Source of the DNA: Chloroflexales bacterium ZM16-3
GTDB lineage: Bacteria > Chloroflexota > Chloroflexia > Chloroflexales > Chloroflexaceae
Reading direction: 5' to 3'
Assembly (NCBI GenBank): GCA_004138175.2
Contig: RYFE02000004.1
Span: forward strand, 1-64,000
DNA: 64,000 nt
In this document: positions 1 to 64,000 of the stretch, one piece after another
How positions within the stretch are numbered: position 1 is the stretch's first letter
Layout of the letters: every line of letters begins with the position of its first letter
The notes under the pieces: model-generated
Databases searched by the model: none
Told to the model about the DNA's origin: nothing
Seen by the model: only the letters and a program-made list of their open reading frames with translations
Position numbers and translations under genes: made by a program

Positions 1-2318
1 AGCGCCTGCGGCACGGTCTGCGCGATCATGTAGGCGAGATCGAGTTCCTTCTCGGCCGCGCGCGCCGCGACGAGATCCATGGCCGACTCCAGGCAGTCGC
101 GCAGGTCGAAGGGCTGCTGCTCCAGTTCGAACTTCCCCGACTCGATCTTCGAGAAGTCCAGGATGTCGTTAATGATCGTCAGCAACGCATCGCTGCTGGT
201 GCGAACCGTCTCGACATAATCGCGCTGCTCAGCATTGAGGGGCGTGTCAAGCAGCAGGCCGGTCATGCCGATCACCGCATTCATCGGTGTGCGGATCTCG
301 TGGCTCATGGTGGCTAGGAAGTCGGACTTGGCGCGGGTGGCCGCCTCGGCGTCCTCCTTGGCCTGCACCAGCTCGGCGTATGCCTGCTTCTGGGCGTTGA
401 TGTCGCGGAAGTAGATCGATAGCCCATCCGGCGAGGGGTAGTCGCGGACCTCCGTCCACAGGTCGAGCGTCGCCACATATGCCTCGAACTGGATCGAGGT
501 CTGCTTAGCCATTGCCTGGCGTTGCTGCGTCTCGAAGTCTGTGCCGATCATCTCAGGGAAGACATCCCAGAGGCTCTGCCCAATCAGGTTCGTGCGGGTC
601 TGCCCGAGCAGGCGCTCGGCCTCCGAGTTGACATAGGTGAATCGCCACTGGTGATCAACTGCCAGAAAGGCATCGGTGATACTCTCCAGGGTGCGCGTCA
701 CCCGCGCGGTGGTGTCGCGCAGGGCCGCCTCGGTGCGCGAGCGCTCGGCCAGCTCCTGCTGGAGCGCCGCAGTGAGCTGGACGTTGGCCAGCGCCTGGCC
801 GGCGGCCCAGCTCACCGCCTGGGCCAGCGCGATCTCCTCGACGCTGAAGACCCGTGGGACGAGCGAGTCGATGCCGATCGTGCCGACGACCTCCTCGTGG
901 ATGAGCAGCGGCACGAGCAGGATAGCGGCGGTGCCGCGCATGGCAAACAGCTCGGCGGTGGCGCTGCGCACGTCGGCCCGCACATCGCCGAGCTGGCCGG
1001 GGGCGCGGCTGGCGATCACCGCCTCGGTCAGCGCGTTGCCCGCCACCGGGATGATCGCGCCCATGCCCGAGGGCCGCCCCGGCGCGCAGTACTCGGCCAC
1101 CACGGTTAGCTCAGTCTGCTCCTCGTCGAGCAGCCCGCATGCCGCCTGGGGCACATCGAAGGCTGTCGCCAGCTCGCGGCACACCACCGAGAGCACCTTG
1201 GTGATATCGCTCTCTGTTGCGGCGGCGGCGATCACCCGGTTCAGCAGCAGCGTCTCGCGCACTGTGCGCTGTTGCGCATCGTAGAGCTGACCACGTGTGA
1301 ACACGACCGCGATGTAGTCGCTCAACGCCAGGAGGAGTTCTTCGTCGATTGGCCCGAGCGTATCGGCGTTGGTGCTCTCGACATTGAGTACGCCGATGAC
1401 CTCCGAGCGCACCCGGATCGGAACGCAGACCTCGGCCACGATGGCCGGGTCGTCAATAATCACATCGGGGTCGGTCTGTACATCGGACAGGAATACCGGT
1501 GTGCCAGTGCGGGCCACCCGCCCGATCACACCCCGGCTTATCGGGACGATAGATGGGATGTCTGTGTAGCCGACGTGGTGCTGGAGCACCAACTGGCCAT
1601 CGTTGCGCAGGTAGAGGCACACGCGGGTGTAGCCGAAGGTGGCCGCGCTGGCATTGACGATGATACGGAGGGCCGTCGTCAGATCCAGCTCGTGGGCCGC
1701 TGCGTTGCGCACCTGATCAAGCAAGGCCAATGTGCGCATCTGGCGCTGCGTCGCTTCTGCTAGTTGCTGGGCACGCTGCTCACTCTCGGCGCGAGCCGCG
1801 ACCGCATCCTGAAGCTCACGGATCTTGTGGCGCTGCTCTAGCTGCATAATAACCTGGTGGCCGAGCACCTGGAGCGTGTGGCGCTGGGTCGGGCTGATCT
1901 CGTGCGGCACCCGGTCGACGACGCAGAGTGTGCCGAGGGCGTGGCCATCGGGGGTGACGAGGGGCATGCCGGCGTAGAAGCGCACATGGGGCGCATCAGT
2001 CACGAGGGGGTTGTCGGCGAAGCGCGGGTCACAGGCTGCGTCGGGCACAATAAACAGCTCGTCTGGGCTGGCAATCGCGTGGGCGCAGAAGGCTATGTCG
2101 CGCGGGGTCTCCTCGGCATCGATCCCGATGCGCGACTTAAACCACTGGCGGTGCGTATCGACCAGGCTCACCATAGCGATGGGCGTGTCACAGATCTCGG
2201 CGGCCAGGTGGACAATCTCATCGAAGGCATGCTCGGGCGGTGTGTCGAGGATCTGGTATCGATCCAGCGCCGCCTGCCGCGCAGGCTCGGTGGGGATGAT
2301 CGGTGGCAGGGTAGCCAT
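1..2318 (-). CDS. Multi-GAF/PAS sensor histidine kinase (C-terminus beyond window)
   Basis: Only the first 772 codons are present; the gene runs off the left edge. Translation from ATG at 2318 (GGAG upstream) gives an N-terminal GAF domain (about 20-165, starting near [20 protein letters not shown]), a second GAF (about 205-350), a third GAF (about 370-525), a PAS domain (about 540-650) and a HisKA dimerisation domain with the H-box [13 protein letters not shown]. The predicted phospho-accepting His is residue 673. The HATPase domain, and possibly receiver or Hpt domains, should follow outside the window. No membrane segment is seen, so it is probably a soluble sensor of small ligands or redox state. 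It is transcribed in the same direction as the receiver and cyclase genes upstream of it, which suggests a shared phosphorelay. Family certain; signal unknown. Confidence 0.93.
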
Positions 2319-2339
2319 GGCGGGCTCCTTCAGTCGATG

Positions 2340-2367
2340 GCAGATTGCAGATTGCAGATTGTAGATT
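2340..2367. repeat. Heptanucleotide tandem array (GCAGATT)4
   Basis: Four units of 7 bp (three GCAGATT, one GTAGATT) lie just upstream of the sensor kinase start. A weaker pair of 7-bp units of the CCCCTGT type follows at 2416-2429. See the finding on heptad arrays. Confidence 0.85.
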
Positions 2368-2438
2368 GGGCGCAGCGCATACTGATGTGCCAAATCTGGC
2401 AATCCACAATCTTGCCCCCTGTTTCCTGTCCCCTTATT

Positions 2439-3659
2439 TTAGCGCACCTTGCGTGGCTGCGTGGCATGCGAGAGCCTGAGCCATGCCGGGGTCGGGTCGG
2501 CCGGTCGCTTTGCCCGATGCTCCTCGCTGCTCAGCTGGAACGACCAGCGCTCTAGGATCGTGCCTAGCGGCTTGGTCGCCAGCTCTAACACTGGGGGCAC
2601 GCCGCGGTTCATCGCGCTCAGGTAGGGCTCGGCGGCGTAGGGCAGCGCCTGGGTGATCGGGCGTCGCAGGGCCGCCTCCATATCGCTGCGGGCCAGGCCG
2701 CCCTGCGCGACGGTGGTGTTGAGCAGCAGCGTGACCTTCGTGGCCGGGTAGTCCAGCTCGGCGAAGACATCGAGGGCGATGCTGGCGGCGCGCACGGAGG
2801 CGATCTCGGGTGCCAGCAAGAGCAGCACCTCGTCGGCGGCGTCGAGCCCGGCCAGGGTGGTCTCACTAAAGTCGTGGGGCAGATCGAGCACCACATACGC
2901 ATAGTGCTGGCGGAGCAGATCGAGGATATAGCGCACCTTCTCGCCGCTGATCAGCTCGCTCTGCTCGGCGCGCGCGGCGGCGGCCAGCACATGCACGCCG
3001 CTGCTATGGGTCATCAGCACCTGGTCGAGCAGATCGCCGTCGATATCGGCGATCGATAGATTGGCCAGGTCTCCCCAGGTGGTGCGCAGCGGCAGGTTAA
3101 GCATCAGGGCGCTCTGGCCGCTGATCAGCGCCAGGTCGACCAGGGCGACCGGCTCGCCCCAGATCTGTGCCAGCCCCACCGCGAGGTTGGTGGCCAGGGT
3201 TGAGACGCCGATCCCGCCGCGCAGCGAGAAGAGCGCGATCATCCGGCCCTGCGCGGCCAGCGGCTGCATCGGCGTTGGCGTGGCGCGGCGGAGCAGGGCG
3301 CGCACCCGTGCCTGGAGCTCGACCGGCTGGAAGGGCTTGCACATGTAGTCATCGGCACCGACCTCTAGGCCCCGCACCCGCTCCTCCAGCGTGTCATTGG
3401 CGGTGAGCATCATAATCGGGCGATGGGCGAAGGCGGGCATGCGCCGCAGACGGCGACAGACCTCGTAGCCGTTGATGTCCGGCATCATCACATCAAGGAT
3501 GATCAGGTCGGGCTGGAAGAGCATCGCGCGTTCGAGAGCGGTGTTTCCGTTCGGTGCGGTGTCGATCTCGTAGCCGTCGGGGCGCAGGGCGGCAGAGACC
3601 ATCTTTAGGTTGAGCGGCGTGTCATCAACTATCAGGATCCGGCTGGGTGAGGTTGTCAT
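2439..3659 (-). CDS. Response regulator fused to CpaE/TadZ-like atypical ParA ATPase
   Basis: 406 residues from ATG 3659 (GGAG six bases upstream); an earlier in-frame start at 3824 adds only low-complexity residues. Residues 1-125 are a complete receiver domain (ILIVDDT, phospho-Asp in LIILDVMMPD, Lys in MCKPF). Residues 140-370 resemble the MinD/ParA superfamily but the P-loop reads RGGIGVST, lacking the usual GK[ST] lysine, as is common in CpaE/TadZ proteins. CpaE and TadZ place Tad pili at the pole; no tad genes occur here, so the target is unknown. The start overlaps the end of the upstream cyclase gene by 35 bp, so the two are probably co-translated and act in one pathway. Confidence 0.85.
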   Translation of the reverse strand: MTTSPSRILIVDDTPLNLKMVSAALRPDGYEIDTAPNGNTALERAMLFQPDLIILDVMMPDINGYEVCRRLRRMPAFAHRPIMMLTANDTLEERVRGLEVGADDYMCKPFQPVELQARVRALLRRATPTPMQPLAAQGRMIALFSLRGGIGVSTLATNLAVGLAQIWGEPVALVDLALISGQSALMLNLPLRTTWGDLANLSIADIDGDLLDQVLMTHSSGVHVLAAAARAEQSELISGEKVRYILDLLRQHYAYVVLDLPHDFSETTLAGLDAADEVLLLLAPEIASVRAASIALDVFAELDYPATKVTLLLNTTVAQGGLARSDMEAALRRPITQALPYAAEPYLSAMNRGVPPVLELATKPLGTILERWSFQLSSEEHRAKRPADPTPAWLRLSHATQPRKVR

Positions 3660-5364
3660 AGGAGCCTCCATTGGCATCGCTATGGAATGACTGGGGTGAA
3701 GCGACGACATCCGGGCACGTCGCACAGATAATCTGGTTGCGCCCCGCGCCTTTGGCGGCGTAGAGCGCGGCGTCTGCTGCCGCGAGCAGCGTGTAGGAGT
3801 TGCTCTCTGGGGTGAGGCTGGCAACCCCGCCGCTGAATGTTACCATCACCTCGTCATTATTGCCGAGCAGGTGACCGATCGTGGCGAAGCGCGCGCGCGC
3901 GTCGTCGATCACCCGCAGCGCCGTCGACGCGTCGGTCTGCGGAAGGATGATCAGAAACTCCTCGCCGCCGTAGCGACCGATGCTGTCGCTCATGCGCAGC
4001 CGCTGATGCAGCAGCCGGGACAGCCCCTTCAGCACCCGGTCGCCGGCGGCGTGCCCGTAGCGGTCATTGATCTGCTTGAAGTGGTCGAGGTCGAGCATCG
4101 CGACGGTCAGCGCGGTGCCGTAGCGCTGCGCCCGCATGATCTCGCGCACCACCTGCTCTTTGATCGAGGCGTGGGTGAACAGGCCGGTGAGCCCATCGCG
4201 GCTCAGCAGGGCGCGCATGTCGCGGGCCCGGCGCGCCCGGCTCGTCACCGCCGACACCAGCTGCGATGCGCTGATCGGCTTGGTGAGAAAATCATCGCCG
4301 CCCTGGTCGAGCGCCGCCAGCTGGTGGTCGCGGTCGTGCTCGCCAGAGAGAAAGACGATCGGCAGGCTCACGAAGGCGTCCTGCTGACGGATGAGCGCGG
4401 CGACCTCGGGGCCGGTGCAGGCGGGCATATACATGTCGAGCAGCAGCAGGTCGGGCTGGAACTCCTGGAGCGCCTGCATCACATGGGTAGGGTCGGTCAG
4501 CGCCATCGTTCGCATGCCAGCGTTACGCAGCATCGCCTCGTAGAGCGCGCCGGTCAGCCGGGTGTCATCGACGATCAGGACGCGGTATGGCTCGGGGATG
4601 AAGGCACCGGTGATGCCGTCGAGCACGCTGACCAGGGCGTCAATATCGACCGGCTTGGTGAGGTATGCCTTGCCGCCTGCGCGCACGGCCCAGAGTCGGG
4701 CCATAAAGTCGCTGCGCTGCGAGAGGAAGATCACTGGCACGGCGACACCGGCGCGCGCGGTCGCCGCCATACGCTGCGGCCCTGCCAGGTCGCCCTCGGG
4801 GAAGACGATGTCGAGGATGATTACCGCCGGGTTATGGGAGCGTATCGACTCCTCGAAGTTGTCCAGAGTCTGGATGACGGCGGCGCGGTAGCCAAAGTGC
4901 TCAAGCTGGAGCGCCAGATGCTCGCCGGTGGCCGGGTCGTCCTCCACGATCAGCACGGCGGTCTGCCGCATCCCGCGCTCTGGCGCGGCGACGGGCTGGG
5001 CGATTTGAAGCACCCTGGTGTCGCCCGGAGTCTGGCGGGACGCCGTGATCAGGGCGGCGATGCAGTCATCGATCTTCGCGCGGGCCTCAGCTGATACCTC
5101 CGCCGGGCGGTCGGCGACGAGCTGTGCGAGGATCGCGTTGAGCTGATCGGCGGCTGCGCTTACCGCAGGCAGATCGAAGCTCGCCGCCGATCCGGATAGC
5201 GCGTGGGCCTTGGCGTACAGCGTGTCCAGCCGCTCCCATGACCAATCAATAGTGAGGGCATTCCAAAGCGCTGCGATCTCCTGGCCCCGCTCAACGAGGT
5301 GCTGCACGTATCGGTCGCGGATGGCATTGAGCTGCTGCTGGATGGATGGGGCTGGTGCTATCAT
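3625..5364 (-). CDS. Hpt-REC-REC-GGDEF diguanylate cyclase
   Basis: 579 residues, ATG with GGAG seven bases upstream. The N-terminus has an Hpt-like helix (KAHALSGSAASF, with a possible phospho-His). Two receivers follow: the first has VIILDIVFPEGD and LTKPVD, the second VLIVDDT, LLLLDMYMP and FLTKPIS. The C-terminal GGDEF domain has the active-site motif GRYGGEEF and an upstream RMSD that fits the RxxD inhibitory site, so it should make c-di-GMP and be product-inhibited. The double receiver before GGDEF recalls PleD, with an added Hpt module. It probably takes phosphate from the adjacent sensor kinase, which would make c-di-GMP output dependent on the sensor. Catalytic assignment is strong; the partner is inferred. 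Confidence 0.93.
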   Translation of the reverse strand: MIAPAPSIQQQLNAIRDRYVQHLVERGQEIAALWNALTIDWSWERLDTLYAKAHALSGSAASFDLPAVSAAADQLNAILAQLVADRPAEVSAEARAKIDDCIAALITASRQTPGDTRVLQIAQPVAAPERGMRQTAVLIVEDDPATGEHLALQLEHFGYRAAVIQTLDNFEESIRSHNPAVIILDIVFPEGDLAGPQRMAATARAGVAVPVIFLSQRSDFMARLWAVRAGGKAYLTKPVDIDALVSVLDGITGAFIPEPYRVLIVDDTRLTGALYEAMLRNAGMRTMALTDPTHVMQALQEFQPDLLLLDMYMPACTGPEVAALIRQQDAFVSLPIVFLSGEHDRDHQLAALDQGGDDFLTKPISASQLVSAVTSRARRARDMRALLSRDGLTGLFTHASIKEQVVREIMRAQRYGTALTVAMLDLDHFKQINDRYGHAAGDRVLKGLSRLLHQRLRMSDSIGRYGGEEFLIILPQTDASTALRVIDDARARFATIGHLLGNNDEVMVTFSGGVASLTPESNSYTLLAAADAALYAAKGAGRNQIICATCPDVVASPQSFHSDANGGSYDNLTQPDPDS

Positions 5365-5526
5365 CGCCGCACTCCGTCGCTACGTCGATAGGGTTGAGTC
5401 TGTGCCGCCACCATGTTTCGGAAATGGGAGACGTATCAGCGGGTCCCTTCCTGGACCAGTAAGTATAGCACTTGCGGCGAAACTGACGATGACCAATCTC
5501 GGCTGGGGCTTGCAAAGCCACCCTCC

Positions 5527-5761
5527 GGCCCTCACCCCCGGCCCCTCTCCCGCTCAGGGAGTTTAGGGGCGGACAGAAAAAGTGTTTCATGCAACCATGC
5601 ACCGTATCAGCAAAGGATCGCCCCCCCTCGCCCGCCGCAGCGGGAGAGGGGGCTGGGGGGTGAGGGCCAAAAGCCGCCCCAACGCCATGAATCGCCTTGT
5701 CACCCAAACGTTCTGTCCGCCCCTGAACGCTCAGGGAGAGGGAGCAGGGGGGTGAGGGCTG
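5527..5761. repeat. REP-like palindrome cluster, three copies
   Basis: Arms of about 52 bp (5527-5578 and 5710-5761) are inverted copies of each other, each with a CCCTCACCCC / GGGGTGAGGG-type block next to a shared GGGGCGGACAG / CTGTCCGCCCC block. A third copy of the GC-rich block sits between them (5622-5669). The region has no gene and can fold into nested hairpins. Confidence 0.7.
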
Positions 5762-5814
5762 TCCGGCGATCAAACGAGATATTGCATCAGCCCTGGCCCC
5801 CCGCAGGGCATGTG

Positions 5815-5966
5815 CAACGTCGCTGGCGGCTGAAGCCGCGTCACGGGGGCCTGCGGCCAGCCGCCCGCCTGCGCGGGCGGTTCCGGCGTCGGCGCAGGCC
5901 GACGCCCGGCGCACAGCGCCCCGTTGGCGCGACTTCAGTCGCCAGCCGGGGACATTGCAACAGCCC
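5815..5966. repeat. Second palindromic block with compensatory arm changes
   Basis: GCTGGCGGCTGAAGCCGC near 5824 is matched in inverted orientation by GCGACTTCAGTCGCCAGC near 5930. Each is itself palindromic, and the differences between the arms are compensated within each hairpin. GC-rich hairpins fill the space between. Together with 5527-5761 this explains most of the 700-bp gene-free gap before the HD-GYP gene. Confidence 0.6.
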
Positions 5967-5983
5967 CCTCGTGCGCCGCATCA

Positions 5984-6041
5984 GGGCTGATAGCTGTGCG
6001 ATGTATACTAGATTCTCCCGTGGCGCGCGAGCGGCCCGTGG
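5984..6041 (+). promoter_or_regulatory. Upstream element shared by the two HD-GYP paralogues (copy 1)
   Basis: The block GGCTGATAG...TGTATACTAGATTCTCCCGTGG is repeated nearly unchanged at 13225-13284, before the second paralogue. TATACT (6003-6008) could be a -10 box; no good -35 is seen. The conserved CCCGTGG...CCCGTGG half-sites could bind a regulator. Function inferred only from conservation between the two copies. Confidence 0.5.
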
Positions 6042-6077
6042 AGAGAGATGATAATGTTCCGTACACTGAGGTGTGCT

Positions 6078-9000
6078 ATGAGCGATGATCTGCTCAGCTC
6101 GATGATCCTGGACTCACTCGAAGACTCTGTGGCGTTGCTGGACACAGACGGCACGATCATGCTGGTGAACGCGGCGTGGCGGCGCTTCGCCCAGGAGCAC
6201 GGCGACCAGAATCTTGCTTGTACTGGCCCTGGCGTGAACTACCTTGATGTGTGCCGCCAGGCCGCCGCCTCTGGCGATACGTCGGCGATCCGCATCCTTG
6301 ATGGCCTTCAGGCCATGCTTCAGGGCCACCAGCGCAGCTTGTATCTGGAGTACGGCTGCGATACCGCCGCTGGGTCGTGCTGGTACGCCCTGCGCGCCGT
6401 GCCGCTGTCCGCCGATGACCGGCGCGTCGTCGTCTCGCACGTGCATATCACCGACGCCAAGCGGACGATGATGCAGCAGGAGGAGATGCTGACAATCCTG
6501 TCGCGCGCCGAGGCCGTCGCCCATGTCGGCAGCTGGAAGTGGAACTTCGTCACCAACCAGGTTACGTGGTCGGATGAGATGTTTCGGATCTTCGGCCTGG
6601 ACCCGGCAAGCTTTGATGGCGATCTGGATGCGATCATTGCCCAGGCCATTCACCCAGACGACAGGGAGCGCGTTCAGGCTTCCAATGCGCACGTCCTGAA
6701 ACATCATGAGCCTGCCCCGCTACAGTACCGCATCCTCCGGCCGAGCGGCGAGGAGCGGGTCGTCTATGGGGATGGGCAGATTGTCCGCGATGCGGAGGGC
6801 CAGCCCACGGCGCTGCTCGGCAGCATCCACGACCGCACCGAGCTTGTGCGCGCGCAGGCCGCAGAGCTGATGGACGACCGGCGTCTGAGTGCGCTGTTTG
6901 AGCTGAGCGAGCGAGCCCACACCCTGAGCGAGTCCGAGATCATTCAGCTGGCGCTGGAGCATGCGGTCACGCTGACATCGAGCCAGATCGGCTATCTGCA
7001 CTTCATCAACATGGATCAGCTCACGATCCAGCTCTACACTTGGTCGCAGGAGACGCTGGCCCATTGCAGCGCGGTCTATGACTCGCACTATCCGGTCGAC
7101 CGGGCCGGGATCTGGGCCGACTGTGTGCGCGAGCGTCGGCCGGTCATCCACAACGATGACGCCCAGGCGGCGGGCTGGCGCGGGCTGCCTGCGGGCCACG
7201 CCCCGCTCTCGCGCCACCTGAGCGTGCCGGTGCTCGACGCGGACAACAAGGTGATGTTGGTGATCGGTGTGGGCAACAAGGCGCAGTTGTATGATGATGC
7301 CGATGCCCGCCAGGTTGGCCTGCTGGCCGACAGCATGTGGAAGATCGTGCAGCGCAAGCGCGCCGAGACGTGGCTGCGGCTCCAGGGCGCGGCGCTAGAG
7401 GCGGCAGGCACTCCGATGGTGATCGCCGACAAGGATGGGGCGATTGAGTGGGTGAATAGCGCATACACGCGGGTGACCGGGTACACCTTAGCGGAGGTCA
7501 TTGGCCAGAACCCGCGCTTCGTCAGGTCGGGCAATCACTCCGATGCCTTCTATGATCAGATATGGGACGCGATCAGCGCGGGGGAGGTCTGGCACGGCGA
7601 GGTTTCTACGCGGCGCAAGGATGGGCAGTTCTACGAGGAGGAGCAGGTGATCACGCCGGTGCGTAATGAGGCTGGGGAGATCACCCACTTTATCGCGATC
7701 AAGCAGGACATTAACGAACGGAAGCAGCGGGAGCGCGAACAGCTGTCCCGCGCCACGCTGAGTGCCGCGCTGGGATCTGCATCAAGTCGCGCCGATCTGG
7801 TGGCGGTCATCATCCGCCATGCTGGCGAGATCCTGGGCGCGGCTGGTATCGCCATTGCGAGCGTCCCGACCGAGGAGGGCCGGATCGCTGTCGAGATGGC
7901 CAGCGGCGAGTGGATCACCGTCACTGGGCAGCACTTCGATATAGCCTTGGGCTCGCCGATCATGGATGCGATGAGGCGCAACCGGCCCTGCTTCGGCACG
8001 GCGATCAGTGGCGGCGACAGCGGGCTGGTGCTGTCCGATCGCCTGCCGGTGATCGCCTGCGCCCCGCTGAGCGTCAGCCGCGACCCGTTCGGCTCCTTGC
8101 TGGTAGGCCGTGCGCTCCCTCTGAGCGCCCCCGAGCAGCGTCTGCTGTTCGTGATCACCGAGGTGGCGAGCAACGCGCTCAACCGTGCGACGCTCTACGA
8201 GGAGACCTCGCACCATCTGCGGCGGATGCAATCGCTGCATCATATCGATAAGGCGATCAGCGCAGGCGTTGAGATGGATATTGTGCTGAGCATTGTGCTC
8301 GATGAGCTGATCGCACACCTTGCGGTGGATGCCATCGCCGTCTTCCGCCAGCATCACACGCTCCCGACGCTGGATCGTGTCGCCACCCGGGGCTTTCTCC
8401 GCACCCCCGGCCCCCAGACCGTGCGCCTGGGCGAGACCTACGCCGGACAGGTTGCGCTGAGCCGTGCGCCGATCTACCGGCCAGATCTGTCTGTTCATGT
8501 AGACACCAACACAGGGGTGGCGCAGGCCGAGGGCTTCGGCATGTACTACGGCATCCCGCTGCTGGCGAAGGGGCAGATGAAGGGTGTACTGGAGCTCTAT
8601 ACCCGCAGGCCATTCCACGGCGCGGCCGACTGGCACGTCACGCTGGAGATGTTCGCCAGCCAGCTGGCGATCGCCCTCGAAAACGACGACATGATGGAGC
8701 GGCTCCAGCGCTCGCACCACGAGCTGATGCACGCCTATGAGGCGACGATCGAGGGCTGGTCGCGGGCGATGGACCTGCGCGATAAGGAGACCGAGGGCCA
8801 CACCCTGCGGGTGACGGAGATGGCGCTGCGCCTGGCCCGCGCGATGGGCGTCTCCGACGATGATCTCATCCACATCCGGCGCGGCGCGCTGCTGCACGAC
8901 ATCGGCAAGATGGGGGTGCCAGATCAGATCCTGCTCAAGCCGGGGCCGCTGACCGATGACGAGTGGGTGATCATGCGCATGCACCCGGTTTACGCCTACG

Positions 9001-9296
9001 AGATGCTGGCCCCGATCGCATTCCTTGAGCAGTCGCTCGCCATCCCCTACGGCCACCACGAGCGCTACGATGGCACCGGCTACCCGCGCAAGCTCAAGGG
9101 CGAGCAGATCCCGCTGGCCGCGCGGATCTTCGCCGTCGTCGATGTGTGGGACGCCCTGCGCTCCGACCGGCCCTACCGCGCGGGCTGGCCGGAGGATAAG
9201 GTGCGCGCCCATATTCGGGCGCAGGCGGGGACGCACTTCGACCCGCATGTTGCCGAGGTGTTCTTGCGGGTGCTCGGCGACCAGGATCGCGGGTGA
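6078..9296 (+). CDS. PAS/GAF sensor with HD-GYP c-di-GMP phosphodiesterase domain (paralogue 1)
   Basis: 1072 residues from ATG 6078, chosen because GAGG six bases upstream and the start context match the paralogue at 13401; an ATG at 6048 is also in frame. Domain order: PAS (1-110), PAS with PAC (about 130-250), GAF (about 270-440), PAS (about 450-570), two GAF-like domains (about 580-880) and HD-GYP (about 900-1065). The HD-GYP motifs are intact: LLHDIGKMG, then HHERYDGTGYP. This family hydrolyses c-di-GMP to GMP or pGpG. There are no membrane segments, so it is a cytosolic multi-input sensor. It is nearly collinear with the protein at 13401, which points to gene duplication. Confidence 0.93.
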   Translation: MSDDLLSSMILDSLEDSVALLDTDGTIMLVNAAWRRFAQEHGDQNLACTGPGVNYLDVCRQAAASGDTSAIRILDGLQAMLQGHQRSLYLEYGCDTAAGSCWYALRAVPLSADDRRVVVSHVHITDAKRTMMQQEEMLTILSRAEAVAHVGSWKWNFVTNQVTWSDEMFRIFGLDPASFDGDLDAIIAQAIHPDDRERVQASNAHVLKHHEPAPLQYRILRPSGEERVVYGDGQIVRDAEGQPTALLGSIHDRTELVRAQAAELMDDRRLSALFELSERAHTLSESEIIQLALEHAVTLTSSQIGYLHFINMDQLTIQLYTWSQETLAHCSAVYDSHYPVDRAGIWADCVRERRPVIHNDDAQAAGWRGLPAGHAPLSRHLSVPVLDADNKVMLVIGVGNKAQLYDDADARQVGLLADSMWKIVQRKRAETWLRLQGAALEAAGTPMVIADKDGAIEWVNSAYTRVTGYTLAEVIGQNPRFVRSGNHSDAFYDQIWDAISAGEVWHGEVSTRRKDGQFYEEEQVITPVRNEAGEITHFIAIKQDINERKQREREQLSRATLSAALGSASSRADLVAVIIRHAGEILGAAGIAIASVPTEEGRIAVEMASGEWITVTGQHFDIALGSPIMDAMRRNRPCFGTAISGGDSGLVLSDRLPVIACAPLSVSRDPFGSLLVGRALPLSAPEQRLLFVITEVASNALNRATLYEETSHHLRRMQSLHHIDKAISAGVEMDIVLSIVLDELIAHLAVDAIAVFRQHHTLPTLDRVATRGFLRTPGPQTVRLGETYAGQVALSRAPIYRPDLSVHVDTNTGVAQAEGFGMYYGIPLLAKGQMKGVLELYTRRPFHGAADWHVTLEMFASQLAIALENDDMMERLQRSHHELMHAYEATIEGWSRAMDLRDKETEGHTLRVTEMALRLARAMGVSDDDLIHIRRGALLHDIGKMGVPDQILLKPGPLTDDEWVIMRMHPVYAYEMLAPIAFLEQSLAIPYGHHERYDGTGYPRKLKGEQIPLAARIFAVVDVWDALRSDRPYRAGWPEDKVRAHIRAQAGTHFDPHVAEVFLRVLGDQDRG

Positions 9297-9342
9297 GACA
9301 AGGCGCTAGTACAGCCATCCGGAAATCCGTGGCGGGTCCTGC

Positions 9343-9409
9343 GACGAAGGACGAACGACCAACGACCAATCGTGCCGCTGCCTTCGTCGTTCGTCGTTCG
9401 TCCTTCGTC
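9343..9409. repeat. Inverted heptad array, 4 + 4 units
   Basis: Four 7-bp units of the GACGAAC/GACCAAC type (9343-9370), an 11-bp loop, then four inverted units of the GTTCGTC/CTTCGTC type (9382-9409). The right arm reaches the stop codon of the minus-strand cyclase. Lying between convergent genes, it may act as a transcription end hairpin. Confidence 0.85.
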
Positions 9410-10481
9410 ATCGCGCGGAAGAGTCTGCGCCGTTCACGCTGCGCGCCGTGCGCTTGGTTCGTTTGTGGGCATACATCTCGGCATCGGCCTGCTCCAGCAG
9501 CTCCTCCACCGAGCAGGGCTGCGCTGCGGTGGAGTGCGCCACCCCGATGCTCATGGAAAGCTGATACGGGGCGTTGGCCTGCCGATTATGCTGCGCGCAC
9601 TGCGCCTGGATGCGCTCGAACACGGCGCTTGGATCCTGCGCATCCGAGTCCATGGCGAGCACGACAAACTCATCCCCACCCAGCCGGGCGATAATATCCG
9701 AGTCGCGAAAGGTGGCGGTGATGATGTGGGTCGTCGTGATGAGCGCCTGATTGCCCATCGCGTGGCCCAGGCTATCATTAATCGTTTTGAGGCCATCCAG
9801 ATCGATAAAGACGAGGCTGAGCGCATACTTTGTGCGCTTGGCGACTTTCATTTGCTGTGTCGCGAGGGTGAGGAAGCCGCGCCGGTTATACAACCCCGTT
9901 AGCTCATCCGTCAGCGCGAGCGCCTGCACGTCTGCAAGGACGCGTTCGATCTCGATACGGGAGCGGGCCAATGCCGCCGCCTGTCGGGCCATGGTCAGCA
10001 TGATCTGCCGCGCCTCGGTGATGTCGCGGAATGCCACCACCGCGCCGACGACCTGGCCATCGGTGATGATCGGCGCGGCGGAGTAGGCGGTGGGGAAGAT
10101 GGTGCCATCGCGGCGCACCCACTGGTCATGCTCGTCGCGGATGACGGTGCCCTCGTGCAGCACCACCTGGAGCGGGGAACCCTCGGCCATGGCGGGGGCG
10201 CTGGTGGCGACCTGGCCGTGGATAACCTCGTGCGCACCCATCCCCAGCAGATCCCCTTCCGCCCAGCCCAACATGCGCTCCGCCGCAGGGTTCAGCATCG
10301 TGAACCGGCCCATGTCATCAAGCGTATACAGCCCATCGTCGAGGCTATTGGTGATGGCGCTGGTGAAGGCCAGTTGGCCCCGGAGCTGCTCCGCGAGCGA
10401 CTGCTCCCGCAGGCCGGCGATCAACAGCTGCTCGTTGATCGCGCGAACGTCGATGATGGTCTGTTCATCTGGTGTTGGCAT
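9408..10481 (-). CDS. PAS-GGDEF diguanylate cyclase
   Basis: 357 residues, ATG with GGAG upstream. A short N-terminal helix leads into a PAS domain (about 35-165; LDDGLYTLDDMGRFTMLNPA) with a PAC extension, then GGDEF (about 185-345). The active site RLGGDEF is intact, and RDSD five residues before GG fits the RxxD product-inhibition site. The substrate-binding stretch FIDLDGLKTINDSLGHAMGN is typical. It should synthesise c-di-GMP in the cytosol. It lies convergent to the HD-GYP gene at 6078 and just downstream of the KaiC-like gene, so synthesis and breakdown enzymes are side by side. Its stop codon overlaps a heptad hairpin. Confidence 0.93.
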   Translation of the reverse strand: MPTPDEQTIIDVRAINEQLLIAGLREQSLAEQLRGQLAFTSAITNSLDDGLYTLDDMGRFTMLNPAAERMLGWAEGDLLGMGAHEVIHGQVATSAPAMAEGSPLQVVLHEGTVIRDEHDQWVRRDGTIFPTAYSAAPIITDGQVVGAVVAFRDITEARQIMLTMARQAAALARSRIEIERVLADVQALALTDELTGLYNRRGFLTLATQQMKVAKRTKYALSLVFIDLDGLKTINDSLGHAMGNQALITTTHIITATFRDSDIIARLGGDEFVVLAMDSDAQDPSAVFERIQAQCAQHNRQANAPYQLSMSIGVAHSTAAQPCSVEELLEQADAEMYAHKRTKRTARSVNGADSSAR

Positions 10482-10508
10482 CGTGCGCTCCTGTCATAAT
10501 TGGCTGCC

Positions 10509-10621
10509 TTGCCCCCTCACCCCCTGCCCCTCTCCCACCGGGGGAGAGGGGAGATTCCGCACCAGGACGTGTCCGGCTCCCCCTCTCCCCTTGTGGGAGA
10601 GGGGGCTGGGGGGTGAGGGGT
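10509..10621. repeat. REP-like inverted pair
   Basis: Two GC-rich palindromes, CCCTCACCCC...GAGAGGGG (10511-10551) and CTCCCCCTC...GGGGTGAGGGG (10577-10621), lie in inverted orientation in the spacer between the KaiC-like and PAS-GGDEF genes. Same family as at 5527, 12933 and 45060. Confidence 0.75.
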
Positions 10622-10703
10622 GCGCACGGATCAGGGACTTTGCACTAGCCCTGGCGCACCTGCGGTGTGTGCTTGCTGCGCATAGGAGAAAGGGCAGGCA
10701 AGC

Positions 10704-12410
10704 CTACCCCATCGCCTGCGCCACGGGCCAGTAGATCGCCCCGTCCGCCTCGTCCCGTCGGATGGCGTAGCGGAGGCTGATCAGGCGATCAAGCGCAGCC
10801 GTGAGGATCGGCCCCTCGGGGAGCCCGATCCGCTGCGCCAGCGGCTGCGCTGATGTCCCCTGGAGCGCAATTAGCCCATGGAGCACAATCAGCTCCTGCG
10901 CGGTCAGCCCAGGGTAGATCCGCCGCTCGTCCTCCACACGCTCCGATGACGGGCTGCTGCCGGTGCCGGTGCTGATCCCGTAGCCCATCAGCGATTCGCG
11001 CACGATCATGCCCTGCGCGGTGATCTCATACTGCCAGAGGTGGCTGCTATGGTCGCTGTTGCGCATCTTGATCACCCGCAGGCTCTTCCGCAGCTCCCCG
11101 GCGATCTCGACGTAGCGCAGCAAGATGATATTGTCCGCCAGAAACGAGATCACATAGGGGCTGAGGCGCAGGTCGGTGGCGCTCTGCACGATCTCCATCG
11201 TCATCAGCACCATAATGTCGGTGCCGGTGAGCGACCCGACCAGGCGGTAGAGCGACTCGCGAAAGTCGGTGCGGAAGGTCGGCGCGAGCGCCAGCTCGAA
11301 GCCCGTCAGCGAGTCGATCACCACCCGCTTGGCGCGGATCGCCTGCACCGCCTCGCGGATCTCGAACAGCGTCTCGTCCGGCGATAGATCGAGCGGCCGG
11401 ATGTAGATGATCTTCAGGACGCCCGCCTGCTCCAGCCCCGCGAGGTCAATGCCGAGGCTCAGGGCACGCCGCACATAATCGGAGGGATGCTCCTCGAACA
11501 CGGCGATCACCCCGGGCTCACCCTGACGCGCCCCGGCCGCGATAAACTGCGCCGCCAACACCGACTTCCCCGAGCCAGAGGGGCCGCTCACCAGCACCGC
11601 GTCCCCGAGCGGGATCCCACCGCCCAGCAGATCGTCGAGGCCCTCGACCCCGGTTGTGCCACGGCCGAGCGAACGCGCCTGGTGCTGCTCCGCCACCGCG
11701 ATGCTTGCGCGCGGGAACACCCGCAGGCCCGCCTGGCTGATCCGGAAGGTGTGTAGGCCAGGCATCGTCCCATGCCCGCGCGACTTAACCACCTGTAGCT
11801 TCCGCACGACGGAGTTGCGGTCGATGCTCTGGGACAGCACAAAGACCCCATCGGCTATTGTCAGCACCGGGTTGTTCTGCTGCCCCTCGTCGAGGTACGT
11901 GCCGATCAGGAAGGTCGTCGCCTGCAAGATGGTCAGGTGTACGGCCAGACGTTGCGTGAAGACCTGCAGGTTCATCGGGTCGCACTCCGCCGCGCCTGAT
12001 GCGCGCATGGCGGCCTGGAACGAGTCTACCACGACGATCCTGGGGTTCAGCGCCTCAACCTGCTGGACGATCTGCTCCAGCACGGGGCCAAGCCCCTGGG
12101 TGATCGCCAGCTCGGTCAGGTCAATAAAATGAATGCTCTGGCCAACCTTAGCGATGTCGAAGAAGGACATCTGCTGTTGGTGGCGCAGCACCTTGATCGG
12201 CGGCTCACCCATAACCGTGAAGTACAGGGCGGGGCGCTCGAACGAGGCGGTGGCGAAGATGATCTGGTGCGCGAGCGTGGACTTGCCCGCCCCGGGCGTC
12301 CCAGTGATCAGGTTGAACGAGAACTCGGGGATGCCGCCGCCCAGCACCTCATCGAGGCCGGGCACGCCGGTCGAGAGCAGCGGAAAGGACATGCGTTGAT
12401 GCTCCGTCAT
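10704..12410 (-). CDS. KaiC-like double-ATPase with C-terminal winged-helix extension
   Basis: 568 residues. The start at 12410 is preferred because its ATG overlaps the stop of the upstream gene as ATGA, implying translational coupling; an upstream start at 12464 is possible. Two RecA/KaiC domains are clear: CI with P-loop GTPGAGKST and CII with GPSGSGKSV. The catalytic glutamate pair is intact in CII (FEEHP) but reads VMGEPP in CI, so CI keeps only one Glu. About 80 residues after CII look like a small winged-helix domain (LTAQELIVLHGLIAL...LDRLISLRYAIRR), which circadian KaiC lacks. No kaiA or kaiB is present. Probably a signalling ATPase of the KaiC/RadA superfamily, not a proven clock protein. 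Confidence 0.85.
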   Translation of the reverse strand: MTEHQRMSFPLLSTGVPGLDEVLGGGIPEFSFNLITGTPGAGKSTLAHQIIFATASFERPALYFTVMGEPPIKVLRHQQQMSFFDIAKVGQSIHFIDLTELAITQGLGPVLEQIVQQVEALNPRIVVVDSFQAAMRASGAAECDPMNLQVFTQRLAVHLTILQATTFLIGTYLDEGQQNNPVLTIADGVFVLSQSIDRNSVVRKLQVVKSRGHGTMPGLHTFRISQAGLRVFPRASIAVAEQHQARSLGRGTTGVEGLDDLLGGGIPLGDAVLVSGPSGSGKSVLAAQFIAAGARQGEPGVIAVFEEHPSDYVRRALSLGIDLAGLEQAGVLKIIYIRPLDLSPDETLFEIREAVQAIRAKRVVIDSLTGFELALAPTFRTDFRESLYRLVGSLTGTDIMVLMTMEIVQSATDLRLSPYVISFLADNIILLRYVEIAGELRKSLRVIKMRNSDHSSHLWQYEITAQGMIVRESLMGYGISTGTGSSPSSERVEDERRIYPGLTAQELIVLHGLIALQGTSAQPLAQRIGLPEGPILTAALDRLISLRYAIRRDEADGAIYWPVAQAMG

Positions 12411-12886
12411 GGTGTGGGTTCCTCTGCGCACGACTCCTCCGCATCCGGTGGGAGATCTGGCCATAGCTGGCGAATAAAGCGAGCGCCTAGATCCTCGCCG
12501 ATGAAGGTATACAGGAGCGAGATGAAGCTCGCAAACACGGCGGTCAGCGCCTGCTGAACCCCTGCCGAGTCCTGCCCGCGCAGGGCGGCGCGCAACCCAT
12601 ACGCGCCCGCACGTACTGCTTCCTCCGCCGCAGTGTCATCAGCTAAGCGCAGTGTCGGCTGCGCTAGGTGGATGGCGCGCGCCCACAGGGCGTCGAACCC
12701 GGCCGCGCCAAGCAGGGTCGCGAGACGCGCACGTAGCCGGAGGTAGACGCGCTCGCCCGCTGCGGCAAGCGGATCTGGGCGCATGTCCGCACCCGCCTCA
12801 TAGACAAGCAACTGGCGGGCCAGCGCTTCGGGGCGAGGTTCTGTTGGGCGGCGGTCGCCTTCGCTGTTGCCCGCAGGGATCGTCAA
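12407..12886 (-). CDS. Small unknown protein coupled to the KaiC-like gene
   Basis: Up to 159 residues. The longest start is a TTG at 12886 with no good ribosome site; an ATG at 12784 (residue 35) is the alternative. The sequence is helical with RLRARLATLLGAAGFDALWARA and no Cys pair, signal peptide or membrane helix. Its stop overlaps the KaiC-like start (ATGA), so the two are probably made in fixed ratio. I do not recognise a defined family; the LLGAAGFDALWARA stretch resembles conserved hypothetical proteins seen beside KaiC-like genes elsewhere, but this is from memory. A binding partner or adaptor for the KaiC-like protein is the simplest guess. Confidence 0.6.
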   Translation of the reverse strand: MTIPAGNSEGDRRPTEPRPEALARQLLVYEAGADMRPDPLAAAGERVYLRLRARLATLLGAAGFDALWARAIHLAQPTLRLADDTAAEEAVRAGAYGLRAALRGQDSAGVQQALTAVFASFISLLYTFIGEDLGARFIRQLWPDLPPDAEESCAEEPTP

Positions 12887-12932
12887 TGGATTGCTTTCTT
12901 GTCCGGTACGAGAGAGGGTGCCGCCGGACGGC

Positions 12933-13042
12933 CCTCACACCTAGCCCCTTTCCCTCAAGGGGAGAGGGACGTGTATCCATCCCTTTCTGGAGAGGAATGC
13001 CCCCCCTCTCCCGTTCAGGGAGAGGGGGCTGGGGGGTGAGGT
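12933..13042. repeat. REP-like inverted pair
   Basis: CCCTCACACC...GGGGAGAGGG (12933-12968) and CCCCCCCTC...GGGGTGAGG (13000-13042). The right flank, through GTAGAACCGGC near 13061, resembles the right end of the element at 45019-45172. The rest of the 12887-13400 gap holds two small hairpins (CAGGTAAACCTG, ATCCCTGGCGCTGTCAGGGAT) and the shared HD-GYP upstream element. Confidence 0.7.
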
Positions 13043-13224
13043 TCCGACGAGACTGTTATGTAGAACCGGCTCGCCTGAAACATGCCTGAGGTGAAAATAG
13101 CCCAATTTTCTGACGGCATCCTAGTATACCGTGCGGCGCGCTGTCCCCACGTCAGGTAAACCTGATCAGTCCGACCGCACTATCCCTGGCGCTGTCAGGG
13201 ATACCCCCACATAGCCACATCACC

Positions 13225-13284
13225 AGGCTGGATAGAGGGGTGGTGTATACTGGATTCTCCCGTGGCACATGAGCAGCCCACGGT
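13225..13284 (+). promoter_or_regulatory. Upstream element shared by the two HD-GYP paralogues (copy 2)
   Basis: Matches 5984-6041: GGCTGGATAG...TGTATACTGGATTCTCCCGTGG. Here the block lies about 117 bp before the start codon, against about 37 bp for copy 1, so the leader between element and gene differs while the element itself is kept. TATACT (13245-13250) is a possible -10. Confidence 0.5.
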
Positions 13285-13400
13285 GAGATGCTACGCTAGC
13301 TCCACTCTTCTGACTCTGCCGTTGTGCGTCTCGGATCATGCTGATCGCGTAGCCTGGGCTCTACGCTATGGGATCGCGATCTTTAGATCTGAGGTGCGCC

Positions 13401-16400
13401 ATGGGCGATGATCTGCTTAGCTCGATGATCCTCGACTCGCTGGAAGACTCCGTCGCCCTGCTCGATGCCGATGGTGTGATTGTGATGGTCAACGCGGCGT
13501 GGCGGCGCGTCGCAGAGCGTAATGGCGACCCGGATCTTAGCCGCACCGGCCCCGGCGTGAATTACCTGGACGTGTGCCGCCGGGCTGTCCGCTCGGGCGA
13601 TACCTCGGCGCTCCGCACCCTTGAGGGTCTCCAGGCGGTGCTTGATGGGCGGCAGCGTCGCTTTCACATGGAGTATTGCCTCGATACTGTCGATGAGCTG
13701 TGCTGGTATGAGCTACGCGCCGTGCCGCTGGCTGCGGATAGCCAGCGGGTGGTGGTCATCCACGAGAACATCTCCGAGCGCAAACAGGCCGAGGCCAAGC
13801 AGATCGAGACGATTGCGATCCTGTCTCAGGCAGAGGCGGTCGCCCATATCGGTAGCTGGAAGTGGGACTTCGCCACCAACCGGGTCACGTGGTCCGATGA
13901 GATGTACCGGATCTTCGGCATCGACCCGTCAGGATTCGACAACGACCTGGATGCAATTGTCGCCCAGGCCATCCACCCCGATGATCGGGAGCGCGTCGAG
14001 GCTTCCAATGCTCACGTCATCTCAGCCCACGAGGCCGCCCCGCTGGAGTACCGCATTCTCCGCCCAGACGGTGAGGAGCGGGTGGTCTACGGGAATGGGC
14101 ATGTCATCTGCGACGATACGGGGCAGCCGACTTCCATGCTCGGCAGCATCCATGATCGCACCGAGATTGTGCGCGCGCAGGCGGCCCTGCGGATGGATGA
14201 CCGACGCCTCAACGCGCTCTTTGAGCTGAGCGAGCGGGCCTACACGCTGAGCGAGCCGGAGATCATCCATCTGGCGCTGGAGCACGCCATCGCGCTCACA
14301 TCGAGCCAGATCGGCTACCTACGTTTTATCAACTCGGATCAGCTCACGCTCAAGCTCTACGCCTGGTCGCAGGCGACTCTAGAGGTGATCCCTGACGCCC
14401 GCTACCCGATGGACAGCGCCGATGTCTGGGCCGACTGTGTGCGGGCGAAGCGACCGATCACCCATAATACCTACCCTGTGGCAGAGGGGGAACATGAGCT
14501 GCCGGATGGCCACACCCCGCTGCTCCGCCATATGGGCGTGCCGGTGCTCGATGCCCAGTCCAAGGTGGTGCTGGTGATCGGGGTGGGGAATAAGCCCCAG
14601 GACTATGATACGACTGATGTGCGCCAGGTTCGCCTGCTTGGCGACAGCATGTGGAAGATCGTCCAGCGGAAGCGGGCCGAGTTGCGGCTGCGGCTCCAGA
14701 GCGTGGCGCTTGAGGCGGCGGCTAACCCGATGGTGATCACCGATAAGGATGGGACGATTGAGTGGGCGAACTCGGCCTATACGCGGCTGACCGGGTACAC
14801 GGCTGCGGATGCCATTGGCCAGAACCCGCGCCTGCTGAAGTCGGGCAAGCACCCCGAGTCGTTCTACGCCCAGATGTGGGCCACAATCTTGGCGGGGGAT
14901 GTCTGGCGCGGCGAGCTGATAAACCGGCGGAAGGGCGGGGCGCTCTACGACGAGGAGCAGACGATCACGCCGGTGCGCGACGAGGCCGGGCAGATCAGCC
15001 ACTTTATCGCGATCAAGCAGGATATCAGCGAGCGGAAGCAGTATGAGCGCGAGCAGCTGGCCCGCACCAGGCTGAGCGCCGCCCTGGGCGCGGTGTCCAC
15101 CCGCACCGAGATGGTGACGATCATCCTGGGCCAGGCATGCGATCTGATGGCGACGACCGATGTCGCGATGATCACCGTCTCCTCCAGCACCGGCCTGCTC
15201 AGAATCGAGCTGGCGGATGGCATCTGGCGTGAGACCACTGGGCAGCGTATGGACACGCAAGATGCGCGCATCCGCGAGGTGCTGCGCTACAATCAGCCAT
15301 GCTTCAACACCAGGCCCACCGCCAGCGACGGCGGTAGCGGCATGCTCGACAGCCACCCGGCGCTCGCCTGTGTCCCGCTGAGCGTCAGCAGCGCACCCTT
15401 CGCTGCCCTGATCGTGGGCCGCGAGCAGTCCTTTCAACGCTCCGAGCAGCGCCTGCTGCTCGCGATCATAGAGGTCGCGAGCAACGCCCTCCACCGCGCA
15501 ACGCTCTACGAGCAGACCACGCACCACTTGCGGCGGATGCAATCGCTCCACCGTATCGACAAGGCGATCAACGCAGGCGTCGAGATGGAGATCGTGATCG
15601 GCATTGTGCTTGATGAGCTGATCGCGCATCTCGCGGTGGACGCCATCGCCGTGTATCGTATGCACCAGACCCTCCCGACGCTGGATCGGGTCGCCACCCG
15701 GGGGCTTCGTCAGAGCATCGGCCACCAGACGATCCGCCTGGGCGAGACCTACACCGGGGAGATCGCGCTGAGCCGCTCGCCGATCTTCATCCCTAGCCTG
15801 GACGCATATACAACTGCGCACAGCGGGCTGTCGCCTGCGGAAGGCTTCGTCATGTACTATGGCGTCCCGCTGTTGGCGAAGGGACAGATGAAGGGGGTGC
15901 TTGAGGTCTTCACACGGGCACCATTCCACGGCGTACACGACTGGCATACGACCATGGAGCTCTTTACCAACCAGCTCGCGATCGCCCTCGACAACGCCGA
16001 TATGGTCGAGCGCCTCCAGCAGTCGCACCAAGAGCTGATGCACGCCTATGAGGCGACGATCGAGGGCTGGTCGCGGGCGCTGGATCTGCGCGATAAGGAG
16101 ACGGAGGGCCACACCCTGCGGGTGACGGACATGGTCATTCGTCTTGCGCGCGCGATGGGCGTCTCCGACGACGATCTGCTCCACATCCGGCGCGGCGCGC
16201 TGCTCCACGACATCGGCAAGATGGGGGTGCCGGATCAGATCCTGCTGAAGCCGGGGCCGCTGACGGATGAGGAGCGGGCGATCATGCGCATGCACCCGGT
16301 CTACGCCTATGAGATGCTGTCCCCGATCACATTTCTTGAGCAGTCGCTCACCATCCCCTACGGCCACCACGAGCGCTACGATGGCAGCGGCTACCCGCGC

Positions 16401-16589
16401 GGCCTAGTGGGCGAGCAGATTCCGCTGGCCGCGCGAATCTTCGCCGTCGTGGATGTGTGGGACGCCCTCTGCTCCGACCGGCCGTACCGGGCGGGTTGGC
16501 CACATGAGAAGGTGCGCGCCTATATTCAAGAGCAGTCTGGGAAGCACTTCGACCCGCAGGTGGTCACGGCGTTCCTGCGGATCTGGTGA
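13401..16589 (+). CDS. PAS/GAF sensor with HD-GYP c-di-GMP phosphodiesterase domain (paralogue 2)
   Basis: 1062 residues from ATG 13401 (GAGG six bases upstream, same context as paralogue 1); an upstream in-frame ATG at 13368 exists. The domain order equals paralogue 1: PAS, PAS-PAC, GAF, PAS, GAF, GAF, HD-GYP. HD-GYP motifs LLHDIGKMG and HHERYDGSGYP are intact. Similarity is highest in PAS2, PAS3 and HD-GYP. It is lowest in the GAF domain after PAS3 (about 580-690), where paralogue 1 has EEGRIAVEMASGEW and this copy STGLLRIELADGIW. That pattern suggests the two keep the same output but may have diverged in ligand. Confidence 0.93.
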   Translation: MGDDLLSSMILDSLEDSVALLDADGVIVMVNAAWRRVAERNGDPDLSRTGPGVNYLDVCRRAVRSGDTSALRTLEGLQAVLDGRQRRFHMEYCLDTVDELCWYELRAVPLAADSQRVVVIHENISERKQAEAKQIETIAILSQAEAVAHIGSWKWDFATNRVTWSDEMYRIFGIDPSGFDNDLDAIVAQAIHPDDRERVEASNAHVISAHEAAPLEYRILRPDGEERVVYGNGHVICDDTGQPTSMLGSIHDRTEIVRAQAALRMDDRRLNALFELSERAYTLSEPEIIHLALEHAIALTSSQIGYLRFINSDQLTLKLYAWSQATLEVIPDARYPMDSADVWADCVRAKRPITHNTYPVAEGEHELPDGHTPLLRHMGVPVLDAQSKVVLVIGVGNKPQDYDTTDVRQVRLLGDSMWKIVQRKRAELRLRLQSVALEAAANPMVITDKDGTIEWANSAYTRLTGYTAADAIGQNPRLLKSGKHPESFYAQMWATILAGDVWRGELINRRKGGALYDEEQTITPVRDEAGQISHFIAIKQDISERKQYEREQLARTRLSAALGAVSTRTEMVTIILGQACDLMATTDVAMITVSSSTGLLRIELADGIWRETTGQRMDTQDARIREVLRYNQPCFNTRPTASDGGSGMLDSHPALACVPLSVSSAPFAALIVGREQSFQRSEQRLLLAIIEVASNALHRATLYEQTTHHLRRMQSLHRIDKAINAGVEMEIVIGIVLDELIAHLAVDAIAVYRMHQTLPTLDRVATRGLRQSIGHQTIRLGETYTGEIALSRSPIFIPSLDAYTTAHSGLSPAEGFVMYYGVPLLAKGQMKGVLEVFTRAPFHGVHDWHTTMELFTNQLAIALDNADMVERLQQSHQELMHAYEATIEGWSRALDLRDKETEGHTLRVTDMVIRLARAMGVSDDDLLHIRRGALLHDIGKMGVPDQILLKPGPLTDEERAIMRMHPVYAYEMLSPITFLEQSLTIPYGHHERYDGSGYPRGLVGEQIPLAARIFAVVDVWDALCSDRPYRAGWPHEKVRAYIQEQSGKHFDPQVVTAFLRIW

Positions 16590-16609
16590 TAGACGGCGAA
16601 GAGTCGCTC

Positions 16610-17350
16610 CTACGTCGGCCAGGCGGCGCGTAGCAGCTTCGGCAGGAGCTCGCCGGAGCGCGCGTTGATCGTGTAGAGCGGCGGGCGTGCCGCAGTGGTC
16701 ACGTCGAGGTTGATCACCACAACCGTGGCTCCCGATTGTAAGGCTACGCGCGGCAGCGAGGCGGCTGGCTCAACCAGCCCCGAGGTGCCAATCGAGAGGA
16801 AGAGGTCGCAGCTGCGGGCGGCATCCCATGCCGCCGCCATGGCCTCCTCCGGCAGCAACTCGCCGAACCAGACGACGTCGGGCCGCAGGTGTGCGCCGCA
16901 GCGCGGGCAGCGCGGCGGAAGCTCGTCGCCGGCCTCGTCCCACTGTTCAATGACGACCCCCTCGGCCGAGCAGGTCACCCGCCCGATATTGCCGTGAAGC
17001 TCGATCGGTGCGGCGCTCCCGGCCCGCTGGTGCAGCCCGTCTACATTCTGTGTGATCAGGGTGAGGCGCGGCACGCGGCGCTCAAGCTCAGCCAGCGCCA
17101 GGTGGCCTGGGTTTGGCTCGGCTTTGGCCACCAGCTCGCGGCGCCAGGCGTACCACTCCCAGATAAGCCGGGGGTTGCGCCGGAAGCCTGCCGGCGAGGC
17201 CAGCTCCTCGGGGTCGAACTGCGCCCACATGCCCGTCTGCGCGTCGCGGAAGGTCGGGATACCGCTTTCCGCCGAGACCCCCGCACCTGTGAGCACGGCC
17301 ACATGGCGGGCGTGTTGCAGCAGCTCAATCAGATCGGTGTGGGTCTCCAT
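16610..17350 (-). CDS. cobB: Sirtuin (NAD-dependent protein deacylase)
   Basis: 246 residues, ATG with AGGAA upstream. Sir2 motifs are all present: GAGVSAESGIPTFRD, TQNVDGLHQRAG, the catalytic His in ELHGNIG, and GTSGLVEPAA. WYAWRRE provides the YxxR pair typical of class III sirtuins that prefer succinyl or malonyl lysine. The zinc module is incomplete: the second pair PRCPRCG is intact, but the first pair reads CSAEG, with only one cysteine. Its start codon is separated by about 60 bp from the end of the same-strand lipoprotein gene upstream (17415-17780). Family assignment secure; acyl preference inferred. Confidence 0.92.
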   Translation of the reverse strand: METHTDLIELLQHARHVAVLTGAGVSAESGIPTFRDAQTGMWAQFDPEELASPAGFRRNPRLIWEWYAWRRELVAKAEPNPGHLALAELERRVPRLTLITQNVDGLHQRAGSAAPIELHGNIGRVTCSAEGVVIEQWDEAGDELPPRCPRCGAHLRPDVVWFGELLPEEAMAAAWDAARSCDLFLSIGTSGLVEPAASLPRVALQSGATVVVINLDVTTAARPPLYTINARSGELLPKLLRAAWPT

Positions 17351-17414
17351 AGGTTTTTTCCTGTGTTGCGCAGCCCCTGCCGCATGAAATCTTGTCTAAG
17401 AAATCTCTAACGGG

Positions 17415-17780
17415 CTAGCGATCCCCCGCATAAAGCACGTAGTCTACCGCGAGGTCGGCGGGAGCCCTGGCGCCGGGGGTGACAGCCTGGCAGAGGATGC
17501 TGCCGGGTGGGCCAGGCTGCGGGGCGGGCACGGCGCCGATAGCGGCACAGGATGTCCGCTCTTCCCCCAGGCGCAGGCTGGCGGCGATGAGCAGATCGGC
17601 GGCGGCATTAGGCATCGCGCCGCGCAGGTCGGGCACAGCCGACATCTGCGGCGCGAAGGCTGTGGGTGCCGGGGCGGATTGTGTGGTGGGGGAGGGCGCG
17701 GGCGAGGCGGCGGCGCAGCCGACGAGAAACAGCAAGATCATAGATCGCACCCCTATGCGCTGCGCCCAATCTGTTGCCAT
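17415..17780 (-). CDS. Small lipoprotein with PASTA-like domain
   Basis: 121 residues from ATG 17780, one base after the lipB stop codon, so it is probably co-transcribed with lipB. A basic N-terminus and hydrophobic stretch end in the lipobox LVGC (Cys 22), predicting a lipid-anchored extracytoplasmic protein. An Ala/Pro/Thr-rich linker follows, then about 70 residues starting VPDLRGAMPNAAADLLIAAS and ending in VDYVLY, which has the layout of a single PASTA domain. PASTA domains bind peptidoglycan or muropeptides in other proteins. Two cysteines in the domain could form a disulfide. Function unknown; domain call moderate. Confidence 0.65.
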   Translation of the reverse strand: MATDWAQRIGVRSMILLFLVGCAAASPAPSPTTQSAPAPTAFAPQMSAVPDLRGAMPNAAADLLIAASLRLGEERTSCAAIGAVPAPQPGPPGSILCQAVTPGARAPADLAVDYVLYAGDR

Positions 17781-17781
17781 C

Positions 17782-18462
17782 TTAATCTGCCACCTGTAAT
17801 TGCATAAGAGCCACATCAAAGACATCGGCGAAGTGGCCGAGCAGGATCGGCTCCACCTCAGCTGGGTCTACATCGCGCCGAAGCAGGTCGCGCATCGAGG
17901 TGACAGCGCGGTCGCCGATCCCGCAGGGCACGATCTGGGCGAATCCCGACAGATCCGGGTTGACGTTGAGCGCGAAGCCATGGCTCGTGACGCCTGCGGC
18001 GCTCAGCTTGACGCCGATGGCGCAGACCTTGGCTGCGCCGCCGCCAACCCAGACCCCAGTGAGACCGGGGACGCGCTCGCCGATCAGCTCGAACGATCCC
18101 AGCGTGCGAATAATCGTCTCCTCTAGGCTGCGCACATAACGGCCAATGTCGCCGCCGTGCTGCGAGAGCTTGAGGATAGGGTAGCCGACGATCTGGCCGG
18201 GGGCGTGGTAGGTCACATCGCCGCCGCGATCCGTCTGGGCAAGGGCCACCCCACGCGCGGCGAGATCCTCGGGGGCGACGAGGATATTCTCGGCGCGGGC
18301 CTTATTGCCCAGGGTGATCGTGGGCGGGTGCTCCAGGATCAGCAGGCTATCGCCGACGTGGCCAGCCGAGCGGTCGGCGGCCATCTGGCGCATTAGGCCC
18401 CAGGCCGAGGTGTAGTCGACGCGGCCGGGGCGGATCAGGGTGACAAAGCGGGTGCTGCTCAT
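17782..18462 (-). CDS. lipB: Octanoyltransferase LipB
   Basis: 226 residues from ATG 18462. LipB moves octanoyl groups from acyl carrier protein to lipoyl domains, the first step of lipoate synthesis. Motifs: LLILEHPPTITLG, DRGGDVTYHAPGQIVGYPIL, the lysine in AAKVCAIG, SHGFALNVNPDL and the catalytic cysteine in VPCGIGD. Length is normal. No Shine-Dalgarno is visible: the start codon is directly preceded by a six-unit heptad array. A longer reading frame upstream contains that array and is unlikely to be translated. lipA lies 27 kb away, not in an operon with lipB. Confidence 0.95.
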   Translation of the reverse strand: MSSTRFVTLIRPGRVDYTSAWGLMRQMAADRSAGHVGDSLLILEHPPTITLGNKARAENILVAPEDLAARGVALAQTDRGGDVTYHAPGQIVGYPILKLSQHGGDIGRYVRSLEETIIRTLGSFELIGERVPGLTGVWVGGGAAKVCAIGVKLSAAGVTSHGFALNVNPDLSGFAQIVPCGIGDRAVTSMRDLLRRDVDPAEVEPILLGHFADVFDVALMQLQVAD

Positions 18463-18504
18463 AGATTGGAGATTGGAGATTGGAGATTGGAGATTGCAGA
18501 TTGA
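18463..18504. repeat. Heptad array (AGATTGG)4 plus two variants
   Basis: Six 7-bp units (four AGATTGG, one AGATTGC, one AGATTGA) directly adjoin the lipB ATG, occupying the place where a ribosome binding site would lie. Confidence 0.85.
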
Positions 18505-18660
18505 GCGCGTATCAATGCGCTTCTCAACATAGAGCCATTTTACCACGCCGAGGCGGTAAGGCGCAGGATCGGGGGCGTGGTACAATGATACATGCAACCA
18601 ATAATCGTATGCAAACGTCTGATCATGTAGTTGCACGTAACACAGGCCCAGGAGGAACAG

Positions 18661-19188
18661 ATGTATCAGACCCTGATCGAAGATCTGCTCTCGCACCCCC
18701 GTGTGATGGAGACACAGCATCACATGCACCACAGCATCCCTAAGCATGATCATATGATGCGGGTTGTACGCTACTCCTACCGCATTGCGCACCTGTTCCG
18801 CGCCGACCGGCGCATCTGTGTGCGGGCGGCCATCCTCCACGATATCGACTCGCGGATGGGGACGCTGGCCACCCACGGCGCGATCGCCGCCGAGGTTGCC
18901 CTAACCCTCGGCGAGCCACGCGAGGTTTCTCAGGCGATCATCAGCCACATGTACCCGCTCGGCCCACGGCCGACCACCCGCGAGGGTTGGGTGCTGGCGG
19001 TGGCCGATAAGATAGCCTCTTTCACCGATATGACGGCCTTCGCGGGCGGGCTGATCACCGGCCACAGCCTGCGGGTGCGCCGTAGCCTCTGCGATACAGA
19101 CCCCTTCTACACGAAGCGCCAGCGGCGGCGGCGGATCAGTCGGCTGTGGCGCAGCATTGGTCGGCGCGGCCTGAGCGGGCAGGCGTAG
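18661..19188 (+). CDS. HD-domain hydrolase
   Basis: 175 residues from ATG 18661, preceded by a strong AGGAGG. HD-superfamily residues are visible: H in KHDHMMRV, HD in AAILHDID, H in THGAIA, H in ISHMYPLG and D in VADKIAS. Such proteins are metal-dependent phosphohydrolases; substrates in this small class are usually unknown. The C-terminus is very basic (TKRQRRRRISRLWRSIGRR), which could bind nucleic acid or the membrane. The gene stands alone between lipB and a hairpin cluster. Hydrolase fold confident, substrate unknown. Confidence 0.85.
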   Translation: MYQTLIEDLLSHPRVMETQHHMHHSIPKHDHMMRVVRYSYRIAHLFRADRRICVRAAILHDIDSRMGTLATHGAIAAEVALTLGEPREVSQAIISHMYPLGPRPTTREGWVLAVADKIASFTDMTAFAGGLITGHSLRVRRSLCDTDPFYTKRQRRRRISRLWRSIGRRGLSGQA

Positions 19189-19268
19189 GGGCGGCTCGCG
19201 AGCCGCCCCCTACGCCCCTGGTAGAAGAGAGGGTCTGGGAGAGTTTTACTCTCCCAGACCCTCTCTTC
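19183..19268. terminator. Two hairpins between convergent genes
   Basis: A 16-bp stem with one bulge (19183-19215) overlaps the HD-gene stop codon. A second hairpin has a perfect 21-bp stem and TTT loop (19224-19268). They separate two convergent genes and probably serve as a bidirectional terminator, although no long T tract follows. Confidence 0.7.
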
Positions 19269-19270
19269 AT

Positions 19271-20485
19271 TTACTCAGCCGCCGGCTGCTCAGACTCGGG
19301 CTCTGGGATCGGCTCTCTCTTTGGCGGTGGCGGCACCGGGATGTGAATACGCTTGGGGAGGACGCCAGCGGGCAGGGGTGGCTCACTGAGCCGACCGTAC
19401 AGGTAGCTAAACACATCGCGCGAGATCGCGCCCATCGGCGCCGAGAAGATCGCCCCGGCCAGGCCGAAGACCTGCGAGCAGACCACCAGCAGCACCATCA
19501 GGATGGCGGGGTGCAGGCCGACGCTGTCGCCGACGATCCGGGGCACCAGAAAGTTATTCTCTAGCTGCTGGATGGCGACATAGAGGATCAGCACCGCGAT
19601 CCCGGTGGTGGGCGAGTCGATAAACCCGAGGATCACCGCAGGGATTGCGCCGAGGATCGGGCCGATCACCGGGATAAGCTCGGTGATCGCGGCGATCACC
19701 GCCAGCAGCAGAATGTAGTTCACGTGGAGGCCGAACAGATCCAGGGCGATTAGGCCGACCCCAGCGGCCGAGCCCACCGCCAGGCCGAGGATGATCTGGC
19801 CGCGCACGTAGCCGCTGAGATCGTAGTCGATGATCCTTACGAGCGACCAGAAATCCTCCCGAACCCAGCTGGGGATCATGCGGTCGATCACCGCGACACC
19901 GGCCTGCTGATCCATCAGCACATAGAACAGCCAGAAGGGGATGAGGAAGAAGCCGAGCAGAAAGGTGACGGTGTTGACCACAGAGAGCAGGCTGTTGATC
20001 AGAAGGGTGCCGATCCCCTGCATGTAGGTGACGAAGTTCGTGCGCAGGGTGCCGAGGCCGTTATTGAGTAGGACGGAGACATTCTGCTCTACCTGGCCGC
20101 GCATCCCTTCTGGCAGGGCGGCGAGGATCTGCTGGTACTCCGCAAGGACGAGGTCTGACCAGTTCTGGATCTGCTTGATATTGGGGAAGGCACCGATCAG
20201 CTGGCCGATCTGCGCGGCGAGGGGTGGGACGATATAGGCGAAGAAGGCCAGCAGCACAACAAAGCTGCCCAGGTAGACAATCAGGATGGCGGCCCAGCGC
20301 GGCTGGCGCGCGTTGAGCCGGTTCACCAGGGGCAGGAGGAGGTAGGCGAGAATGATCCCGATGATAAAGGGCGTGACAGCGCTGCTGGCGCTCCAGAGCA
20401 GCCAGCCGACCACATAGATTGCGCCCAGCACCAGCAGCCAGCGTGCAATCCGACGCGGCGTGAGGTGGGATAGAGGTGTCATCAT
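19271..20485 (-). CDS. AI-2E family (PerM/YdiK-type) membrane protein
   Basis: 404 residues. Hydrophobic segments cluster as two pairs at the N-terminus (IARWLLVLGAIYVVGWLLW, VTPFIIGIILAYLLLPLV) and several in the second half, about eight in total, with the family-typical stretch LIALDLFGLHVNYILLLAVIAAITELIPVIGPILGAIPAV. The C-terminal tail is Pro/Glu rich. Members have been linked to autoinducer-2 export, sodium/proton antiport or peptidoglycan precursor traffic, so the substrate cannot be read from sequence. It starts 9 bp after the stop of an XRE-cupin regulator, with which it likely forms an operon and which may respond to the same compound. Confidence 0.88.
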   Translation of the reverse strand: MMTPLSHLTPRRIARWLLVLGAIYVVGWLLWSASSAVTPFIIGIILAYLLLPLVNRLNARQPRWAAILIVYLGSFVVLLAFFAYIVPPLAAQIGQLIGAFPNIKQIQNWSDLVLAEYQQILAALPEGMRGQVEQNVSVLLNNGLGTLRTNFVTYMQGIGTLLINSLLSVVNTVTFLLGFFLIPFWLFYVLMDQQAGVAVIDRMIPSWVREDFWSLVRIIDYDLSGYVRGQIILGLAVGSAAGVGLIALDLFGLHVNYILLLAVIAAITELIPVIGPILGAIPAVILGFIDSPTTGIAVLILYVAIQQLENNFLVPRIVGDSVGLHPAILMVLLVVCSQVFGLAGAIFSAPMGAISRDVFSYLYGRLSEPPLPAGVLPKRIHIPVPPPPKREPIPEPESEQPAAE

Positions 20486-20494
20486 ACGCGCGAG

Positions 20495-21040
20495 TTAGCG
20501 ATCCTCGCGCCCGGCCAGCGCGCTGACCGTGAGCACGGACGCCACCGATTCACCGCTATTGACCCAGCTGTGGGCCATATCATCGCGATAGAAGAGCGTA
20601 TCGCCGGTGGTGAGGGTGTACTCTTCATCGCCGAGGATATAGTGCAGCTGGCCCTGGAGCACATGAACCATCTGGCTGCCGCGCCCCGAGAAGCCCTGCT
20701 GGCCGCTGCCGGGGTTCGCCTCGATCAGCCGCGCCTCCATGTCGCTGTTCGGTGGCAGCAGCGCGTAGACCTGCACCGGCGCATCGTCGAGGCTCAGGCG
20801 CACCCGACCGGTGGGGGTGACCACCTGCCCGGCCTGCTGGTTATCCTCGCCCTCGAAGAAGTGGGTCATCTGCACGCTGAAGAACTGCGCCAGCTTGCGC
20901 AGGTTCGCCACCGAGATATTCACTTTATCGCGCTCAAGGCGACTTAGGAATGAGGGTGTCAGCCCGGAACCGTCTGACACCTCTTGAAGTGTGAGGCCGC
21001 GCTCCTGTCGGAGGCGGCCGATTTTTTGTCCGAGTGACAT
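20495..21040 (-). CDS. XRE-family regulator with cupin sensor domain
   Basis: 181 residues from ATG 21040; a GTG at 21076 is possible but less likely. Residues 1-60 are a helix-turn-helix (LGQKIGRLRQERGLTLQEVS, then SFLSRLERDK). Residues 85-180 form a cupin barrel (NPGSGQQGFSGRGSQMVHVL, YTLTTGDTLFYRDDMAHSWVN), where a small ligand or metal would bind. This layout resembles PuuR-type regulators. It lies directly upstream of the AI-2E-family transporter and behind a consensus promoter, so local regulation of the pair, including itself, is plausible. Confidence 0.9.
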   Translation of the reverse strand: MSLGQKIGRLRQERGLTLQEVSDGSGLTPSFLSRLERDKVNISVANLRKLAQFFSVQMTHFFEGEDNQQAGQVVTPTGRVRLSLDDAPVQVYALLPPNSDMEARLIEANPGSGQQGFSGRGSQMVHVLQGQLHYILGDEEYTLTTGDTLFYRDDMAHSWVNSGESVASVLTVSALAGREDR

Positions 21041-21133
21041 ATGTCTGCTGCCTTTTTCGGGGGGGTGATGTGTCACGCGACAAGCGTCATCACGCTGCTA
21101 AACATCATGATACAGTCCACAGATCACCTGATA

Positions 21134-21170
21134 GATTTGTATTATACGCCACACGAATCCGGGATGTCAA
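21134..21170 (-). promoter_or_regulatory. Near-consensus sigma-70 promoter for the XRE-cupin gene
   Basis: On the minus strand TTGACA (21170-21165) and TATAAT (21146-21141) are separated by 18 bp. The start is expected near 21134, leaving a leader of about 95 nt that contains an inverted repeat GTGATG...CATCAC (21066-21094), a candidate operator. Confidence 0.75.
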
Positions 21171-21279
21171 GGCCATGCACAGGCGTGTGCGATTATGTTG
21201 CATGGCGTCGAGACGGCATGAAGGTACTACGTGCGCTGTCTTTTTGCACAGCCCGATTGAGCAGTGTTTGGAAGTATAA

Positions 21280-23910
21280 TCAAATTTGGCGGTCGCGGCG
21301 ACGCAAGAGCCACGCGGTGATCCCGATGCAAATCAGCGTATAGAGCAGCATTGCACCCCAGCGGGCAAGGAGCGTGCCAGGGCTGTGGGTGAAGTTTGCC
21401 TCGACATCGAGGAAGCCGGGCGAGCAGCCTGGCGGCACGCTTCCGCTGCCGTCGCTATTCGGCAGGTTACACAGGCTGTTCAGATCGGCGCTGATGCCCA
21501 GGGAGTCCATCGACCAGCGGCTGATCGTCAGCCAGGAGAGCGGGGTTGCCAGACCCTCGATCTTGAAGATCAGCCCGGCGAACAGGATCTGCGGGATCAG
21601 CGCCAAGGGCACAATGCTGATCGCCCGGTCGCCACTGTCTGAGGCGGCGCTGATTACCAGGCCGAGGGCCATGCCGGTGATGGCGGTGAGCAGCAGGCTC
21701 ACAAAGGTCTCGGCCAGGGACGGCAGGATCACGCCGGTGTCGGCGGGAAAATGCACCTTCAGGGCCACGATGCCGAGCAGCACCGCCGTCTGCATCATGA
21801 TCAGGGCGCTGAGCACGGCCACCTTCGAGAGCAGGTACGGCCCGATGCGCAGGTTCACCAGGCGCTCGCGCTGGAAGATCGGCAGCTCTTTGGTGATCTC
21901 GCGGGCGGCGTTGATGATGCCGAACCAGACGCTGACCGTGGCCAGCATAAACAGCACTTTCTTTGCCTCGCCGCGCTGCAGCAGGTCGATCGGCTGTGCG
22001 CCGGTGAGTGAGTCCCCCCTTGCCACCAGCATTAGGAGCAGGGCGACGATCGGCGCCTGGAGCAGCAAGATCAGCAGGTTGCGCCGGTCTTGTAGGGTCA
22101 GATCGAGGTAGCGGCGGGTCAGGATTCCGAACTGTCGCAGGGGCGAGACCTTGTTCTGGCGCTGCGGGGCGGCGGCGCTCTGCGCGGCCGCCGGCTGGGG
22201 CGACTGGCCGAGACGCCCAGCCACATAGCGCTGGTAGGAGCCCGAGCCGCGAAACTTCATCTCCCACAGCTCGCCCAGGCTGGGCGGGTTCTTTGCGCCG
22301 GGGTTGGCCGCCGCCCAGGACCGGTATTCGGCCTGTAGGTCACGCTGAAGAATCGGGCTCTGCGGGTCGCCCTGCCCCTCAAGCTTGGTGTAGATGTCAG
22401 CGAAATCACCGCTGGTGACGTTAAAGAAGGCGAGAGCCTCGGTGGGAGGCCCAAAGTAGACCATGCGCCCGGCAGCCATGAAGATCACATGGTCGCATTG
22501 GGTAATATTGGCGGTGGCGTGGGTCACGAGCACCACCGTGCGCCCGCTGTCGGCCAGGCGGCGCAGGGTATACATCATCTTCTTCTCAAGGCCGGGGTCA
22601 AGTCCGCTTGTTGGCTCATCGAGGAAGAAGAGGCTCGGGTCGGCCAGCAGCTCGGCGCCGATGCTGACCCGCTTGCGCTGGCCGCCGGAGAGGTTCTCGA
22701 CCAGCTTGTCGCGGTGGGGCGACATCTCGACATCCTCAAGGACGCGGGTGATCCGGGCGTCGATCTCGCTCTCGGCGGTGTCGGCGGGCAGGCGCAGGCG
22801 GGCGGCGTAGCCAAGGGCGCGGCTAACCGGCAGGGTGCGGTGGAGGATGTCGTCCTGGGGCACGTAGCCGAGCACCGTGCGGTAGGCGTCGAAGTTGTGG
22901 TAGAAGTCATCGCCATTGACGCGCACCTGGCCGGAGGTGGCGGGGGCGTAGCCGCAGAGCGCCTTCATCAAGGTGCTTTTGCCGGTGCCGCTGCCGCCCA
23001 CGAGGGCCACGAACTCACGCGGGGCGATGCTGAGCGAGACATCGTCGAGGATGATCCGCCGCTGTCCGCCGCGCGAGATGGCGCGGGTCAGGCCACGGGC
23101 GTCGATGCGCAGGGCGCCCTGCTGATCGTACTGGTCGAGGCTGGCGACGTTGTAGACGAGCTTGAAGGCGCCGATCTGGATGACATCGCCGGAGCGCAGC
23201 GTGTGAGAGCCAGCAAGGCGCTGGCCGTTCACGAAGGTACCATTGGTGCTGCCAGCATCGCGCAGGATGGCTCCGCCGCCAGGGGCGCGGTCGATCTGGG
23301 CGTGGAATCGCGAGACCTGGGGGTTCTCCAGGACAACATCGCAGCCGGCGCGGCCGATGGTGATCTGCGGGTCGTTCGGGTCGAGCGGATAGCTCTGGGA
23401 CGCCTTACTTGCCTGGGGGGCGCGCAAGACGCTCCCGTTGCGGTAGGTGAGGGTGACGAAGCTGCCGGTTGCCGGGTCGCCAATCCTGAGCACATCGCCG
23501 TCGTAGAGATCGTGGCTAGGCACGCGCCGGCCCTCGTAGAGGATGCCATTGGTGGAGCCGACATCGACGATGCGGTGGCCGGGGCCAGCTGGCTCGACGC
23601 GGGCGTGGTGTCCGCTGACGAAGCGCGAGGCCATGACGATATCGTTATCGGGCGCGCGCCCCAGATTCATCGCACGAGTGGGCAGAGGCACATCGCGGGT
23701 GGCCCCATCCTCCTGGATCTGCAGCACGCCACCAAGGCCGATGGTCGCCCCAGCCGGGCTGGGCGGCGGGCCTCCTGCGGAGGCAGTTGGGGCGGGGGCA
23801 ACCTGCGCGGCGATGGGCTGCGGCTTACCGCAGGCCGTACAGAATCGCGCGTCGGAGCGGCTAAGCGGTGCCTGACAGTAGACACAGCGGGTGACAGTGG
23901 GAGACGACAC
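21280..23910 (-). CDS. Zinc-ribbon FHA-FHA-ABC transporter (ABCG-like half exporter)
   Basis: 876 residues from GTG 23910 (AGGAG eight bases upstream). N-terminal zinc ribbon CVYCQAPLSRSDARFCTACG; FHA domain 1 (about 60-135; LGRAPDNDIVMASRFVSGHH); FHA domain 2 (about 165-245; IGRAGCDVVLENPQVSRFHA); ABC ATPase (about 265-500; GGSGTGKST, LSGGQRKR, LFFLDEPTSGLD); and a membrane domain with about six helices (600-870). FHA domains bind phosphothreonine, so the exporter is probably controlled by the kinase and phosphatases encoded next to it. A homodimer is expected since each chain has one ATPase and one membrane half. Substrate unknown. It is divergent from the phosphatase gene. Confidence 0.93.
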   Translation of the reverse strand: MSSPTVTRCVYCQAPLSRSDARFCTACGKPQPIAAQVAPAPTASAGGPPPSPAGATIGLGGVLQIQEDGATRDVPLPTRAMNLGRAPDNDIVMASRFVSGHHARVEPAGPGHRIVDVGSTNGILYEGRRVPSHDLYDGDVLRIGDPATGSFVTLTYRNGSVLRAPQASKASQSYPLDPNDPQITIGRAGCDVVLENPQVSRFHAQIDRAPGGGAILRDAGSTNGTFVNGQRLAGSHTLRSGDVIQIGAFKLVYNVASLDQYDQQGALRIDARGLTRAISRGGQRRIILDDVSLSIAPREFVALVGGSGTGKSTLMKALCGYAPATSGQVRVNGDDFYHNFDAYRTVLGYVPQDDILHRTLPVSRALGYAARLRLPADTAESEIDARITRVLEDVEMSPHRDKLVENLSGGQRKRVSIGAELLADPSLFFLDEPTSGLDPGLEKKMMYTLRRLADSGRTVVLVTHATANITQCDHVIFMAAGRMVYFGPPTEALAFFNVTSGDFADIYTKLEGQGDPQSPILQRDLQAEYRSWAAANPGAKNPPSLGELWEMKFRGSGSYQRYVAGRLGQSPQPAAAQSAAAPQRQNKVSPLRQFGILTRRYLDLTLQDRRNLLILLLQAPIVALLLMLVARGDSLTGAQPIDLLQRGEAKKVLFMLATVSVWFGIINAAREITKELPIFQRERLVNLRIGPYLLSKVAVLSALIMMQTAVLLGIVALKVHFPADTGVILPSLAETFVSLLLTAITGMALGLVISAASDSGDRAISIVPLALIPQILFAGLIFKIEGLATPLSWLTISRWSMDSLGISADLNSLCNLPNSDGSGSVPPGCSPGFLDVEANFTHSPGTLLARWGAMLLYTLICIGITAWLLRRRDRQI

Positions 23911-24017
23911 GCAAGCGGCTCCTATGCTATAATTTGGCTGGTCCAGGTTACCTCCTCTCTAGATAGCACAGGTCTCCCCAGATTGCAACCAGATGTGCAT
24001 CCCGACAGCGTTGTCTA

Positions 24018-24046
24018 TCGTCTAACTGCGTATGTCGTGCGTTAGA
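24018..24046. promoter_or_regulatory. Inverted repeat in divergent promoter region
   Basis: GTCTAAC and GTTAGAC arms lie in the 280-bp spacer between the ABC exporter and the first PP2C gene, a position that would suit an operator for both. No clear -35/-10 pair was found on either strand here. Confidence 0.35.
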
Positions 24047-24191
24047 CCAGATTCACGGATAGGTCACTCCTTCGCCTCCAGCCCGCCAGCCCCACAGCCC
24101 GACACAATGCCATAGATAGAGGGGACTGGCGGGCGTGTTGTGAGAGGCATCCAGCGTCGATCTGAAACCTTGTCTTAGTGCGGAGGCATTG

Positions 24192-25448
24192 TTGACGACA
24201 CCAGGCTCCCAGACATGCACTGCCTGCGGCGGGCCACTGGCACCAGGCGCGCGATTCTGTCCGCGCTGCGGCGCACCCACGACCGACGAGAACTTCTCGG
24301 ATGAGGTGATGCTGCCCGGCAGCCGACGTCTGCGCGTCTCGGGCGATAGCCTGAGCGTGCGCGAGCTGCTCGCAGTGGTCGAGTCGGGCGTCTTCTACTG
24401 GCGTCAGCGGCTTGACGAGTCTGAGGGGGTGGCCCGCGAACAGGCCGCCGCCGCGATCAAGGAGCTCTCGCGCATCCTAGACAGCCTGGCCCAGCAGCTG
24501 GTGGCCGGCCGCGAGATGGTGCAGATCACCTCGCGGCTGCCCTCGACGCGGGTGGCCCCTCTGGCCTGCGCGATCTGTGGGCGGGGCAACCGGGCCAACG
24601 CAAAGTACTGCATTGCCTGCGGCTCGCCGATGCGCCTGGGGGAGAAGTCTGCGCCGCGCCCGCCGCCCAAGCTGAGCCTGGCCGTGGCCGCGCGCACCGA
24701 TGTCGGTATGGCCCGCAAGGTTAACGAAGACACCTGCTACAGCGGCGAGTTCACCACCGCCGACGGCAAGATCGGCACGCTGCTGCTGGTGGCCGACGGC
24801 ATGGGCGGGCACGCGGCTGGCGAGGTGGCCTCGCAGCTGGCCAGCGAGACGATCAAGGCCGAGCTGAAGGAGTCGCTGAGCGCGGGGGTGCCCGCGACCG
24901 ACGAGGACTGGCACGCCCTGATGCGCCAGGCCGCCCTGAAGGCGAACGAGCGGATCTACACGCAGTCGCGGGCGATGGGCGGGCGCGGCATGGGCACTAC
25001 TCTGACGATGGCGCTGGTGGCCGGACGGCGCACTCACATCGCCCACGTCGGCGACAGCCGGGCCTACCTGATCAACCCCGGCGGCGTCGGCGAGGGCGGC
25101 CCTTGGACGCAGCTCACGGCAGACCACAGCCTGGTGGCACGCCTGGTCGATATTGGCCAGCTGACCCCGGAGCAGGCCCGCGTCCACCCGCAGCGCAATA
25201 TGATCTACCGCTCGCTGGGCACCGACCCGACGGTGGACGTGGACACGCTGAGCCAGGCCCTGGCGCCGGGCGATGTGCTGCTGCTCTGCTCAGACGGGCT
25301 GGAGATCCATGTGGAGGACGCCGAGCTGTCCCAGATCGTGATCGACGAGCCGAACGAGGCCCACGCCTGCGAGCGGCTGATCGCCCTGGCCAACCAGCGC
25401 GGCGGCAAGGACAATATCAGCGTGATCATCGCGCGGATGCGCACTTAG
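24192..25448 (+). CDS. PP2C-type protein phosphatase with two zinc ribbons
   Basis: About 418 residues. TTG at 24192 sits five bases after GGAGG; the adjacent TTG at 24189 is too close to it. Zinc ribbon 1 is CTACGGPLAPGARFCPRCG; a helical stretch follows; zinc ribbon 2 is CAICGRGNRANAKYCIACG (about 126-146). The PP2C catalytic domain (about 160-418) has metal-binding motifs NEDTCY, VADGMGGHAAGE, HVGDSRAYL, LLCSDGLE and GGKDNISVI. It should dephosphorylate Ser/Thr on targets of the kinase encoded at 27520. It is the first gene of a same-strand run with the second phosphatase, kinase, vWA and FHA genes. Confidence 0.95.
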   Translation: MTTPGSQTCTACGGPLAPGARFCPRCGAPTTDENFSDEVMLPGSRRLRVSGDSLSVRELLAVVESGVFYWRQRLDESEGVAREQAAAAIKELSRILDSLAQQLVAGREMVQITSRLPSTRVAPLACAICGRGNRANAKYCIACGSPMRLGEKSAPRPPPKLSLAVAARTDVGMARKVNEDTCYSGEFTTADGKIGTLLLVADGMGGHAAGEVASQLASETIKAELKESLSAGVPATDEDWHALMRQAALKANERIYTQSRAMGGRGMGTTLTMALVAGRRTHIAHVGDSRAYLINPGGVGEGGPWTQLTADHSLVARLVDIGQLTPEQARVHPQRNMIYRSLGTDPTVDVDTLSQALAPGDVLLLCSDGLEIHVEDAELSQIVIDEPNEAHACERLIALANQRGGKDNISVIIARMRT

Positions 25449-25450
25449 GG

Positions 25451-25621
25451 ATTGCAGATTGCAGATTGCATCTTCGAGGCTATTAGGACACCGAGCCAGA
25501 AGTTCATTGCCAATTGGGTTCGACGAACGACGAACGACGAAGTCCGGGGCGTGATTGGTCGTTGGTCGTTGGTCGTTGGTCGTTGGTCGTTCGTCATCCT
25601 ACAATCTACAATCTGCAATGA
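25451..25621. repeat. Nested composite heptad array
   Basis: Order on the plus strand: three ATTGCAG-type units (25451-25471), three GACGAAC-type units (25522-25542), six inverted GTTGGTC/GTTCGTC-type units (25554-25595), then inverted ACAATCT and GCAAT units (25601-25619). One heptad family is therefore nested inside the hairpin of another. It fills the spacer between the two phosphatase genes. Confidence 0.85.
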
Positions 25622-25630
25622 GGATAGGTT

Positions 25631-27409
25631 ATGCCCCTCTGCAACACATGTGGCAAGGAGAACCGCGCCAGCGCACGCTTCTGCTGGAACTGCGCCGCCC
25701 AGCTGCCCATCTTTCAACCGAGCGTCTCCGACCGCCAGTGGCTCGACAGCGCCCTGGCTAGCCCACACGTACAGATGGCCTTATCCCCCAATGATGATAC
25801 GGCGCCGCTGCTCCCACGGGAGGCACCCGCCCGCAGCCCTAGCGCCCAGGAGGAAGTGATGGAAGATCAGAATCCCGAGGCTCCGCGCCTCTTTGCGGGG
25901 CGCTACCAGCTGCCCGCCGCCGCCGCGCCTGGGCCAATGATAGTGCTGGACACCTCGCCCTGGCGGCGCTGCTGGGCCTGCGGCTCGACGTCCAACGAGG
26001 AGGGCGAGTCCTTCTGTATCGACTGCGGCGCCGCCCTGGAGCAGCGCAGCTATCCGGCATACCTTGCTGAGGGCGAGGGCGAGAGCGGCCCGGCCCTGGC
26101 GGCAACGCTGAGCGACTCTTCGGCGCAGGATCTGCTCCCAGAGGTGATCGACGAGGCCGAGGAGGACGGGCAGATCCTGACTGTGCTTAACGATAGCGGG
26201 CGCAGCTCGATCAAGACGCCGATCGATGAGATGCTCGCCCTGGGGGTGGGTGCCGCCCTGGCTCAGCTCCTGGTGGCCCTCCACGCCGAGGGGCTGGCGC
26301 TCGGGAGGCTCACCCCGGCCAACCTGGAGTCGCTCGCCGCCGGCAAGACGCGCCTGCGCGATGTGCCGGGCATGCGCCGGATCGGCGAGGACGAGCAGGA
26401 GAAGGCCGTTCGCAGCGACCTGGCCGACCTGGCCGAGCTGCTGGAGCAGCTCACGTCTACGCCGCGCACCACGCAGCGCCTGAGCGAAGACGAGGCCGCC
26501 GTGGCTGCGTCGGGCGAGGCCGACAGCCTGCCCACGGTGCTGCGCGAGGTGCGCACTGGGGAGATCAGCACCGCCGATGATCTGGCAGACCGGCTCCAGG
26601 CAATTGTGGATGAGCGCACCCGCCCGCTGGCCCTGCGCCAGATCGTCGGGGCATACACCGACACCGGGATTGTGCGCGACCATAACGAGGATAGCTACCT
26701 GACCCTCAGCCTTGGCCTGGACAACAACAGCGAACGTCAGGGCTGGGGCATCTACATTGTCTCCGACGGCATGGGCGGACACGCCGCCGGCGAGCTGGCC
26801 AGCGGGCTGGCCATCCGTGGGGCCGCCGAGCTGCTGATCAGCGGCTACCTGGCCGGTGCCGTCGCGCCCGACGCCACCTACGATGAGGAGGCTGCCCGCA
26901 CCCTGGTGCGCCAGGCAGTGCTCCAGGGCAACGAGGCGATCATCGCCGAAGGACGCGCCCAGGGCAACGATATGGGCGCCACCATGACTATGGCCCTTGT
27001 CTCGGGCGACCGGGCGATTGTCGGAAACGTCGGCGACAGCCGTACGTATCTGTACCGCGAGGGCAAGCTGCGCCGGATCAGCAAGGATCACTCGCTGGTG
27101 ATGCGCTTAGTCGAGCTCGGCCAGATCGCCGACGAGGATATCTACACGCACCCGCAGCGCAACGCGGTGCTGCGCTCGTTGGGCGATAAGTCTAGCGTAG
27201 AGGTCGATGTCTTCTCCGAGCGGCTGCGCCCCGGCGACTCCCTGCTGCTCTGCTCGGACGGCCAGTGGGAGATGACCCGCGACGCCGAGATGGAGCGCAT
27301 CCTGGCCCGCGAAGCCGATCCGCAGACGATCAGTGAGGCGCTGGTGGCTGCGGCGAACCAGGCCGGCGGCGAGGATAATATCTCGGTGGTGCTCGTGCGC
27401 TTCGCCTAG
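25631..27409 (+). CDS. PP2C phosphatase fused to zinc ribbons and a degenerate kinase-like domain
   Basis: 592 residues, ATG after GAGGATAGG. Zinc ribbon 1 CNTCGKENRASARFCWNC; zinc ribbon 2 CWACGSTSNEEGESFCIDCG (about residues 117-136). Residues 200-285 look like the C-lobe of a Hanks kinase that has lost catalysis: HAEGLALGRLTPANLES in place of HRDLKPANI, TRLRDVPG in place of the DFG region, then DLADLAELLEQL. The PP2C domain (336-592) is intact: HNEDSYL, VSDGMGGHAAGE, NVGDSRTYL, LLCSDGQ, GGEDNISVV. The pseudokinase part may recognise kinase or substrate. The pseudokinase call is my inference from pattern; the phosphatase call is firm. Confidence 0.92.
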   Translation: MPLCNTCGKENRASARFCWNCAAQLPIFQPSVSDRQWLDSALASPHVQMALSPNDDTAPLLPREAPARSPSAQEEVMEDQNPEAPRLFAGRYQLPAAAAPGPMIVLDTSPWRRCWACGSTSNEEGESFCIDCGAALEQRSYPAYLAEGEGESGPALAATLSDSSAQDLLPEVIDEAEEDGQILTVLNDSGRSSIKTPIDEMLALGVGAALAQLLVALHAEGLALGRLTPANLESLAAGKTRLRDVPGMRRIGEDEQEKAVRSDLADLAELLEQLTSTPRTTQRLSEDEAAVAASGEADSLPTVLREVRTGEISTADDLADRLQAIVDERTRPLALRQIVGAYTDTGIVRDHNEDSYLTLSLGLDNNSERQGWGIYIVSDGMGGHAAGELASGLAIRGAAELLISGYLAGAVAPDATYDEEAARTLVRQAVLQGNEAIIAEGRAQGNDMGATMTMALVSGDRAIVGNVGDSRTYLYREGKLRRISKDHSLVMRLVELGQIADEDIYTHPQRNAVLRSLGDKSSVEVDVFSERLRPGDSLLLCSDGQWEMTRDAEMERILAREADPQTISEALVAAANQAGGEDNISVVLVRFA

Positions 27410-27426
27410 CGACACCCCAGGCCCGC

Positions 27427-27501
27427 TTTTTGTTGGGTCGGGCGGCGAAGCCGCCCGACCCAACAAAAAAAGTATAGTGGGGGCGGCGAAGCCGCCCCCA
27501 C
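27427..27501. repeat. Two GAA-loop hairpins
   Basis: A perfect 20-bp stem (27427-27469) and an 11-bp stem (27477-27501) share the core GGGCGGC-GAA-GCCGCCC. A tracts, not T tracts, follow on the plus strand, so these are not standard plus-strand terminators; they may act as mRNA processing or stability hairpins between phosphatase and kinase. Confidence 0.65.
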
Positions 27502-27519
27502 CCCCCACCGGGAAGGTGT

Positions 27520-28911
27520 ATGAACTGCCCCAACTGCAACATCCAATCTCCCCCCGGAACAACATTCTGCCCGGAGTGTGGCCTGCGGCTCGGCACTTCG
27601 TCGCAGGTGCTGCGCGTGCTCCAGGATCGCTACGAGCTGACCAAGAAGCTTGGCCAGGGCGGTATGGGCGCGGTCTACCTAGCGAGCGACCGGCGGCTCA
27701 GTACGGTGCGCTGGGCGGTGAAGGAGATGAGCGACGACGCGATCACCTCGCCCCTTGAGCGCCAGCAGGCCGGCGAAGCCTTCCGCCACGAGGCCGAGCT
27801 GCTGGCCAGCCTGTCGCACCCGAACCTGCCCAGGGTGACCGACCACTTCCAAGAGGGCGGCAAGAACTATCTGGTGATGGAGTTTGTTCCCGGCGAGACG
27901 CTGCTGGACTACTGCCAGCGGCTGGGTGCGCCGCGCCCACTGGACGAGGTACTGGGCTGGGCCAGCCAGATCTGCGATGTGCTGAGCTACCTGCATGGCC
28001 AGCGCCCGCCGGTGATCTTCCGCGACCTCAAGCCGGCCAATGTGATGATGACGCCTGCTGGCACGCTCAAGCTGATCGACTTCGGCATCGCTCGCCTGTT
28101 CAAGCCCGGCCAGAGCCACGACACCCAGGCATTCGGCACGATGGGCTACAGCGCCCCCGAGCAGTACGGGCGCGGCCAGACCGACGCGCGCTCCGATGTC
28201 TACAGCCTTGGGGTGATGCTGCACCAACTGCTCACCGGCTTTGACCCGGCCGCAGCGCCGTTTCGTCTGCCGCCGGCCGACCAGGTAAACCCGGCGGTGC
28301 CCGCAGCCGTGGCGGCCACGCTGGCGCGGGCGATGCACAACGAGCCCGACCAGCGCTTCGCGAGTATAGCCGAGATGCGCCTGGCGCTGCTCGGCTCCGG
28401 CCACTTGGTGCAGCGCGCGGCGAGCGCCCAGCAAGCATTCGCCCCCGCGATCGGCGCGACGACGGCCCTCGGCGGCGGGATGCTGCCCGTAGGCGCACAG
28501 AAGTCTACTGCCATAGCCCGCGTCGCGTTCTGGATGGGCGTGGCCAGCCTGAGCGTGATGCTGCTGGCGTTGCTGCTGGTCAGTATCGGCGCGGCGACCC
28601 ATGACCCAGAGAGCGGGCTGAATAACTGGGCCGGGTTTGGCGTTGTGCTTGGCCTGCTCCCGCTGCTCACCGGCCCGGCCGGCGCGATCGTCGGCGTCGT
28701 GGCGCTCACCAGGCCGCAGATCAAGGGGACGACTCACGGGCGGCGCGACGCAGCGATCGGGGTTGCGTCTGGGATCGTCACGCTGATTCTCTGCTGTGCG
28801 CTCGCGGTCGTCTTGCCTAGCAGCCCATCCTCGTCCAAGGGCGCAACATTTCAGATGATCTCAGCATATAACTCGTTATGGAGTCAGAGACATCCATCGG
28901 ATGAAGTGTAG
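27520..28911 (+). CDS. Hanks-type Ser/Thr protein kinase with zinc ribbon and membrane tail
   Basis: 463 residues, ATG after GGAAGG. Zinc ribbon CPNCNIQSPPGTTFCPECG (3-22). Kinase domain (about 32-290): glycine loop LGQGGMGAVYL, Lys in VRWAVKEM, catalytic loop FRDLKPANV, LIDFGIA, and GTMGYSAPEQYG. The HRD motif reads FRD, placing it with non-RD-like kinases that may not need activation-loop phosphorylation. C-terminal hydrophobic segments (about 325-445; four helices) should anchor it in the membrane with the kinase inside. It is flanked by two PP2C phosphatases upstream and vWA and FHA proteins downstream, which are its likely regulators and targets. Confidence 0.95.
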   Translation: MNCPNCNIQSPPGTTFCPECGLRLGTSSQVLRVLQDRYELTKKLGQGGMGAVYLASDRRLSTVRWAVKEMSDDAITSPLERQQAGEAFRHEAELLASLSHPNLPRVTDHFQEGGKNYLVMEFVPGETLLDYCQRLGAPRPLDEVLGWASQICDVLSYLHGQRPPVIFRDLKPANVMMTPAGTLKLIDFGIARLFKPGQSHDTQAFGTMGYSAPEQYGRGQTDARSDVYSLGVMLHQLLTGFDPAAAPFRLPPADQVNPAVPAAVAATLARAMHNEPDQRFASIAEMRLALLGSGHLVQRAASAQQAFAPAIGATTALGGGMLPVGAQKSTAIARVAFWMGVASLSVMLLALLLVSIGAATHDPESGLNNWAGFGVVLGLLPLLTGPAGAIVGVVALTRPQIKGTTHGRRDAAIGVASGIVTLILCCALAVVLPSSPSSSKGATFQMISAYNSLWSQRHPSDEV

Positions 28912-28935
28912 GGACGCAGCGCGCTGCGTCCCTAC
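28908..28935. terminator. 14-bp perfect palindrome after the kinase gene
   Basis: GTAGGGACGCAGCG is followed with no loop by its complement and overlaps the kinase stop codon; half of the arm is repeated at 28936-28946. Possible intercistronic hairpin; no T tract. Confidence 0.45.
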
Positions 28936-28967
28936 TGCGTCCCTACGCCTACCTGGAGAAGATATAC

Positions 28968-30212
28968 ATGCCAGACGCTGTCACACTCACCTGTACCTGG
29001 GGACGATCGCCAATGCCGGTGACGGGATCGCCGCAGGTGGCCTATCTGCTGGTCGAGGCGACCCCGGCATCCGCGCCGACGACGCCTGTCCCGCTCAACT
29101 TCTGCCTGGTGCTCGACCGCTCAGGGTCGATGCAGGGTGCCAAGCTGGAGAGCATGAAGACGGCCACCCGCCGCGTGATCGAGACGCTGACCGAGCAGGA
29201 CGTGGTTTCGATCGTGATCTTCGACGACACGGTGCAGACGCTGGTGCCGGCCACCCTCGCGACCGACCGGGGCGCGCTCCTGGCCGCCGTGGACACGATC
29301 AGCGAGTCTGGGGGCACGGCGATGTCGCTGGGCATGCAGGCTGGCCAGAAGGAGATCCAGAAGCACCTCGGGCCTGATCGGATCAGCCATATGCTGCTGC
29401 TGACCGATGGCCAGACCTGGGGCGACGAGGAGACCTGCCGCAGTATCGCCACATCGCTGGGCCAGGCCGAGGTGCGGATCACCGCCCTGGGGCTGGGTGC
29501 CGAGTGGAACGAGAAGCTGCTCGACGACCTGGCCGAGTTCACTGAGGGCAGCTCCGACTACATCTCCGACCCGAATCAGATCAGCTCGTTCTTCCAGCGG
29601 GCGGTGCGCAGCGCCCAGGGTACGGCGGCCACCGACGCGCGCCTGCTGCTCCGCCTCGTGCGCGAGGCGACAACGCGGGCGGTCTACCGGGCCACACCGG
29701 CGATCGCCAACCTTGGCTACCAGCCGATTGGCGAAAATGAGGTGTCTGTGCGCTTAGGCGACCTGGTCTTTGGCCAGACGGCGAGCGTCGTCCTCGATCT
29801 GATGCTGCCGGGCCGGACAGCCGGCTCCTTCCGCATCGCCCAGGCCGAGCTGCACGTCGCGCCAGTCGGATCGGAGCACGAGCAGGTGGTGAAGCAGGAT
29901 ATCCTGCTCGCCTTCAGCGCCGACACGAGCACCTCCGTCTACGAACCGAGGGTGATGAACCTCGTAGAGAAAGTGACGGCCTTTAAGCTCCAGACCCGCG
30001 CGCTGGCCGAGGCCGAGATCGGCAACACAAGCGGGGCCACCCAGAAGCTGCGTGCGGCGGCCACGCGCCTGCTCGACCTCGGCGAGCTCGACCTGGCCGA
30101 GAAGACAAGCCAGCAGGCCGACCAGCTGGAGCAGGGGGCGAAGCTCAGCGCCGAGAGCCAGAAGGAGCTGAAGTACGCCACCCGACGCCTGACCCAGAAG
30201 CTTGAGGAATAA
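28968..30212 (+). CDS. vWA-domain protein
   Basis: 414 residues, ATG with GGAG upstream. No signal peptide, so cytosolic. The vWA domain (about 40-215) has an intact metal-ion site: LVLDRSGSM, the Thr/Ser in ESGGTAMSLG and Asp in LLTDGQTWGD. The second half is a beta-rich segment (TRAVYRATPAIANLGYQPIG) followed by helices and a coiled-coil-like tail rich in Lys, Glu and Gln. vWA domains assemble complexes through a bound metal. vWA, PP2C and kinase genes together recall the TerY-P triad of tellurite-type stress systems, although this protein is longer than TerY. Confidence 0.9.
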   Translation: MPDAVTLTCTWGRSPMPVTGSPQVAYLLVEATPASAPTTPVPLNFCLVLDRSGSMQGAKLESMKTATRRVIETLTEQDVVSIVIFDDTVQTLVPATLATDRGALLAAVDTISESGGTAMSLGMQAGQKEIQKHLGPDRISHMLLLTDGQTWGDEETCRSIATSLGQAEVRITALGLGAEWNEKLLDDLAEFTEGSSDYISDPNQISSFFQRAVRSAQGTAATDARLLLRLVREATTRAVYRATPAIANLGYQPIGENEVSVRLGDLVFGQTASVVLDLMLPGRTAGSFRIAQAELHVAPVGSEHEQVVKQDILLAFSADTSTSVYEPRVMNLVEKVTAFKLQTRALAEAEIGNTSGATQKLRAAATRLLDLGELDLAEKTSQQADQLEQGAKLSAESQKELKYATRRLTQKLEE

Positions 30213-30307
30213 TGCACTATGTAAACGTCAACATGCAACATAGCTTTGCTGCCATGCTGTACGTTGGCGTTTGCATTCGCCGATTGACTAGCGAGGAGAT
30301 ACGACCA

Positions 30308-31819
30308 ATGGCAACCTGCCCGACCTGCGGCGCCCAGAATGATCCAGGCAACCGATTCTGCGACCAGTGTGGGACGCGGATCGACGAACCTGCAGCCACG
30401 CCCGACGCTGGCGTCGTGCCGCCCGACCAGCCCACCATGGCCGCGCCGACCTGCCCGAAATGCGGATCGACCATACTCCCCGGCGAGGCGTTCTGCGACA
30501 ACTGCGGGGCCGATCTGACGGCAGTGCCGCCCCCCGTTGCCGCACCTGTCTCGTCCGACGCGCCGACGATGCTGGCGACATCAGATTCCGTCCCGGCGGC
30601 AGTCACCGTCGGGGGCGATGTGCGCTGCCCCTCCTGCGGCCAGACGAACCTGCCCGGCGAGGCGTTCTGCGACAACTGCGGGGCTAGCCTGACCGCACCC
30701 GTGCCTGCGCCCCCACCAATACCGATCACCTCGCCCGACGATGCGACGATCCTCGCGACCGCTCCGGTTGCCCCCCCGGATGATACGCCGGCCCTCGTCG
30801 CTCCAGTGGCGCAGCCGGATGACGCGACAGTGATTGCTGATGCGACCACGGAGGCCCCGACACCCGAGCCCGCGCCTGAGCCCGCGCCTGAGCCCGCGCC
30901 AGTACCGACACCCGAGCCCGCGCATGAGCCCGCGCCTGCGCCAGTGGTTGAGCCTGCGCCAGTACCGACATCCGAGCCAGTGGTTGAGCCTGCGCCTGAG
31001 CCCGTGCCCGCTGAGCCAGTCGGCCCTGATCCGGCAGTGTACACAGCCCGTAAGGCTGAGCTTGAGGCGGAGATCGGTCGCCAGCAGCAGATTATCACCC
31101 AGTTCGAGCAGATGCAGGCCATGTTCGGTGCTACCACCCCCCCCGCCGTCGTGGCTGGCCTCGACGAGGCCCGCGTCGCTATGGCGAAGGCCCAGGCCGA
31201 GCTGGCAGGGCTCGCCCCGCCAGCAGCGCCAGCCATAGACCCTGAGGCCGTGCGGCAGCTTGAGTCGGAGATCGGCCGCCAGCAGCAGATTATCACCCAG
31301 TTCGAGCAGATGCAGGCTATGTTCGGTGCTGCCACCCCGCCCGCCGTCACCACTGGCCTCGACGAGGCCCGCGTCGCCATGGCAAAGGCTCAGGCAGATC
31401 TCACGGCGCTCACAGGAGGTGCCCCCTTCGTCCCGGCAGCCGACCCGATGGTCACGATCCCGGCACCGCCGCCAGCAGCGGTTCCTGCGCCGGCCCCCAC
31501 GCCGCGCCTCGTTGTCACCGAAGGCGGGAAGACGATGAACCTGCCGACAGACCGGGCCGAGATCATCATCGGGCGCGAGGACCCGGTGAGCAATATCTTC
31601 CCCGAGGTGGATCTGACCTCCTTCGGCGGTGAGGCCGGAGGCGTAAGCCGCCAGCACGCAAAGATTACGCACAACGGCGGCCAGTGGATGATCACCGACC
31701 TGAACAGCACCAACTTCACCCGTGTTGATGGGGTGCGTCTGGAGCCCTATGTGGAGACCCCGATCCACGACGGTGCCCGCATCCAGTTTGGGCGCGTAGT
31801 AACGACGTTCATGATGTAG
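30308..31819 (+). CDS. FHA adaptor with three zinc ribbons and repeated coiled segments
   Basis: 503 residues from ATG 30308 (GAGGAG upstream). Three zinc ribbons: CPTCGAQNDPGNRFCDQCG, CPKCGSTILPGEAFCDNCG and CPSCGQTNLPGEAFCDNCG. A Pro/Glu/Ala linker (about 180-240) has EPAPEPAPEPAP-type repeats. Two near-identical helical repeats of about 70 residues follow (about 246-300 and 317-370; each has IGRQQQIITQFEQMQAMFGA). The C-terminal FHA domain (about 415-503) has IIIGRED, GGVSRQHAKITH and DLNSTNFTRVDG, the usual phosphothreonine-binding loops. It looks like a scaffold reading the kinase mark. Start and family firm; partner inferred. Confidence 0.9.
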   Translation: MATCPTCGAQNDPGNRFCDQCGTRIDEPAATPDAGVVPPDQPTMAAPTCPKCGSTILPGEAFCDNCGADLTAVPPPVAAPVSSDAPTMLATSDSVPAAVTVGGDVRCPSCGQTNLPGEAFCDNCGASLTAPVPAPPPIPITSPDDATILATAPVAPPDDTPALVAPVAQPDDATVIADATTEAPTPEPAPEPAPEPAPVPTPEPAHEPAPAPVVEPAPVPTSEPVVEPAPEPVPAEPVGPDPAVYTARKAELEAEIGRQQQIITQFEQMQAMFGATTPPAVVAGLDEARVAMAKAQAELAGLAPPAAPAIDPEAVRQLESEIGRQQQIITQFEQMQAMFGAATPPAVTTGLDEARVAMAKAQADLTALTGGAPFVPAADPMVTIPAPPPAAVPAPAPTPRLVVTEGGKTMNLPTDRAEIIIGREDPVSNIFPEVDLTSFGGEAGGVSRQHAKITHNGGQWMITDLNSTNFTRVDGVRLEPYVETPIHDGARIQFGRVVTTFMM

Positions 31820-31822
31820 CAA

Positions 31823-31892
31823 CAACGAATGAGAGCGAATAAGCGAATACGGCACCGAGGTGCCGTATTCGCTTATTCGCTCTCATTCGTTG
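31823..31892. terminator. Long perfect hairpin between convergent genes
   Basis: A 34-bp perfect stem with a GA loop separates the FHA adaptor gene from the convergent lipoprotein gene. It ends one base before the lipoprotein stop codon. Likely bidirectional terminator; unusually long and free of mismatches. Confidence 0.75.
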
Positions 31893-33995
31893 CTAGTCGA
31901 GGGCGCTGATCCCTCGCTCGGCATTGAATATCGCGCCCCGCGCACCGCTGTCGAAGTCCCAGAGCCAGATCTGCGCAGGGCTGCGCGGCGCGCTGACGAG
32001 AGGGCCGCGCAGGCCGGGCCGTGGCTCCTCAACAACCACATAGGCCATCCCAGCGCCGATAAACGACGCCGCGCCGTAGCTGGAGATCACGCTCTGGCCC
32101 GTCACAAGCAGGTCGCTGCGCTTCTGGCCCTGCCAGCGATACACTTGGTAGTCCTGCACAAGGGTGCTTGCGCAGAGGGTGGTCTGGTAGATCAGGCGTC
32201 CCTGATCATCCCATGCCAGCGGGCGGGTCCAGTATGGGCCGTTGTACTTCAGCTCGGTCGGCGGCTCGGGCTGAGGTGTGGCAGTAACTGTGGGGGTCGT
32301 GGTGGGCGTGCCCTCGGGCGTGGCCGTTGCCGTGGCTGTGGCCGTATCGGTGGCGGTGGGCGTCGCCGTGGGCGCGGCCGTCGCGCTCGGGTTCGGCGTG
32401 TCGCTCGGCCCCGGCGTTTGGCTGGGCGTCACGGTGGACGTACCAGTGGGTGCGGCCGTTGCTGTGGGCGTGGGCGGCGGAGGCACCACGGTCTGGCCGC
32501 CCAGGATCTCCAAGACACTGCCATCAGCCGCGAGAATGACGAGGTCGGCACCGGGCGTGTCGCTGCGCAGCGCCTCCACGGCCACCCGGCTGCCGTCGAG
32601 GGCGGCGAGGGGGCGACCGAAGCCACGGTAACGGGCGCTCGTCCCGCCCGCGTCGCCCACCAGGATGGGCGCGCCCACATCGACCACCTCGCCGCCGGGG
32701 GCGCGCAGGAAGAGCGTGCTGCGCCCGTCCTCAGCCTGGGCGGCGTAGATCAGCGCGCCGCCGGCGAGCCACTGGGGTGAGAAGCGGCTCCACTCATCGC
32801 CGGCGGCCTGGGCGCGCTGCGGCGTGCCGCCGGATGCGGACACCGTGAAGATCGCCCGCTGGGTCGGCAGCGCGCCGGTCTCATCCACGGCGAAGGCCAC
32901 CGTCTTCCCATCGGGGCTGAAGGCCGGGTCGGCGCAGCTCACGCCGTTCTGGGCCAGGGGTTTCGCGTCGCCGCCTGAAGTTGACATAATCCAGAGCGCG
33001 CCCGGCACGGCGAGGCTGGCCTCGGCCGGGTCGAGTCCGGGGGCGGTGCGGCAGAACACGATCCGCGTATGGTCGGGGCTCACGGACATCGCCGTCTCGC
33101 TCTCGGGCGAGTCAGTCACGTTTTTTGGCGCAGCGCCGGGGGTATCGAGCCGCCAGATATCGCCATCGTAGAGGAAGAAGGCCGGCCCTGAGAGCTGAGG
33201 CTTGCCGCCACCGGTGGGAATCTGGAGCATATCGCTAGACGAGATGATGGGCGAGCTGCGGGCGACAGCGATTGTCAGGCGAGTGGGGTTGCGCTCAACG
33301 CTAAGGCGGAAGGGCAGCGCCTGGTCGAGCCCGATCAGCAGCGTCGCGCCGACCGTCGGGTCGGCAGAGGTGACGAGGTTCACCCCACGGATCGTACGGG
33401 TCGTGGTAAAGCTCAGGGTCTGCGTGATCGCCGACGAGCTAAAGCGCTCATCGCGCAGCCAGCCGGGCAGATCGACGCGGAGGACGTAGGGGTTGGAGGC
33501 ATCAACAAGGCCGTTCAGGGCCGCCGCATCGCTGGCGCTGACACAGCTCGATCCGGCGCTGACAGGGGCCGAGTCGGGGCCAGGATCAAAGCTAAAGGTC
33601 ACCTGCTCAAAGGCCGGGAATCCACTAGCGGCCACATCGGTGAGCTGGGCGGAGAAGCGCCCGCTGGCACCTGCGCTAGCCTGGTTACAGAAGCTGAACC
33701 CGGAGAGGGCAGGGTTGGGCGTCGGCGTGGGCGGCAGCGGCGTCTCGGTAGCCGTCGGCGTAACGGTGGGCGTCGGCGAGGGGCCGACGGTGGCGGTGCT
33801 CGTGCTCGTAACCGTCGGCGTGAGCGTGATCGTCGGGGTAGTCGTAGCCGAGGGCGTACCGGCGCGGATCGTCTCCACATTTGCGATCTGCTCGCTGTCG
33901 CTGACAGACGAGAGCTCGCAGCCGGAGAGGATCAGGGCGAGGGCAAGAGGGAGCATCACCAGGGCGGTGGAGATTCTGTAGCGCAGGGGCTTCAC
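31893..33995 (-). CDS. Lipoprotein with TolB-like beta-propeller and Thr/Pro-rich linkers
   Basis: 700 residues from GTG 33995. Signal peptide with lipobox LSGC (Cys 26) predicts a lipid-anchored extracellular protein. Two Thr/Pro/Ala-rich linkers (about 45-95 and 495-565) flank folded regions. The central part carries WD40/TolB-like blades: PDHTRIVFCRTAPG, DPAFSPDGKTVAFAV, SRFSPQWLAGGALIYAA. The C-terminus has another blade pair (YWTRPLAWDDQGRLIYQT). The linkers are encoded by simple GT/GC-rich repeats and may vary in length between strains. Substrate unknown. It is next to the phospho-signalling island but on the other strand. Confidence 0.8.
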   Translation of the reverse strand: MKPLRYRISTALVMLPLALALILSGCELSSVSDSEQIANVETIRAGTPSATTTPTITLTPTVTSTSTATVGPSPTPTVTPTATETPLPPTPTPNPALSGFSFCNQASAGASGRFSAQLTDVAASGFPAFEQVTFSFDPGPDSAPVSAGSSCVSASDAAALNGLVDASNPYVLRVDLPGWLRDERFSSSAITQTLSFTTTRTIRGVNLVTSADPTVGATLLIGLDQALPFRLSVERNPTRLTIAVARSSPIISSSDMLQIPTGGGKPQLSGPAFFLYDGDIWRLDTPGAAPKNVTDSPESETAMSVSPDHTRIVFCRTAPGLDPAEASLAVPGALWIMSTSGGDAKPLAQNGVSCADPAFSPDGKTVAFAVDETGALPTQRAIFTVSASGGTPQRAQAAGDEWSRFSPQWLAGGALIYAAQAEDGRSTLFLRAPGGEVVDVGAPILVGDAGGTSARYRGFGRPLAALDGSRVAVEALRSDTPGADLVILAADGSVLEILGGQTVVPPPPTPTATAAPTGTSTVTPSQTPGPSDTPNPSATAAPTATPTATDTATATATATPEGTPTTTPTVTATPQPEPPTELKYNGPYWTRPLAWDDQGRLIYQTTLCASTLVQDYQVYRWQGQKRSDLLVTGQSVISSYGAASFIGAGMAYVVVEEPRPGLRGPLVSAPRSPAQIWLWDFDSGARGAIFNAERGISALD

Positions 33996-34061
33996 AGGTG
34001 ACTTACCTTTCCCCTTTCACGAGCGCGGTGCGGCGTGGGGGCTAGAGAAGAGCGCGGTCGA

Positions 34062-34748
34062 TCAATCGCCGGGGAGCACCACCTTGATCCAGCCGCGGCG
34101 CATCGCGTAGACCACCGCCTGGGTGCGGTCGTTGACGGCGAGCTTGCGGAGAATTGAGGATACGTGGTTCTTGACTGTCTGGTTGCTAATATCGAGGAGC
34201 AGGGCGATCTCTTTGTTGGTGCGGCCAGCGGCCACCAGCTCAAGCACCTCAAGTTCGCGGGGCGAGAGGGGCGAGAAGATGCTCTGCGTATCCTCATCAA
34301 TGACCATCTGGCGGAAGGCGGCGAGTACCTGGGAGGCTACCTCGGGGAAGGAGAGCACCAGCTCGTTGATCGGGTAGTCGCCCCTGCGAACATCGTTGAG
34401 GGTGATGAGCAGGTCGTCCCACTCGATATTGCGCGGGAGGTAGGCGGCGACCCCGGCGCGGATAGCCTTCACCACCTGCTGGCCGTCCATCGCCGAGCTG
34501 AAGAGCAGGATACCCACGTGGGGGTGCGTGCGTTTGATCGCGCGCGAGACCTCAAGGCCATTGACGCCGGGGAGGTCGATCTCCATCAGCACCAGGTCCG
34601 GGTCGGTATAGTCGACGAGCTGGATGGCCTGCTGGCCATTGCTGGCCTCGCCAGCGATCCGGAAATCCGGCTGGGTCAGGAGATAGTGCCGCAGCCCCTC
34701 GCGGAAGAGGGCGTGAGCGTGAACCAGAGCAATTGATGTAACACTCAC
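34062..34748 (-). CDS. NarL/FixJ-type regulator with degenerate receiver
   Basis: 228 residues from GTG 34748 (GGGAG upstream); a longer ATG start at 34787 would add a poorly conserved leader. The C-terminal LuxR-type DNA-binding domain is intact (LSPRELEVLELVAAGRTNKE, SNQTVKNHVSSIL). The N-terminal receiver keeps its fold but lacks the phosphorylation machinery: the acidic pair reads VHAHALF in place of VDDH, the phospho-Asp site reads LMEIDLPG (Glu for Asp), and the conserved Lys is replaced in YLPRN. It is therefore probably phosphorylation-independent or locked in an active-like state. No kinase gene is adjacent. Confidence 0.9.
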   Translation of the reverse strand: MSVTSIALVHAHALFREGLRHYLLTQPDFRIAGEASNGQQAIQLVDYTDPDLVLMEIDLPGVNGLEVSRAIKRTHPHVGILLFSSAMDGQQVVKAIRAGVAAYLPRNIEWDDLLITLNDVRRGDYPINELVLSFPEVASQVLAAFRQMVIDEDTQSIFSPLSPRELEVLELVAAGRTNKEIALLLDISNQTVKNHVSSILRKLAVNDRTQAVVYAMRRGWIKVVLPGD

Positions 34749-34929
34749 ACGCAGCTCCCTTAGACAAGGGTACAGGGAACAGGGCATAGAGGTTGGGTGT
34801 CCTCATGGAGGATAACAGTCTGAGTGGTGTTGTAGCCTAAGATCTTGCCGTATCTACGCGAATCCCAACCGCCCCAACCGAAGAGGGATGATGCCGCACA
34901 CCTGAGAAAGATGTTTCATACCTGGGATC

Positions 34930-34965
34930 AGCGTTTATTATAGCCGATGGGGTGGCATTCCACAA
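34930..34965 (-). promoter_or_regulatory. Candidate sigma-70 promoter for the orphan regulator
   Basis: Minus strand TTGTGG (34965-34960) and TATAAT (34942-34937) are spaced 17 bp. The leader to the GTG start would be about 180 nt. The rest of the 34749-35067 gap holds only the heptad array. Confidence 0.5.
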
Positions 34966-34997
34966 GGTATTTATTAGACACAGGGGCGCAGCACACG

Positions 34998-35066
34998 CCC
35001 CTGTCCCCTGTCCCCTGTTCCCTGTTCCCTGTCCCCTGTCCCTGTCCCCTGTCCCCTGTCCCCTGT
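34998..35066. repeat. Heptad array (CCCCTGT/TCCCTGT)10
   Basis: Nine 7-bp units and one 6-bp slipped unit, ending one base before the dnaN stop codon. No inverted arm is seen here. The 6-bp unit fits replication slippage. Confidence 0.85.
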
Positions 35067-35067
35067 C

Positions 35068-36201
35068 CTAGCGGATGCTCATCGGCATCACGATATGGAC
35101 GTAGCCCTCCTGGCCGACGGGCTTGAACACGCCGGGGCTCTGGGTCGTCTGAGTCTCCATAGCCACCTGGGCCGTCTTGATCGCGGCGAGAGCTTCGGCG
35201 AGGTACTTCACATTCAGAGCGATCTGGCCGCCCTCGCCGTGGATCATGCCATCGATCTCACCCGTGTTGTCGCCCACCTCGGCGGCATTGGCGCTGATCA
35301 CCACGCGGCCGGGGCCGAGCTCGCCGCCCGGCTCGATGGTGAGCTTGACCACATTCTGGCTGGAGTTGGCGAAGTAGGAGGCCAGCTTGACGGCCTTAGC
35401 CAGCTCGGCGGTGTCGAGCACGGTGCGGGTGAGGTACTGGGCGGGGATGATCCGCTCGAAGTCGGGGAACTTGCCATCGATCAGGCGCGAGACCAGCTCG
35501 GTGTTATCGGTATGAAAGAGCGCCTGGCTGCCGCCGGGGGTGATTGTCATCGCAATATTGCCCTCGCTATCGGCGGCGATGCGGGACAGCTCGATCAGCG
35601 ATCGGGCGGGGACGATGAACTCCTGGGGCTGCTCCACCGGCTCAGACAGCTGGATGACGCGGGTGGCCAGGCGGAATCCATCAGCGGCGGCGAAGGTGGC
35701 TCGGTTATCACGCAGGCGCACCAGGACACCGGCCAGCACCGGGCGCGAGTCATCGCTGGCGGCGGCGAAGGCCACCTGGTCGATCGCCTCACGCAATGCC
35801 GACGGGGCGAGGCTCACCGTCGGCTCGCGGTCGCTCACCGTGGGGATGGAGGGAAACTCCTCGGCCTCGATGCCCTTAATATTGCTGGTGAAGCGGGCGC
35901 ACTCGACCTTGACCGTCTGGGTGCGCGAGTCAAGCGTCAGGGTGACGCGATCATTCGGCAGGCCGCCGATCACATCGGCCAGAAGCTTGGCGGGCACCGT
36001 GATCGCGCCCTCTTCCTGCACCTGTGCGCCGATCCAGTGGGTGATGCCAACATCCAGGTTTGTGGCGGCCAGCTTTAGCCGCCCGCCATCGGTGGCAAGC
36101 AGAACATTCGAGAGAACCGGCAGGGTGCTCTTGCCGGCCACAGCGTGGCTCACCGTGGCAAGGCCGCGCTTGAGGTTCTCTTGGAGACATGTCAGCTTCA
36201 T
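35068..36201 (-). CDS. dnaN: DNA polymerase III beta clamp
   Basis: 377 residues from ATG 36201 with AGGAG upstream; a longer frame upstream is non-conserved. The sliding clamp tethers DNA polymerase III to the template as a dimer ring. Sequence marks: MKLTCLQENLKRGLATVSHA, GKSTLPVLSNVLL, DSRPVLAGVLVRL, AADGFRLATR, and the C-terminal VHIVMPMSIR, which forms part of the partner-binding pocket. Length matches the family. dnaA, recF and gyrB, its usual neighbours, are absent, and I saw no DnaA-box cluster, so this is not an obvious replication origin. Confidence 0.97.
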   Translation of the reverse strand: MKLTCLQENLKRGLATVSHAVAGKSTLPVLSNVLLATDGGRLKLAATNLDVGITHWIGAQVQEEGAITVPAKLLADVIGGLPNDRVTLTLDSRTQTVKVECARFTSNIKGIEAEEFPSIPTVSDREPTVSLAPSALREAIDQVAFAAASDDSRPVLAGVLVRLRDNRATFAAADGFRLATRVIQLSEPVEQPQEFIVPARSLIELSRIAADSEGNIAMTITPGGSQALFHTDNTELVSRLIDGKFPDFERIIPAQYLTRTVLDTAELAKAVKLASYFANSSQNVVKLTIEPGGELGPGRVVISANAAEVGDNTGEIDGMIHGEGGQIALNVKYLAEALAAIKTAQVAMETQTTQSPGVFKPVGQEGYVHIVMPMSIR

Positions 36202-36252
36202 GGGTGCTCCTTGTCTCACGCCCGAGGCGCCGTAGGGGGCGCGTGCAAACAG

Positions 36253-36273
36253 AGACGCCCCCGGGGGGCGTCT
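36253..36273. repeat. GC-rich palindrome upstream of dnaN
   Basis: AGACGCCCCC followed by its complement, about 50 bp before the dnaN start. The same AGACGCCCC / GGGGCGTCT motif recurs at 56684-56712. Possible leader hairpin. Confidence 0.4.
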
Positions 36274-36380
36274 GAACAACCGTTTTGGGTAGCGGGCATT
36301 ATAGCATAGGACCCGGCGCGGGCGGGACGGCGATTCCTCGCCGCCTCACCATCAACAACGTGTGCTGGAACCGGTTTGCC

Positions 36381-37559
36381 CTAATTCCCCGTCCCATTCC
36401 GGCGGAAGATCACGCGAAGGGCATCGTCCTCGAAATAAGCGTCTGCGGCGTGCAGGCGGGCCAGGGATTGGGGCAGCACAATGCGATGGCGGTGCCAGCC
36501 CACCGAGATCAGCAGCTCATCGGCGCTCTGGGCGAGGTGAACCTGATCCTCAGAGGCGAAGGGCAGCGGCAAGATCAGGTCAAAGCCGCCCTCGGCCTTC
36601 ACAAGGCGCTGCACCGGCCCCTCGTAGAGGAAGGCTGACGGGTCCCCATCACCAAAGAGCCGGTCGGCCAGCGTGCTGAGCAGCTCGGTGCCAACGATCT
36701 CGCGTGAGAAGTGCGGCGCACGCAGGATCGGCAGCGGCTCAAACATCTCATCCACCTGGGGCGCGTACTCCTGCTGCATCGCTCGCCACGAGGCGAAGTG
36801 GCCATCGTCCACCTCGGGGGGGAGGATGCGGTTGATCACCACAGCGTCCACGGCGTAGCCGAAGAGGCTGAGGTAGGTCAGCGAGCGCTGGGCCTCGCGG
36901 ATGACCATCTTCTCCAGGTTCATCACAATGCGCGCGGTGGTCACATTCTGGTCAGTGAGAATCGTGCGGACGGCCACCAGGGCGTCGATCGCCTCCTGGG
37001 CCGTGCCGAGGACATCGTCATTGACAATTGGCATGTCAGTGACGCGCTTGGCGACGGGGCGCACCACCTTGAGCAGGGCGCGGGCGATCGGGAAGAGCCG
37101 CGAGATCCACCAGCGCATAATGTCGGGCAGCGAGAGCAGCCGGAGTGTCTCACCTGTGGGAGCGGCATCGACCACAAGCACATCGTACTTCTGCTCATCG
37201 AAGTGGCGCTTGATCTGGAGCAGGCTAAACAGCTCCTCGGTGCCAGGGATCACCGAGAGCTCGCCCTGGGCGATCGTCTCGGCCCCCTGCCAAGCCAGCA
37301 GGTCGGACAAATATTTGGAGACCTCGCCCCAGTTCGACTCAAGCTCGTGGAGGGCGTTAATCTCCTGCGCCCAGAGGTTAGGCGCAACCAGTAGCGGCTC
37401 GGCGCGCAGCTCGACGCCGAGGGAGTCACCGAGGGAGTGAGCCGCATCGGTGCTGAGGATAATGGTGCGATAGCCGCGCTGGGCGCAGCGCACTGCAGTC
37501 GCGGATGCGACGCTCGTCTTGCCGACCCCGCCCTTGCCTGTGTAGAAGAGAATACGCAT
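36381..37559 (-). CDS. Get3/ArsA-like ATPase with C-terminal HSP20-like domain (copy 1)
   Basis: 392 residues from ATG 37559, matching the start of copy 2; ATG at 37571 is also possible. Deviant Walker A TGKGGVGKTS, then LSTDAAHSLGDSLG and VDAAPTGETLRLL, place it in the single-domain Get3/ArsA family. The last 90 residues (LILPLPFASEDQVHLAQSAD to the end) resemble the alpha-crystallin-like tail of Get3d proteins of cyanobacteria and plastids. No arsenical-pump cysteines or arsB are present, so arsenite export is unlikely; a chaperone or membrane-protein targeting role is more plausible. It is a paralogue of the gene at 43069. Confidence 0.88.
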   Translation of the reverse strand: MRILFYTGKGGVGKTSVASATAVRCAQRGYRTIILSTDAAHSLGDSLGVELRAEPLLVAPNLWAQEINALHELESNWGEVSKYLSDLLAWQGAETIAQGELSVIPGTEELFSLLQIKRHFDEQKYDVLVVDAAPTGETLRLLSLPDIMRWWISRLFPIARALLKVVRPVAKRVTDMPIVNDDVLGTAQEAIDALVAVRTILTDQNVTTARIVMNLEKMVIREAQRSLTYLSLFGYAVDAVVINRILPPEVDDGHFASWRAMQQEYAPQVDEMFEPLPILRAPHFSREIVGTELLSTLADRLFGDGDPSAFLYEGPVQRLVKAEGGFDLILPLPFASEDQVHLAQSADELLISVGWHRHRIVLPQSLARLHAADAYFEDDALRVIFRRNGTGN

Positions 37560-37681
37560 CGTTGCCGCCATCTATATCGCTCAAAGTAGAATGTGCATAT
37601 ATTACACGCTGATGAGCATTCATGCAATCTTGCGGCTGTGGCGCGGATCATGCCGCACGACTCGCGCCAGAGAGTGAGTTT

Positions 37682-37690
37682 TGCTACAAT
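37682..37690 (+). promoter_or_regulatory. Extended -10 element before the ABC ATPase gene
   Basis: TGCTACAAT gives an extended -10 (TGn-TACAAT). Transcription would begin near 37697, about 35 nt before the ATG. No convincing -35. Confidence 0.4.
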
Positions 37691-37731
37691 GGCAGCACCC
37701 CCCAGCGCTGTGATTCCAGATAGAGGTGCGC

Positions 37732-39309
37732 ATGACAACAAGCGGTGCCCAGGATCGGCAGGTCGTGCTAGAGGCGCGCGGGATCACCAAGCGCTTCCCC
37801 GGCGTAATCGCGAACAATAATGTCTCGCTGAAGCTGCACAAGGGCGAGGTGCTGGCTCTGCTCGGCGAAAACGGGGCCGGCAAGAGCACCCTGATGAACA
37901 TCCTCTACGGGCTGTACCACCAGGATGAGGGCGAGATCCTGGTGAACGGCGCGCCGATCCGGGCCAACAGCCCCCACGAGTCTATCGAGCGTGGGATCGG
38001 CATGGTCCACCAGCACTTCCAGCTTGTGCCGGTGATGACCGTTGCCGAGAATGTGATGCTTGGCAACGAGATTACCCGTGGCAGATTCTTTCTCGACCGG
38101 CGGCGGGCCGCACAGCAGATCACGGAGATCTCGCGTCGCTACGGCCTGGAGGTTGAGCCGAACGCCCTGATCGCCGACCTGCCGGTGGGCGCCCAGCAGC
38201 GCGTGGAGATCATTAAGGCGCTCTATCGCAACGCCGATATTCTCATCCTCGACGAGCCAACCGCCGTGCTCACGCCCCAGGAGGCCGACGACCTGGTGCG
38301 AATTATGCGCACCCTGGTGGATCAGGGCACGTCGCTGATCTTCATCACCCACAAGCTGCGCGAGGTGCTGGAGATCGCCGACCGGATCATCGTGCTGCGC
38401 GGCGGAAAGGTGATGGGCGAGGCGCTGCCCGCAGAGTCGTCGGAGGCGAGCCTGGCGGCGATGATGGTGGGCCGCGATGTGATCCTCCAGGTAGACAAGG
38501 ACGCCGCCCAGCCCGCCGAGACGGTGCTTGAGGTGCGCGGCCTGTACGTGCGCGACGACCGCAGCCTGCCGGCAGTCAGCGGGGTTGACTTACAGGTGCG
38601 GGCCGGCGAGATCCTGGGCATCGCCGGGGTGCAGGGCAACGGCCAGACGGAGCTGGTGGCGGCGATCACCGGCCTGCGGAATAAAGAGGCTGGCACGGTG
38701 CTGGTGGTCGGCCAGGATGTGAGCCTGGCCACTCCCCGCCAGATCAGCGAGCTTGGCGTGGCCCACATCCCCGAGGATCGCCAACGCGAGGGGCTGATCA
38801 CGTCCTATGAGCTGACCGACAACTCGGTGCTTGAGCTGTACTACCGCAAGCCCTTCGCCAACGGGATCATCCGCGACGAGGAGCAGATCGACGCACACTG
38901 CACACGGCTGGTGGAGGAGTTCGATGTGCGCACGCCGAGCATCCACGTGCCGGCCAGCTCGCTCAGCGGAGGCAACCAGCAGAAGCTGATCGTAGCCCGC
39001 GAGTTCAGCCAGCCGATCAAGCTGCTGATCGCGGCCCAGCCTACCCGTGGGATCGATGTCGGCTCGATTGAGTTCATCCATAACCAGATCATCAAGAAGC
39101 GTGACGAGGGCGTGGCGGTGCTGGTGGTCTCGGCCGAGCTCGACGAGGTGCTGGCGCTCTCCGACCGGATCGCGGTGATGTACCACGGCAAGATCGTCGC
39201 CACGGTGAATAATAGCGAGGTGACCCGCGAGGATCTGGGGCTGCTGATGGCTGGGGCGGGGCCCCAGGGGTTGGGGGTTAGGAGTTGGGAGTTGGGAGTT
39301 GGGGGTTAG
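37732..39309 (+). CDS. ABC transporter double ATPase, nucleoside/sugar (BMP) type
   Basis: 525 residues from ATG 37732 (AGAGG upstream). Two ABC domains: the first with GENGAGKST, LPVGAQQRVEI and LILDEPTAVLTPQE; the second with GVQGNGQTE and LSGGNQQKLIVAREFS. The PTRGIDVGSIEFIH stretch and spacing match the ATPase of YufO/NupO-type nucleoside importers. The last 20 or so residues (GLGVRSWELGVGG) are encoded by a heptad repeat array that the reading frame enters, so the natural C-terminus probably ended near MAGAGP. The permease gene follows after the array. Confidence 0.93.
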   Translation: MTTSGAQDRQVVLEARGITKRFPGVIANNNVSLKLHKGEVLALLGENGAGKSTLMNILYGLYHQDEGEILVNGAPIRANSPHESIERGIGMVHQHFQLVPVMTVAENVMLGNEITRGRFFLDRRRAAQQITEISRRYGLEVEPNALIADLPVGAQQRVEIIKALYRNADILILDEPTAVLTPQEADDLVRIMRTLVDQGTSLIFITHKLREVLEIADRIIVLRGGKVMGEALPAESSEASLAAMMVGRDVILQVDKDAAQPAETVLEVRGLYVRDDRSLPAVSGVDLQVRAGEILGIAGVQGNGQTELVAAITGLRNKEAGTVLVVGQDVSLATPRQISELGVAHIPEDRQREGLITSYELTDNSVLELYYRKPFANGIIRDEEQIDAHCTRLVEEFDVRTPSIHVPASSLSGGNQQKLIVAREFSQPIKLLIAAQPTRGIDVGSIEFIHNQIIKKRDEGVAVLVVSAELDEVLALSDRIAVMYHGKIVATVNNSEVTREDLGLLMAGAGPQGLGVRSWELGVGG

Positions 39310-39397
39310 GAGTTGGGAGTTGGGGGTTAGGAGTTGGGGGTTAGGAGTTAGGGGTTGGGGGTTGGGGAGCCATTGGCCCCAACCCCCAACCCCCAAC
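39267..39397. repeat. Large heptad array, 14 + 3 inverted units
   Basis: Fourteen 7-bp units of the GGGGTTG / GGGGTTA / GGAGTTG types (39267-39364), a 12-bp loop, then three inverted CCCCAAC units (39377-39397). The first six units lie inside the ATPase reading frame. The largest array in the window. Confidence 0.9.
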
Positions 39398-39415
39398 CCC
39401 CATGGAGCACACAGA

Positions 39416-40549
39416 ATGTCTGAGAGCCTTGAGACCCGCACGCCCTCACGGCTGCTCGCCGTGTGGAGCCAGTACAGCCCGCTGCTGGTGCCGGTGTTCG
39501 CGGTGTTCACTGCGCTGGTACTTGGTGCCCTGATGATCGGGCTGACCGGCGGCGACTGGCTGGCGGCCTATATCGGGCTGTGGGAGGGTTCGTTCGGCAC
39601 CCCGAGCGGGCTGGGCAACACAATCGTTCGCTCGATGCCCTATATCATGTGTGGGCTGGCGGTGGCCCTGGGCTTTAAGGGCGGCCTGTTCAACATCGGG
39701 GCCGAGGGACAGCTCTACGCCGGGGCGGTGCTCACCGTGCTGGTGGCCACCACGCTGAAGCTGCCGGCGATCATCCATATCCCGCTGGCCCTGGCCGCTG
39801 GCGTGCTCGGCGGCGCGCTGTGGGGCGGGCTCGCCGGCTTCCTCAAGGCGCGCACTGGTGCCCACGAAGTGATCACGACAATCATGCTCAACTATGTGGC
39901 CCTGCGCCTGACGGAGTGGCTGATCAAGAGCAAGACGCCCTACCTGCTGGGCGACCCCGCAGACACCACGGGCGCGCGCACGCGCTTCATCGAGGATAGC
40001 GCCCGGCTGCCGGGCATCCAGATCGCTGACACGACGCGCCTTCACTTGGGGATTCTGATCGGGATCGCCCTGGCCTTCGCAGTCTGGTGGCTGCTCTACA
40101 AGACGACGATCGGCTTCGAGCTGCGCACGGCGGGGGTGAACCCGTCGGCGGCGCGCTATGCGGGGATCAGTGTGCCAAGCACAATCGTGCTGACCATGGC
40201 GCTCTCGGGCGGGCTCGCGGGCGTTGCCGGGGCCAGCGAGGTGCTCGGCGTGCGCGGGGCGCTCAGCGCCGACCTGCTCTTGGGGCTGGGCTTCGATGCG
40301 ATCGCGGTGGCCCTGCTGGCCCGCTCGAACCCGATCGCAATCATCGCCTCGGGCCTCCTCTGGGGCGGCCTGCTCACCGGGGCCAGCCTGATGCAGGTGC
40401 GCGCCGGCCTGAGTATCGACGTGATCAAGATCGTCCAGGCGCTGATCATTATGTTTGTCGCCGCCGACCAGATCGTGCGCTTTATCTACCGCATCCCCAA
40501 GCGCGGCCCCGGCGAGGAGACGGTGATCGCCAAGGGCTGGGGCGGGTAG
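39416..40549 (+). CDS. ABC transporter permease, nucleoside/sugar (BMP) type
   Basis: 377 residues from ATG 39416 with GGAG eight bases upstream; the longer frame through the heptad array is not credible. About eight to ten membrane helices, with family marks LGFKGGLFNIGAEGQLYAGA, ARTGAHEVITTIMLNYVAL and GVNPSAARYAGI, as in YufP/NupP permeases. It should pair with the double ATPase just upstream to import nucleosides or similar. The usual second permease (YufQ-like) and the substrate-binding lipoprotein are missing downstream, where a thioesterase gene follows. Confidence 0.93.
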   Translation: MSESLETRTPSRLLAVWSQYSPLLVPVFAVFTALVLGALMIGLTGGDWLAAYIGLWEGSFGTPSGLGNTIVRSMPYIMCGLAVALGFKGGLFNIGAEGQLYAGAVLTVLVATTLKLPAIIHIPLALAAGVLGGALWGGLAGFLKARTGAHEVITTIMLNYVALRLTEWLIKSKTPYLLGDPADTTGARTRFIEDSARLPGIQIADTTRLHLGILIGIALAFAVWWLLYKTTIGFELRTAGVNPSAARYAGISVPSTIVLTMALSGGLAGVAGASEVLGVRGALSADLLLGLGFDAIAVALLARSNPIAIIASGLLWGGLLTGASLMQVRAGLSIDVIKIVQALIIMFVAADQIVRFIYRIPKRGPGEETVIAKGWGG

Positions 40550-40551
40550 GT

Positions 40552-40579
40552 GATTGTAGATTGCCGATTGCCGATTGCC
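40552..40579. repeat. Heptad array (GATTGCC)3 plus GATTGTA
   Basis: Four 7-bp units two bases after the permease stop codon; no inverted arm beyond a weak ATCTGTG. Confidence 0.8.
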
Positions 40580-40603
40580 ATCTGTGATGTGGAGCACCCA
40601 TCC

Positions 40604-41089
40604 ATGAGCGACGCAGCGAGCGAGCGACCCATGCGGGAGGCCGACGAGGAGCGCGTGGCCGATATCATCCTGCCGCACCAGACAAACGGCTTCGGCACGA
40701 TGTTCGGCGGTGATGTGATGGCCCTGATGGATAAGGCTGCGGCGATCTCCGCGCTGCGCTTCTGCCGCCAGCCGGTTGTCACCGCCTCCACCGAGCGGAT
40801 TGACTTCCGCACGCCGATTGGCCAGGGCGAGATCGTCGAGGCATACGCGAAGGTGATCTACGTTGGCCGCACCTCGATGGTGGTGCGCGTGCGCGTGTTC
40901 GCCGAGCACCCCCTGCGCGGCGACCGGCGGGTCTGCACGACGGGCTACTTCAGCATGGTGGCAATCTCGCGCGAGGGCGGCAGACCAGGGCCGGTGCCCG
41001 ATCTGCTCCTCCCAGACGACGAAGCCCGCGCCGAGCAGGTTGTGGGCGAGGAGATCCATCTGTTGATCGCCGCACGGCGGCAACGCTGA
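40604..41089 (+). CDS. Acyl-CoA thioesterase, hot-dog fold (YciA/BFIT type)
   Basis: 161 residues from ATG 40604 (GGAG upstream). Hot-dog motif LPHQTNGFGTMFGGDVMALMDKAAAISA, then TASTERIDFRTPIGQGE, typical of acyl-CoA hydrolases of the YciA family. It splits acyl-CoA to free acid and CoA in the cytosol and works as a multimer. Its stop codon TGA is the first three bases of the next heptad array. No lipid genes are adjacent; the location downstream of the transporter looks incidental. Confidence 0.92.
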   Translation: MSDAASERPMREADEERVADIILPHQTNGFGTMFGGDVMALMDKAAAISALRFCRQPVVTASTERIDFRTPIGQGEIVEAYAKVIYVGRTSMVVRVRVFAEHPLRGDRRVCTTGYFSMVAISREGGRPGPVPDLLLPDDEARAEQVVGEEIHLLIAARRQR

Positions 41090-41184
41090 GTGTTGAGTGT
41101 TGAGTGTTGAGTGTTGAGTGTTAAAGGTTCTAGAGGGAACAGAGGTGTAGTGCGCCATTCAACATTCAATATTCAACATTCAAC
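41087..41184. repeat. Heptad array overlapping two genes
   Basis: Five TGAGTGT units (41087-41121), beginning with the thioesterase stop codon, then four ATTCAAC-type units in inverted sense (41157-41184), which lie inside the signal-peptide coding region of the next gene. Confidence 0.85.
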
Positions 41185-42025
41185 ATTTTGCTTGCTCTTG
41201 GCATCCTGCGGGCTCCTGCTGATGAGCTGCGGGCACCCTGCGGCGAGCCGACCGAGCCCGCCCATCCCGGTGGCGACGCTGATGCCCACGCCCACCGGCC
41301 CGCCCCTGTCCACCGAGGCGCCCGCCGAGCAGCCTGCCGACAGCGGCTGGATCACTACCTCGCCTGGGGCCGAGCTACGCCGCCTGCGGATCGATCTCGG
41401 CGGCGGCATCTCGGCCCAGCTGCGCGTGGTGCGGCTCGACCCGGCGCAGGTGCAATTCCAGGTGGGATACGCGCCTGAAAGCCCGCGCTCGATCTCGCGC
41501 TGGGCGCGGGAAGGCGGTGCGCTTGCGGCGATCAACGGGGGCTTCTTCGACGAGCAGAACCGCACGGTGTCGCTGCTGATCATTGGCGGGCAGGCCGTCG
41601 GGGAGAGCTACAGCGGGCGGGGCGGGATGTTCTCGGTGGCCCAGGACGGCGCGCTGCGTCTGCGCGGCCTAGCCGACGCGCCCTACGACCCGGCTGAGCC
41701 GCTGGCCGAGGCGCTCCAGGGCTGGCCGCTGCTGATGCAGCCCGGCGGGGCGACGGCCTATAGCTTTGAGGATGGCGAGCGGGCGCGGCGCAGCGCCCTA
41801 GCGATTGATCGCGCGGGGCGGGTGCTGTTGATCGCCAGCCCGAACGCCTCCTTCACCCTGGCCGGACTGGCGGCGTGGCTGGCCAGCTCGGATCTGGAGA
41901 TCGACGCGGCGGTCAACCTCGACGGCGGTTCATCCACCGGCCTGATCCTCACCGGGGGCTCGGCCAGCGAGCAGGTTGAGGCATTTGTGCCGCTGCCGAT
42001 TGTGCTGCTGGCGCTGCCGAGATAG
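41150..42025 (+). CDS. Phosphodiester glycosidase (NAGPA-like) lipoprotein
   Basis: About 291 residues if GTG 41150 is used (AGAGG just upstream); an in-frame GTG at 41111 inside the heptad array is the other choice. The N-terminus has basic and hydrophobic residues and a lipobox LMSC, so it is probably exported and lipidated. The domain (about 70-290) shows AAINGGFFDEQNR, LMQPGGATAYS, RRSALAIDRAGRVLLI and AAVNLDGGSSTGLIL, hallmarks of the NAGPA / phosphodiester glycosidase family, which removes GlcNAc-type caps. Part of the signal peptide is translated heptad repeat (HSTFNIQHSTF), which makes the exact start uncertain. Confidence 0.85.
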   Translation: MRHSTFNIQHSTFCLLLASCGLLLMSCGHPAASRPSPPIPVATLMPTPTGPPLSTEAPAEQPADSGWITTSPGAELRRLRIDLGGGISAQLRVVRLDPAQVQFQVGYAPESPRSISRWAREGGALAAINGGFFDEQNRTVSLLIIGGQAVGESYSGRGGMFSVAQDGALRLRGLADAPYDPAEPLAEALQGWPLLMQPGGATAYSFEDGERARRSALAIDRAGRVLLIASPNASFTLAGLAAWLASSDLEIDAAVNLDGGSSTGLILTGGSASEQVEAFVPLPIVLLALPR

Positions 42026-42084
42026 GGGGTTAGGGGTTAGGGGTTGGGGGTTGGCTCCAACCCCCAACCCCCAACCCCCAACCC
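42026..42084. repeat. Heptad hairpin, 4 + 4 units
   Basis: Four GGGGTTA/GGGGTTG units (42026-42053), a three-base loop and four inverted CCAACCC units (42057-42084) between the convergent glycosidase and arginase genes. Could act as a bidirectional terminator. Confidence 0.85.
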
Positions 42085-42088
42085 CCAC

Positions 42089-42988
42089 TCACAGAATCCG
42101 CTTGCCCAGCGCAGAGAGCGCCATCTCGACAGCGAGCTCGGCGGTGGCGTTGTGCTCGTCGAGGATGGGGTTGACCTCGACGAGGTCGAGGCTGCGGATG
42201 CCGCCAGCCTGAGAGAGCAGCTCCATAGCCAGGTGGGCCTCGCGGTAGGAGATCCCGCCCACCACAGGCGTGCCGACGCCGGGGGCCTCGCGGGGGTCCA
42301 CCACATCTAGGTCAAAGCTAACGTGGTAGCCGTCGGTGTCGCGGCTGATCGCGGCGATCGCCTCATCCATCACCCGCGCCATGCCGCGCCGGTCGATCTC
42401 GTGCATGGTGAAGATGTGGACGCCTGAGCCGCGCAGGGCATCCCGCTCCAGCGGGTCGATGTCGCGGGCGGCCACCAGGGCGATATGCTCAGGGCGGATG
42501 GCGGGAGTCTTCCCGGCCATGCCGGTGAGCCGGGGGTGGCCGCGCCCGCTGAGGACAGCCATGCTCATGCCGTGAATGTTGCCGCTAGGGGTGGTCTCGG
42601 CGGTGTTAAAATCGGCGTGGGCATCGATCCAGATCAGGCCGAGGGTGCGGCCGCGCGCGCTGCCGCTAACCGAGCCGATGGAGATGCTGTGGTCGCCGCC
42701 GAGGATGAGCGGCAGTTGGCCGTGCGCCACGCAGGCGGCCACCGTGTCAGCCAGATTCTCGCAGAGGTCGGTGATCGGCTCCAGGTAGCGCAGGCGCTCA
42801 TCGGGGCCGAGGTCGGCGCCCGTCTCAATCATTGGGGCAGCGAGGTTGCCCAAGTCACGCACGGTGTGGCCGAGGGCGGCGATGCGCTGCTGGAGGCCGG
42901 TGTAGCGCATGGCGCTCGGCCCCATATCTACGCCGCGACGACCGGCACCCAGGTCGATCGGTACGCCGATCAGGGCGATCTCGCTCAT
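42089..42988 (-). CDS. rocF: Arginase
   Basis: 299 residues from ATG 42988. The ureohydrolase metal site is complete: GGDHSISIG, WIDAHADFNT and SFDLDVVDP. GNIHGMSMAVLSGRG and GPSAMRYTGLQ favour arginase over agmatinase. The enzyme converts arginine to ornithine and urea using two manganese ions. It lies downstream of a Get3-like gene and is separated from it by a heptad hairpin. Longer in-frame starts upstream run through that array and are not used. Confidence 0.92.
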   Translation of the reverse strand: MSEIALIGVPIDLGAGRRGVDMGPSAMRYTGLQQRIAALGHTVRDLGNLAAPMIETGADLGPDERLRYLEPITDLCENLADTVAACVAHGQLPLILGGDHSISIGSVSGSARGRTLGLIWIDAHADFNTAETTPSGNIHGMSMAVLSGRGHPRLTGMAGKTPAIRPEHIALVAARDIDPLERDALRGSGVHIFTMHEIDRRGMARVMDEAIAAISRDTDGYHVSFDLDVVDPREAPGVGTPVVGGISYREAHLAMELLSQAGGIRSLDLVEVNPILDEHNATAELAVEMALSALGKRIL

Positions 42989-43005
42989 GGCGTCATTGCC
43001 TTTCG

Positions 43006-43065
43006 GATTGCAGATTGCAGATTGCAGATTTGGCGTAGCAATCTGCAATCTGCAATCTGCAATCA
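43006..43065. repeat. Heptad hairpin GATTGCA / GCAATCT
   Basis: Three and a half GATTGCA units (43006-43030), a seven-base loop, then four inverted GCAATCT/GCAATCA units (43038-43065), between arginase and the Get3-like gene. Confidence 0.88.
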
Positions 43066-43068
43066 TAT

Positions 43069-44247
43069 TCACGCCTCCAGGGGCAGGGTCTCGGGCTCGC
43101 CGAAGCGCACCTCCAGCACGCCATCGCGGAAGATCGCCTTGGTGGCCGGACGCTCAGCCAGCGTTGTCGGCAGGATCATGTCGCGGCGGAAGTTGCCAAT
43201 CTCGATGAAGAGCTCATCGCCGCGCTTGACCATCTGCACCTTGCCGATCTCGACGTGGGGAAGCGGCAGCTTCATCACATACTCTGCGCCATCACGGACG
43301 ATCTCCTGCATCTTGCCGGTGAACTGCACCTTCACCGGGTCGATGTCGCCAAAGAGGCGATTGCCGACCATGGAGAGATCCTTGATGCCGGCGAGGTCGC
43401 GGGCGTAATGCGGCCCCTCCCAGATCGGCAGGGGCTGGAAGATGTCGTAGACCTGCTTGCGGTAGCCCTGCTGGATGCGGGCCAGCTCCTTCATAAACTC
43501 ACCCTCGGCAGACTCGGCGGGCAGCACGCGGTTGAGCACCACGCCATCGACCGGGTAGCCAAAGAGCGACAGGTAGGTGGCGGCGCGCTGGGCCTCCTTG
43601 ATCACCATGCGCTCGGGGTTGACCACCAGGCGATACGAGCTGATCGTCGCGTCGGTCAAGGTGTCGCGCAGAGCCTCGACGCCCTTGGTGAGCCGCTCGA
43701 TCGTCTCGAACATATCGGTGGCGGGGATGAGCGCCTTGACCAGGGGGCGGGCGATCTTCAGGGTGCCGGGCTCCCAGTCCATCACACGGGCCGCGTACCA
43801 CTGGAAGGTCTCGGGCATGGTGAGCAGGCGCACCGTCTCGCCGGTGGGGGCGGCGTCGACGATCACCGCGTCGAAGTCGCCCTCCTTGGCCTGGCGGCGA
43901 ATGTGCAGCAGGCTAACAACCTCCTCCATGCCGGGGATGATCGCCAGCTCCTCGGCGGCGACCTCATCGACGCCGCGGCGGCGCAGCAGGGTCGAGAGGT
44001 AGCTACGCAGCTGCCCCCAGTGCTCGCGCACCTCGTCCAGTACATTGATCTCCTGGCCCCAGAGCTTATCGGAGAGCTGGGTGGGTAGCGACCCAAGGGG
44101 CGCGTCGAGGGCGTCGGCCAGACTATGGGCCACATCGGTACTCACGACCAGCGTGCGATAGCCCAGCTCGGCGGCCCGCACCGCCGTGGCGGCCGCCGTC
44201 GTCGTCTTACCGACACCGCCCTTGCCAAGATAGAGTATGAGGCGCAT
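43069..44247 (-). CDS. Get3/ArsA-like ATPase with C-terminal HSP20-like domain (copy 2)
   Basis: 392 residues from ATG 44247 (GGACGGAG upstream). Walker A LGKGGVGKTTTAAATA, VSTDVAHSLADALD and VDAAPTGETVRLL are intact. The C-terminal stretch LFIEIGNFRRDMILPTTLAE through FRDGVLEVRFGE is a clear HSP20-like strand pattern, as in Get3d. Same length as copy 1, so the pair arose by duplication, with copy 2 keeping the better-conserved tail. Such ATPases form dimers that shield hydrophobic segments; the client here is unknown. Only the short heptad array lies between it and arginase. Confidence 0.9.
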   Translation of the reverse strand: MRLILYLGKGGVGKTTTAAATAVRAAELGYRTLVVSTDVAHSLADALDAPLGSLPTQLSDKLWGQEINVLDEVREHWGQLRSYLSTLLRRRGVDEVAAEELAIIPGMEEVVSLLHIRRQAKEGDFDAVIVDAAPTGETVRLLTMPETFQWYAARVMDWEPGTLKIARPLVKALIPATDMFETIERLTKGVEALRDTLTDATISSYRLVVNPERMVIKEAQRAATYLSLFGYPVDGVVLNRVLPAESAEGEFMKELARIQQGYRKQVYDIFQPLPIWEGPHYARDLAGIKDLSMVGNRLFGDIDPVKVQFTGKMQEIVRDGAEYVMKLPLPHVEIGKVQMVKRGDELFIEIGNFRRDMILPTTLAERPATKAIFRDGVLEVRFGEPETLPLEA

Positions 44248-44408
44248 CGCTCCGTCCTTTTACTCGCTGCGCGCCGCAGCCGGGGCGGCCGCGACAATGT
44301 GACACGCTACTGTGTGGGGCGCACAGGCCCCGACAAGTTTCCATAGATTGCGTAGCCTGCATTGTAAATGTTGCGCTGCGGCGCGTCAATCTTACCCCAC
44401 CGGGGCGA

Positions 44409-44438
44409 TTGACACGCGGCGTACAGGCGTGGTACCTT
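44409..44438 (+). promoter_or_regulatory. Candidate promoter for the histidine phosphatase gene
   Basis: TTGACA (44409-44414) and a weak TACCTT (44433-44438) are spaced 18 bp. If used, transcription would start at about 44445, inside the hairpin described next. Confidence 0.45.
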
Positions 44439-44441
44439 CAC

Positions 44442-44478
44442 AGATAGCGTGTGTCGGCTTTGCCGACACACGCTATCT
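44442..44478 (+). promoter_or_regulatory. 17-bp perfect stem-loop at the 5' end of the transcript
   Basis: AGATAGCGTGTGTCGGC, loop TTT, then its exact complement, 25 bp before the TTG start and just before the AAGGAG ribosome site. Either an operator or an mRNA leader hairpin. Confidence 0.5.
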
Positions 44479-44503
44479 ATAGAAGCAACTCAAGGAGCGA
44501 CCC

Positions 44504-45016
44504 TTGCTCAGCGATATCTACCTGATCCGTCACGGCACGCCGATGCAGAACGCCGCCATCCCGTACAACATACCGCCTGGGCCGGATCTCTCGGAGCGCG
44601 GGCGGAGCGAGGCCCGACAGGCCGCCACATTCTTGGCCGACAAGGGTGTGGATCATCTCTTCTCCTCGCCCTTCGCCCGCACCACGCAGACGGCTGAGGT
44701 GCTGGTGGACGCTCTTGGGCTACCGGTAACCTTCACGGCACTGCTCCAGGAGCACGGGCCGGGCGAGAACTTCGACACGGTGCGCGGGCGGGTGCGCGAT
44801 CTGCTGGTCGCCGCCGCAGACTCACCCCATACGCGGATGGCTTTCGTCTCCCATGGCTCGCCGATCCGCGCCGCCCTGCTGGAGCTGAGCAAGGAGAAGA
44901 TCGACCTGACGAAGCACAACTATCCCGGCGGCAACCCGGCACCGCCCTGTGGGATCTGGCATGTGCGGCGTGCCGACGAGGGGCAGCTGCACTTCGAATT
45001 GGTGTTTAAGCCATAA
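44504..45016 (+). CDS. Histidine phosphatase / phosphoglycerate-mutase-like
   Basis: 170 residues from TTG 44504 (AAGGAG seven bases upstream). The RHG motif is at the start (YLIRHGTPMQNA), with SSPFARTTQTAEVL and VSHGSPIRAALLEL carrying the second catalytic histidine. The family includes phosphoglycerate mutases, alpha-ribazole and other small-molecule phosphatases; size and sequence fit a small phosphatase rather than a glycolytic mutase. Substrate not readable. It is divergent from the Get3-like gene. Confidence 0.9.
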   Translation: MLSDIYLIRHGTPMQNAAIPYNIPPGPDLSERGRSEARQAATFLADKGVDHLFSSPFARTTQTAEVLVDALGLPVTFTALLQEHGPGENFDTVRGRVRDLLVAAADSPHTRMAFVSHGSPIRAALLELSKEKIDLTKHNYPGGNPAPPCGIWHVRRADEGQLHFELVFKP

Positions 45017-45018
45017 GA

Positions 45019-45172
45019 CAAGGCTTCAGTCAGGCCAGTTTTACTTTACCGTCTCGTCTGACCCTCACTCCCGCCGCTGCTGCGGCACCCCTAAACCCTT
45101 TAAGGGAGAGGGGGCGAAAGGGGTGAGGGCATCGCGAGGTTGTAACGCAGAATCGGCCTGTCTGAAGCCTTG
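45019..45172. mobile_element. MITE-like element with 18-bp inverted ends
   Basis: Ends CAAGGCTTCAGTCAGGCC (45019-45036) and GGCCTGTCTGAAGCCTTG (45155-45172) match in 17 of 18 positions as inverted repeats. The 154-bp body carries a CCCTCACTCC...GGGGTGAGGG palindrome (45060-45129) like the other REP-like copies. There is no coding capacity, so any movement would need a transposase elsewhere. Confidence 0.55.
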
Positions 45173-45193
45173 CATTGTAGAGGGGGATAGACC

Positions 45194-45745
45194 ATGTTTC
45201 GTTGGGATCTGGGTAGCGGGGCCGACCTGCGCGTGCTAGAACTGCGCCACGCTGAGGAGTTTCTCGCTTTTGTTTCGGCCAACCGCGACTACCTTGGCCG
45301 TTGGCTGTCCTGGGGCCACACCATCCAGACCGTGGAGGACTCGCAGGCATTCATCAGGCGCGGGGTTACGCGCTACGCCGAGGATGGGTTGCCCTGGGCG
45401 GGGATCTGGGAGGACGGCTGTATGGTTGGCGGCTTGCTCTTCTTCCCGCTGGAGCCGCTGCCCCGGGCCACCGAGATTGGCTACTGGCTCGGTGAGGCTG
45501 CCTCTGGCCATGGTCTGATGAGTCGGGCCTCTCGTGCGATGCTCAGCCTCGCTTTTGATGAGTTGGGGCTTAATCGGGTGGCGCTTCAGACCCAGGTGGA
45601 TAACGTGCGCTCGTGCGCCCTCGCCGAGCGGCTCGGCTTCACCTTCGAGGGGATACGCCGCCAGAGCTGGGTTAATCATGGACGCTTCGTTGATATGGCC
45701 GGCTATGCTATGCTCGCTGAGGACTGGCGGCGCATAAAGCGTTAG
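45194..45745 (+). CDS. GNAT acetyltransferase, RimJ/RimL type
   Basis: 183 residues, ATG with GAGGGGG upstream. RimL-like acetyltransferase layout: DLRVLELRHAEEFLAFVSAN, WLSWGHTIQ, IGYWLGEAASGHGLMSRASR (acetyl-CoA loop) and NVRSCALAERLGFTFEGIRR. Members acetylate N-termini of ribosomal proteins or small molecules using acetyl-CoA. The gene begins 21 bp after the MITE-like element, so its promoter may lie in or before that element. Confidence 0.92.
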   Translation: MFRWDLGSGADLRVLELRHAEEFLAFVSANRDYLGRWLSWGHTIQTVEDSQAFIRRGVTRYAEDGLPWAGIWEDGCMVGGLLFFPLEPLPRATEIGYWLGEAASGHGLMSRASRAMLSLAFDELGLNRVALQTQVDNVRSCALAERLGFTFEGIRRQSWVNHGRFVDMAGYAMLAEDWRRIKR

Positions 45746-45932
45746 GAGCGGCTTTGGGGTTCGGGATTGCTGTATCAATAATCTATACATATCGCTAGAT
45801 GCTAAAGCATGTGTAGATCTATTCTTGGCGCATAGGGAGCGGGGGCGACCCTCAAACTTCGACATAAGGTACAATGGAAAGAAACATCCTGATCTACAAT
45901 CTTTACCCTACAATCACAAGAAGGTAGACATA

Positions 45933-46850
45933 ATGACAGAGCTAATCCCGCTGACCGAAGTGAGCCTCGCCGAGGCACCGGCTGCGACAGCGCGACCGCG
46001 CCGCCCCGAGTGGCTGAAGGCCCGCGCGCCATCGGGCGAGAACTATAGCGACGTGCTCTCTCTGATGCGTGAGAAGGGTCTGAACACTGTCTGTGAGGAG
46101 GCCCGTTGCCCGAACCTCGGCGAGTGCTGGAACCATCGCACCGCCACCTTCCTCCTTCTGGGTGATACATGCACCCGTGGCTGTCGCTACTGTGCCATCG
46201 GCAAGGGCAAACCTAAGCCGATCGACGAGGGCGAGCCCGAGCGTGTGGCCTCCTCAGTGGCCCACCTGCGCCTCAAGTTCGCCGTGCTTACCTCGGTCAA
46301 CCGCGACGACCAGCCCGATGGCGGCGCCCACATCTTCGCCCGTACCATCGAGCTCATCCGCGAGTACACGCCCTCGTGTCAGATTGAGGTGCTCATACCC
46401 GACTTCGATGGCAACTGGGATGCGCTCCAGCAGGTGCTCGACGCCCGGCCCGATGTGCTCAACCATAATATTGAAAGTATCGCCCGGCTGTTTCGGCGCT
46501 TCCGCCCCCGGGCCACCTTCGACCAGAGCATCGAACTGCTCGCCCGCGCCCGCGCCTTCGACCCCCAGCTTGTCACCAAGAGCGGCATGATGGTCGGCGC
46601 TGGCGAGACGAACGCTGAGGTGCTTGAGGTGCTCGACGCCCTGCGCGGCGCCGATGTGAATGTGCTCACGATTGGCCAGTACCTGGCTCCCGACGCGAGC
46701 TACTGGCCGGTTGACCGCTACGTCACCCCGGCTGAGTTCACTATGTACCGGGAAGAGGCGTTCAGGCGCGGATTCCGCCATGTCGAGAGCGGCCCCCTCG
46801 TGCGCTCTAGCTACAACGCTCACGCCCACGTTGGGGCTAGCCAGCACTAA
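45933..46850 (+). CDS. lipA: Lipoyl synthase
   Basis: 305 residues from ATG 45933 (AAGAAGG upstream); an upstream in-frame start adds an unconserved leader. LipA inserts two sulfurs into octanoyl-lysine. Both iron-sulfur clusters are recognisable: the auxiliary cluster motif CEEARCPNLGEC and the radical-SAM motif CTRGCRYC. VNRDDQPDGGA, HNIESIARL and the C-terminal VRSSYNAHAH complete the signature. TACAAT (45870-45875) is a possible -10. It lies upstream of hemW, separated by a heptad hairpin. Confidence 0.96.
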   Translation: MTELIPLTEVSLAEAPAATARPRRPEWLKARAPSGENYSDVLSLMREKGLNTVCEEARCPNLGECWNHRTATFLLLGDTCTRGCRYCAIGKGKPKPIDEGEPERVASSVAHLRLKFAVLTSVNRDDQPDGGAHIFARTIELIREYTPSCQIEVLIPDFDGNWDALQQVLDARPDVLNHNIESIARLFRRFRPRATFDQSIELLARARAFDPQLVTKSGMMVGAGETNAEVLEVLDALRGADVNVLTIGQYLAPDASYWPVDRYVTPAEFTMYREEAFRRGFRHVESGPLVRSSYNAHAHVGASQH

Positions 46851-46851
46851 C

Positions 46852-46902
46852 GAATGTTGAATGTTGAATGTTGAATGTGAGCATTCAACATTCAACATTC
46901 AA
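46852..46902. repeat. Heptad hairpin GAATGTT / CATTCAA
   Basis: Four GAATGTT-type units (46852-46879), a two-base loop, and three inverted CATTCAA units plus part of a fourth, between lipA and hemW and ending 8 bp before the hemW ATG. Confidence 0.88.
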
Positions 46903-46910
46903 CATTGGAC

Positions 46911-48116
46911 ATGAAGCACCTCTATATCCACATCCCCTTCTGCCACCGCAGATGCGCCTACTGCGACTTCAACACCTACGCCAACATGGACGACCGCATC
47001 GAGGCGTATGTGGTTGCCCTCTGCGCAGAGTTGCGTCTGCTGGCGGAGACGGTTGTGCCCGCGCCACCGACCTCGGCCGACGCCGCATCGCTGCCCCCAA
47101 CCATTTTTCTTGGCGGCGGGACGCCCACGATGCTCTCGCTCGATCAGATGGGCCGGGTGCTTGATGCGGCAAGCGCGATCGTGCCCCTGGAGGGCGCTGA
47201 GGTCAGCAGTGAGGCCAATCCTGGCACCGTCCTCGGGCGCGACTACCTACGCGGCCTGCGGCAGCTCGGCGTCAACCGGCTGAGCATGGGCGTGCAGAGC
47301 CTGCACGACCCGACCTTGCGCATGCTCGGGCGTATCCACACCGCCGATGAGGCCACAAGGAGCTATGTGGAGGCCCGCGAGGCTGGCTTCGATAACATCA
47401 ACCTCGACTTCATCTTCGGCATGCCCGGCCAGAGCCATGCCCAGTGGGAGGCCACCCTGGACGAGATCGTCACCTGGGAGGTCGATCACTTCTCTCTCTA
47501 CTCACTCATCCTAGAGGAGCAGACCCCGCTCTTCGCCCAGGTCACGGCTGGACGGGTCAGCCTGCCAGATGACGACGCCACCGCCGCGATGTACGAGGCG
47601 GCCATGGATCGCTTCGCCGCTGCCGGCTATGTCCAGTACGAGATCTCAAACTTCGCACGTGGAGATGTTCTCAGGGAGAGCACCGCTCTCCCTGAGATAC
47701 CCTCTCGCGCTTGCGCCCACAACCTGGCCTACTGGCTCAACAGCGACTACATCGCCGCCGGGGCCGGAGCCTACGGCCATATCACCGCTGGCGGCTCGCC
47801 CCATCGCTACTACGACATTCTCGCGGTAGAAGGCTACATCGCCGCCGCAGGCTCGGGCGGCCGCCCTCTGGCTGAGACGATCCCGCTCAGCGCGGCGGAC
47901 ATCCGGGCCGAGACCATGATGATGGGCCTGCGGCTGAATGTTGGTGTGAGCGAAGACCACTTTGCAGGTCGCTGCGGGGCACGCCTTGAGGAGGTGTACG
48001 GCGAGCAGATCGCCGAGCTAGTCACGCAGGGCCTGATCGAGCGCGCAGACGGCAGGGTACGGCTCACCCTCCGCGGGCGCATGCTTGGCAACCAGGTGTT
48101 TCTGCGGTTCTTGTAG
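46911..48116 (+). CDS. hemW: HemW-like radical SAM protein (heme chaperone)
   Basis: 401 residues from ATG 46911; a TTG two codons earlier is the alternative. The radical-SAM motif is CHRRCAYCDF (CxxxCxxC). FLGGGTPTML, GVNRLSMGVQSLHDPTLRML and the C-terminal winged-helix-like tail match HemW, formerly annotated as oxygen-independent coproporphyrinogen oxidase. HemW binds and transfers heme, for example to respiratory enzymes, which fits the cytochrome operon directly downstream. No Shine-Dalgarno is visible because the heptad hairpin occupies the upstream space. Confidence 0.9.
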   Translation: MKHLYIHIPFCHRRCAYCDFNTYANMDDRIEAYVVALCAELRLLAETVVPAPPTSADAASLPPTIFLGGGTPTMLSLDQMGRVLDAASAIVPLEGAEVSSEANPGTVLGRDYLRGLRQLGVNRLSMGVQSLHDPTLRMLGRIHTADEATRSYVEAREAGFDNINLDFIFGMPGQSHAQWEATLDEIVTWEVDHFSLYSLILEEQTPLFAQVTAGRVSLPDDDATAAMYEAAMDRFAAAGYVQYEISNFARGDVLRESTALPEIPSRACAHNLAYWLNSDYIAAGAGAYGHITAGGSPHRYYDILAVEGYIAAAGSGGRPLAETIPLSAADIRAETMMMGLRLNVGVSEDHFAGRCGARLEEVYGEQIAELVTQGLIERADGRVRLTLRGRMLGNQVFLRFL

Positions 48117-48136
48117 GGGTTGGGGGTTGGGGGTTG
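48116..48136. repeat. Heptad array (GGGGTTG)3
   Basis: Three units starting at the last base of the hemW stop codon. The rest of the 358-bp gap to actA holds only the act promoter; no other ORF or RNA was recognised. Confidence 0.75.
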
Positions 48137-48398
48137 GGATGCGGTGCCGACTTCAATACATCGATGGCAATGATCTCTCTCGGCCATTGTTCAGGTTGTC
48201 ACAACACCCTGTACCATACGATTGCCAAGGTAATGCACCGCTTCTCGCACAAGGTGTGCCAGCACATGAGCAGCCTATGCACGTGAAAGCTTTGCATAAT
48301 ATGCAAATCCCGACAACGTAGCCGAATAATAATTTGTTCGGGAAGGTGCTTTATATTGCATTCGGGCGAGCTTTATTGGTCATCACATTGGTATTTGG

Positions 48399-48434
48399 TT
48401 GACACAAAAGACAAGCGGTTCTATAATGCGCGCA
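48399..48434 (+). promoter_or_regulatory. Consensus sigma-70 promoter of the act operon
   Basis: TTGACA (48399-48404) and TATAAT (48422-48427) with a 17-bp spacer: a full match to the housekeeping consensus. Transcription should start near 48434, giving a leader of about 40 nt to the actA ATG. Strong, apparently constitutive expression is expected; no operator was recognised. Confidence 0.85.
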
Positions 48435-48474
48435 GTCTCCACCTTGCACAGGCACCCATAAGAAAGTCACGAGG

Positions 48475-49137
48475 ATGGGTCAGATCTTCCCCCGTAACGC
48501 GAATCTGCTCATTCGTCTGAGCATTTTTGCAAGCCTGCTCCTTGCCGTCGAGCTGACGCTTATTCTAGGCGTCTACTTTCGGTCGAACTACTTCCGCCAG
48601 ATCAACGTCGCGGTGCAGCAGCCAGTCCCGTACAGCCACCAGCTCCATGTTGGCGTGCTTGGCATGGACTGTCGCTACTGTCATGTTGCTGTGGACAAGT
48701 CGTGGGCTGCGAACATCCCGGCCACAGAGACATGCATGACCTGCCACTCGCAGATCAAGTCGGACAGCCCAAAGCTGACACTAGTTCGTGAGAGCTACGC
48801 CACCGGTCAGCCGGTCGACTGGATTCGTATCCACAAAGTGCCCGACTTCGTCTACTTCAACCACTCGATCCACGTCAACAAGGGCATCGGTTGTTCCGAA
48901 TGCCACGGGCAGGTGGATACGATGGCTGTGGTCTGGCAAGTTCAACCGCTGTACATGGGCTTCTGCCTGAACTGTCATCGTAACCCAGAGAAGTACATCC
49001 GGCCGCGCGACGAGGTCTACAATATGGGCTACGTGCATCCGGCGGATCAGCTTCAGGTCGGCGCTGATCTTGTCAAGCAGTATGGCGTGAACAACGACAA
49101 GAATCAGCTCACTAACTGCTCTATCTGCCACCGCTAG
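48475..49137 (+). CDS. actA: Alternative complex III pentaheme cytochrome ActA
   Basis: 220 residues. Residues 9-32 form one membrane helix (LLIRLSIFASLLLAVELTLI), which anchors a domain outside the cytoplasm. Five CxxCH heme motifs are present: CRYCH (from residue 66), CMTCH, CSECH, CLNCH and CSICH at the C-terminus. In alternative complex III (ACIII) this subunit carries electrons out of the quinol-oxidising core. The GAGG directly abuts the ATG, so initiation may be weak or use AGAAAG further up. First gene of a seven-gene operon. Confidence 0.95.
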   Translation: MGQIFPRNANLLIRLSIFASLLLAVELTLILGVYFRSNYFRQINVAVQQPVPYSHQLHVGVLGMDCRYCHVAVDKSWAANIPATETCMTCHSQIKSDSPKLTLVRESYATGQPVDWIRIHKVPDFVYFNHSIHVNKGIGCSECHGQVDTMAVVWQVQPLYMGFCLNCHRNPEKYIRPRDEVYNMGYVHPADQLQVGADLVKQYGVNNDKNQLTNCSICHR

Positions 49138-49175
49138 TGTGTTGAGATGTGGTGCCTGATGTGTGCGCCTCGCAC

Positions 49176-49203
49176 GGCATCAGGCATCAGGCATCAGGCA
49201 TCA
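49176..49203. repeat. Heptad array (GGCATCA)4 between actA and actB
   Basis: Four GGCATCA units between the actA stop and the actB ATG, a position in the operon mRNA where a ribosome site would lie. The preceding GTGCCTGATG is a partial inverted copy. Confidence 0.85.
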
Positions 49204-49211
49204 TCAACGAT

Positions 49212-52200
49212 ATGACAAACTCCAAGCAGAACTCAGACCTCGACGCTGTTCGCGCGCAGTTGCGCAATGCCCGTGGACCCCAACTTTGGCGATCTCTTGA
49301 TCAGATGGCCGATACCCCGGCCTTCCGCGATCTGGTGGAGCGTGAGTTTCCGCAGGGCGCATCTGAGCTGAACGACCCGGTAAGCCGCCGCAGCTTTCTG
49401 AAGCTGATGGGTGCCTCGCTGGCCCTCGCTGGCATCACTGGCTGCACTTACATGCCTCGTGAGCGGATCGCCCCCTTTGTGAACCAGCCCCTCGACCGCG
49501 TGGCTGGCGTGCCGATCTACTATGCCTCGTCGGTGCTGCTCAACGGCTACGCCACCGGCGTGCTGGTGCGCTCCAACGATGGACGCCCCACGAAGATTGA
49601 GCCAAACGCGAAGCATCCCGGTAGCGCTGGCGGCACCGACCTCTTCGTTCAGGCTGAGATCCTGACGATGTATGACCCGGATCGCTCGACGCAGGTGCTT
49701 AACACGGGCGCCGCCAGCACGTGGGACGCCTTCACCGCAGCGCTCGCAACGGCGATGCAGGGCCAGGGTGCCTCCGGCGGGGCCGGTATGCGCCTGCTTA
49801 CCACGACGATCACCTCACCAACTCTGGCCGACCAGATCAGCCAGTTGCTGGCGAAGTATCCCCAGGCGCGCTGGTATCAGTACGACCCGATCAACCGCGA
49901 TAACGCCTACGAGGGCACGCGACTGGCCTTCGATGAGGATGTGACCACCCGCTACGACTATAGCAAGGCTCAGGTCGTCGTCAGCCTCGATGCCGACTTC
50001 CTCTCCCCCGGCCCCGGCTTCGCCGCCTACGCCCGCGCCTTTGCTGATGGCCGCCGCTTGCGCAAGGATAGCGGTGAGATGAACCGGCTCTATGTGGCCG
50101 AGGCGTCTCCCTCGGGAACAGGTGCCACCGCCGATCACCGTATCCAGATGCAGGCCGGTCAGGTAGCTGGCTTCGCCCAGGCTATTGCATCCCGCCTCGG
50201 CATTCCCGGCGTGGCCCAGGGGGCCGTCCCCGATGCGGCCACCCGCTTCATTGATGCTATCGTTGAGGATCTGGAGGCCCATAAGGGCAGCTCGCTGGTG
50301 ATCGTCGGCGACCAGCAGCCTCCGGTTGTTCACGCCCTGGCCCATGCGATCAACGCCGAGCTCGGTAATGTCGGCAGCACGGTGATCTACACCGACCCGG
50401 TGGAGGCCCGCCCGACCAACCAGACGAACGAGATTGCCAGCCTGAGCAACGAGATCGAGGCCGGCGCGGTTAACCTGCTGGTGATCATCGGCGGGAACCC
50501 GGCCTATAACGCCCCCGGCGACCTGCGTTTTGCCGAGCGGATGGCGGCCAAGGTGCCCCTGAGCGTCCACCTCAGCCTCTATAACGATGAGACCTCGTCG
50601 CTGGCCACATGGCACATCCCGGCCGCCCATAGCCTGGAGAGCTGGAGCGACGCCCGCGCCTATGAGGGAACTGCCGGAATCGTGCAGCCCCTGATTGTGC
50701 CGCTCTTTGGCGGTAAGACCAGCCACGAGATCCTTGCCGCACTGCTCGGCCAGCCAACGGTCGATCCGCTGACGATTGTTCAGGGCTACTGGCAGGGTCA
50801 GCTCAGCGGGGACTTCAACGCTGCCTGGCAGGGCGCACTCTCTACTGGCCTGATTGATGGCACTGCCGCCGCTACTCGCACGCCCACCCTTCGCGAGGAA
50901 GGGCTTGGCGGCGCGGCCCCCGCGCCCGGTGAGCTTGAGCTGGTCTTCCGGCCCGATCCGTCGATCTGGGACGGTAGCTACGCCAACAACGGCTGGCTGA
51001 TGGAACTGCCCCGCCCGCTCACCAAACTGGTCTGGGACAATGCGGCGCTGATGAGCCCGCGCACGGCGATTAAGCTGCTCAACCTGCCCTTTGACGCCAA
51101 TCAGCTTGTTGGCGGCACGGTTGAGAACGAGCACGCCCTAGAGGCACTCAGCGAGATCAACGGCAAGGTGGTGCGCCTAAGCTATCGGAACGGCAGCATC
51201 GATCTGCCGCTCTGGCTGCTCCCCGGCCACGCCGAGAACTCGATCACCGTCAACCTTGGCTATGGGCGCAGCAAGGCTGGTACTGTGGGCAACGGTGTGG
51301 GCGTGAACGCCTACGCGGTGCGCACCAGCGACGCCCCCTGGTTCGGCTCCCTTGACTCGGTCAGCGATACCGGCGGCACTTACCTGCTCGTCTCCACCCA
51401 GGATCACTGGACAATGGAGGGCCGTGATATCTACCGGGTTGGTAAGTTTGAGGAGTATAAGCTCGATCCGGAATATATCACGAAGGACGTCCATAAGGAA
51501 GAGTTTGGCACGGAGCATCATACCTACGAGTCAATGCAGCCAAGCCTCGACTATACGACACACCATAACGCCTGGGGGATGACTATCAACCTCAGCGCGT
51601 GTATCGGCTGCAATGCCTGTGTTGTCGCCTGTCAGGCCGAGAATAACATCCCGGTGGTTGGCAAGGAGCAGGTTTCCGTAGGGCGCGAAATGCAGTGGCT
51701 GCGGATCGACCGCTACTTCGCTGGCGAGGATCTAGATAACCCCGACACCTACCTGATGCCCATGGCCTGTATGCAGTGTGAGAAGGCACCATGTGAGCTT
51801 GTCTGCCCGGTGGCCGCCACCGTGCATGACTATGAAGGCCTCAACAACATGGTGTATAATCGGTGCGTCGGCACCAAGTACTGCTCAAATAACTGTCCGT
51901 ACAAGGTGCGGCGCTTCAACTTCCTCCAGTACACCGATCTTAGCGCTGTCACACTTCAACTGGGCCGCAACCCCGATGTCACCGTGCGTAATCGTGGTGT
52001 CATGGAGAAGTGTACGTACTGTGTCCAGCGGATTAGTGGCGCGAGAATCGAGGCCAAGAAGGCGGCTGTCTCGGCAGGGAGCGACAACTATACTATCGAC
52101 GATGGTGTGATTATTACTGCGTGTGAGGCGGCCTGCCCCACCGAGGCGATCACCTTTGGCGACCAGAATAATAGCGCCAGCCGTGTGGCATCCTGGAAGA

Positions 52201-52328
52201 GCGAGCCCCATAACTATAGCCTGCTCGCAGATCTCAATACCGTTCCCCGTACGACGTACCTGGCCCGTATTCGAAATCCGTTCGAGGCGCTTGCCGCCCA
52301 CGATACGGTGGAGAGGCAGGAAGGATAG
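49212..52328 (+). CDS. actB: Alternative complex III molybdopterin-like/iron-sulfur subunit ActB
   Basis: 1038 residues from ATG 49212; the longer frame upstream reads through the heptads. A twin-arginine signal, SRRSFLKLMGASLALAG (RR at 59-60), predicts export folded. Residues 85-770 resemble a molybdopterin oxidoreductase fold but are described as cofactor-free in ACIII. Residues 780-1000 hold four iron-sulfur cluster motifs: CIGCNACVVAC, CMQCEKAPCELVC, CVGTKYCSNNC and CTYC...CEAAC. It forms the peripheral electron wire of the complex. No Shine-Dalgarno is seen. Confidence 0.95.
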   Translation: MTNSKQNSDLDAVRAQLRNARGPQLWRSLDQMADTPAFRDLVEREFPQGASELNDPVSRRSFLKLMGASLALAGITGCTYMPRERIAPFVNQPLDRVAGVPIYYASSVLLNGYATGVLVRSNDGRPTKIEPNAKHPGSAGGTDLFVQAEILTMYDPDRSTQVLNTGAASTWDAFTAALATAMQGQGASGGAGMRLLTTTITSPTLADQISQLLAKYPQARWYQYDPINRDNAYEGTRLAFDEDVTTRYDYSKAQVVVSLDADFLSPGPGFAAYARAFADGRRLRKDSGEMNRLYVAEASPSGTGATADHRIQMQAGQVAGFAQAIASRLGIPGVAQGAVPDAATRFIDAIVEDLEAHKGSSLVIVGDQQPPVVHALAHAINAELGNVGSTVIYTDPVEARPTNQTNEIASLSNEIEAGAVNLLVIIGGNPAYNAPGDLRFAERMAAKVPLSVHLSLYNDETSSLATWHIPAAHSLESWSDARAYEGTAGIVQPLIVPLFGGKTSHEILAALLGQPTVDPLTIVQGYWQGQLSGDFNAAWQGALSTGLIDGTAAATRTPTLREEGLGGAAPAPGELELVFRPDPSIWDGSYANNGWLMELPRPLTKLVWDNAALMSPRTAIKLLNLPFDANQLVGGTVENEHALEALSEINGKVVRLSYRNGSIDLPLWLLPGHAENSITVNLGYGRSKAGTVGNGVGVNAYAVRTSDAPWFGSLDSVSDTGGTYLLVSTQDHWTMEGRDIYRVGKFEEYKLDPEYITKDVHKEEFGTEHHTYESMQPSLDYTTHHNAWGMTINLSACIGCNACVVACQAENNIPVVGKEQVSVGREMQWLRIDRYFAGEDLDNPDTYLMPMACMQCEKAPCELVCPVAATVHDYEGLNNMVYNRCVGTKYCSNNCPYKVRRFNFLQYTDLSAVTLQLGRNPDVTVRNRGVMEKCTYCVQRISGARIEAKKAAVSAGSDNYTIDDGVIITACEAACPTEAITFGDQNNSASRVASWKSEPHNYSLLADLNTVPRTTYLARIRNPFEALAAHDTVERQEG

Positions 52329-52331
52329 CTG

Positions 52332-53786
52332 ATGGCACAGGCGCAGCCCATCCGCACAAAGCCACAGCCCGACACAGGTGATACATACCTGCTGCCGGGC
52401 GAGACGTACACGTCGATCAGTAGCACGATCGGCGATGTGCCTCTGACCGCCCCGCTCAAGACACCGAGAGGATGGTTTATCGGTTTCGCCGTGTCCTTCG
52501 CGCTGCTGATGGTCTTCCTGGTCTCGGTCTCCTGGCTGCTGATCAGGGGCGTCGGTATCTGGGGTATTAACATCCCAGTCGCCTGGGGCATGGACATCAT
52601 CAACTTCGTCTGGTGGATCGGTATTGGCCACGCCGGAACCCTGATCTCGGCCATTCTGCTGCTGTTGAACCAGGGCTGGCGTAACTCGATCAACCGCTTC
52701 GCTGAGGCGATGACCCTGTTTGCCGTGGCCTGCGCCGGCCAGTATCCCATCCTCCACCTTGGGCGGCCCTGGCTGTTCTATTGGCTCATTCCCTACCCCA
52801 ACACGCACGGCTTGTGGCCGAACTTCCGCAGCCCGCTCGACTGGGACGTGTTCGCGGTCTCGACCTATGCGACAGTCTCGATACTTTTCTGGCTGGTTGG
52901 CCTCATCCCCGACTTCGCCACGCTGCGTGATCGGGCGACGAACCCGCTGGTCAAGCGGGTCTATGGCCTAGCGGCCATGGGCTGGCGCGGCTCGGCCCGC
53001 CACTGGCACCGTTACGAGATGGCCTCGCTGCTGCTGGCTGGTCTCTCAACGCCGCTGGTGCTCTCGGTACACTCGATCATCTCGCTCGACTTCGCTGTCG
53101 CGCAGGTGCCTGGCTGGCAGGTGACGGTCTTCCCGCCCTACTTCGTCGCCGGTGCCGTCTTCGCGGGCTTTGCGATGGTGCTGCTGCTGATGATTCCGGT
53201 GCGCACCTTCTATGGCTTCCAGAGCTACGTCACTATCCGTCACCTCGATGTGATGGCCAAGGTGATGCTTGCTACCGGCATGCTTGTGGTCTATGGCTAT
53301 TTCATGGAGGTCTTCGGCTCGCTCTATAGCAGCAGCAAGTATGAGCAGTACCTGCTCTTCAACCGCGTGAGCGGCCCGAGTGCCTGGGCCTACTACGGCC
53401 TCCTGTTCTGCAACGCTGTCGCTATCCAGCCACTCTGGTTCCGCCGCGTGCGTCAGAATATCCCGGCCCTGATGGTTATCTCGCTGATTATCAGTGTGGG
53501 TATGTGGCTTGAGCGCTATGTGATCATTGTGCTCTCGCTCCAGCGCGACTACCTGCCGTCATCGTGGGATATGTACATCCCCACGGTCTGGGACTGGTCG
53601 CTCTACATTGGCACGATCGGGCTCTTCTTCTCCCTGACCTTCCTGTTCATCCGCTTCCTGCCGATGATTAACATCTTCGAGATCCGGATGTACCTGCACC
53701 AGGAGACTGAGCGCGCGCATCGCCGTGAGGCCGCCGCGCACGGTCACGACCATGGCCAGGCACACGGCTCCGCATCGGCGGACTAG
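52332..53786 (+). CDS. actC: Alternative complex III membrane subunit ActC (NrfD/PsrC type)
   Basis: 484 residues, ATG 3 bp after the actB stop (AAGGA upstream). About ten membrane helices in the NrfD/PsrC pattern; WWIGIGHAGTLISAILLLL and the Asp/Glu/His residues near helix ends mark the quinol-binding core. The C-terminus is His-rich (HGHDHGQAHGS), possibly metal-binding, a point worth noting. It oxidises menaquinol at the membrane with ActF as the sister subunit. Confidence 0.95.
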   Translation: MAQAQPIRTKPQPDTGDTYLLPGETYTSISSTIGDVPLTAPLKTPRGWFIGFAVSFALLMVFLVSVSWLLIRGVGIWGINIPVAWGMDIINFVWWIGIGHAGTLISAILLLLNQGWRNSINRFAEAMTLFAVACAGQYPILHLGRPWLFYWLIPYPNTHGLWPNFRSPLDWDVFAVSTYATVSILFWLVGLIPDFATLRDRATNPLVKRVYGLAAMGWRGSARHWHRYEMASLLLAGLSTPLVLSVHSIISLDFAVAQVPGWQVTVFPPYFVAGAVFAGFAMVLLLMIPVRTFYGFQSYVTIRHLDVMAKVMLATGMLVVYGYFMEVFGSLYSSSKYEQYLLFNRVSGPSAWAYYGLLFCNAVAIQPLWFRRVRQNIPALMVISLIISVGMWLERYVIIVLSLQRDYLPSSWDMYIPTVWDWSLYIGTIGLFFSLTFLFIRFLPMINIFEIRMYLHQETERAHRREAAAHGHDHGQAHGSASAD

Positions 53787-53840
53787 CTCCTAGCTGCGTG
53801 CGGGTTGGTGATCTAGCCAGCCCGCACCCCGGTGAAAGAT

Positions 53841-54386
53841 ATGCAAGCACCAGGCGATATCTATGGCGTGATGGCTGAGTTCGATAGCCCAAACGCGCTG
53901 ATCGAGGCTTCGCAGCGAGCCCGCGCGGCAGGCTACCGCAAGATGGATGCCTACTCGCCCTTCCCAATTGAGGAAGTATCCCACGAGGTGATGCCCGGCG
54001 ACACTGGCGTGCCGCGGATCGTGTTGATCTGTGGCCTGATCGGTGCCTCGACCGGGTTTATCACCCAGTATATCGGCGAGTTTATCGACTACCCCTATAT
54101 CATCGGTGGCCGCCCGAACGACATCACCAACTGGGCCTCGATGATTCCGATTACCTTTGAGTTGGGTATTCTGTTTGCCGCTTTCGGTGCCGTGTTCGGC
54201 ATGATTGCGCTTAACGGCCTGCCTATGCCCTACCACCCGGTGTTCAACGCGCCGCGATTCGAGCGTGCCTCACAGGATGCCTTCTTCCTGTGCATTGAAT
54301 CGACGGATCCACTTTTTGATCGGGCGCAGACGTCGCAGTTCCTGCGTGGGCTCAAACCCCTCCAGGTCTCTGAAGTCTCGCAGTGA
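53841..54386 (+). CDS. actD: Alternative complex III subunit ActD (DUF3341)
   Basis: 181 residues from ATG 53841 (GGTGAAAG upstream); a GTG three codons earlier is possible. The start MQAPGDIYGVMAEFDSPNAL and AGYRKMDAYSPFPIEE identify the ActD/DUF3341 family. Two membrane helices (IVLICGLIGASTGFITQYIG and the ITFELGILFAAFGAVFGMIA region) embed it in the complex. It has no cofactor motif and is thought to stabilise the membrane arm. Confidence 0.93.
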   Translation: MQAPGDIYGVMAEFDSPNALIEASQRARAAGYRKMDAYSPFPIEEVSHEVMPGDTGVPRIVLICGLIGASTGFITQYIGEFIDYPYIIGGRPNDITNWASMIPITFELGILFAAFGAVFGMIALNGLPMPYHPVFNAPRFERASQDAFFLCIESTDPLFDRAQTSQFLRGLKPLQVSEVSQ

Positions 54387-54397
54387 GGATGCTCCCG

Positions 54398-55030
54398 ATG
54401 CAGACGCTACGTTCACGACGCTCTCAGTCTGTCCCCCGGCTCGTTCGCTATGCTTCGATTGGGCTTCTGGCGATGCTGCTGACGGCGTGCCATACCGACA
54501 TGTATAGCCAGCCGAAGTTCCAGACCTACGAGCCAAGCAGCTTCTTTGCCGATGGGCGCTCGACACGCCCGAATGTCCCCGGAACCTTGGCGGTTGACCA
54601 GGTGAAGACGGACACCTACCTGAATACTGGACTGATCGATGGGCAGCCGGGTGATGTGATGCCCTTCCCGGTGACGGCTGATCTGCTGGCTCGCGGACAG
54701 CAGCAGTTCACGATCTACTGCTCGGTCTGTCACGGCGTGGCTGGCTTTGGCCAGAGCGCAATTGCGGATCGTGGGCCAATTGTGCCGGCGAACTTTCATC
54801 AGCAGCGCCTGCGCGATATTCCCATCGGCCACTTTGTTGATGTGATCACCAATGGGTTCTACCGGGGTGATCCGAATAACGGTGGCTATCAGTCCATGTA
54901 TAGCTACGCCTCGCGTGTGAAGCCCGAAGATCGCTGGGCGATCGCGGCCTACATCCGTGCGCTACAGCTTAGCCAGAACGCAACGGTGGACGATGTGCCG
55001 CCGGAAGAGTTGGCGAATCTCGGCAGATAA
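54398..55030 (+). CDS. actE: Alternative complex III monoheme cytochrome lipoprotein ActE
   Basis: 210 residues from ATG 54398 (GAGG nine bases upstream); starts at 54383 and 54389 are in frame but too close to the GAGG. Signal peptide with lipobox LTAC (Cys 31) predicts lipid anchoring. One CSVCH heme motif (about residue 108) with the distal Met likely in YQSMYSYA. It receives electrons from ActA or ActB and passes them to a mobile carrier. Confidence 0.94.
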   Translation: MQTLRSRRSQSVPRLVRYASIGLLAMLLTACHTDMYSQPKFQTYEPSSFFADGRSTRPNVPGTLAVDQVKTDTYLNTGLIDGQPGDVMPFPVTADLLARGQQQFTIYCSVCHGVAGFGQSAIADRGPIVPANFHQQRLRDIPIGHFVDVITNGFYRGDPNNGGYQSMYSYASRVKPEDRWAIAAYIRALQLSQNATVDDVPPEELANLGR

Positions 55031-55080
55031 ACAGGTGATCGCTCGGCGCCGGCTGCGCCGGCGGATTAGAAGGCTCTCGC

Positions 55081-56325
55081 ATGGCAACTACTTCTCTTGC
55101 ACCTACCAGGGTTCCGCAGCTTAGTCGGCTACAGACGATTGGCATTGGCGCGGCGGTGATCGGTATCGTGCTCCTAGCGCTCGGCTATTTCGTCGTGGGT
55201 GCCGACCAGTTCTTCCGGTCATATCTGTTCGGCTTCTACTTTGCGATGAGCTTCGCCCTGGCCTCGCTGGGCTTCCTGCTGCTCCAGCATCTTACCGGTG
55301 GCGCCTGGGGCGTCACGGTGCGGCGTATGCTTGAGTCGGGTGCCCTGGCGATGCCGGTGATGGGCTTGCTGTTCATCCCGATCGTCTTGGCTACTTTACC
55401 GAGCACGATGGGAATGCTCGGGCTTTCGCACCCGCTCTATGAGTGGGCCAATCCGGCGGTGGTTACGCTCGGCAGCCCGACCTATGACCCGGGTATCGCC
55501 CACAAGGTACCCTGGCTCTCGCCGGAGTTCTTTACCATCCGTGGGGTGATCTACTTCGTGCTGTGGTCTAGCTTGGCCCTGATCCTGCGTTCCTGGTCGA
55601 TCCAGCAGGATCGCTCCGGCACCGTCGGTGAGGTGATGCGCGCCCGTATGCGCATGCTTAGCGGCATCGGCTTGGCCCTGTTTATGATCAGCATCACCTT
55701 TGCCTCCTTCGACTGGACGATGTCGCTCGACCCGCACTGGTTCTCGTCGATGTACGGCGTCCAGTATATGGTGAGTTCGGGCCTGATGATGCTGGCCTTC
55801 CTGGTCCTGATGTTCAGCCAGATCCAGGACACCGAGACCTTCAAAGCCCACGTGTCGATCAAGCCCTTCCATGATATTTCGAAGCTGCTGCTGGGCTTCA
55901 CGGTGCTGTGGACGTATGTGACCTACATGCAGTACAACATCATCTGGTCGGGTGATGTGGCTGAGTTTACACCTTGGTACGTCGTCCGCACCCACGGCGG
56001 CTGGCTCACAGTGGTGCCGATCCTGATGCTGTTCCAGTTCTTCCTGCCCTTCTTCCTACTCCTCTCGCGGCGCAGCAAGCAGAGCGTGGCTAAGATGGCC
56101 CCCATCGCCTCGCTGATCATCTTTATGCGCGTCGTCGATATCTCCTGGATTGTTCTGCCCGCCTTCCACGAGAATATCTCTCAGGTGAGCTGGATGAACT
56201 ACGCCGCGCTTGTGGGCCTAGCCGGCATCTGGCTGGCTGTCTTCGCCTGGAATATCCAGCGCGCCGCGCTTCTGCCGCTCAACGACCCGAATATGGAGTG
56301 GCTGCACGTCGGAGGTCACCACTAA
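55081..56325 (+). CDS. actF: Alternative complex III membrane subunit ActF
   Basis: 414 residues, ATG after GAAGG. About ten membrane helices; related to ActC but shorter loops. Marks: FGFYFAMSFALASLGFLLLQ, SITFASFDWTMSLDPHWFSS, HDISKLLLGFTVLWTYVTYM and VDISWIVLPAFHEN. Acidic and histidine residues in the helices could form the proton path proposed for ACIII. A short GC hairpin (GGCGCCGGCTGCGCCGGC) lies in the 50-bp gap after actE. Its stop overlaps actG as TAATG. Confidence 0.95.
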   Translation: MATTSLAPTRVPQLSRLQTIGIGAAVIGIVLLALGYFVVGADQFFRSYLFGFYFAMSFALASLGFLLLQHLTGGAWGVTVRRMLESGALAMPVMGLLFIPIVLATLPSTMGMLGLSHPLYEWANPAVVTLGSPTYDPGIAHKVPWLSPEFFTIRGVIYFVLWSSLALILRSWSIQQDRSGTVGEVMRARMRMLSGIGLALFMISITFASFDWTMSLDPHWFSSMYGVQYMVSSGLMMLAFLVLMFSQIQDTETFKAHVSIKPFHDISKLLLGFTVLWTYVTYMQYNIIWSGDVAEFTPWYVVRTHGGWLTVVPILMLFQFFLPFFLLLSRRSKQSVAKMAPIASLIIFMRVVDISWIVLPAFHENISQVSWMNYAALVGLAGIWLAVFAWNIQRAALLPLNDPNMEWLHVGGHH

Positions 56326-56642
56326 TGAGCTACCGTTCTCGCTCCTATGAGTCACAGGTGCAGGTGCAGCCGCCGAGCGCCCTGCGTATTATGACGGCGT
56401 TGGTGGTTGCCGTGGTAATGGTGAGCCTGCTGATACTTCTCGCCGGGCGCTTGCCCTTCCCGCCTCAGCCGTTGGCCCAGACAGGCCCGTTTGCTACGGA
56501 GTATGTGGCGCGGGATACGGCGCTGCTTACCACCTACGGCAATACGCTGGAGGGGCAGATTCATATCCCGATTAGCCGGGCGATGCAGCTGATCGTCGAG
56601 CGCGGCCTTCCTGTGCGCGATAATCCGAGCCCGACCCCGTAA
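56325..56642 (+). CDS. actG: Alternative complex III small subunit ActG
   Basis: 105 residues. The ATG overlaps the actF stop (TAATG) and GGAGG lies nine bases upstream, so it is translationally coupled. One membrane helix (IMTALVVAVVMVSLLILLAG) and a Pro-rich tail with TYGNTLEGQIHIPISRAMQL. It matches the small accessory subunit of ACIII in size and position. Its end closes the operon before a strong palindromic element. Confidence 0.9.
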   Translation: MSYRSRSYESQVQVQPPSALRIMTALVVAVVMVSLLILLAGRLPFPPQPLAQTGPFATEYVARDTALLTTYGNTLEGQIHIPISRAMQLIVERGLPVRDNPSPTP

Positions 56643-56683
56643 CGGTAGCGACTGGCCTTCACGCCAATAATCTGCGAAATCAA

Positions 56684-56855
56684 GGAGAGACGCCCCAGGG
56701 GGGCGTCTCTCCTTGCGCATCAAGTTTAGGGCTGCCGCCCTAAAAACCAGCGTTGTTTTGGCCAAAATGGCCAGCGAAGCTGGCCATTTTGGCCAAAACA
56801 ACAAGAAATTCCGGGGAGCCCGGGGCTTACCTTGATGCGCCTGGGGCGTCTCTCC
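56684..56855. terminator. Nested palindromic element closing the act operon
   Basis: Outer arms GGAGAGACGCCCCAGG (56684-56699) and CCTGGGGCGTCTCTCC (56840-56855) pair over 16 bp; inner arms GCGCATCAAG / CTTGATGCGC pair next; the core is a perfect 24-bp stem with loop GAA (56752-56802). The left part can also fold alone (56684-56712). It sits between convergent operons, so a terminator role is likely, but its architecture also resembles a small non-autonomous element. Confidence 0.65.
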
Positions 56856-56863
56856 TGCATGTT

Positions 56864-57835
56864 CTACATGCTCTGCAGATACCGGATAACTTCGCCCTCC
56901 GCCCGCCGCATCGATCCGCGCACAACGAGTAGCTCCAGGTGGGCGATTGTCTCGGCAACGGCGAAGCGGATCTCGTGCGGGGTGTAGCGCTCAACGGGGA
57001 AGACGCGAGTCGCCACCTCGTAGGCGGTCGCCGACTCGCCGACTGCCTCCTCCATTGCCTCAAGCCGCTCCTCGTGGTGTTCGCGCAGTTCGCGTAGACG
57101 CCCGGCCCAGTCGTCGATCTGCTGCCGGTGGCCCGATAGGGCCAGGCGCACCGGCAGCGGCTCAAGCGACTGGATTGAATCCATGTACCGCCCGAGCGGG
57201 TTTGGCTCGCTGTTTGGCCACCAGCCGATGTGCGGCGTGATCTTCATCAGCACATGATCACCGCAGAGCATCAGGCTGTCCTTCTCCGCGAAGAAGATCA
57301 ACTGCCCGTCGCTGTGTCCGGGGGCGTGGATGGCAGTAAACGCGCGTCCTCCCATTGCGATCTGCTCGCCCGCCGCGATCAGGCTGAGCTCCGGGTGGGG
57401 CAGGGTGGCCTCTCGCAGCGACTCGACAACACCCACGATGGTGCCTGTCAGCTCGGTGGGCACCCCGTGGCTGTCGAAGTGGGCCAGAGTCGGGTCGGGG
57501 CTGCCCTCTGGAATCTCCCAGACCTCTCTGGTCTGCTCTGCGTCACGTGGGGAGATCAGCACCGGGGCATCGCTGATCGACTGGAGCCAACCTGCCATGC
57601 CGTAGTGATCCGGGTGAAAGTGGGTCAGCACGATCCGCCGGATGTCGCGTGGCTTGATGTCGAGCTTATCGAACGCGGATCGCCAGGCGGCCTCGCCATC
57701 AGGCGTGTGCAGTCCCGCGTCGATGATCGTCCAGCCGTCGGGGTCGCGTAGCAGGTAGCAGTTTACGCTGCGCAGGGCGAAGGGCAGTGGCAACTGAACC
57801 TGAATGATATCCGGGGCGAGTGTGATGGTCGGCAT
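56864..57835 (-). CDS. Metallo-beta-lactamase-fold hydrolase
   Basis: 323 residues, ATG with GGAG upstream. Metal site HFHPDHYG (HxHxDH), then HAPGHSDGQL and CGDHVLM. About 30 residues between the last metal ligand and the C-terminus add helices (RLRELREHHEERLEAMEEAV), typical of the glyoxalase-II-like or lactonase-like group. Substrate unknown. It lies convergent to the act operon and divergent from the rhodanese gene, so no functional link to ACIII is evident. Confidence 0.92.
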   Translation of the reverse strand: MPTITLAPDIIQVQLPLPFALRSVNCYLLRDPDGWTIIDAGLHTPDGEAAWRSAFDKLDIKPRDIRRIVLTHFHPDHYGMAGWLQSISDAPVLISPRDAEQTREVWEIPEGSPDPTLAHFDSHGVPTELTGTIVGVVESLREATLPHPELSLIAAGEQIAMGGRAFTAIHAPGHSDGQLIFFAEKDSLMLCGDHVLMKITPHIGWWPNSEPNPLGRYMDSIQSLEPLPVRLALSGHRQQIDDWAGRLRELREHHEERLEAMEEAVGESATAYEVATRVFPVERYTPHEIRFAVAETIAHLELLVVRGSMRRAEGEVIRYLQSM

Positions 57836-57965
57836 CGGTTACTCCATTTTGAGAAATGCTGTAGAATGGCCGCGAAGTCGCGCCAGACTCTGGCGCGCTG
57901 ATTGTAGATCGACCTTGCGCCGTGAGCAATCTGCAATCCGTAACCTCTGCAATAAAGGAATGACT

Positions 57966-58541
57966 ATGGCTCAGCAGACTGATACGCCGCCGGAGCCCCG
58001 CCGTACGCTCCCTCCGTGGCTGCTCCCGGCGGTGATCTTCGGCGCTATCGCAATTGTGGCTGCCCTGGTGACGTTCGCCTTGACGATACGCGATCTTCCC
58101 AGCCCGACGGCGATTATCACCTCCGATGCGATGCCGACGGGCCACCCGGCGATTAGTACGACGGCGACGACGGATAGCACGGCGCTGCCGTCGGCCCACG
58201 GAAGCCTCGACCCGAACGGTTCAAGCGTTGAGGTGATTAGCCTGGCCGACGCCCGCTCTCGCCTGGATGGCGGGACGGCGGTGTTTATCGATGTGCGGGC
58301 CGGCAGCGACTATGCTGCTGGGCATATCCCCGGTGCGCTGACGATCACCTCGCAGGATCTGGAGACGCGCCTCAACAGCCTGCCCGCCGGCTCGGTGATT
58401 ATCGCCTATGGCGACTCAGATCGCGCCGAGTCGGGGCAGCGCGGCGCGCAGATCTTTATGGACCTTGGCTACCCTCCGGTGATCGCCCTCGATGGCGGCT
58501 TTCAGGACTGGGAGAAGGCCGGGAATCCCGTTGAGAAGTAG
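57966..58541 (+). CDS. Membrane-anchored rhodanese-like protein lacking the catalytic cysteine
   Basis: 191 residues from ATG 57966 (AAAGGA, six bases upstream). A Pro/Arg-rich start, one membrane helix (WLLPAVIFGAIAIVAALVTF), a Thr/Ser linker, then a rhodanese fold (about 90-190): DARSRLDGGTAVFIDVRAGS, AAGHIPGALT and ALDGGFQDWEKAGNP. Where the active-site Cys loop should be, the sequence reads IAYGDSDRAESGQR, with no cysteine, so sulfurtransferase activity is unlikely; it may bind a ligand or protein. A weak GCAATCT heptad pair lies just upstream. Confidence 0.88.
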   Translation: MAQQTDTPPEPRRTLPPWLLPAVIFGAIAIVAALVTFALTIRDLPSPTAIITSDAMPTGHPAISTTATTDSTALPSAHGSLDPNGSSVEVISLADARSRLDGGTAVFIDVRAGSDYAAGHIPGALTITSQDLETRLNSLPAGSVIIAYGDSDRAESGQRGAQIFMDLGYPPVIALDGGFQDWEKAGNPVEK

Positions 58542-58551
58542 CAGAGGCCGT

Positions 58552-58584
58552 GGTGGAGAAGCGCGCTCTGCGCGCTTCTCCACC
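58552..58584. terminator. 14-bp hairpin between rhodanese and PHP genes
   Basis: GGTGGAGAAGCGCG, five-base loop, then the exact complement. It lies in a 54-bp spacer in the middle of a same-strand run, so it may be an intercistronic hairpin rather than a full stop. Confidence 0.45.
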
Positions 58585-58595
58585 CTTGGGAAGTA

Positions 58596-59429
58596 ATGAT
58601 CGACCTTCATATCCACACGACCGCGACGCCGCACCACTCGTCGTGGGTGCCCGAAGACCTGGCCGCCACAGCGGCCTCGCGCGGCCTGACGGTGATCGCC
58701 GCAGCCGACCATAATACGACTGCCAGCGTGCGCGCGCTTCAGGCCGCTGGGGCGCGCCACGGGCTACGGGTTATCTCCGGCGTCGAGATCGATAGCGGCT
58801 ACGGCGGGAAGCTCTGGCACACCCTGGTCTATGGGGCAGACCCGCAGGCGAAGGAGCTGATGGCGCTCTGCGACGCGGTGTTCTCGCGGAACGCCGAGGA
58901 TGCTCGCCAGCTGATGGCCGACCTTCCGCAGCGCGGGTTCGGGCTGTCTGGCCTAGACACGCTTGGGCGCACGCCGAATGTGGCTGACGTGGCGACGGCT
59001 CTGGCATCCCAGCATGATCTGCCTGGGCGAGTGCTTGGCGAGGGCGATGAGGAGGCCGGTATGCGCTATCTGCTCACTGAGCTGCCTGGGGCATACAGCC
59101 CGCCTGGGGTGGACGAGGTGATCGCTGTGGCCCACCGTGTTGGTGCCCTCGCTGTTCTGGCCCACCCTGGTCGACGTAAGGGTATCTACGCCGTACCCGC
59201 AGACGCTGGCGATATTGCCAGCCTGGCCGCCGCAGGGCTTGACGGGATCGAGGTCTACTATCCGAGCCACAGCGCCGAGACGCGGGCCTTCCTGCTCGAT
59301 CATGCCCAGCTGCACGGCCTGCTCGTCTCTGGCGGCAACGATAGCCACCACCCGCATCAGGCGCTTGCTGCGATCTCGCCCGATCTGGTGCGCGACCTGC
59401 TGGCGAGGCTGGATATGATTGCAGGCTGA
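58596..59429 (+). CDS. PHP-domain phosphoesterase
   Basis: 277 residues, ATG close after GGGAAG. Metal motifs of the PHP fold: MIDLHIHTTATPHHSSW, AAADHNTT, VISGVEID, VLAHPGR and the C-terminal GGNDSHHPHQ. Related to YciV/TrpH-type enzymes that act on nucleotides, for example 3'-phosphoadenosine phosphate, or oligoribonucleotides; substrate not certain. The NUDIX gene starts 19 bp downstream, so the two are probably one operon of nucleotide housekeeping. Confidence 0.9.
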   Translation: MIDLHIHTTATPHHSSWVPEDLAATAASRGLTVIAAADHNTTASVRALQAAGARHGLRVISGVEIDSGYGGKLWHTLVYGADPQAKELMALCDAVFSRNAEDARQLMADLPQRGFGLSGLDTLGRTPNVADVATALASQHDLPGRVLGEGDEEAGMRYLLTELPGAYSPPGVDEVIAVAHRVGALAVLAHPGRRKGIYAVPADAGDIASLAAAGLDGIEVYYPSHSAETRAFLLDHAQLHGLLVSGGNDSHHPHQALAAISPDLVRDLLARLDMIAG

Positions 59430-59448
59430 GCATAATTGGAGGACGGCA

Positions 59449-60060
59449 ATGACTACAGTGCAGCTCCCTGCCGAGATTGAGGCCCAGGTGGTTGATCTTT
59501 CGGCGCGCTACGGCCTGCCGGCGCGAGTGCTGGCCGACATACCTGACGGCGTGTTTGACCCGCTGACGAAGACCGACCGGATCGGCGAGGTGTGCATGGT
59601 GATCCGGCGAGGCAGCGGCAACCTGCTCACCTTTCGCAAAGATATCTACCCGCAGGGAGTGATGCGCCTGCTCACCGGCGGCGTGGGGCACGGTGAGCCG
59701 ATTGAGGCGGGGCTGCTGCGCGAGGTGGCTGAGGAGACGAGCCTTGATGTGGCGGTGCGGCGCTTCCTGGCGGTGATCGCCTACCGCGCCCCGCAGACTC
59801 CGCCCGGCACCTTCGCCTTCCTGACCTTCGCCTTTCTGCTTGACGATGTCGGCGGAGAGCTGGTTGTGCAGGACCCTGAGGAGCGGGTTGAGGCATTCGG
59901 CGAGGCGACGGCCGCCGACCTCTATGCTATGGCGAGCTTCCTTGAGCGCCTGGACGACCGCACGGATCGCGAGATTGGCGGGAGCTGGCGGGCCTGGGGG
60001 GCGTTTCGCGCCGTGGTCCACCGGGTGGTCGCCGACCAGCTGCTTGGGGCCGATATCTGA
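59449..60060 (+). CDS. NUDIX hydrolase
   Basis: 203 residues from ATG 59449 (GGAGG six bases upstream). The NUDIX box is GGVGHGEPIEAGLLREVAEE followed by TSLDV, close to the consensus GX5EX7REUXEEXGU. The N-terminal half (LPARVLADIPDGVFDPLTKTD) is not a known domain. NUDIX enzymes hydrolyse nucleoside diphosphates linked to another group. Co-oriented and close to the PHP gene. Substrate unknown. Confidence 0.92.
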   Translation: MTTVQLPAEIEAQVVDLSARYGLPARVLADIPDGVFDPLTKTDRIGEVCMVIRRGSGNLLTFRKDIYPQGVMRLLTGGVGHGEPIEAGLLREVAEETSLDVAVRRFLAVIAYRAPQTPPGTFAFLTFAFLLDDVGGELVVQDPEERVEAFGEATAADLYAMASFLERLDDRTDREIGGSWRAWGAFRAVVHRVVADQLLGADI

Positions 60061-60088
60061 TGCATGTGGACAGGATGACGCTTTCGCC

Positions 60089-60117
60089 TTGACAGCGGTC
60101 TGAAACGCTGGTACACT
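60089..60117 (+). promoter_or_regulatory. Promoter of the initiator tRNA
   Basis: TTGACA (60089-60094) and TACACT (60112-60117) spaced 17 bp; transcription should begin near 60124, about 11 bp before the tRNA. It lies directly downstream of the NUDIX stop. Confidence 0.75.
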
Positions 60118-60134
60118 TTGATTGTTAGGAATGG

Positions 60135-60209
60135 CGCGGCGTGGAGCAGTGGCAGCTCGTCGGGCTCATAACCCGAAGGTCGCAGGTTCGAATCCTGCCG
60201 CCGCTACCA
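60135..60209 (+). tRNA. Initiator tRNA-fMet (CAT)
   Basis: 75 nt including encoded CCA. The acceptor is CGCGGCG / CGCCGCT with a C-U mismatch at positions 1-72, and the anticodon stem has three G-C pairs beside the loop (GGG ... CCC), both diagnostic of initiator tRNA. Anticodon CAT at 60167-60169. The D loop is short (AGTGGCA), so the total is two nt shorter than the usual 77. Confidence 0.95.
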
Positions 60210-60212
60210 GTG

Positions 60213-60262
60213 AAAAGCCAAACGGGGCGACAAGAGAAATCTTGTCGCCCCGTTTGGCTTTT
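60213..60262 (+). terminator. Rho-independent terminator of the tRNA
   Basis: Perfect 22-bp stem, AGAAAT loop and a TTTT end, three bases after the tRNA CCA. The remaining 60263-60493 has no recognisable gene. Confidence 0.88.
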
Positions 60263-60493
60263 GCCATCCTTAGATTAGGAATGTCTCAGAATCGGCCAAT
60301 TCAGCTTGAGCGTCAGCGTGAGCCTTGTGCCCGCAATGGTTAACCAGTGCCAACAGATCTGTGCATGCGGAATCACCGGACTTGATACACAAACATCATA
60401 GACGGTGCGTTAGGCGTATGCCATACTCTGCATGTGTGAAGCTTGTTGCTCTTGTGAGGCTCCGCGCTTATTCCTATCGCTGAGCGAATTATT

Positions 60494-60838
60494 ATGATCC
60501 CGCTGGTAGGGGCTGTCGATAGCAGCCGCGCCCATAATCTGCTTGAGACGGTTTTGCGAGGTGTTGAGCGGTACCAGGCTCGTGTGGTTTTGGTTGACCT
60601 TACGGGCGTGCTGCTGCTTGATGCGCTGGTCGCTCAGACGCTTGTCAAGGCAATCACGGCAGCTCGATTGCTTGGCGCGCGCATGTTGCTGATTGGTATC
60701 CGACCGGAGCTTGCTGAGACGTTTATACATATTGACACCGATGTTGACCTGAGCATGATCGAAACATCGGGAACGCTGCAATCTGGGCTGCTGCGTGCAT
60801 TGCATATCACAGGGGTGCGGGTTACGGCTCTATCATGA
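60494..60838 (+). CDS. Small STAS-domain protein, possibly 5'-truncated
   Basis: 114 residues from ATG 60494, with no ribosome site. The sequence is almost all STAS domain: IPLVGAVDSSRA, VVLVDLTGVLLLDALVAQTL, LLGARMLLIGIRPELAET. The reading frame continues upstream as LIPIAERII, also family-like, to a stop at 60455-60457 without a usual start codon, so it may be a remnant of a longer RsbR-type gene. The Thr that is phosphorylated in RsbR (DT) is Ala here (LLDALVA). STAS proteins build stressosome-like complexes. The next gene is a larger STAS protein, a likely partner. Confidence 0.7.
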   Translation: MIPLVGAVDSSRAHNLLETVLRGVERYQARVVLVDLTGVLLLDALVAQTLVKAITAARLLGARMLLIGIRPELAETFIHIDTDVDLSMIETSGTLQSGLLRALHITGVRVTALS

Positions 60839-60917
60839 GGCGGTGTGGTAGCCGTGCAAGATCTTAGAGACAGAGCTATACTGAAGGTTAGTTTTTCTAT
60901 AGCGGCAGGCAGAACGC

Positions 60918-61874
60918 ATGAGGCTCTCGCAGCGACAAGTGGTGCTCGCTCTGCTTACCCTGTTAACGATTGGCGGGCTGTTCTCGCTTCTCTACCAGAT
61001 GGCTGTCCCCGATGAACAAGTAGGCACCTCGCTGATCAGCACAAGCGCTGGCCTGTTGATCCTGGCGAGCTTGCTGATCGCCTACTGGCGGGGTTGGTCG
61101 GCGGCACCTTATGTTACGCTGGTCCTAATCACGCTGCTGATTGGGCTGACGGCTGACGGTGTTTATCTGACCCAGCAGTTTACCCTAGACGCTTTCCTTC
61201 CTCCGGTGCTGGCGCTGATCATCGCCGACCCGCTCTGGATCGTGGGTTGCACTCTGGGGCTGCTGATGATCCTGATTGTGCGGGCCGGAGGCCAGGGCGT
61301 CTATGTTGACCCGATTGTGCTCCTGCTCTACCTCATGCCTGTCGGTGGGATCGTGCTTGCCCGGATGGTGACCGACACGGCACAGCGCGATGTGGAGGCG
61401 AGCGCGGATCAGGCTCGCCAGTCCCTCGCGCGCGTCGAGGCCCAGGCTCACGAGATGGCCCAGAAGTCAGAGGAGCTTGCGGCGCAGAACCAGCAGCAGC
61501 GCCAGCTGCTCGACCTGGTGGCGACCCTGGAGACGCCAACCGTCTCGCTGGCAGACGGTGTGCTGTTCGCACCGGTGGTCGGACACTTTGACAGTCGGCG
61601 GGCCAATGATCTGACCCGGCGGCTGCTCAATGAGGTGAGCACGCAGCGCGCCAAGATGCTGATCCTTGATATCGCCGGGGTGCCGATGGTAGACACCGCT
61701 GTGTCCCAGGCGCTCCTGCGGGCTATCCATGCGGTGCGCCTGCTTGGCTGCGAGGTGGTGATCACCGGGATCTCCGCTTCGGTGGCGGCGACGATGACGC
61801 AGCTCGGCATTGATCTGTCCGGGGTGCGCACGGCGCGCACGCCGCAAGAGGTGTTGGGCGCTGGTACGTCCTGA
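60918..61874 (+). CDS. Membrane STAS-domain protein (RsbR-like output)
   Basis: 318 residues, ATG with GGCAGG further upstream. Five or six N-terminal membrane helices (about 5-155), a coiled coil with Gln/Glu-rich heptads (about 160-195), then a STAS domain (about 205-315). The latter has VLFAPVVGHFDSRRA, MLILDIAGVPMVDTAVSQAL, with the conserved Thr of RsbR-type proteins intact, and LLGCEVVITGISASVAATM. This looks like a membrane-bound stressosome-type sensor. TATACT (60877-60882) could be its -10. The two response regulators downstream may be on its pathway. Confidence 0.88.
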   Translation: MRLSQRQVVLALLTLLTIGGLFSLLYQMAVPDEQVGTSLISTSAGLLILASLLIAYWRGWSAAPYVTLVLITLLIGLTADGVYLTQQFTLDAFLPPVLALIIADPLWIVGCTLGLLMILIVRAGGQGVYVDPIVLLLYLMPVGGIVLARMVTDTAQRDVEASADQARQSLARVEAQAHEMAQKSEELAAQNQQQRQLLDLVATLETPTVSLADGVLFAPVVGHFDSRRANDLTRRLLNEVSTQRAKMLILDIAGVPMVDTAVSQALLRAIHAVRLLGCEVVITGISASVAATMTQLGIDLSGVRTARTPQEVLGAGTS

Positions 61875-62018
61875 AGAGCCACCATTCCTCGTCTCCCAGC
61901 ATAAACGGGCCGACGGCCTCAGCCTGAAATCGGGGCTGTGCGCGTTGATTTGTCCAAGGCGCGGCAGATGGCACGCAGCCTGCCCTTGAATGCCTGGAAG
62001 ACAAGGATGTGATGAGCT

Positions 62019-62858
62019 ATGATAATGACCGCAACTATCCTGATCGTTGATGACCAACCTGAGCTGCTGATCGGTATCCAGATGACCTTAGAGGCTGCTG
62101 GGTACACCGTGTTTACCGCACCGGATGGCCATATCGCGCTTGAGGTGCTGCAACGCGAGGCGATTGACCTTATCCTTGCCGATATCGCCATGCCCGAGCT
62201 GAATGGCTACCAGCTCTTTGAGCGGGTGCGCGCTGATCCGGGGCTGCTGCGCATCCCGTTTATCTTTCTGACCGCGCGGGCGATGGCGAGCGACATTCGC
62301 TATGGCAAGGCATTGGGTGTCGATGACTATCTGGCAAAGCCGGTCAATCCCGAGGATCTGCTGGCCGCCATTGAGGGGCGGCTGCGCCGGGTGCGCGAGC
62401 TGCGGAGCCTCGCGCCCCTACAGCCGGAGTTGGTGGAAGCTCAGGAGTATCTGCCGACCGCAGACAGGGCAGGGCAGGACGGTGATGGGCACACCAGCGT
62501 GTTGGCACCGGCGACTGCCGTCGGCCTGCCTGATCCGGCGGGGGAGCTGATCGAGGTGGGTCTCCTCTTGATTGCGCCGAGCCAGCACCGGGTTTGGCTC
62601 AACGGTGTCGAGATCGCCCTCCCGGCCCGCGAGTTTCGGGTGCTGGAATACCTGGCCCGTCGGGCCGGACAGGTGGTGTCTCCCCACGAGATGGTGCAGG
62701 TGAGCCACGCGATCGGCATCAGTGATGCCGATGCGAGCAGCCTGCTGCGCCCGCTTGTCCGGCTGCTGCGGCGGCGGTTGGGCTACGCCGTCGGCGAGAT
62801 GGGCTGCATCGAGAATGTGCGCGGGGTTGGGTACCGGCTTGTCGCGCCCAAGGAGTGA
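62019..62858 (+). CDS. OmpR-type response regulator
   Basis: 279 residues from ATG 62019; ATG 62025 is an alternative. Receiver (1-120) with ILIVDDQPELL, phospho-Asp in LILADIAMPELNGY and Lys in YLAKPV. An acidic/Gln-rich linker follows, then a winged-helix DNA-binding domain (about 180-275; LPAREFRVLEYLARRAGQVV, ENVRGVGYRLV). It should bind DNA when phosphorylated. The next gene starts 20 bp downstream, so they form one transcript. Confidence 0.94.
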   Translation: MIMTATILIVDDQPELLIGIQMTLEAAGYTVFTAPDGHIALEVLQREAIDLILADIAMPELNGYQLFERVRADPGLLRIPFIFLTARAMASDIRYGKALGVDDYLAKPVNPEDLLAAIEGRLRRVRELRSLAPLQPELVEAQEYLPTADRAGQDGDGHTSVLAPATAVGLPDPAGELIEVGLLLIAPSQHRVWLNGVEIALPAREFRVLEYLARRAGQVVSPHEMVQVSHAIGISDADASSLLRPLVRLLRRRLGYAVGEMGCIENVRGVGYRLVAPKE

Positions 62859-62878
62859 TCAGGTTAGGAGCAACGGCG

Positions 62879-64000
62879 ATGACTCAGCGCGGACATGTCT
62901 TGGTTGTAGACGACGACCTCGTGATACTTCAGCTCATCCGGCAGTCGCTCTATGCCCAGGGCTGCGCGGTGACGGTTGCCACCACTGGGGCTGATGCACT
63001 GCGGTCGGCGCTGGCGCAGCCGCCGGATATCATTCTGCTGGATGTGATGCTGCCCGACGCTGATGGCATCGAGATCTGCCAGCGTGTGCGGGCCGAGCCG
63101 CTGCTGGCCGAGGTTCCGGTGATCCTGATCACATCATTGAACGACCCCACCGCACGCCTGCGCAGCCTAGAGGTCGGTGCCGACGACTTTATTATGAAGC
63201 CGATCGACTTCATCGAGCTGCGCGCCCGGGTCGGCTCGATCCTGCGGCTGAACCGCTACCGGCTGCTGCTGGAGGAGCGCACCCAGCGGCTGCGCGCCGA
63301 AGAGAAGATGATGCAGCGCAATCGCGAGCTGTTGCTGCTGAATAGCTTTATTATCTCGACCGCCGCAAAGCTTCAGAACGCGCACCATGTTGAGGAGTCG
63401 TTGTACTATGCCTGCACGGTGCTGGTTCAGGCGCTTAGCCTGAACGCCGCCGAGGCATGGCTGCTCCCCGATGATGGCGCTGATCTCATGGTGGCATATG
63501 CGCTGGCGAACCCAGACGACGAGGTATTGCGTCCATCGGTGCCGGAGATCATGTCGTATGAGCGCGCACGCCAGCTTACGACCGCGAGCGTGGCGGCACT
63601 GTGGACCCGCGATGACACCGCGCGGGAACCCATATCTCCTGATGCTGCAGCGTGGCTGCAAATCTATGGCGACCAATCGCTGCTCATTGCGCCGATTGCG
63701 ATCAAAAGCCGAATCACCGGCGCAATCGTCCTGCTGTCGCCATATGACCGGGTGTTCGGTGAGCATGAGCGCGCCTTTGCCCAGAGTCTGGTGAGCGCTA
63801 TGAGCCAGGCGATTGAGGCTACCCTGCTGCACCAGCAGCTCCAGCGCCATGCCGAACATCTGGAGGAGATGGTTGCGCTACGGACGAACGAGCTGCAGGC
63901 CGAGCGTGATCGCACGCAGGCGATCCTTGAGGCGCTTGGCGAGGCGGTGCTCGTCACCGACGCTGATTGCATCATCATCTATGCCAACCCGGCCACAAGC
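62879..64000 (+). CDS. REC-GAF-PAS signalling protein (3' end beyond window)
   Basis: ATG 62879 after AGGAG; 374 codons to the right edge with no stop, so incomplete. Receiver (about 1-125: VLVVDDDLVILQLI, phospho-Asp in IILLDVMLPDADG, FIMKPIDF), a coiled linker, GAF (about 155-310) and the beginning of a PAS domain (about 345 on; ALGEAVLVTDADCIIIYANP). An output domain, histidine kinase or GGDEF, should follow outside the window. It lies 20 bp after the OmpR-type regulator. Confidence 0.92.
   Translation, partial: MTQRGHVLVVDDDLVILQLIRQSLYAQGCAVTVATTGADALRSALAQPPDIILLDVMLPDADGIEICQRVRAEPLLAEVPVILITSLNDPTARLRSLEVGADDFIMKPIDFIELRARVGSILRLNRYRLLLEERTQRLRAEEKMMQRNRELLLLNSFIISTAAKLQNAHHVEESLYYACTVLVQALSLNAAEAWLLPDDGADLMVAYALANPDDEVLRPSVPEIMSYERARQLTTASVAALWTRDDTAREPISPDAAAWLQIYGDQSLLIAPIAIKSRITGAIVLLSPYDRVFGEHERAFAQSLVSAMSQAIEATLLHQQLQRHAEHLEEMVALRTNELQAERDRTQAILEALGEAVLVTDADCIIIYANPATS

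Follow-up and report, generated by a model that had tools for sequence, protein, structure and literature searches.

Why should the spacers of a bacterium carry repeats whose sequence changes from place to place and whose step stays at seven base pairs? The question is raised by the window, that is, the whole 64,000-nucleotide stretch of DNA analysed here, whose host genome is that of Oscillochloris (Chloroflexota), a filamentous green bacterium. The heptanucleotide repeats of cyanobacteria are known as STRR, and a preliminary description of the window, which listed 13 array sites, had proposed an equivalent system in this other lineage, often arranged as hairpins.

Period and arrangement of the arrays

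Tandem Repeats Finder returned a tandem period of 7 at 13/13 of these sites. The anticipated excess of 7-bp periods was also found: among exact arrays (at least 2.5 copies, at least 20 bp, periods 3–15), period 7 accounted for 21/22 in the window and 67/77 in 360 kb of contig C1, and a first-order Markov copy of each sequence (one copy each) contained no exact array. In 464 kb of genome G000, scanned for periods 4–12, 97 of 104 exact arrays had period 7, which also predominates in G004, G005, G007, and G188. The exception is G016, in a small sample of 56 kb, with period 7 in 10 of 20 arrays, period 8 in 9, and no inverted pairs. Several unit families occur side by side in the genome, so that the common trait is the period and not the sequence, as had been suggested; period counts and multiple families together bear out the idea of an STRR-like heptamer system. 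A shared RTT/AAY trinucleotide, present in 52% of 106 families vs 23% of intergenic 7-mers, was considered as a common signature, but the enrichment of TGA/TCA and TTG/CAA is almost as strong and no conclusion is drawn from it.

Two elements of the preliminary description need correction. Arrays do not occupy most intergenic spacers: only 50 of 206 sampled spacers (25–500 bp long, delimited with a simple ORF caller) hold one, with a dense stretch at 34–49 kb. Inverted partner arrays were indeed found in 7 of the 13 clusters (those at 9343, 25450, 39267, 41087, 42026, 43006, and 46852), but the loop of 2–12 bp is not general, the gaps being 2, 3, 7, 9, 13, 13 (the nested, second pair in 25450), 33, and 128 bp; the other six clusters have a short or degraded partner at most. 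The sites are as follows (forward-strand coordinates).

2336–2368: GATTGCA array, 4.7 copies; degraded partner 3' (13-bp stem, 2356–2368 with 2400–2412).
9343–9409: GACGAAC array (9343–9369) and inverted TTCGTCG (9383–9409); 13-bp gap, purine arm first, DNA fold z −6.5.
18463–18503: AGATTGG array, 5.9 copies, without inverted partner array; flanks contiguous in G004 (empty site).
25450–25619: nested pairs, outer GATTGCA (25450–25470) with CTACAAT (25599–25619), inner CGACGAA (25521–25541) with TTGGTCG (25555–25595).
34998–35068: CCCCTGT arrays (34998–35042 and 35040–35068); inverted partner of 9 bp only, upstream.
39267–39402: GGGGTTG array (39267–39367, 14.4 copies, mixed variants) and inverted CCCCAAC (39377–39402); 9-bp gap.
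40552–40579: GATTGCC array of 4.0 copies, without an evident partner.
41087–41187: TGAGTGT array (41087–41122) and inverted CATTCAA (41156–41187); 33-bp gap, units differing by one letter.
42026–42087: GGGGTTA array (42026–42054) and inverted CCAACCC (42057–42087); 2-bp gap, convergent genes, DNA fold z −6.6.
43006–43064: GATTGCA array (43006–43030) and inverted GCAATCT (43038–43064); 7-bp gap, DNA fold z −10.1; other palindromes in G004.
46852–46906: GAATGTT array (46852–46878) and inverted CATTCAA (46882–46906); 3-bp gap, filling the lipA-hemW spacer, DNA fold z −9.9.
47670–47696: non-heptamer palindrome, in frame within a hemW-like gene; heptamer hairpin at the same place in G004.
48116–48138: GGGGTTG array, 3.3 copies, beginning inside the hemW-like gene's stop codon; without partner.
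49176–49203: GGCATCA array, 4.0 copies, with a single inverted partner unit on the upstream side; found in all four congeners compared (G002–G005).

Order of the two arms

Same-family neighbours in G000 and G004 are inverted in 79 cases vs 7 direct. In 112 of 122 inverted pairs, drawn from six sets and many unit families, the purine-rich arm precedes the other, a rule broken in the remaining 10. The rule also fails in the conserved GGCATCA element: in G002 the one heptamer palindrome is pyrimidine-first, and two heptamer palindromes of G003 are ties. Non-heptamer palindromes lean the same way, purine-first vs pyrimidine-first (ties excluded) being 49:14 in G000, 65:13 in G004, 17:6 in G002, and 12:3 in G003, but dispersed families are among them and they are not independent; nine palindromes from other phyla gave 3:6. 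Single arrays show no purine bias in the sense of the facing stop (29 vs 28), and their purine strand reads outward from the nearest gene edge in 33 of 43, a count that sets aside 27 arrays within ORFs, 12 one-sided, and 8 ambiguous ones.

The template switching between arms suggested earlier is directly supported in G188 only, where the variant units of the two arms mirror each other in order (p<0.001); elsewhere the mirroring is not significant (G000, p=0.10; G004, p=0.29; G005 and G007 together, p=0.37), and an earlier test on 30 pairs of G000 and G004 had given p=0.056. The loop itself holds an inverted repeat in 7 of 26 wide pairs, which overlap one another and in which two of the inner repeats are themselves heptamers. 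Absence of the SbcCD hairpin nuclease is rejected as a cause, an SbcD match being present in 31/31 genomes.

Content of orthologous sites and spread of the families

An orthologous place was found for 43 of the 84 G000 clusters. Copy number, which had been proposed as a check, varies between species: it differs at six of nine orthologous loci (46851, 148101, 200686, 202831, 219628, and 312053) and is equal at 49175, 64633, and 179722, among the matches listed and for units identical or one letter different between species. These differences fit the 7-bp slippage put forward in the preliminary description, although the process itself was not observed. At the lipA-hemW spacer, for instance, G004 has about one extra unit per arm and G001 has other families.

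Other sites differ in content. For the nested pairs at 25450–25619, the G002 spacer is nearly empty and G003 and G004 carry other palindromes (the 25440–25620 spacer gave no match to plasmids); at the place orthologous to 39267–39402, G004 has a different palindrome. For the 88 of 214 spacers with an orthologous spacer in the G000/G004 comparison, an array or palindrome (a class that includes single arrays without partner) is present in both in 42, in G000 only in 11, in G004 only in 8, and in neither in 27 (p=2e-7), a co-occurrence that also holds by length class. Where content is different, an array or palindrome occupies the orthologous spacer in 11/15 vs 8/35 cases (p=0.0013). Orthologous spacers retain an array or palindrome whose content is altered, the 7-bp step and the arm order staying mostly constant, and the two-species comparison shows that one array or palindrome can give way to another of different sequence at a given position. 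Of the 12 sites at which both species carry an array, 8 have a unit that is identical or one letter off; in-place divergence therefore explains part of the change. Examples of exchange of hairpin content in frame were found inside four genes.

The unit families disperse through genomes by lineage: GAATGTT triplets number 44 in G000, 109 in G004, and 0 in the other four congeners. The controls of these lineage counts were all zero, one further control giving one match per direction in one genome; that for the GGGGTTG count is uninformative, since reversing GGGGTTG merely rotates it. The many dispersed loci lie chiefly between genes, with some copies within genes. As a separate observation, heptamer DNA becomes peptide: wrong gene starts in the window take it in, and some conserved proteins contain it as in-frame insertions.

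Explanations for the hairpins

The placement of the repeats could suggest bidirectional terminators or stabilisers of mRNA ends, with hairpins of any sequence selected at gene ends. Where a gene 3' end faces an array, it lies within 10 bp of it in 70 of 109 cases; palindromes are commonest in convergent spacers (28/41, against 49/128 in tandem and 11/37 in divergent ones, and 0/206 after shuffling); and the hairpin persists at its site while the content changes. With the purine arm first, RNA read from either side has a pyrimidine-rich second arm, and there its hybrid with DNA is weak. Also in favour, transcripts of Xanthomonas citri start or stop at quadruplex-capable heptamers more often than at controls (PMC4692102, section 15). 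However, the heptamer arrays themselves are not enriched in convergent spacers (10/41 vs 33/128 tandem and 7/37 divergent), and no T-run follows the hairpins, T making up 10–27% at each of 14 positions past the second arm. RNA-level upkeep of pairing is likewise rejected: among arm mismatches of tandem-spacer heptamer hairpins, read as sense RNA, G.U does not exceed A.C (38 vs 48, not significant), other hairpins giving 57 vs 45, also not significant. Termination is not the general reason, since in-frame exchange is seen within genes as well, and we consider this explanation rather improbable. Quadruplexes, the interpretation offered for G-rich heptamers in Xanthomonas and Nostoc, would suit the GGGGTTG, GGGAGTC, and GGGGACA families, which are common in the genome; but 69 of 89 pairs lack GGG and 66 of these 69 are nevertheless purine-first, which contradicts quadruplexes as a general cause and makes them scarcely credible. 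Candidate binding sites for a protein reading repeats spaced by 7 bp would account for the constant period and for one array kept at four units in five species, but sit badly with many unrelated unit sequences within one genome, and are very improbable.

Miniature transposons mobilised by an enzyme outside the Y1 and reverse transcriptase families would agree with lineage-specific spread over many loci, with G188 loci whose arms are similar and loops different, and with relatives that have absent or empty sites. Against them, no target duplication was found, direct repeats of at least 6 flanking 5 of 89 pairs (14-bp flanks; 1.7% in permutations) in a test in which array ends are blurred, and base frequencies around the 89 pairs reveal no flank motif and no fixed tetranucleotide of the kind, GTAG or CGTC, that marks one end of RAYT-mobilised REP elements. 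Known enzyme families do not parallel repeat content either, G000, G004, G007, and G188 being repeat-rich and G002 and G003 repeat-poor: G004, the richest genome (draft, 98% completeness), has no Y1_Tnp (PF01797) match, and reverse transcriptases give three matches in G002, which has no GATTGCA triplets, and none in G007. Both enzymes are thus rejected as agents, and a transposon origin is doubtful.

The reading we favour, and to which we give an even chance, is that of DNA-level hairpin satellites, short, dispersed, and mostly palindromic, which grow or shrink by 7 bp at a time and take each other's place where a hairpin already stands. A typical element has two opposed arms made of degenerate 7-bp repeats, the purine-rich one leading, with a short or filled loop between them; most elements are found in spacers, frequently in contact with a stop codon, and some are in frame in protein loops that tolerate them. 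Arm length would shift by 7-bp steps through slippage, the differences between species being established; the unit shared by two arms comes from copying between them or from a hairpin copied whole, as the mirrored order shows for G188 only. Replacement would most likely take place in DNA where a hairpin is extruded: either new sequence inserts into the loop and the former arms are lost afterwards, or the template is switched. The majority of copies would be selfish or neutral; the conserved actA-actB array may be one of a few that were recruited. The satellite reading does not explain why the step is 7, why the purine arm leads, or which agent disperses the elements. A tentative extension, which we regard as possible and short of probable, is that palindromes between and inside genes are sites of replacement by unrelated hairpins, mainly purine-first, with no Y1 transposase or reverse transcriptase dedicated to the process, heptamers being a slippage product rather than simple-sequence repeats of the ordinary sort. 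R-loops are favoured in both directions when the first arm is purine-rich, and hairpin extrusion during transcription could therefore trigger the exchange.

Rickettsia palindromic elements lie in frame within genes. REPs and RPEs are dispersed palindromes in spacers and genes, GTAG REPs going with RAYT transposases (PMC3733652); as far as that source describes them, they are defined palindrome sequences and not 7-bp arrays, and RAYT-type Y1 transposases do not track the repeats here. Among heptamers, long simple-sequence repeats (Mrazek 2007, as reported in PMC4679880, 7 nt being proposed as a reflection of contact with the polymerase) and STRR likewise have period 7, intergenic position, and lineage-specific units, but are described there as direct repeats, unlike the hairpins here. 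The TAACTGA repeats of marine Beggiatoaceae, with 169 direct sets, one indirect, and a single unit (PMC4679880), resemble ours as dispersed intergenic 7-mers that may be absent from related species at the same spacer, and differ in being direct and single-unit in that account. Chloroflexus aurantiacus, of the same bacterial order by our own classification, has 22 satellites of one heptamer-derived unit, (GATAGRA)n, with no hairpin arrangement described in the part of the report used (PMC6749651). The GGGAATC and GGGGA(C/T)T heptamers of Xanthomonas and Nostoc are mostly intergenic, on the sense strand near stop codons and antisense near start codons (Rehm et al. 2015, PMC4692102). In the sections of that study considered here, Xanthomonas has 70 and 75 cases of two convergently oriented repeats, which we read as purine-first, and Nostoc few pairs; hairpin-arranged heptamers are thus not new in themselves. 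The Xanthomonas repeats are mostly retained between two species, in surroundings more stable than controls (PMC4692102), which counts against the exchange reading. As presented there, each genome has one G-rich family, interpreted as quadruplexes, whereas in Oscillochloris the families are numerous, GGG is missing from most pairs, and palindromes of unrelated sequence take part in the exchange.

Beyond these precedents lie the purine-first order across many families, the exchange of content at kept sites, in-frame exchange, and spread by lineage that does not track Y1 transposases or reverse transcriptases; the purine-first rule, exchange at fixed positions, and in-gene copies were also absent from the preliminary description. 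Because the genus combines many heptamer families with both repeat-rich and repeat-poor members whose flanks can be aligned, period, polarity, and exchange can be told apart from the effect of any single sequence. The Oscillochloris comparison makes quadruplexes and terminators less likely as explanations, and hairpins with a constant 7-letter step and variable wording offer a handle on the abundance of 7-letter repeats in bacteria. If hairpin exchange is true, slippage in that exchange would account for the heptamer repeats found across bacteria.

Period, inverted arrangement and polarity

The preliminary description reported 13 arrays of 7-bp units in the spacers of the window; these arrays are real, and all 13/13 have period 7. 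Of the exact arrays, 21/22 in the window have this period, as do 67/77 over 360 kb of contig C1 of the genome that contains the window (G000; 6.27 Mb in 127 contigs) and 97/104 over the 464 kb of G000 sampled; Markov copies of the window and C1 sequence yielded zero exact arrays. Period 7 is nearly exclusive in the window and in G000. The counts were 64/74 in the congener G004, 21/24 in the congener G005, 81/93 in G007 (another genus), and 25/28 in G188 (another family of Chloroflexota). In contrast to the other genomes sampled, period 8 almost matched period 7 in a further genus, G016 (9/20 and 10/20, respectively, in a small 56-kb sample, contigs C1-C10, L170-L179). Among intergenic periodic repeats, heptamers are described as the most abundant in many different prokaryotes, with no hint as to what they do (PMC6344855), and PMC4679880 relates the idea (Mrazek 2007) that 7 nt reflects polymerase contact.

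The arrays of the sampled genomes belong to many unit families, and an inverted partner array accompanies 7 of the 13 clusters in the window. Neighboring arrays of the same family were inverted rather than direct in 79 versus 7 cases in G000 and G004 together (G007, 17 vs. 10; G188, 16 vs. 2; G005, 5 vs. 1; other loci, 5 vs. 5). In 112 of 122 inverted pairs, the purine-rich arm came first (G000, 43/47; G004, 32/32; G188, 16/16; G005, 5/5; G007, 14/17; other loci, 2/5). Because a palindrome is identical on both strands, neither gene nor replication direction can set this order. It also held for pairs lacking GGG (66/69, and 19 of 21 such families; G000, G004, and G188, gaps of at most 60 bp) and for wide pairs of G000 and G004 with gaps of 25-260 bp (26/26, in a list with overlapping pairs). 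Among 400 Chloroflexota genomes, purine-first GATTGCA hairpins occurred in 16 and the reverse order in two; counted as overlapping occurrences, not loci, the former numbered 112 in G000, 303 in G004, 34 in G188, 18 and 5 in the congeners G001 and G003, and 1 or 2 in eleven others, and the latter 2 in G004 and 1 in another genome, G391. In 100 kb of Escherichia coli K-12 there were no heptamer arrays, and the small set of 14 intergenic inverted repeats, scored at ≥10 (laxer than the cut-off of 12 applied elsewhere), comprised 5 purine-first, 8 pyrimidine-first, and 1 tied.

The gene and spacer statistics are based on a simple ORF caller made for this analysis and on 7% of the genome. Arrays were found in 50 of 206 spacers, at about equal frequency in convergent (10/41), tandem (33/128), and divergent (7/37) ones. 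Palindromes of any kind favored convergent spacers (28/41; tandem, 49/128; divergent, 11/37) and were present in 0/206 shuffled spacers. Gene 3′ ends facing an array lay within 10 bp of it or slightly overlapped it in 70 of 109 cases, and 33 of 43 single arrays were purine-rich outward from the closest gene edge. In single-stranded DNA folding, five of the six stretches taken from the window scored better than each of 200 shuffles (z −3.5 to −10.1); 49160-49210, folded with its upstream partner unit excluded, did not (z 0.25). Open frames of the window ORFs starting at 39299, 40550, 41111, and 43072 (minus) extend into arrays, which results in N-terminal artifacts such as LGVRSWE, IADCRLQ, and HSTFNIQ repeats. 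Repeat peptides of this type occur in predicted proteins elsewhere.

Orthologous spacers and genes

Where alignable, window DNA is 86% identical in G004, 81% in G003, 78% in G005, and 74% in the congener G002. An array or palindrome was present in both members of 42 of the 88 orthologous G000/G004 spacers, in G000 only in 11, in G004 only in 8, and in neither in 27 (P = 2e-7; split by length class, P = 0.054, 0.011, and 0.00016).

State of G000 spacers in G004
G000 heptamer: heptamer 12, other palindrome 7, none 4
G000 other palindrome: heptamer 7, other 16, none 7
G000 no array or palindrome: heptamer 2, other 6, none 27

When the 8 heptamer sites whose G004 unit is identical or one letter different were excluded, 11 of 15 G000 heptamer sites still carried an array or palindrome in G004, versus 8 of 35 sites without any in G000 (P = 0.0013). 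Such related units occupied 8 of the 12 heptamer-heptamer sites, versus 12% expected at random sites (P = 1e-5), indicating both divergence in place and replacement. At 25448, the window spacer contains two heptamer pairs, one nested in the other; its G002 counterpart is nearly empty, and those of G003 and G004 contain unrelated palindromes. Between lipA and hemW, G000 and G004 both carry GAATGTT pairs and G001 has different heptamer families; G003 shows a degraded palindrome there, and G002 lacks a heptamer array. A dispersed palindrome starting approximately TGTCA(C/T)(C/T)CTGAGCGAAGCGAAG was observed between two heptamer arms in three genomes:

G000:C1:50462-50686
G004:C1, near 231.4 kb
G001:C172, lipA-hemW spacer

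Exchange was also found inside genes. The hemW-like gene (domains Radical_SAM and HemN_C) contains a palindrome at 47670-47696 with an open frame, which is similar but more degraded in G001, G003, and G005 and shorter in G002; G004 has a heptamer hairpin there, with the frame kept. Matches to this gene in G004 fall into two pieces on opposite strands (G004:C128:213700-214677 and 175797-175922), separated by about 38 kb, and an inversion or a misassembly seems to have split it. In three further genes, one species has a heptamer array and the other a different palindrome (inner scores 18, 18, and 11), with a length difference that is a multiple of three:

biotin-carboxylase-type protein
HATPase_c domain of an ammonium-transporter/histidine-kinase hybrid
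AAA ATPase, past its MgsA_C domain

A CO-dehydrogenase-like protein has two places with heptamer units that differ between the species, and a dihydrolipoamide acyltransferase carries an array within its linker. Of the other in-ORF arrays, several had no ortholog in the DNA compared and two aligned cases differed by a length that is not a multiple of three; some of these ORFs are probably not genes. Being located inside genes, the in-gene hairpins cannot be terminators, although hairpins elsewhere may still terminate.

In G002 and G003, DNA matching window position 17.8 kb is joined in opposite orientation to DNA matching 45.9-48.1 kb, so that the segment 17.8-45.9 kb is apparently inverted between species. 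The large window ORFs 6048-9296 (1082 aa) and 13368-16589 (1073 aa) have closely similar start sequences and look like neighboring paralogs. A repeat of about 120 bp (L040:4083-4202) has, among the matches listed, many in G002, G003, and G004.

Spread among genomes and possible origins

GAATGTT triplets numbered 44 in G000 and 109 in G004; the remaining four congeners had 0, one further genome (G021) had 4, and the rest of the 31 genomes had 0. GATTGCA triplets numbered 522 in G004, 144 in G000, 107 in G005, 26 in G001, 6 in G003, and 0 in G002, with 205 in G016 and 108 in G007. Taken together, the analyses establish the 7-bp period, the inverted arrangement and its polarity, the in-frame copies, the lineage-specific spread, and the survival of array or palindrome sites whose content has changed.

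Spread of one unit over many loci requires copying between loci. Neither Y1 transposase nor reverse-transcriptase matches correlated with the repeat content of genomes, SbcD was found in 31/31 genomes, and no target duplication was found flanking the hairpins. Slippage may be the source of array change. Arm-to-arm copying may act outside G188; in G188 itself, unit order was perfectly mirrored in 6 of 11 usable pairs versus 2.3 expected, and several loci share an arm sequence but differ in their loops. Replacement would take place at extruded hairpins; in 7 of 26 wide pairs (a list with overlaps), the loop contains an inverted repeat, a possible intermediate of such replacement. A purine-rich first arm might favor R-loops, and hairpin extrusion during transcription could then be the trigger.

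In Xanthomonas and Nostoc, single G-rich families show placement near stops or starts and a strand preference, and Xanthomonas heptamers also form inverted pairs, are retained between two species, and have stable surroundings, with transcripts starting and stopping more often at those able to form quadruplexes (Rehm 2015, PMC4692102); (GATAGRA)n satellites are reported for Chloroflexus aurantiacus (PMC6749651). Among the open-licence literature matches listed, which are weak evidence of absence, there was no account of a single polarity rule across many heptamer families, of hairpin exchange at fixed positions, or of heptamers in Oscillochloris.

The GGCATCA array

The array at 49176-49203, located between two genes and made of about four GGCATCA units plus one inverted partner unit, was found in 4/4 congeners compared there (G002, G003, G004, and G005), a conservation not seen in the other arrays; its G002 copy departs from the purine-first rule. 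The two genes belong to an apparent alternative complex III operon. This array is a candidate for a copy that has been recruited to a function.
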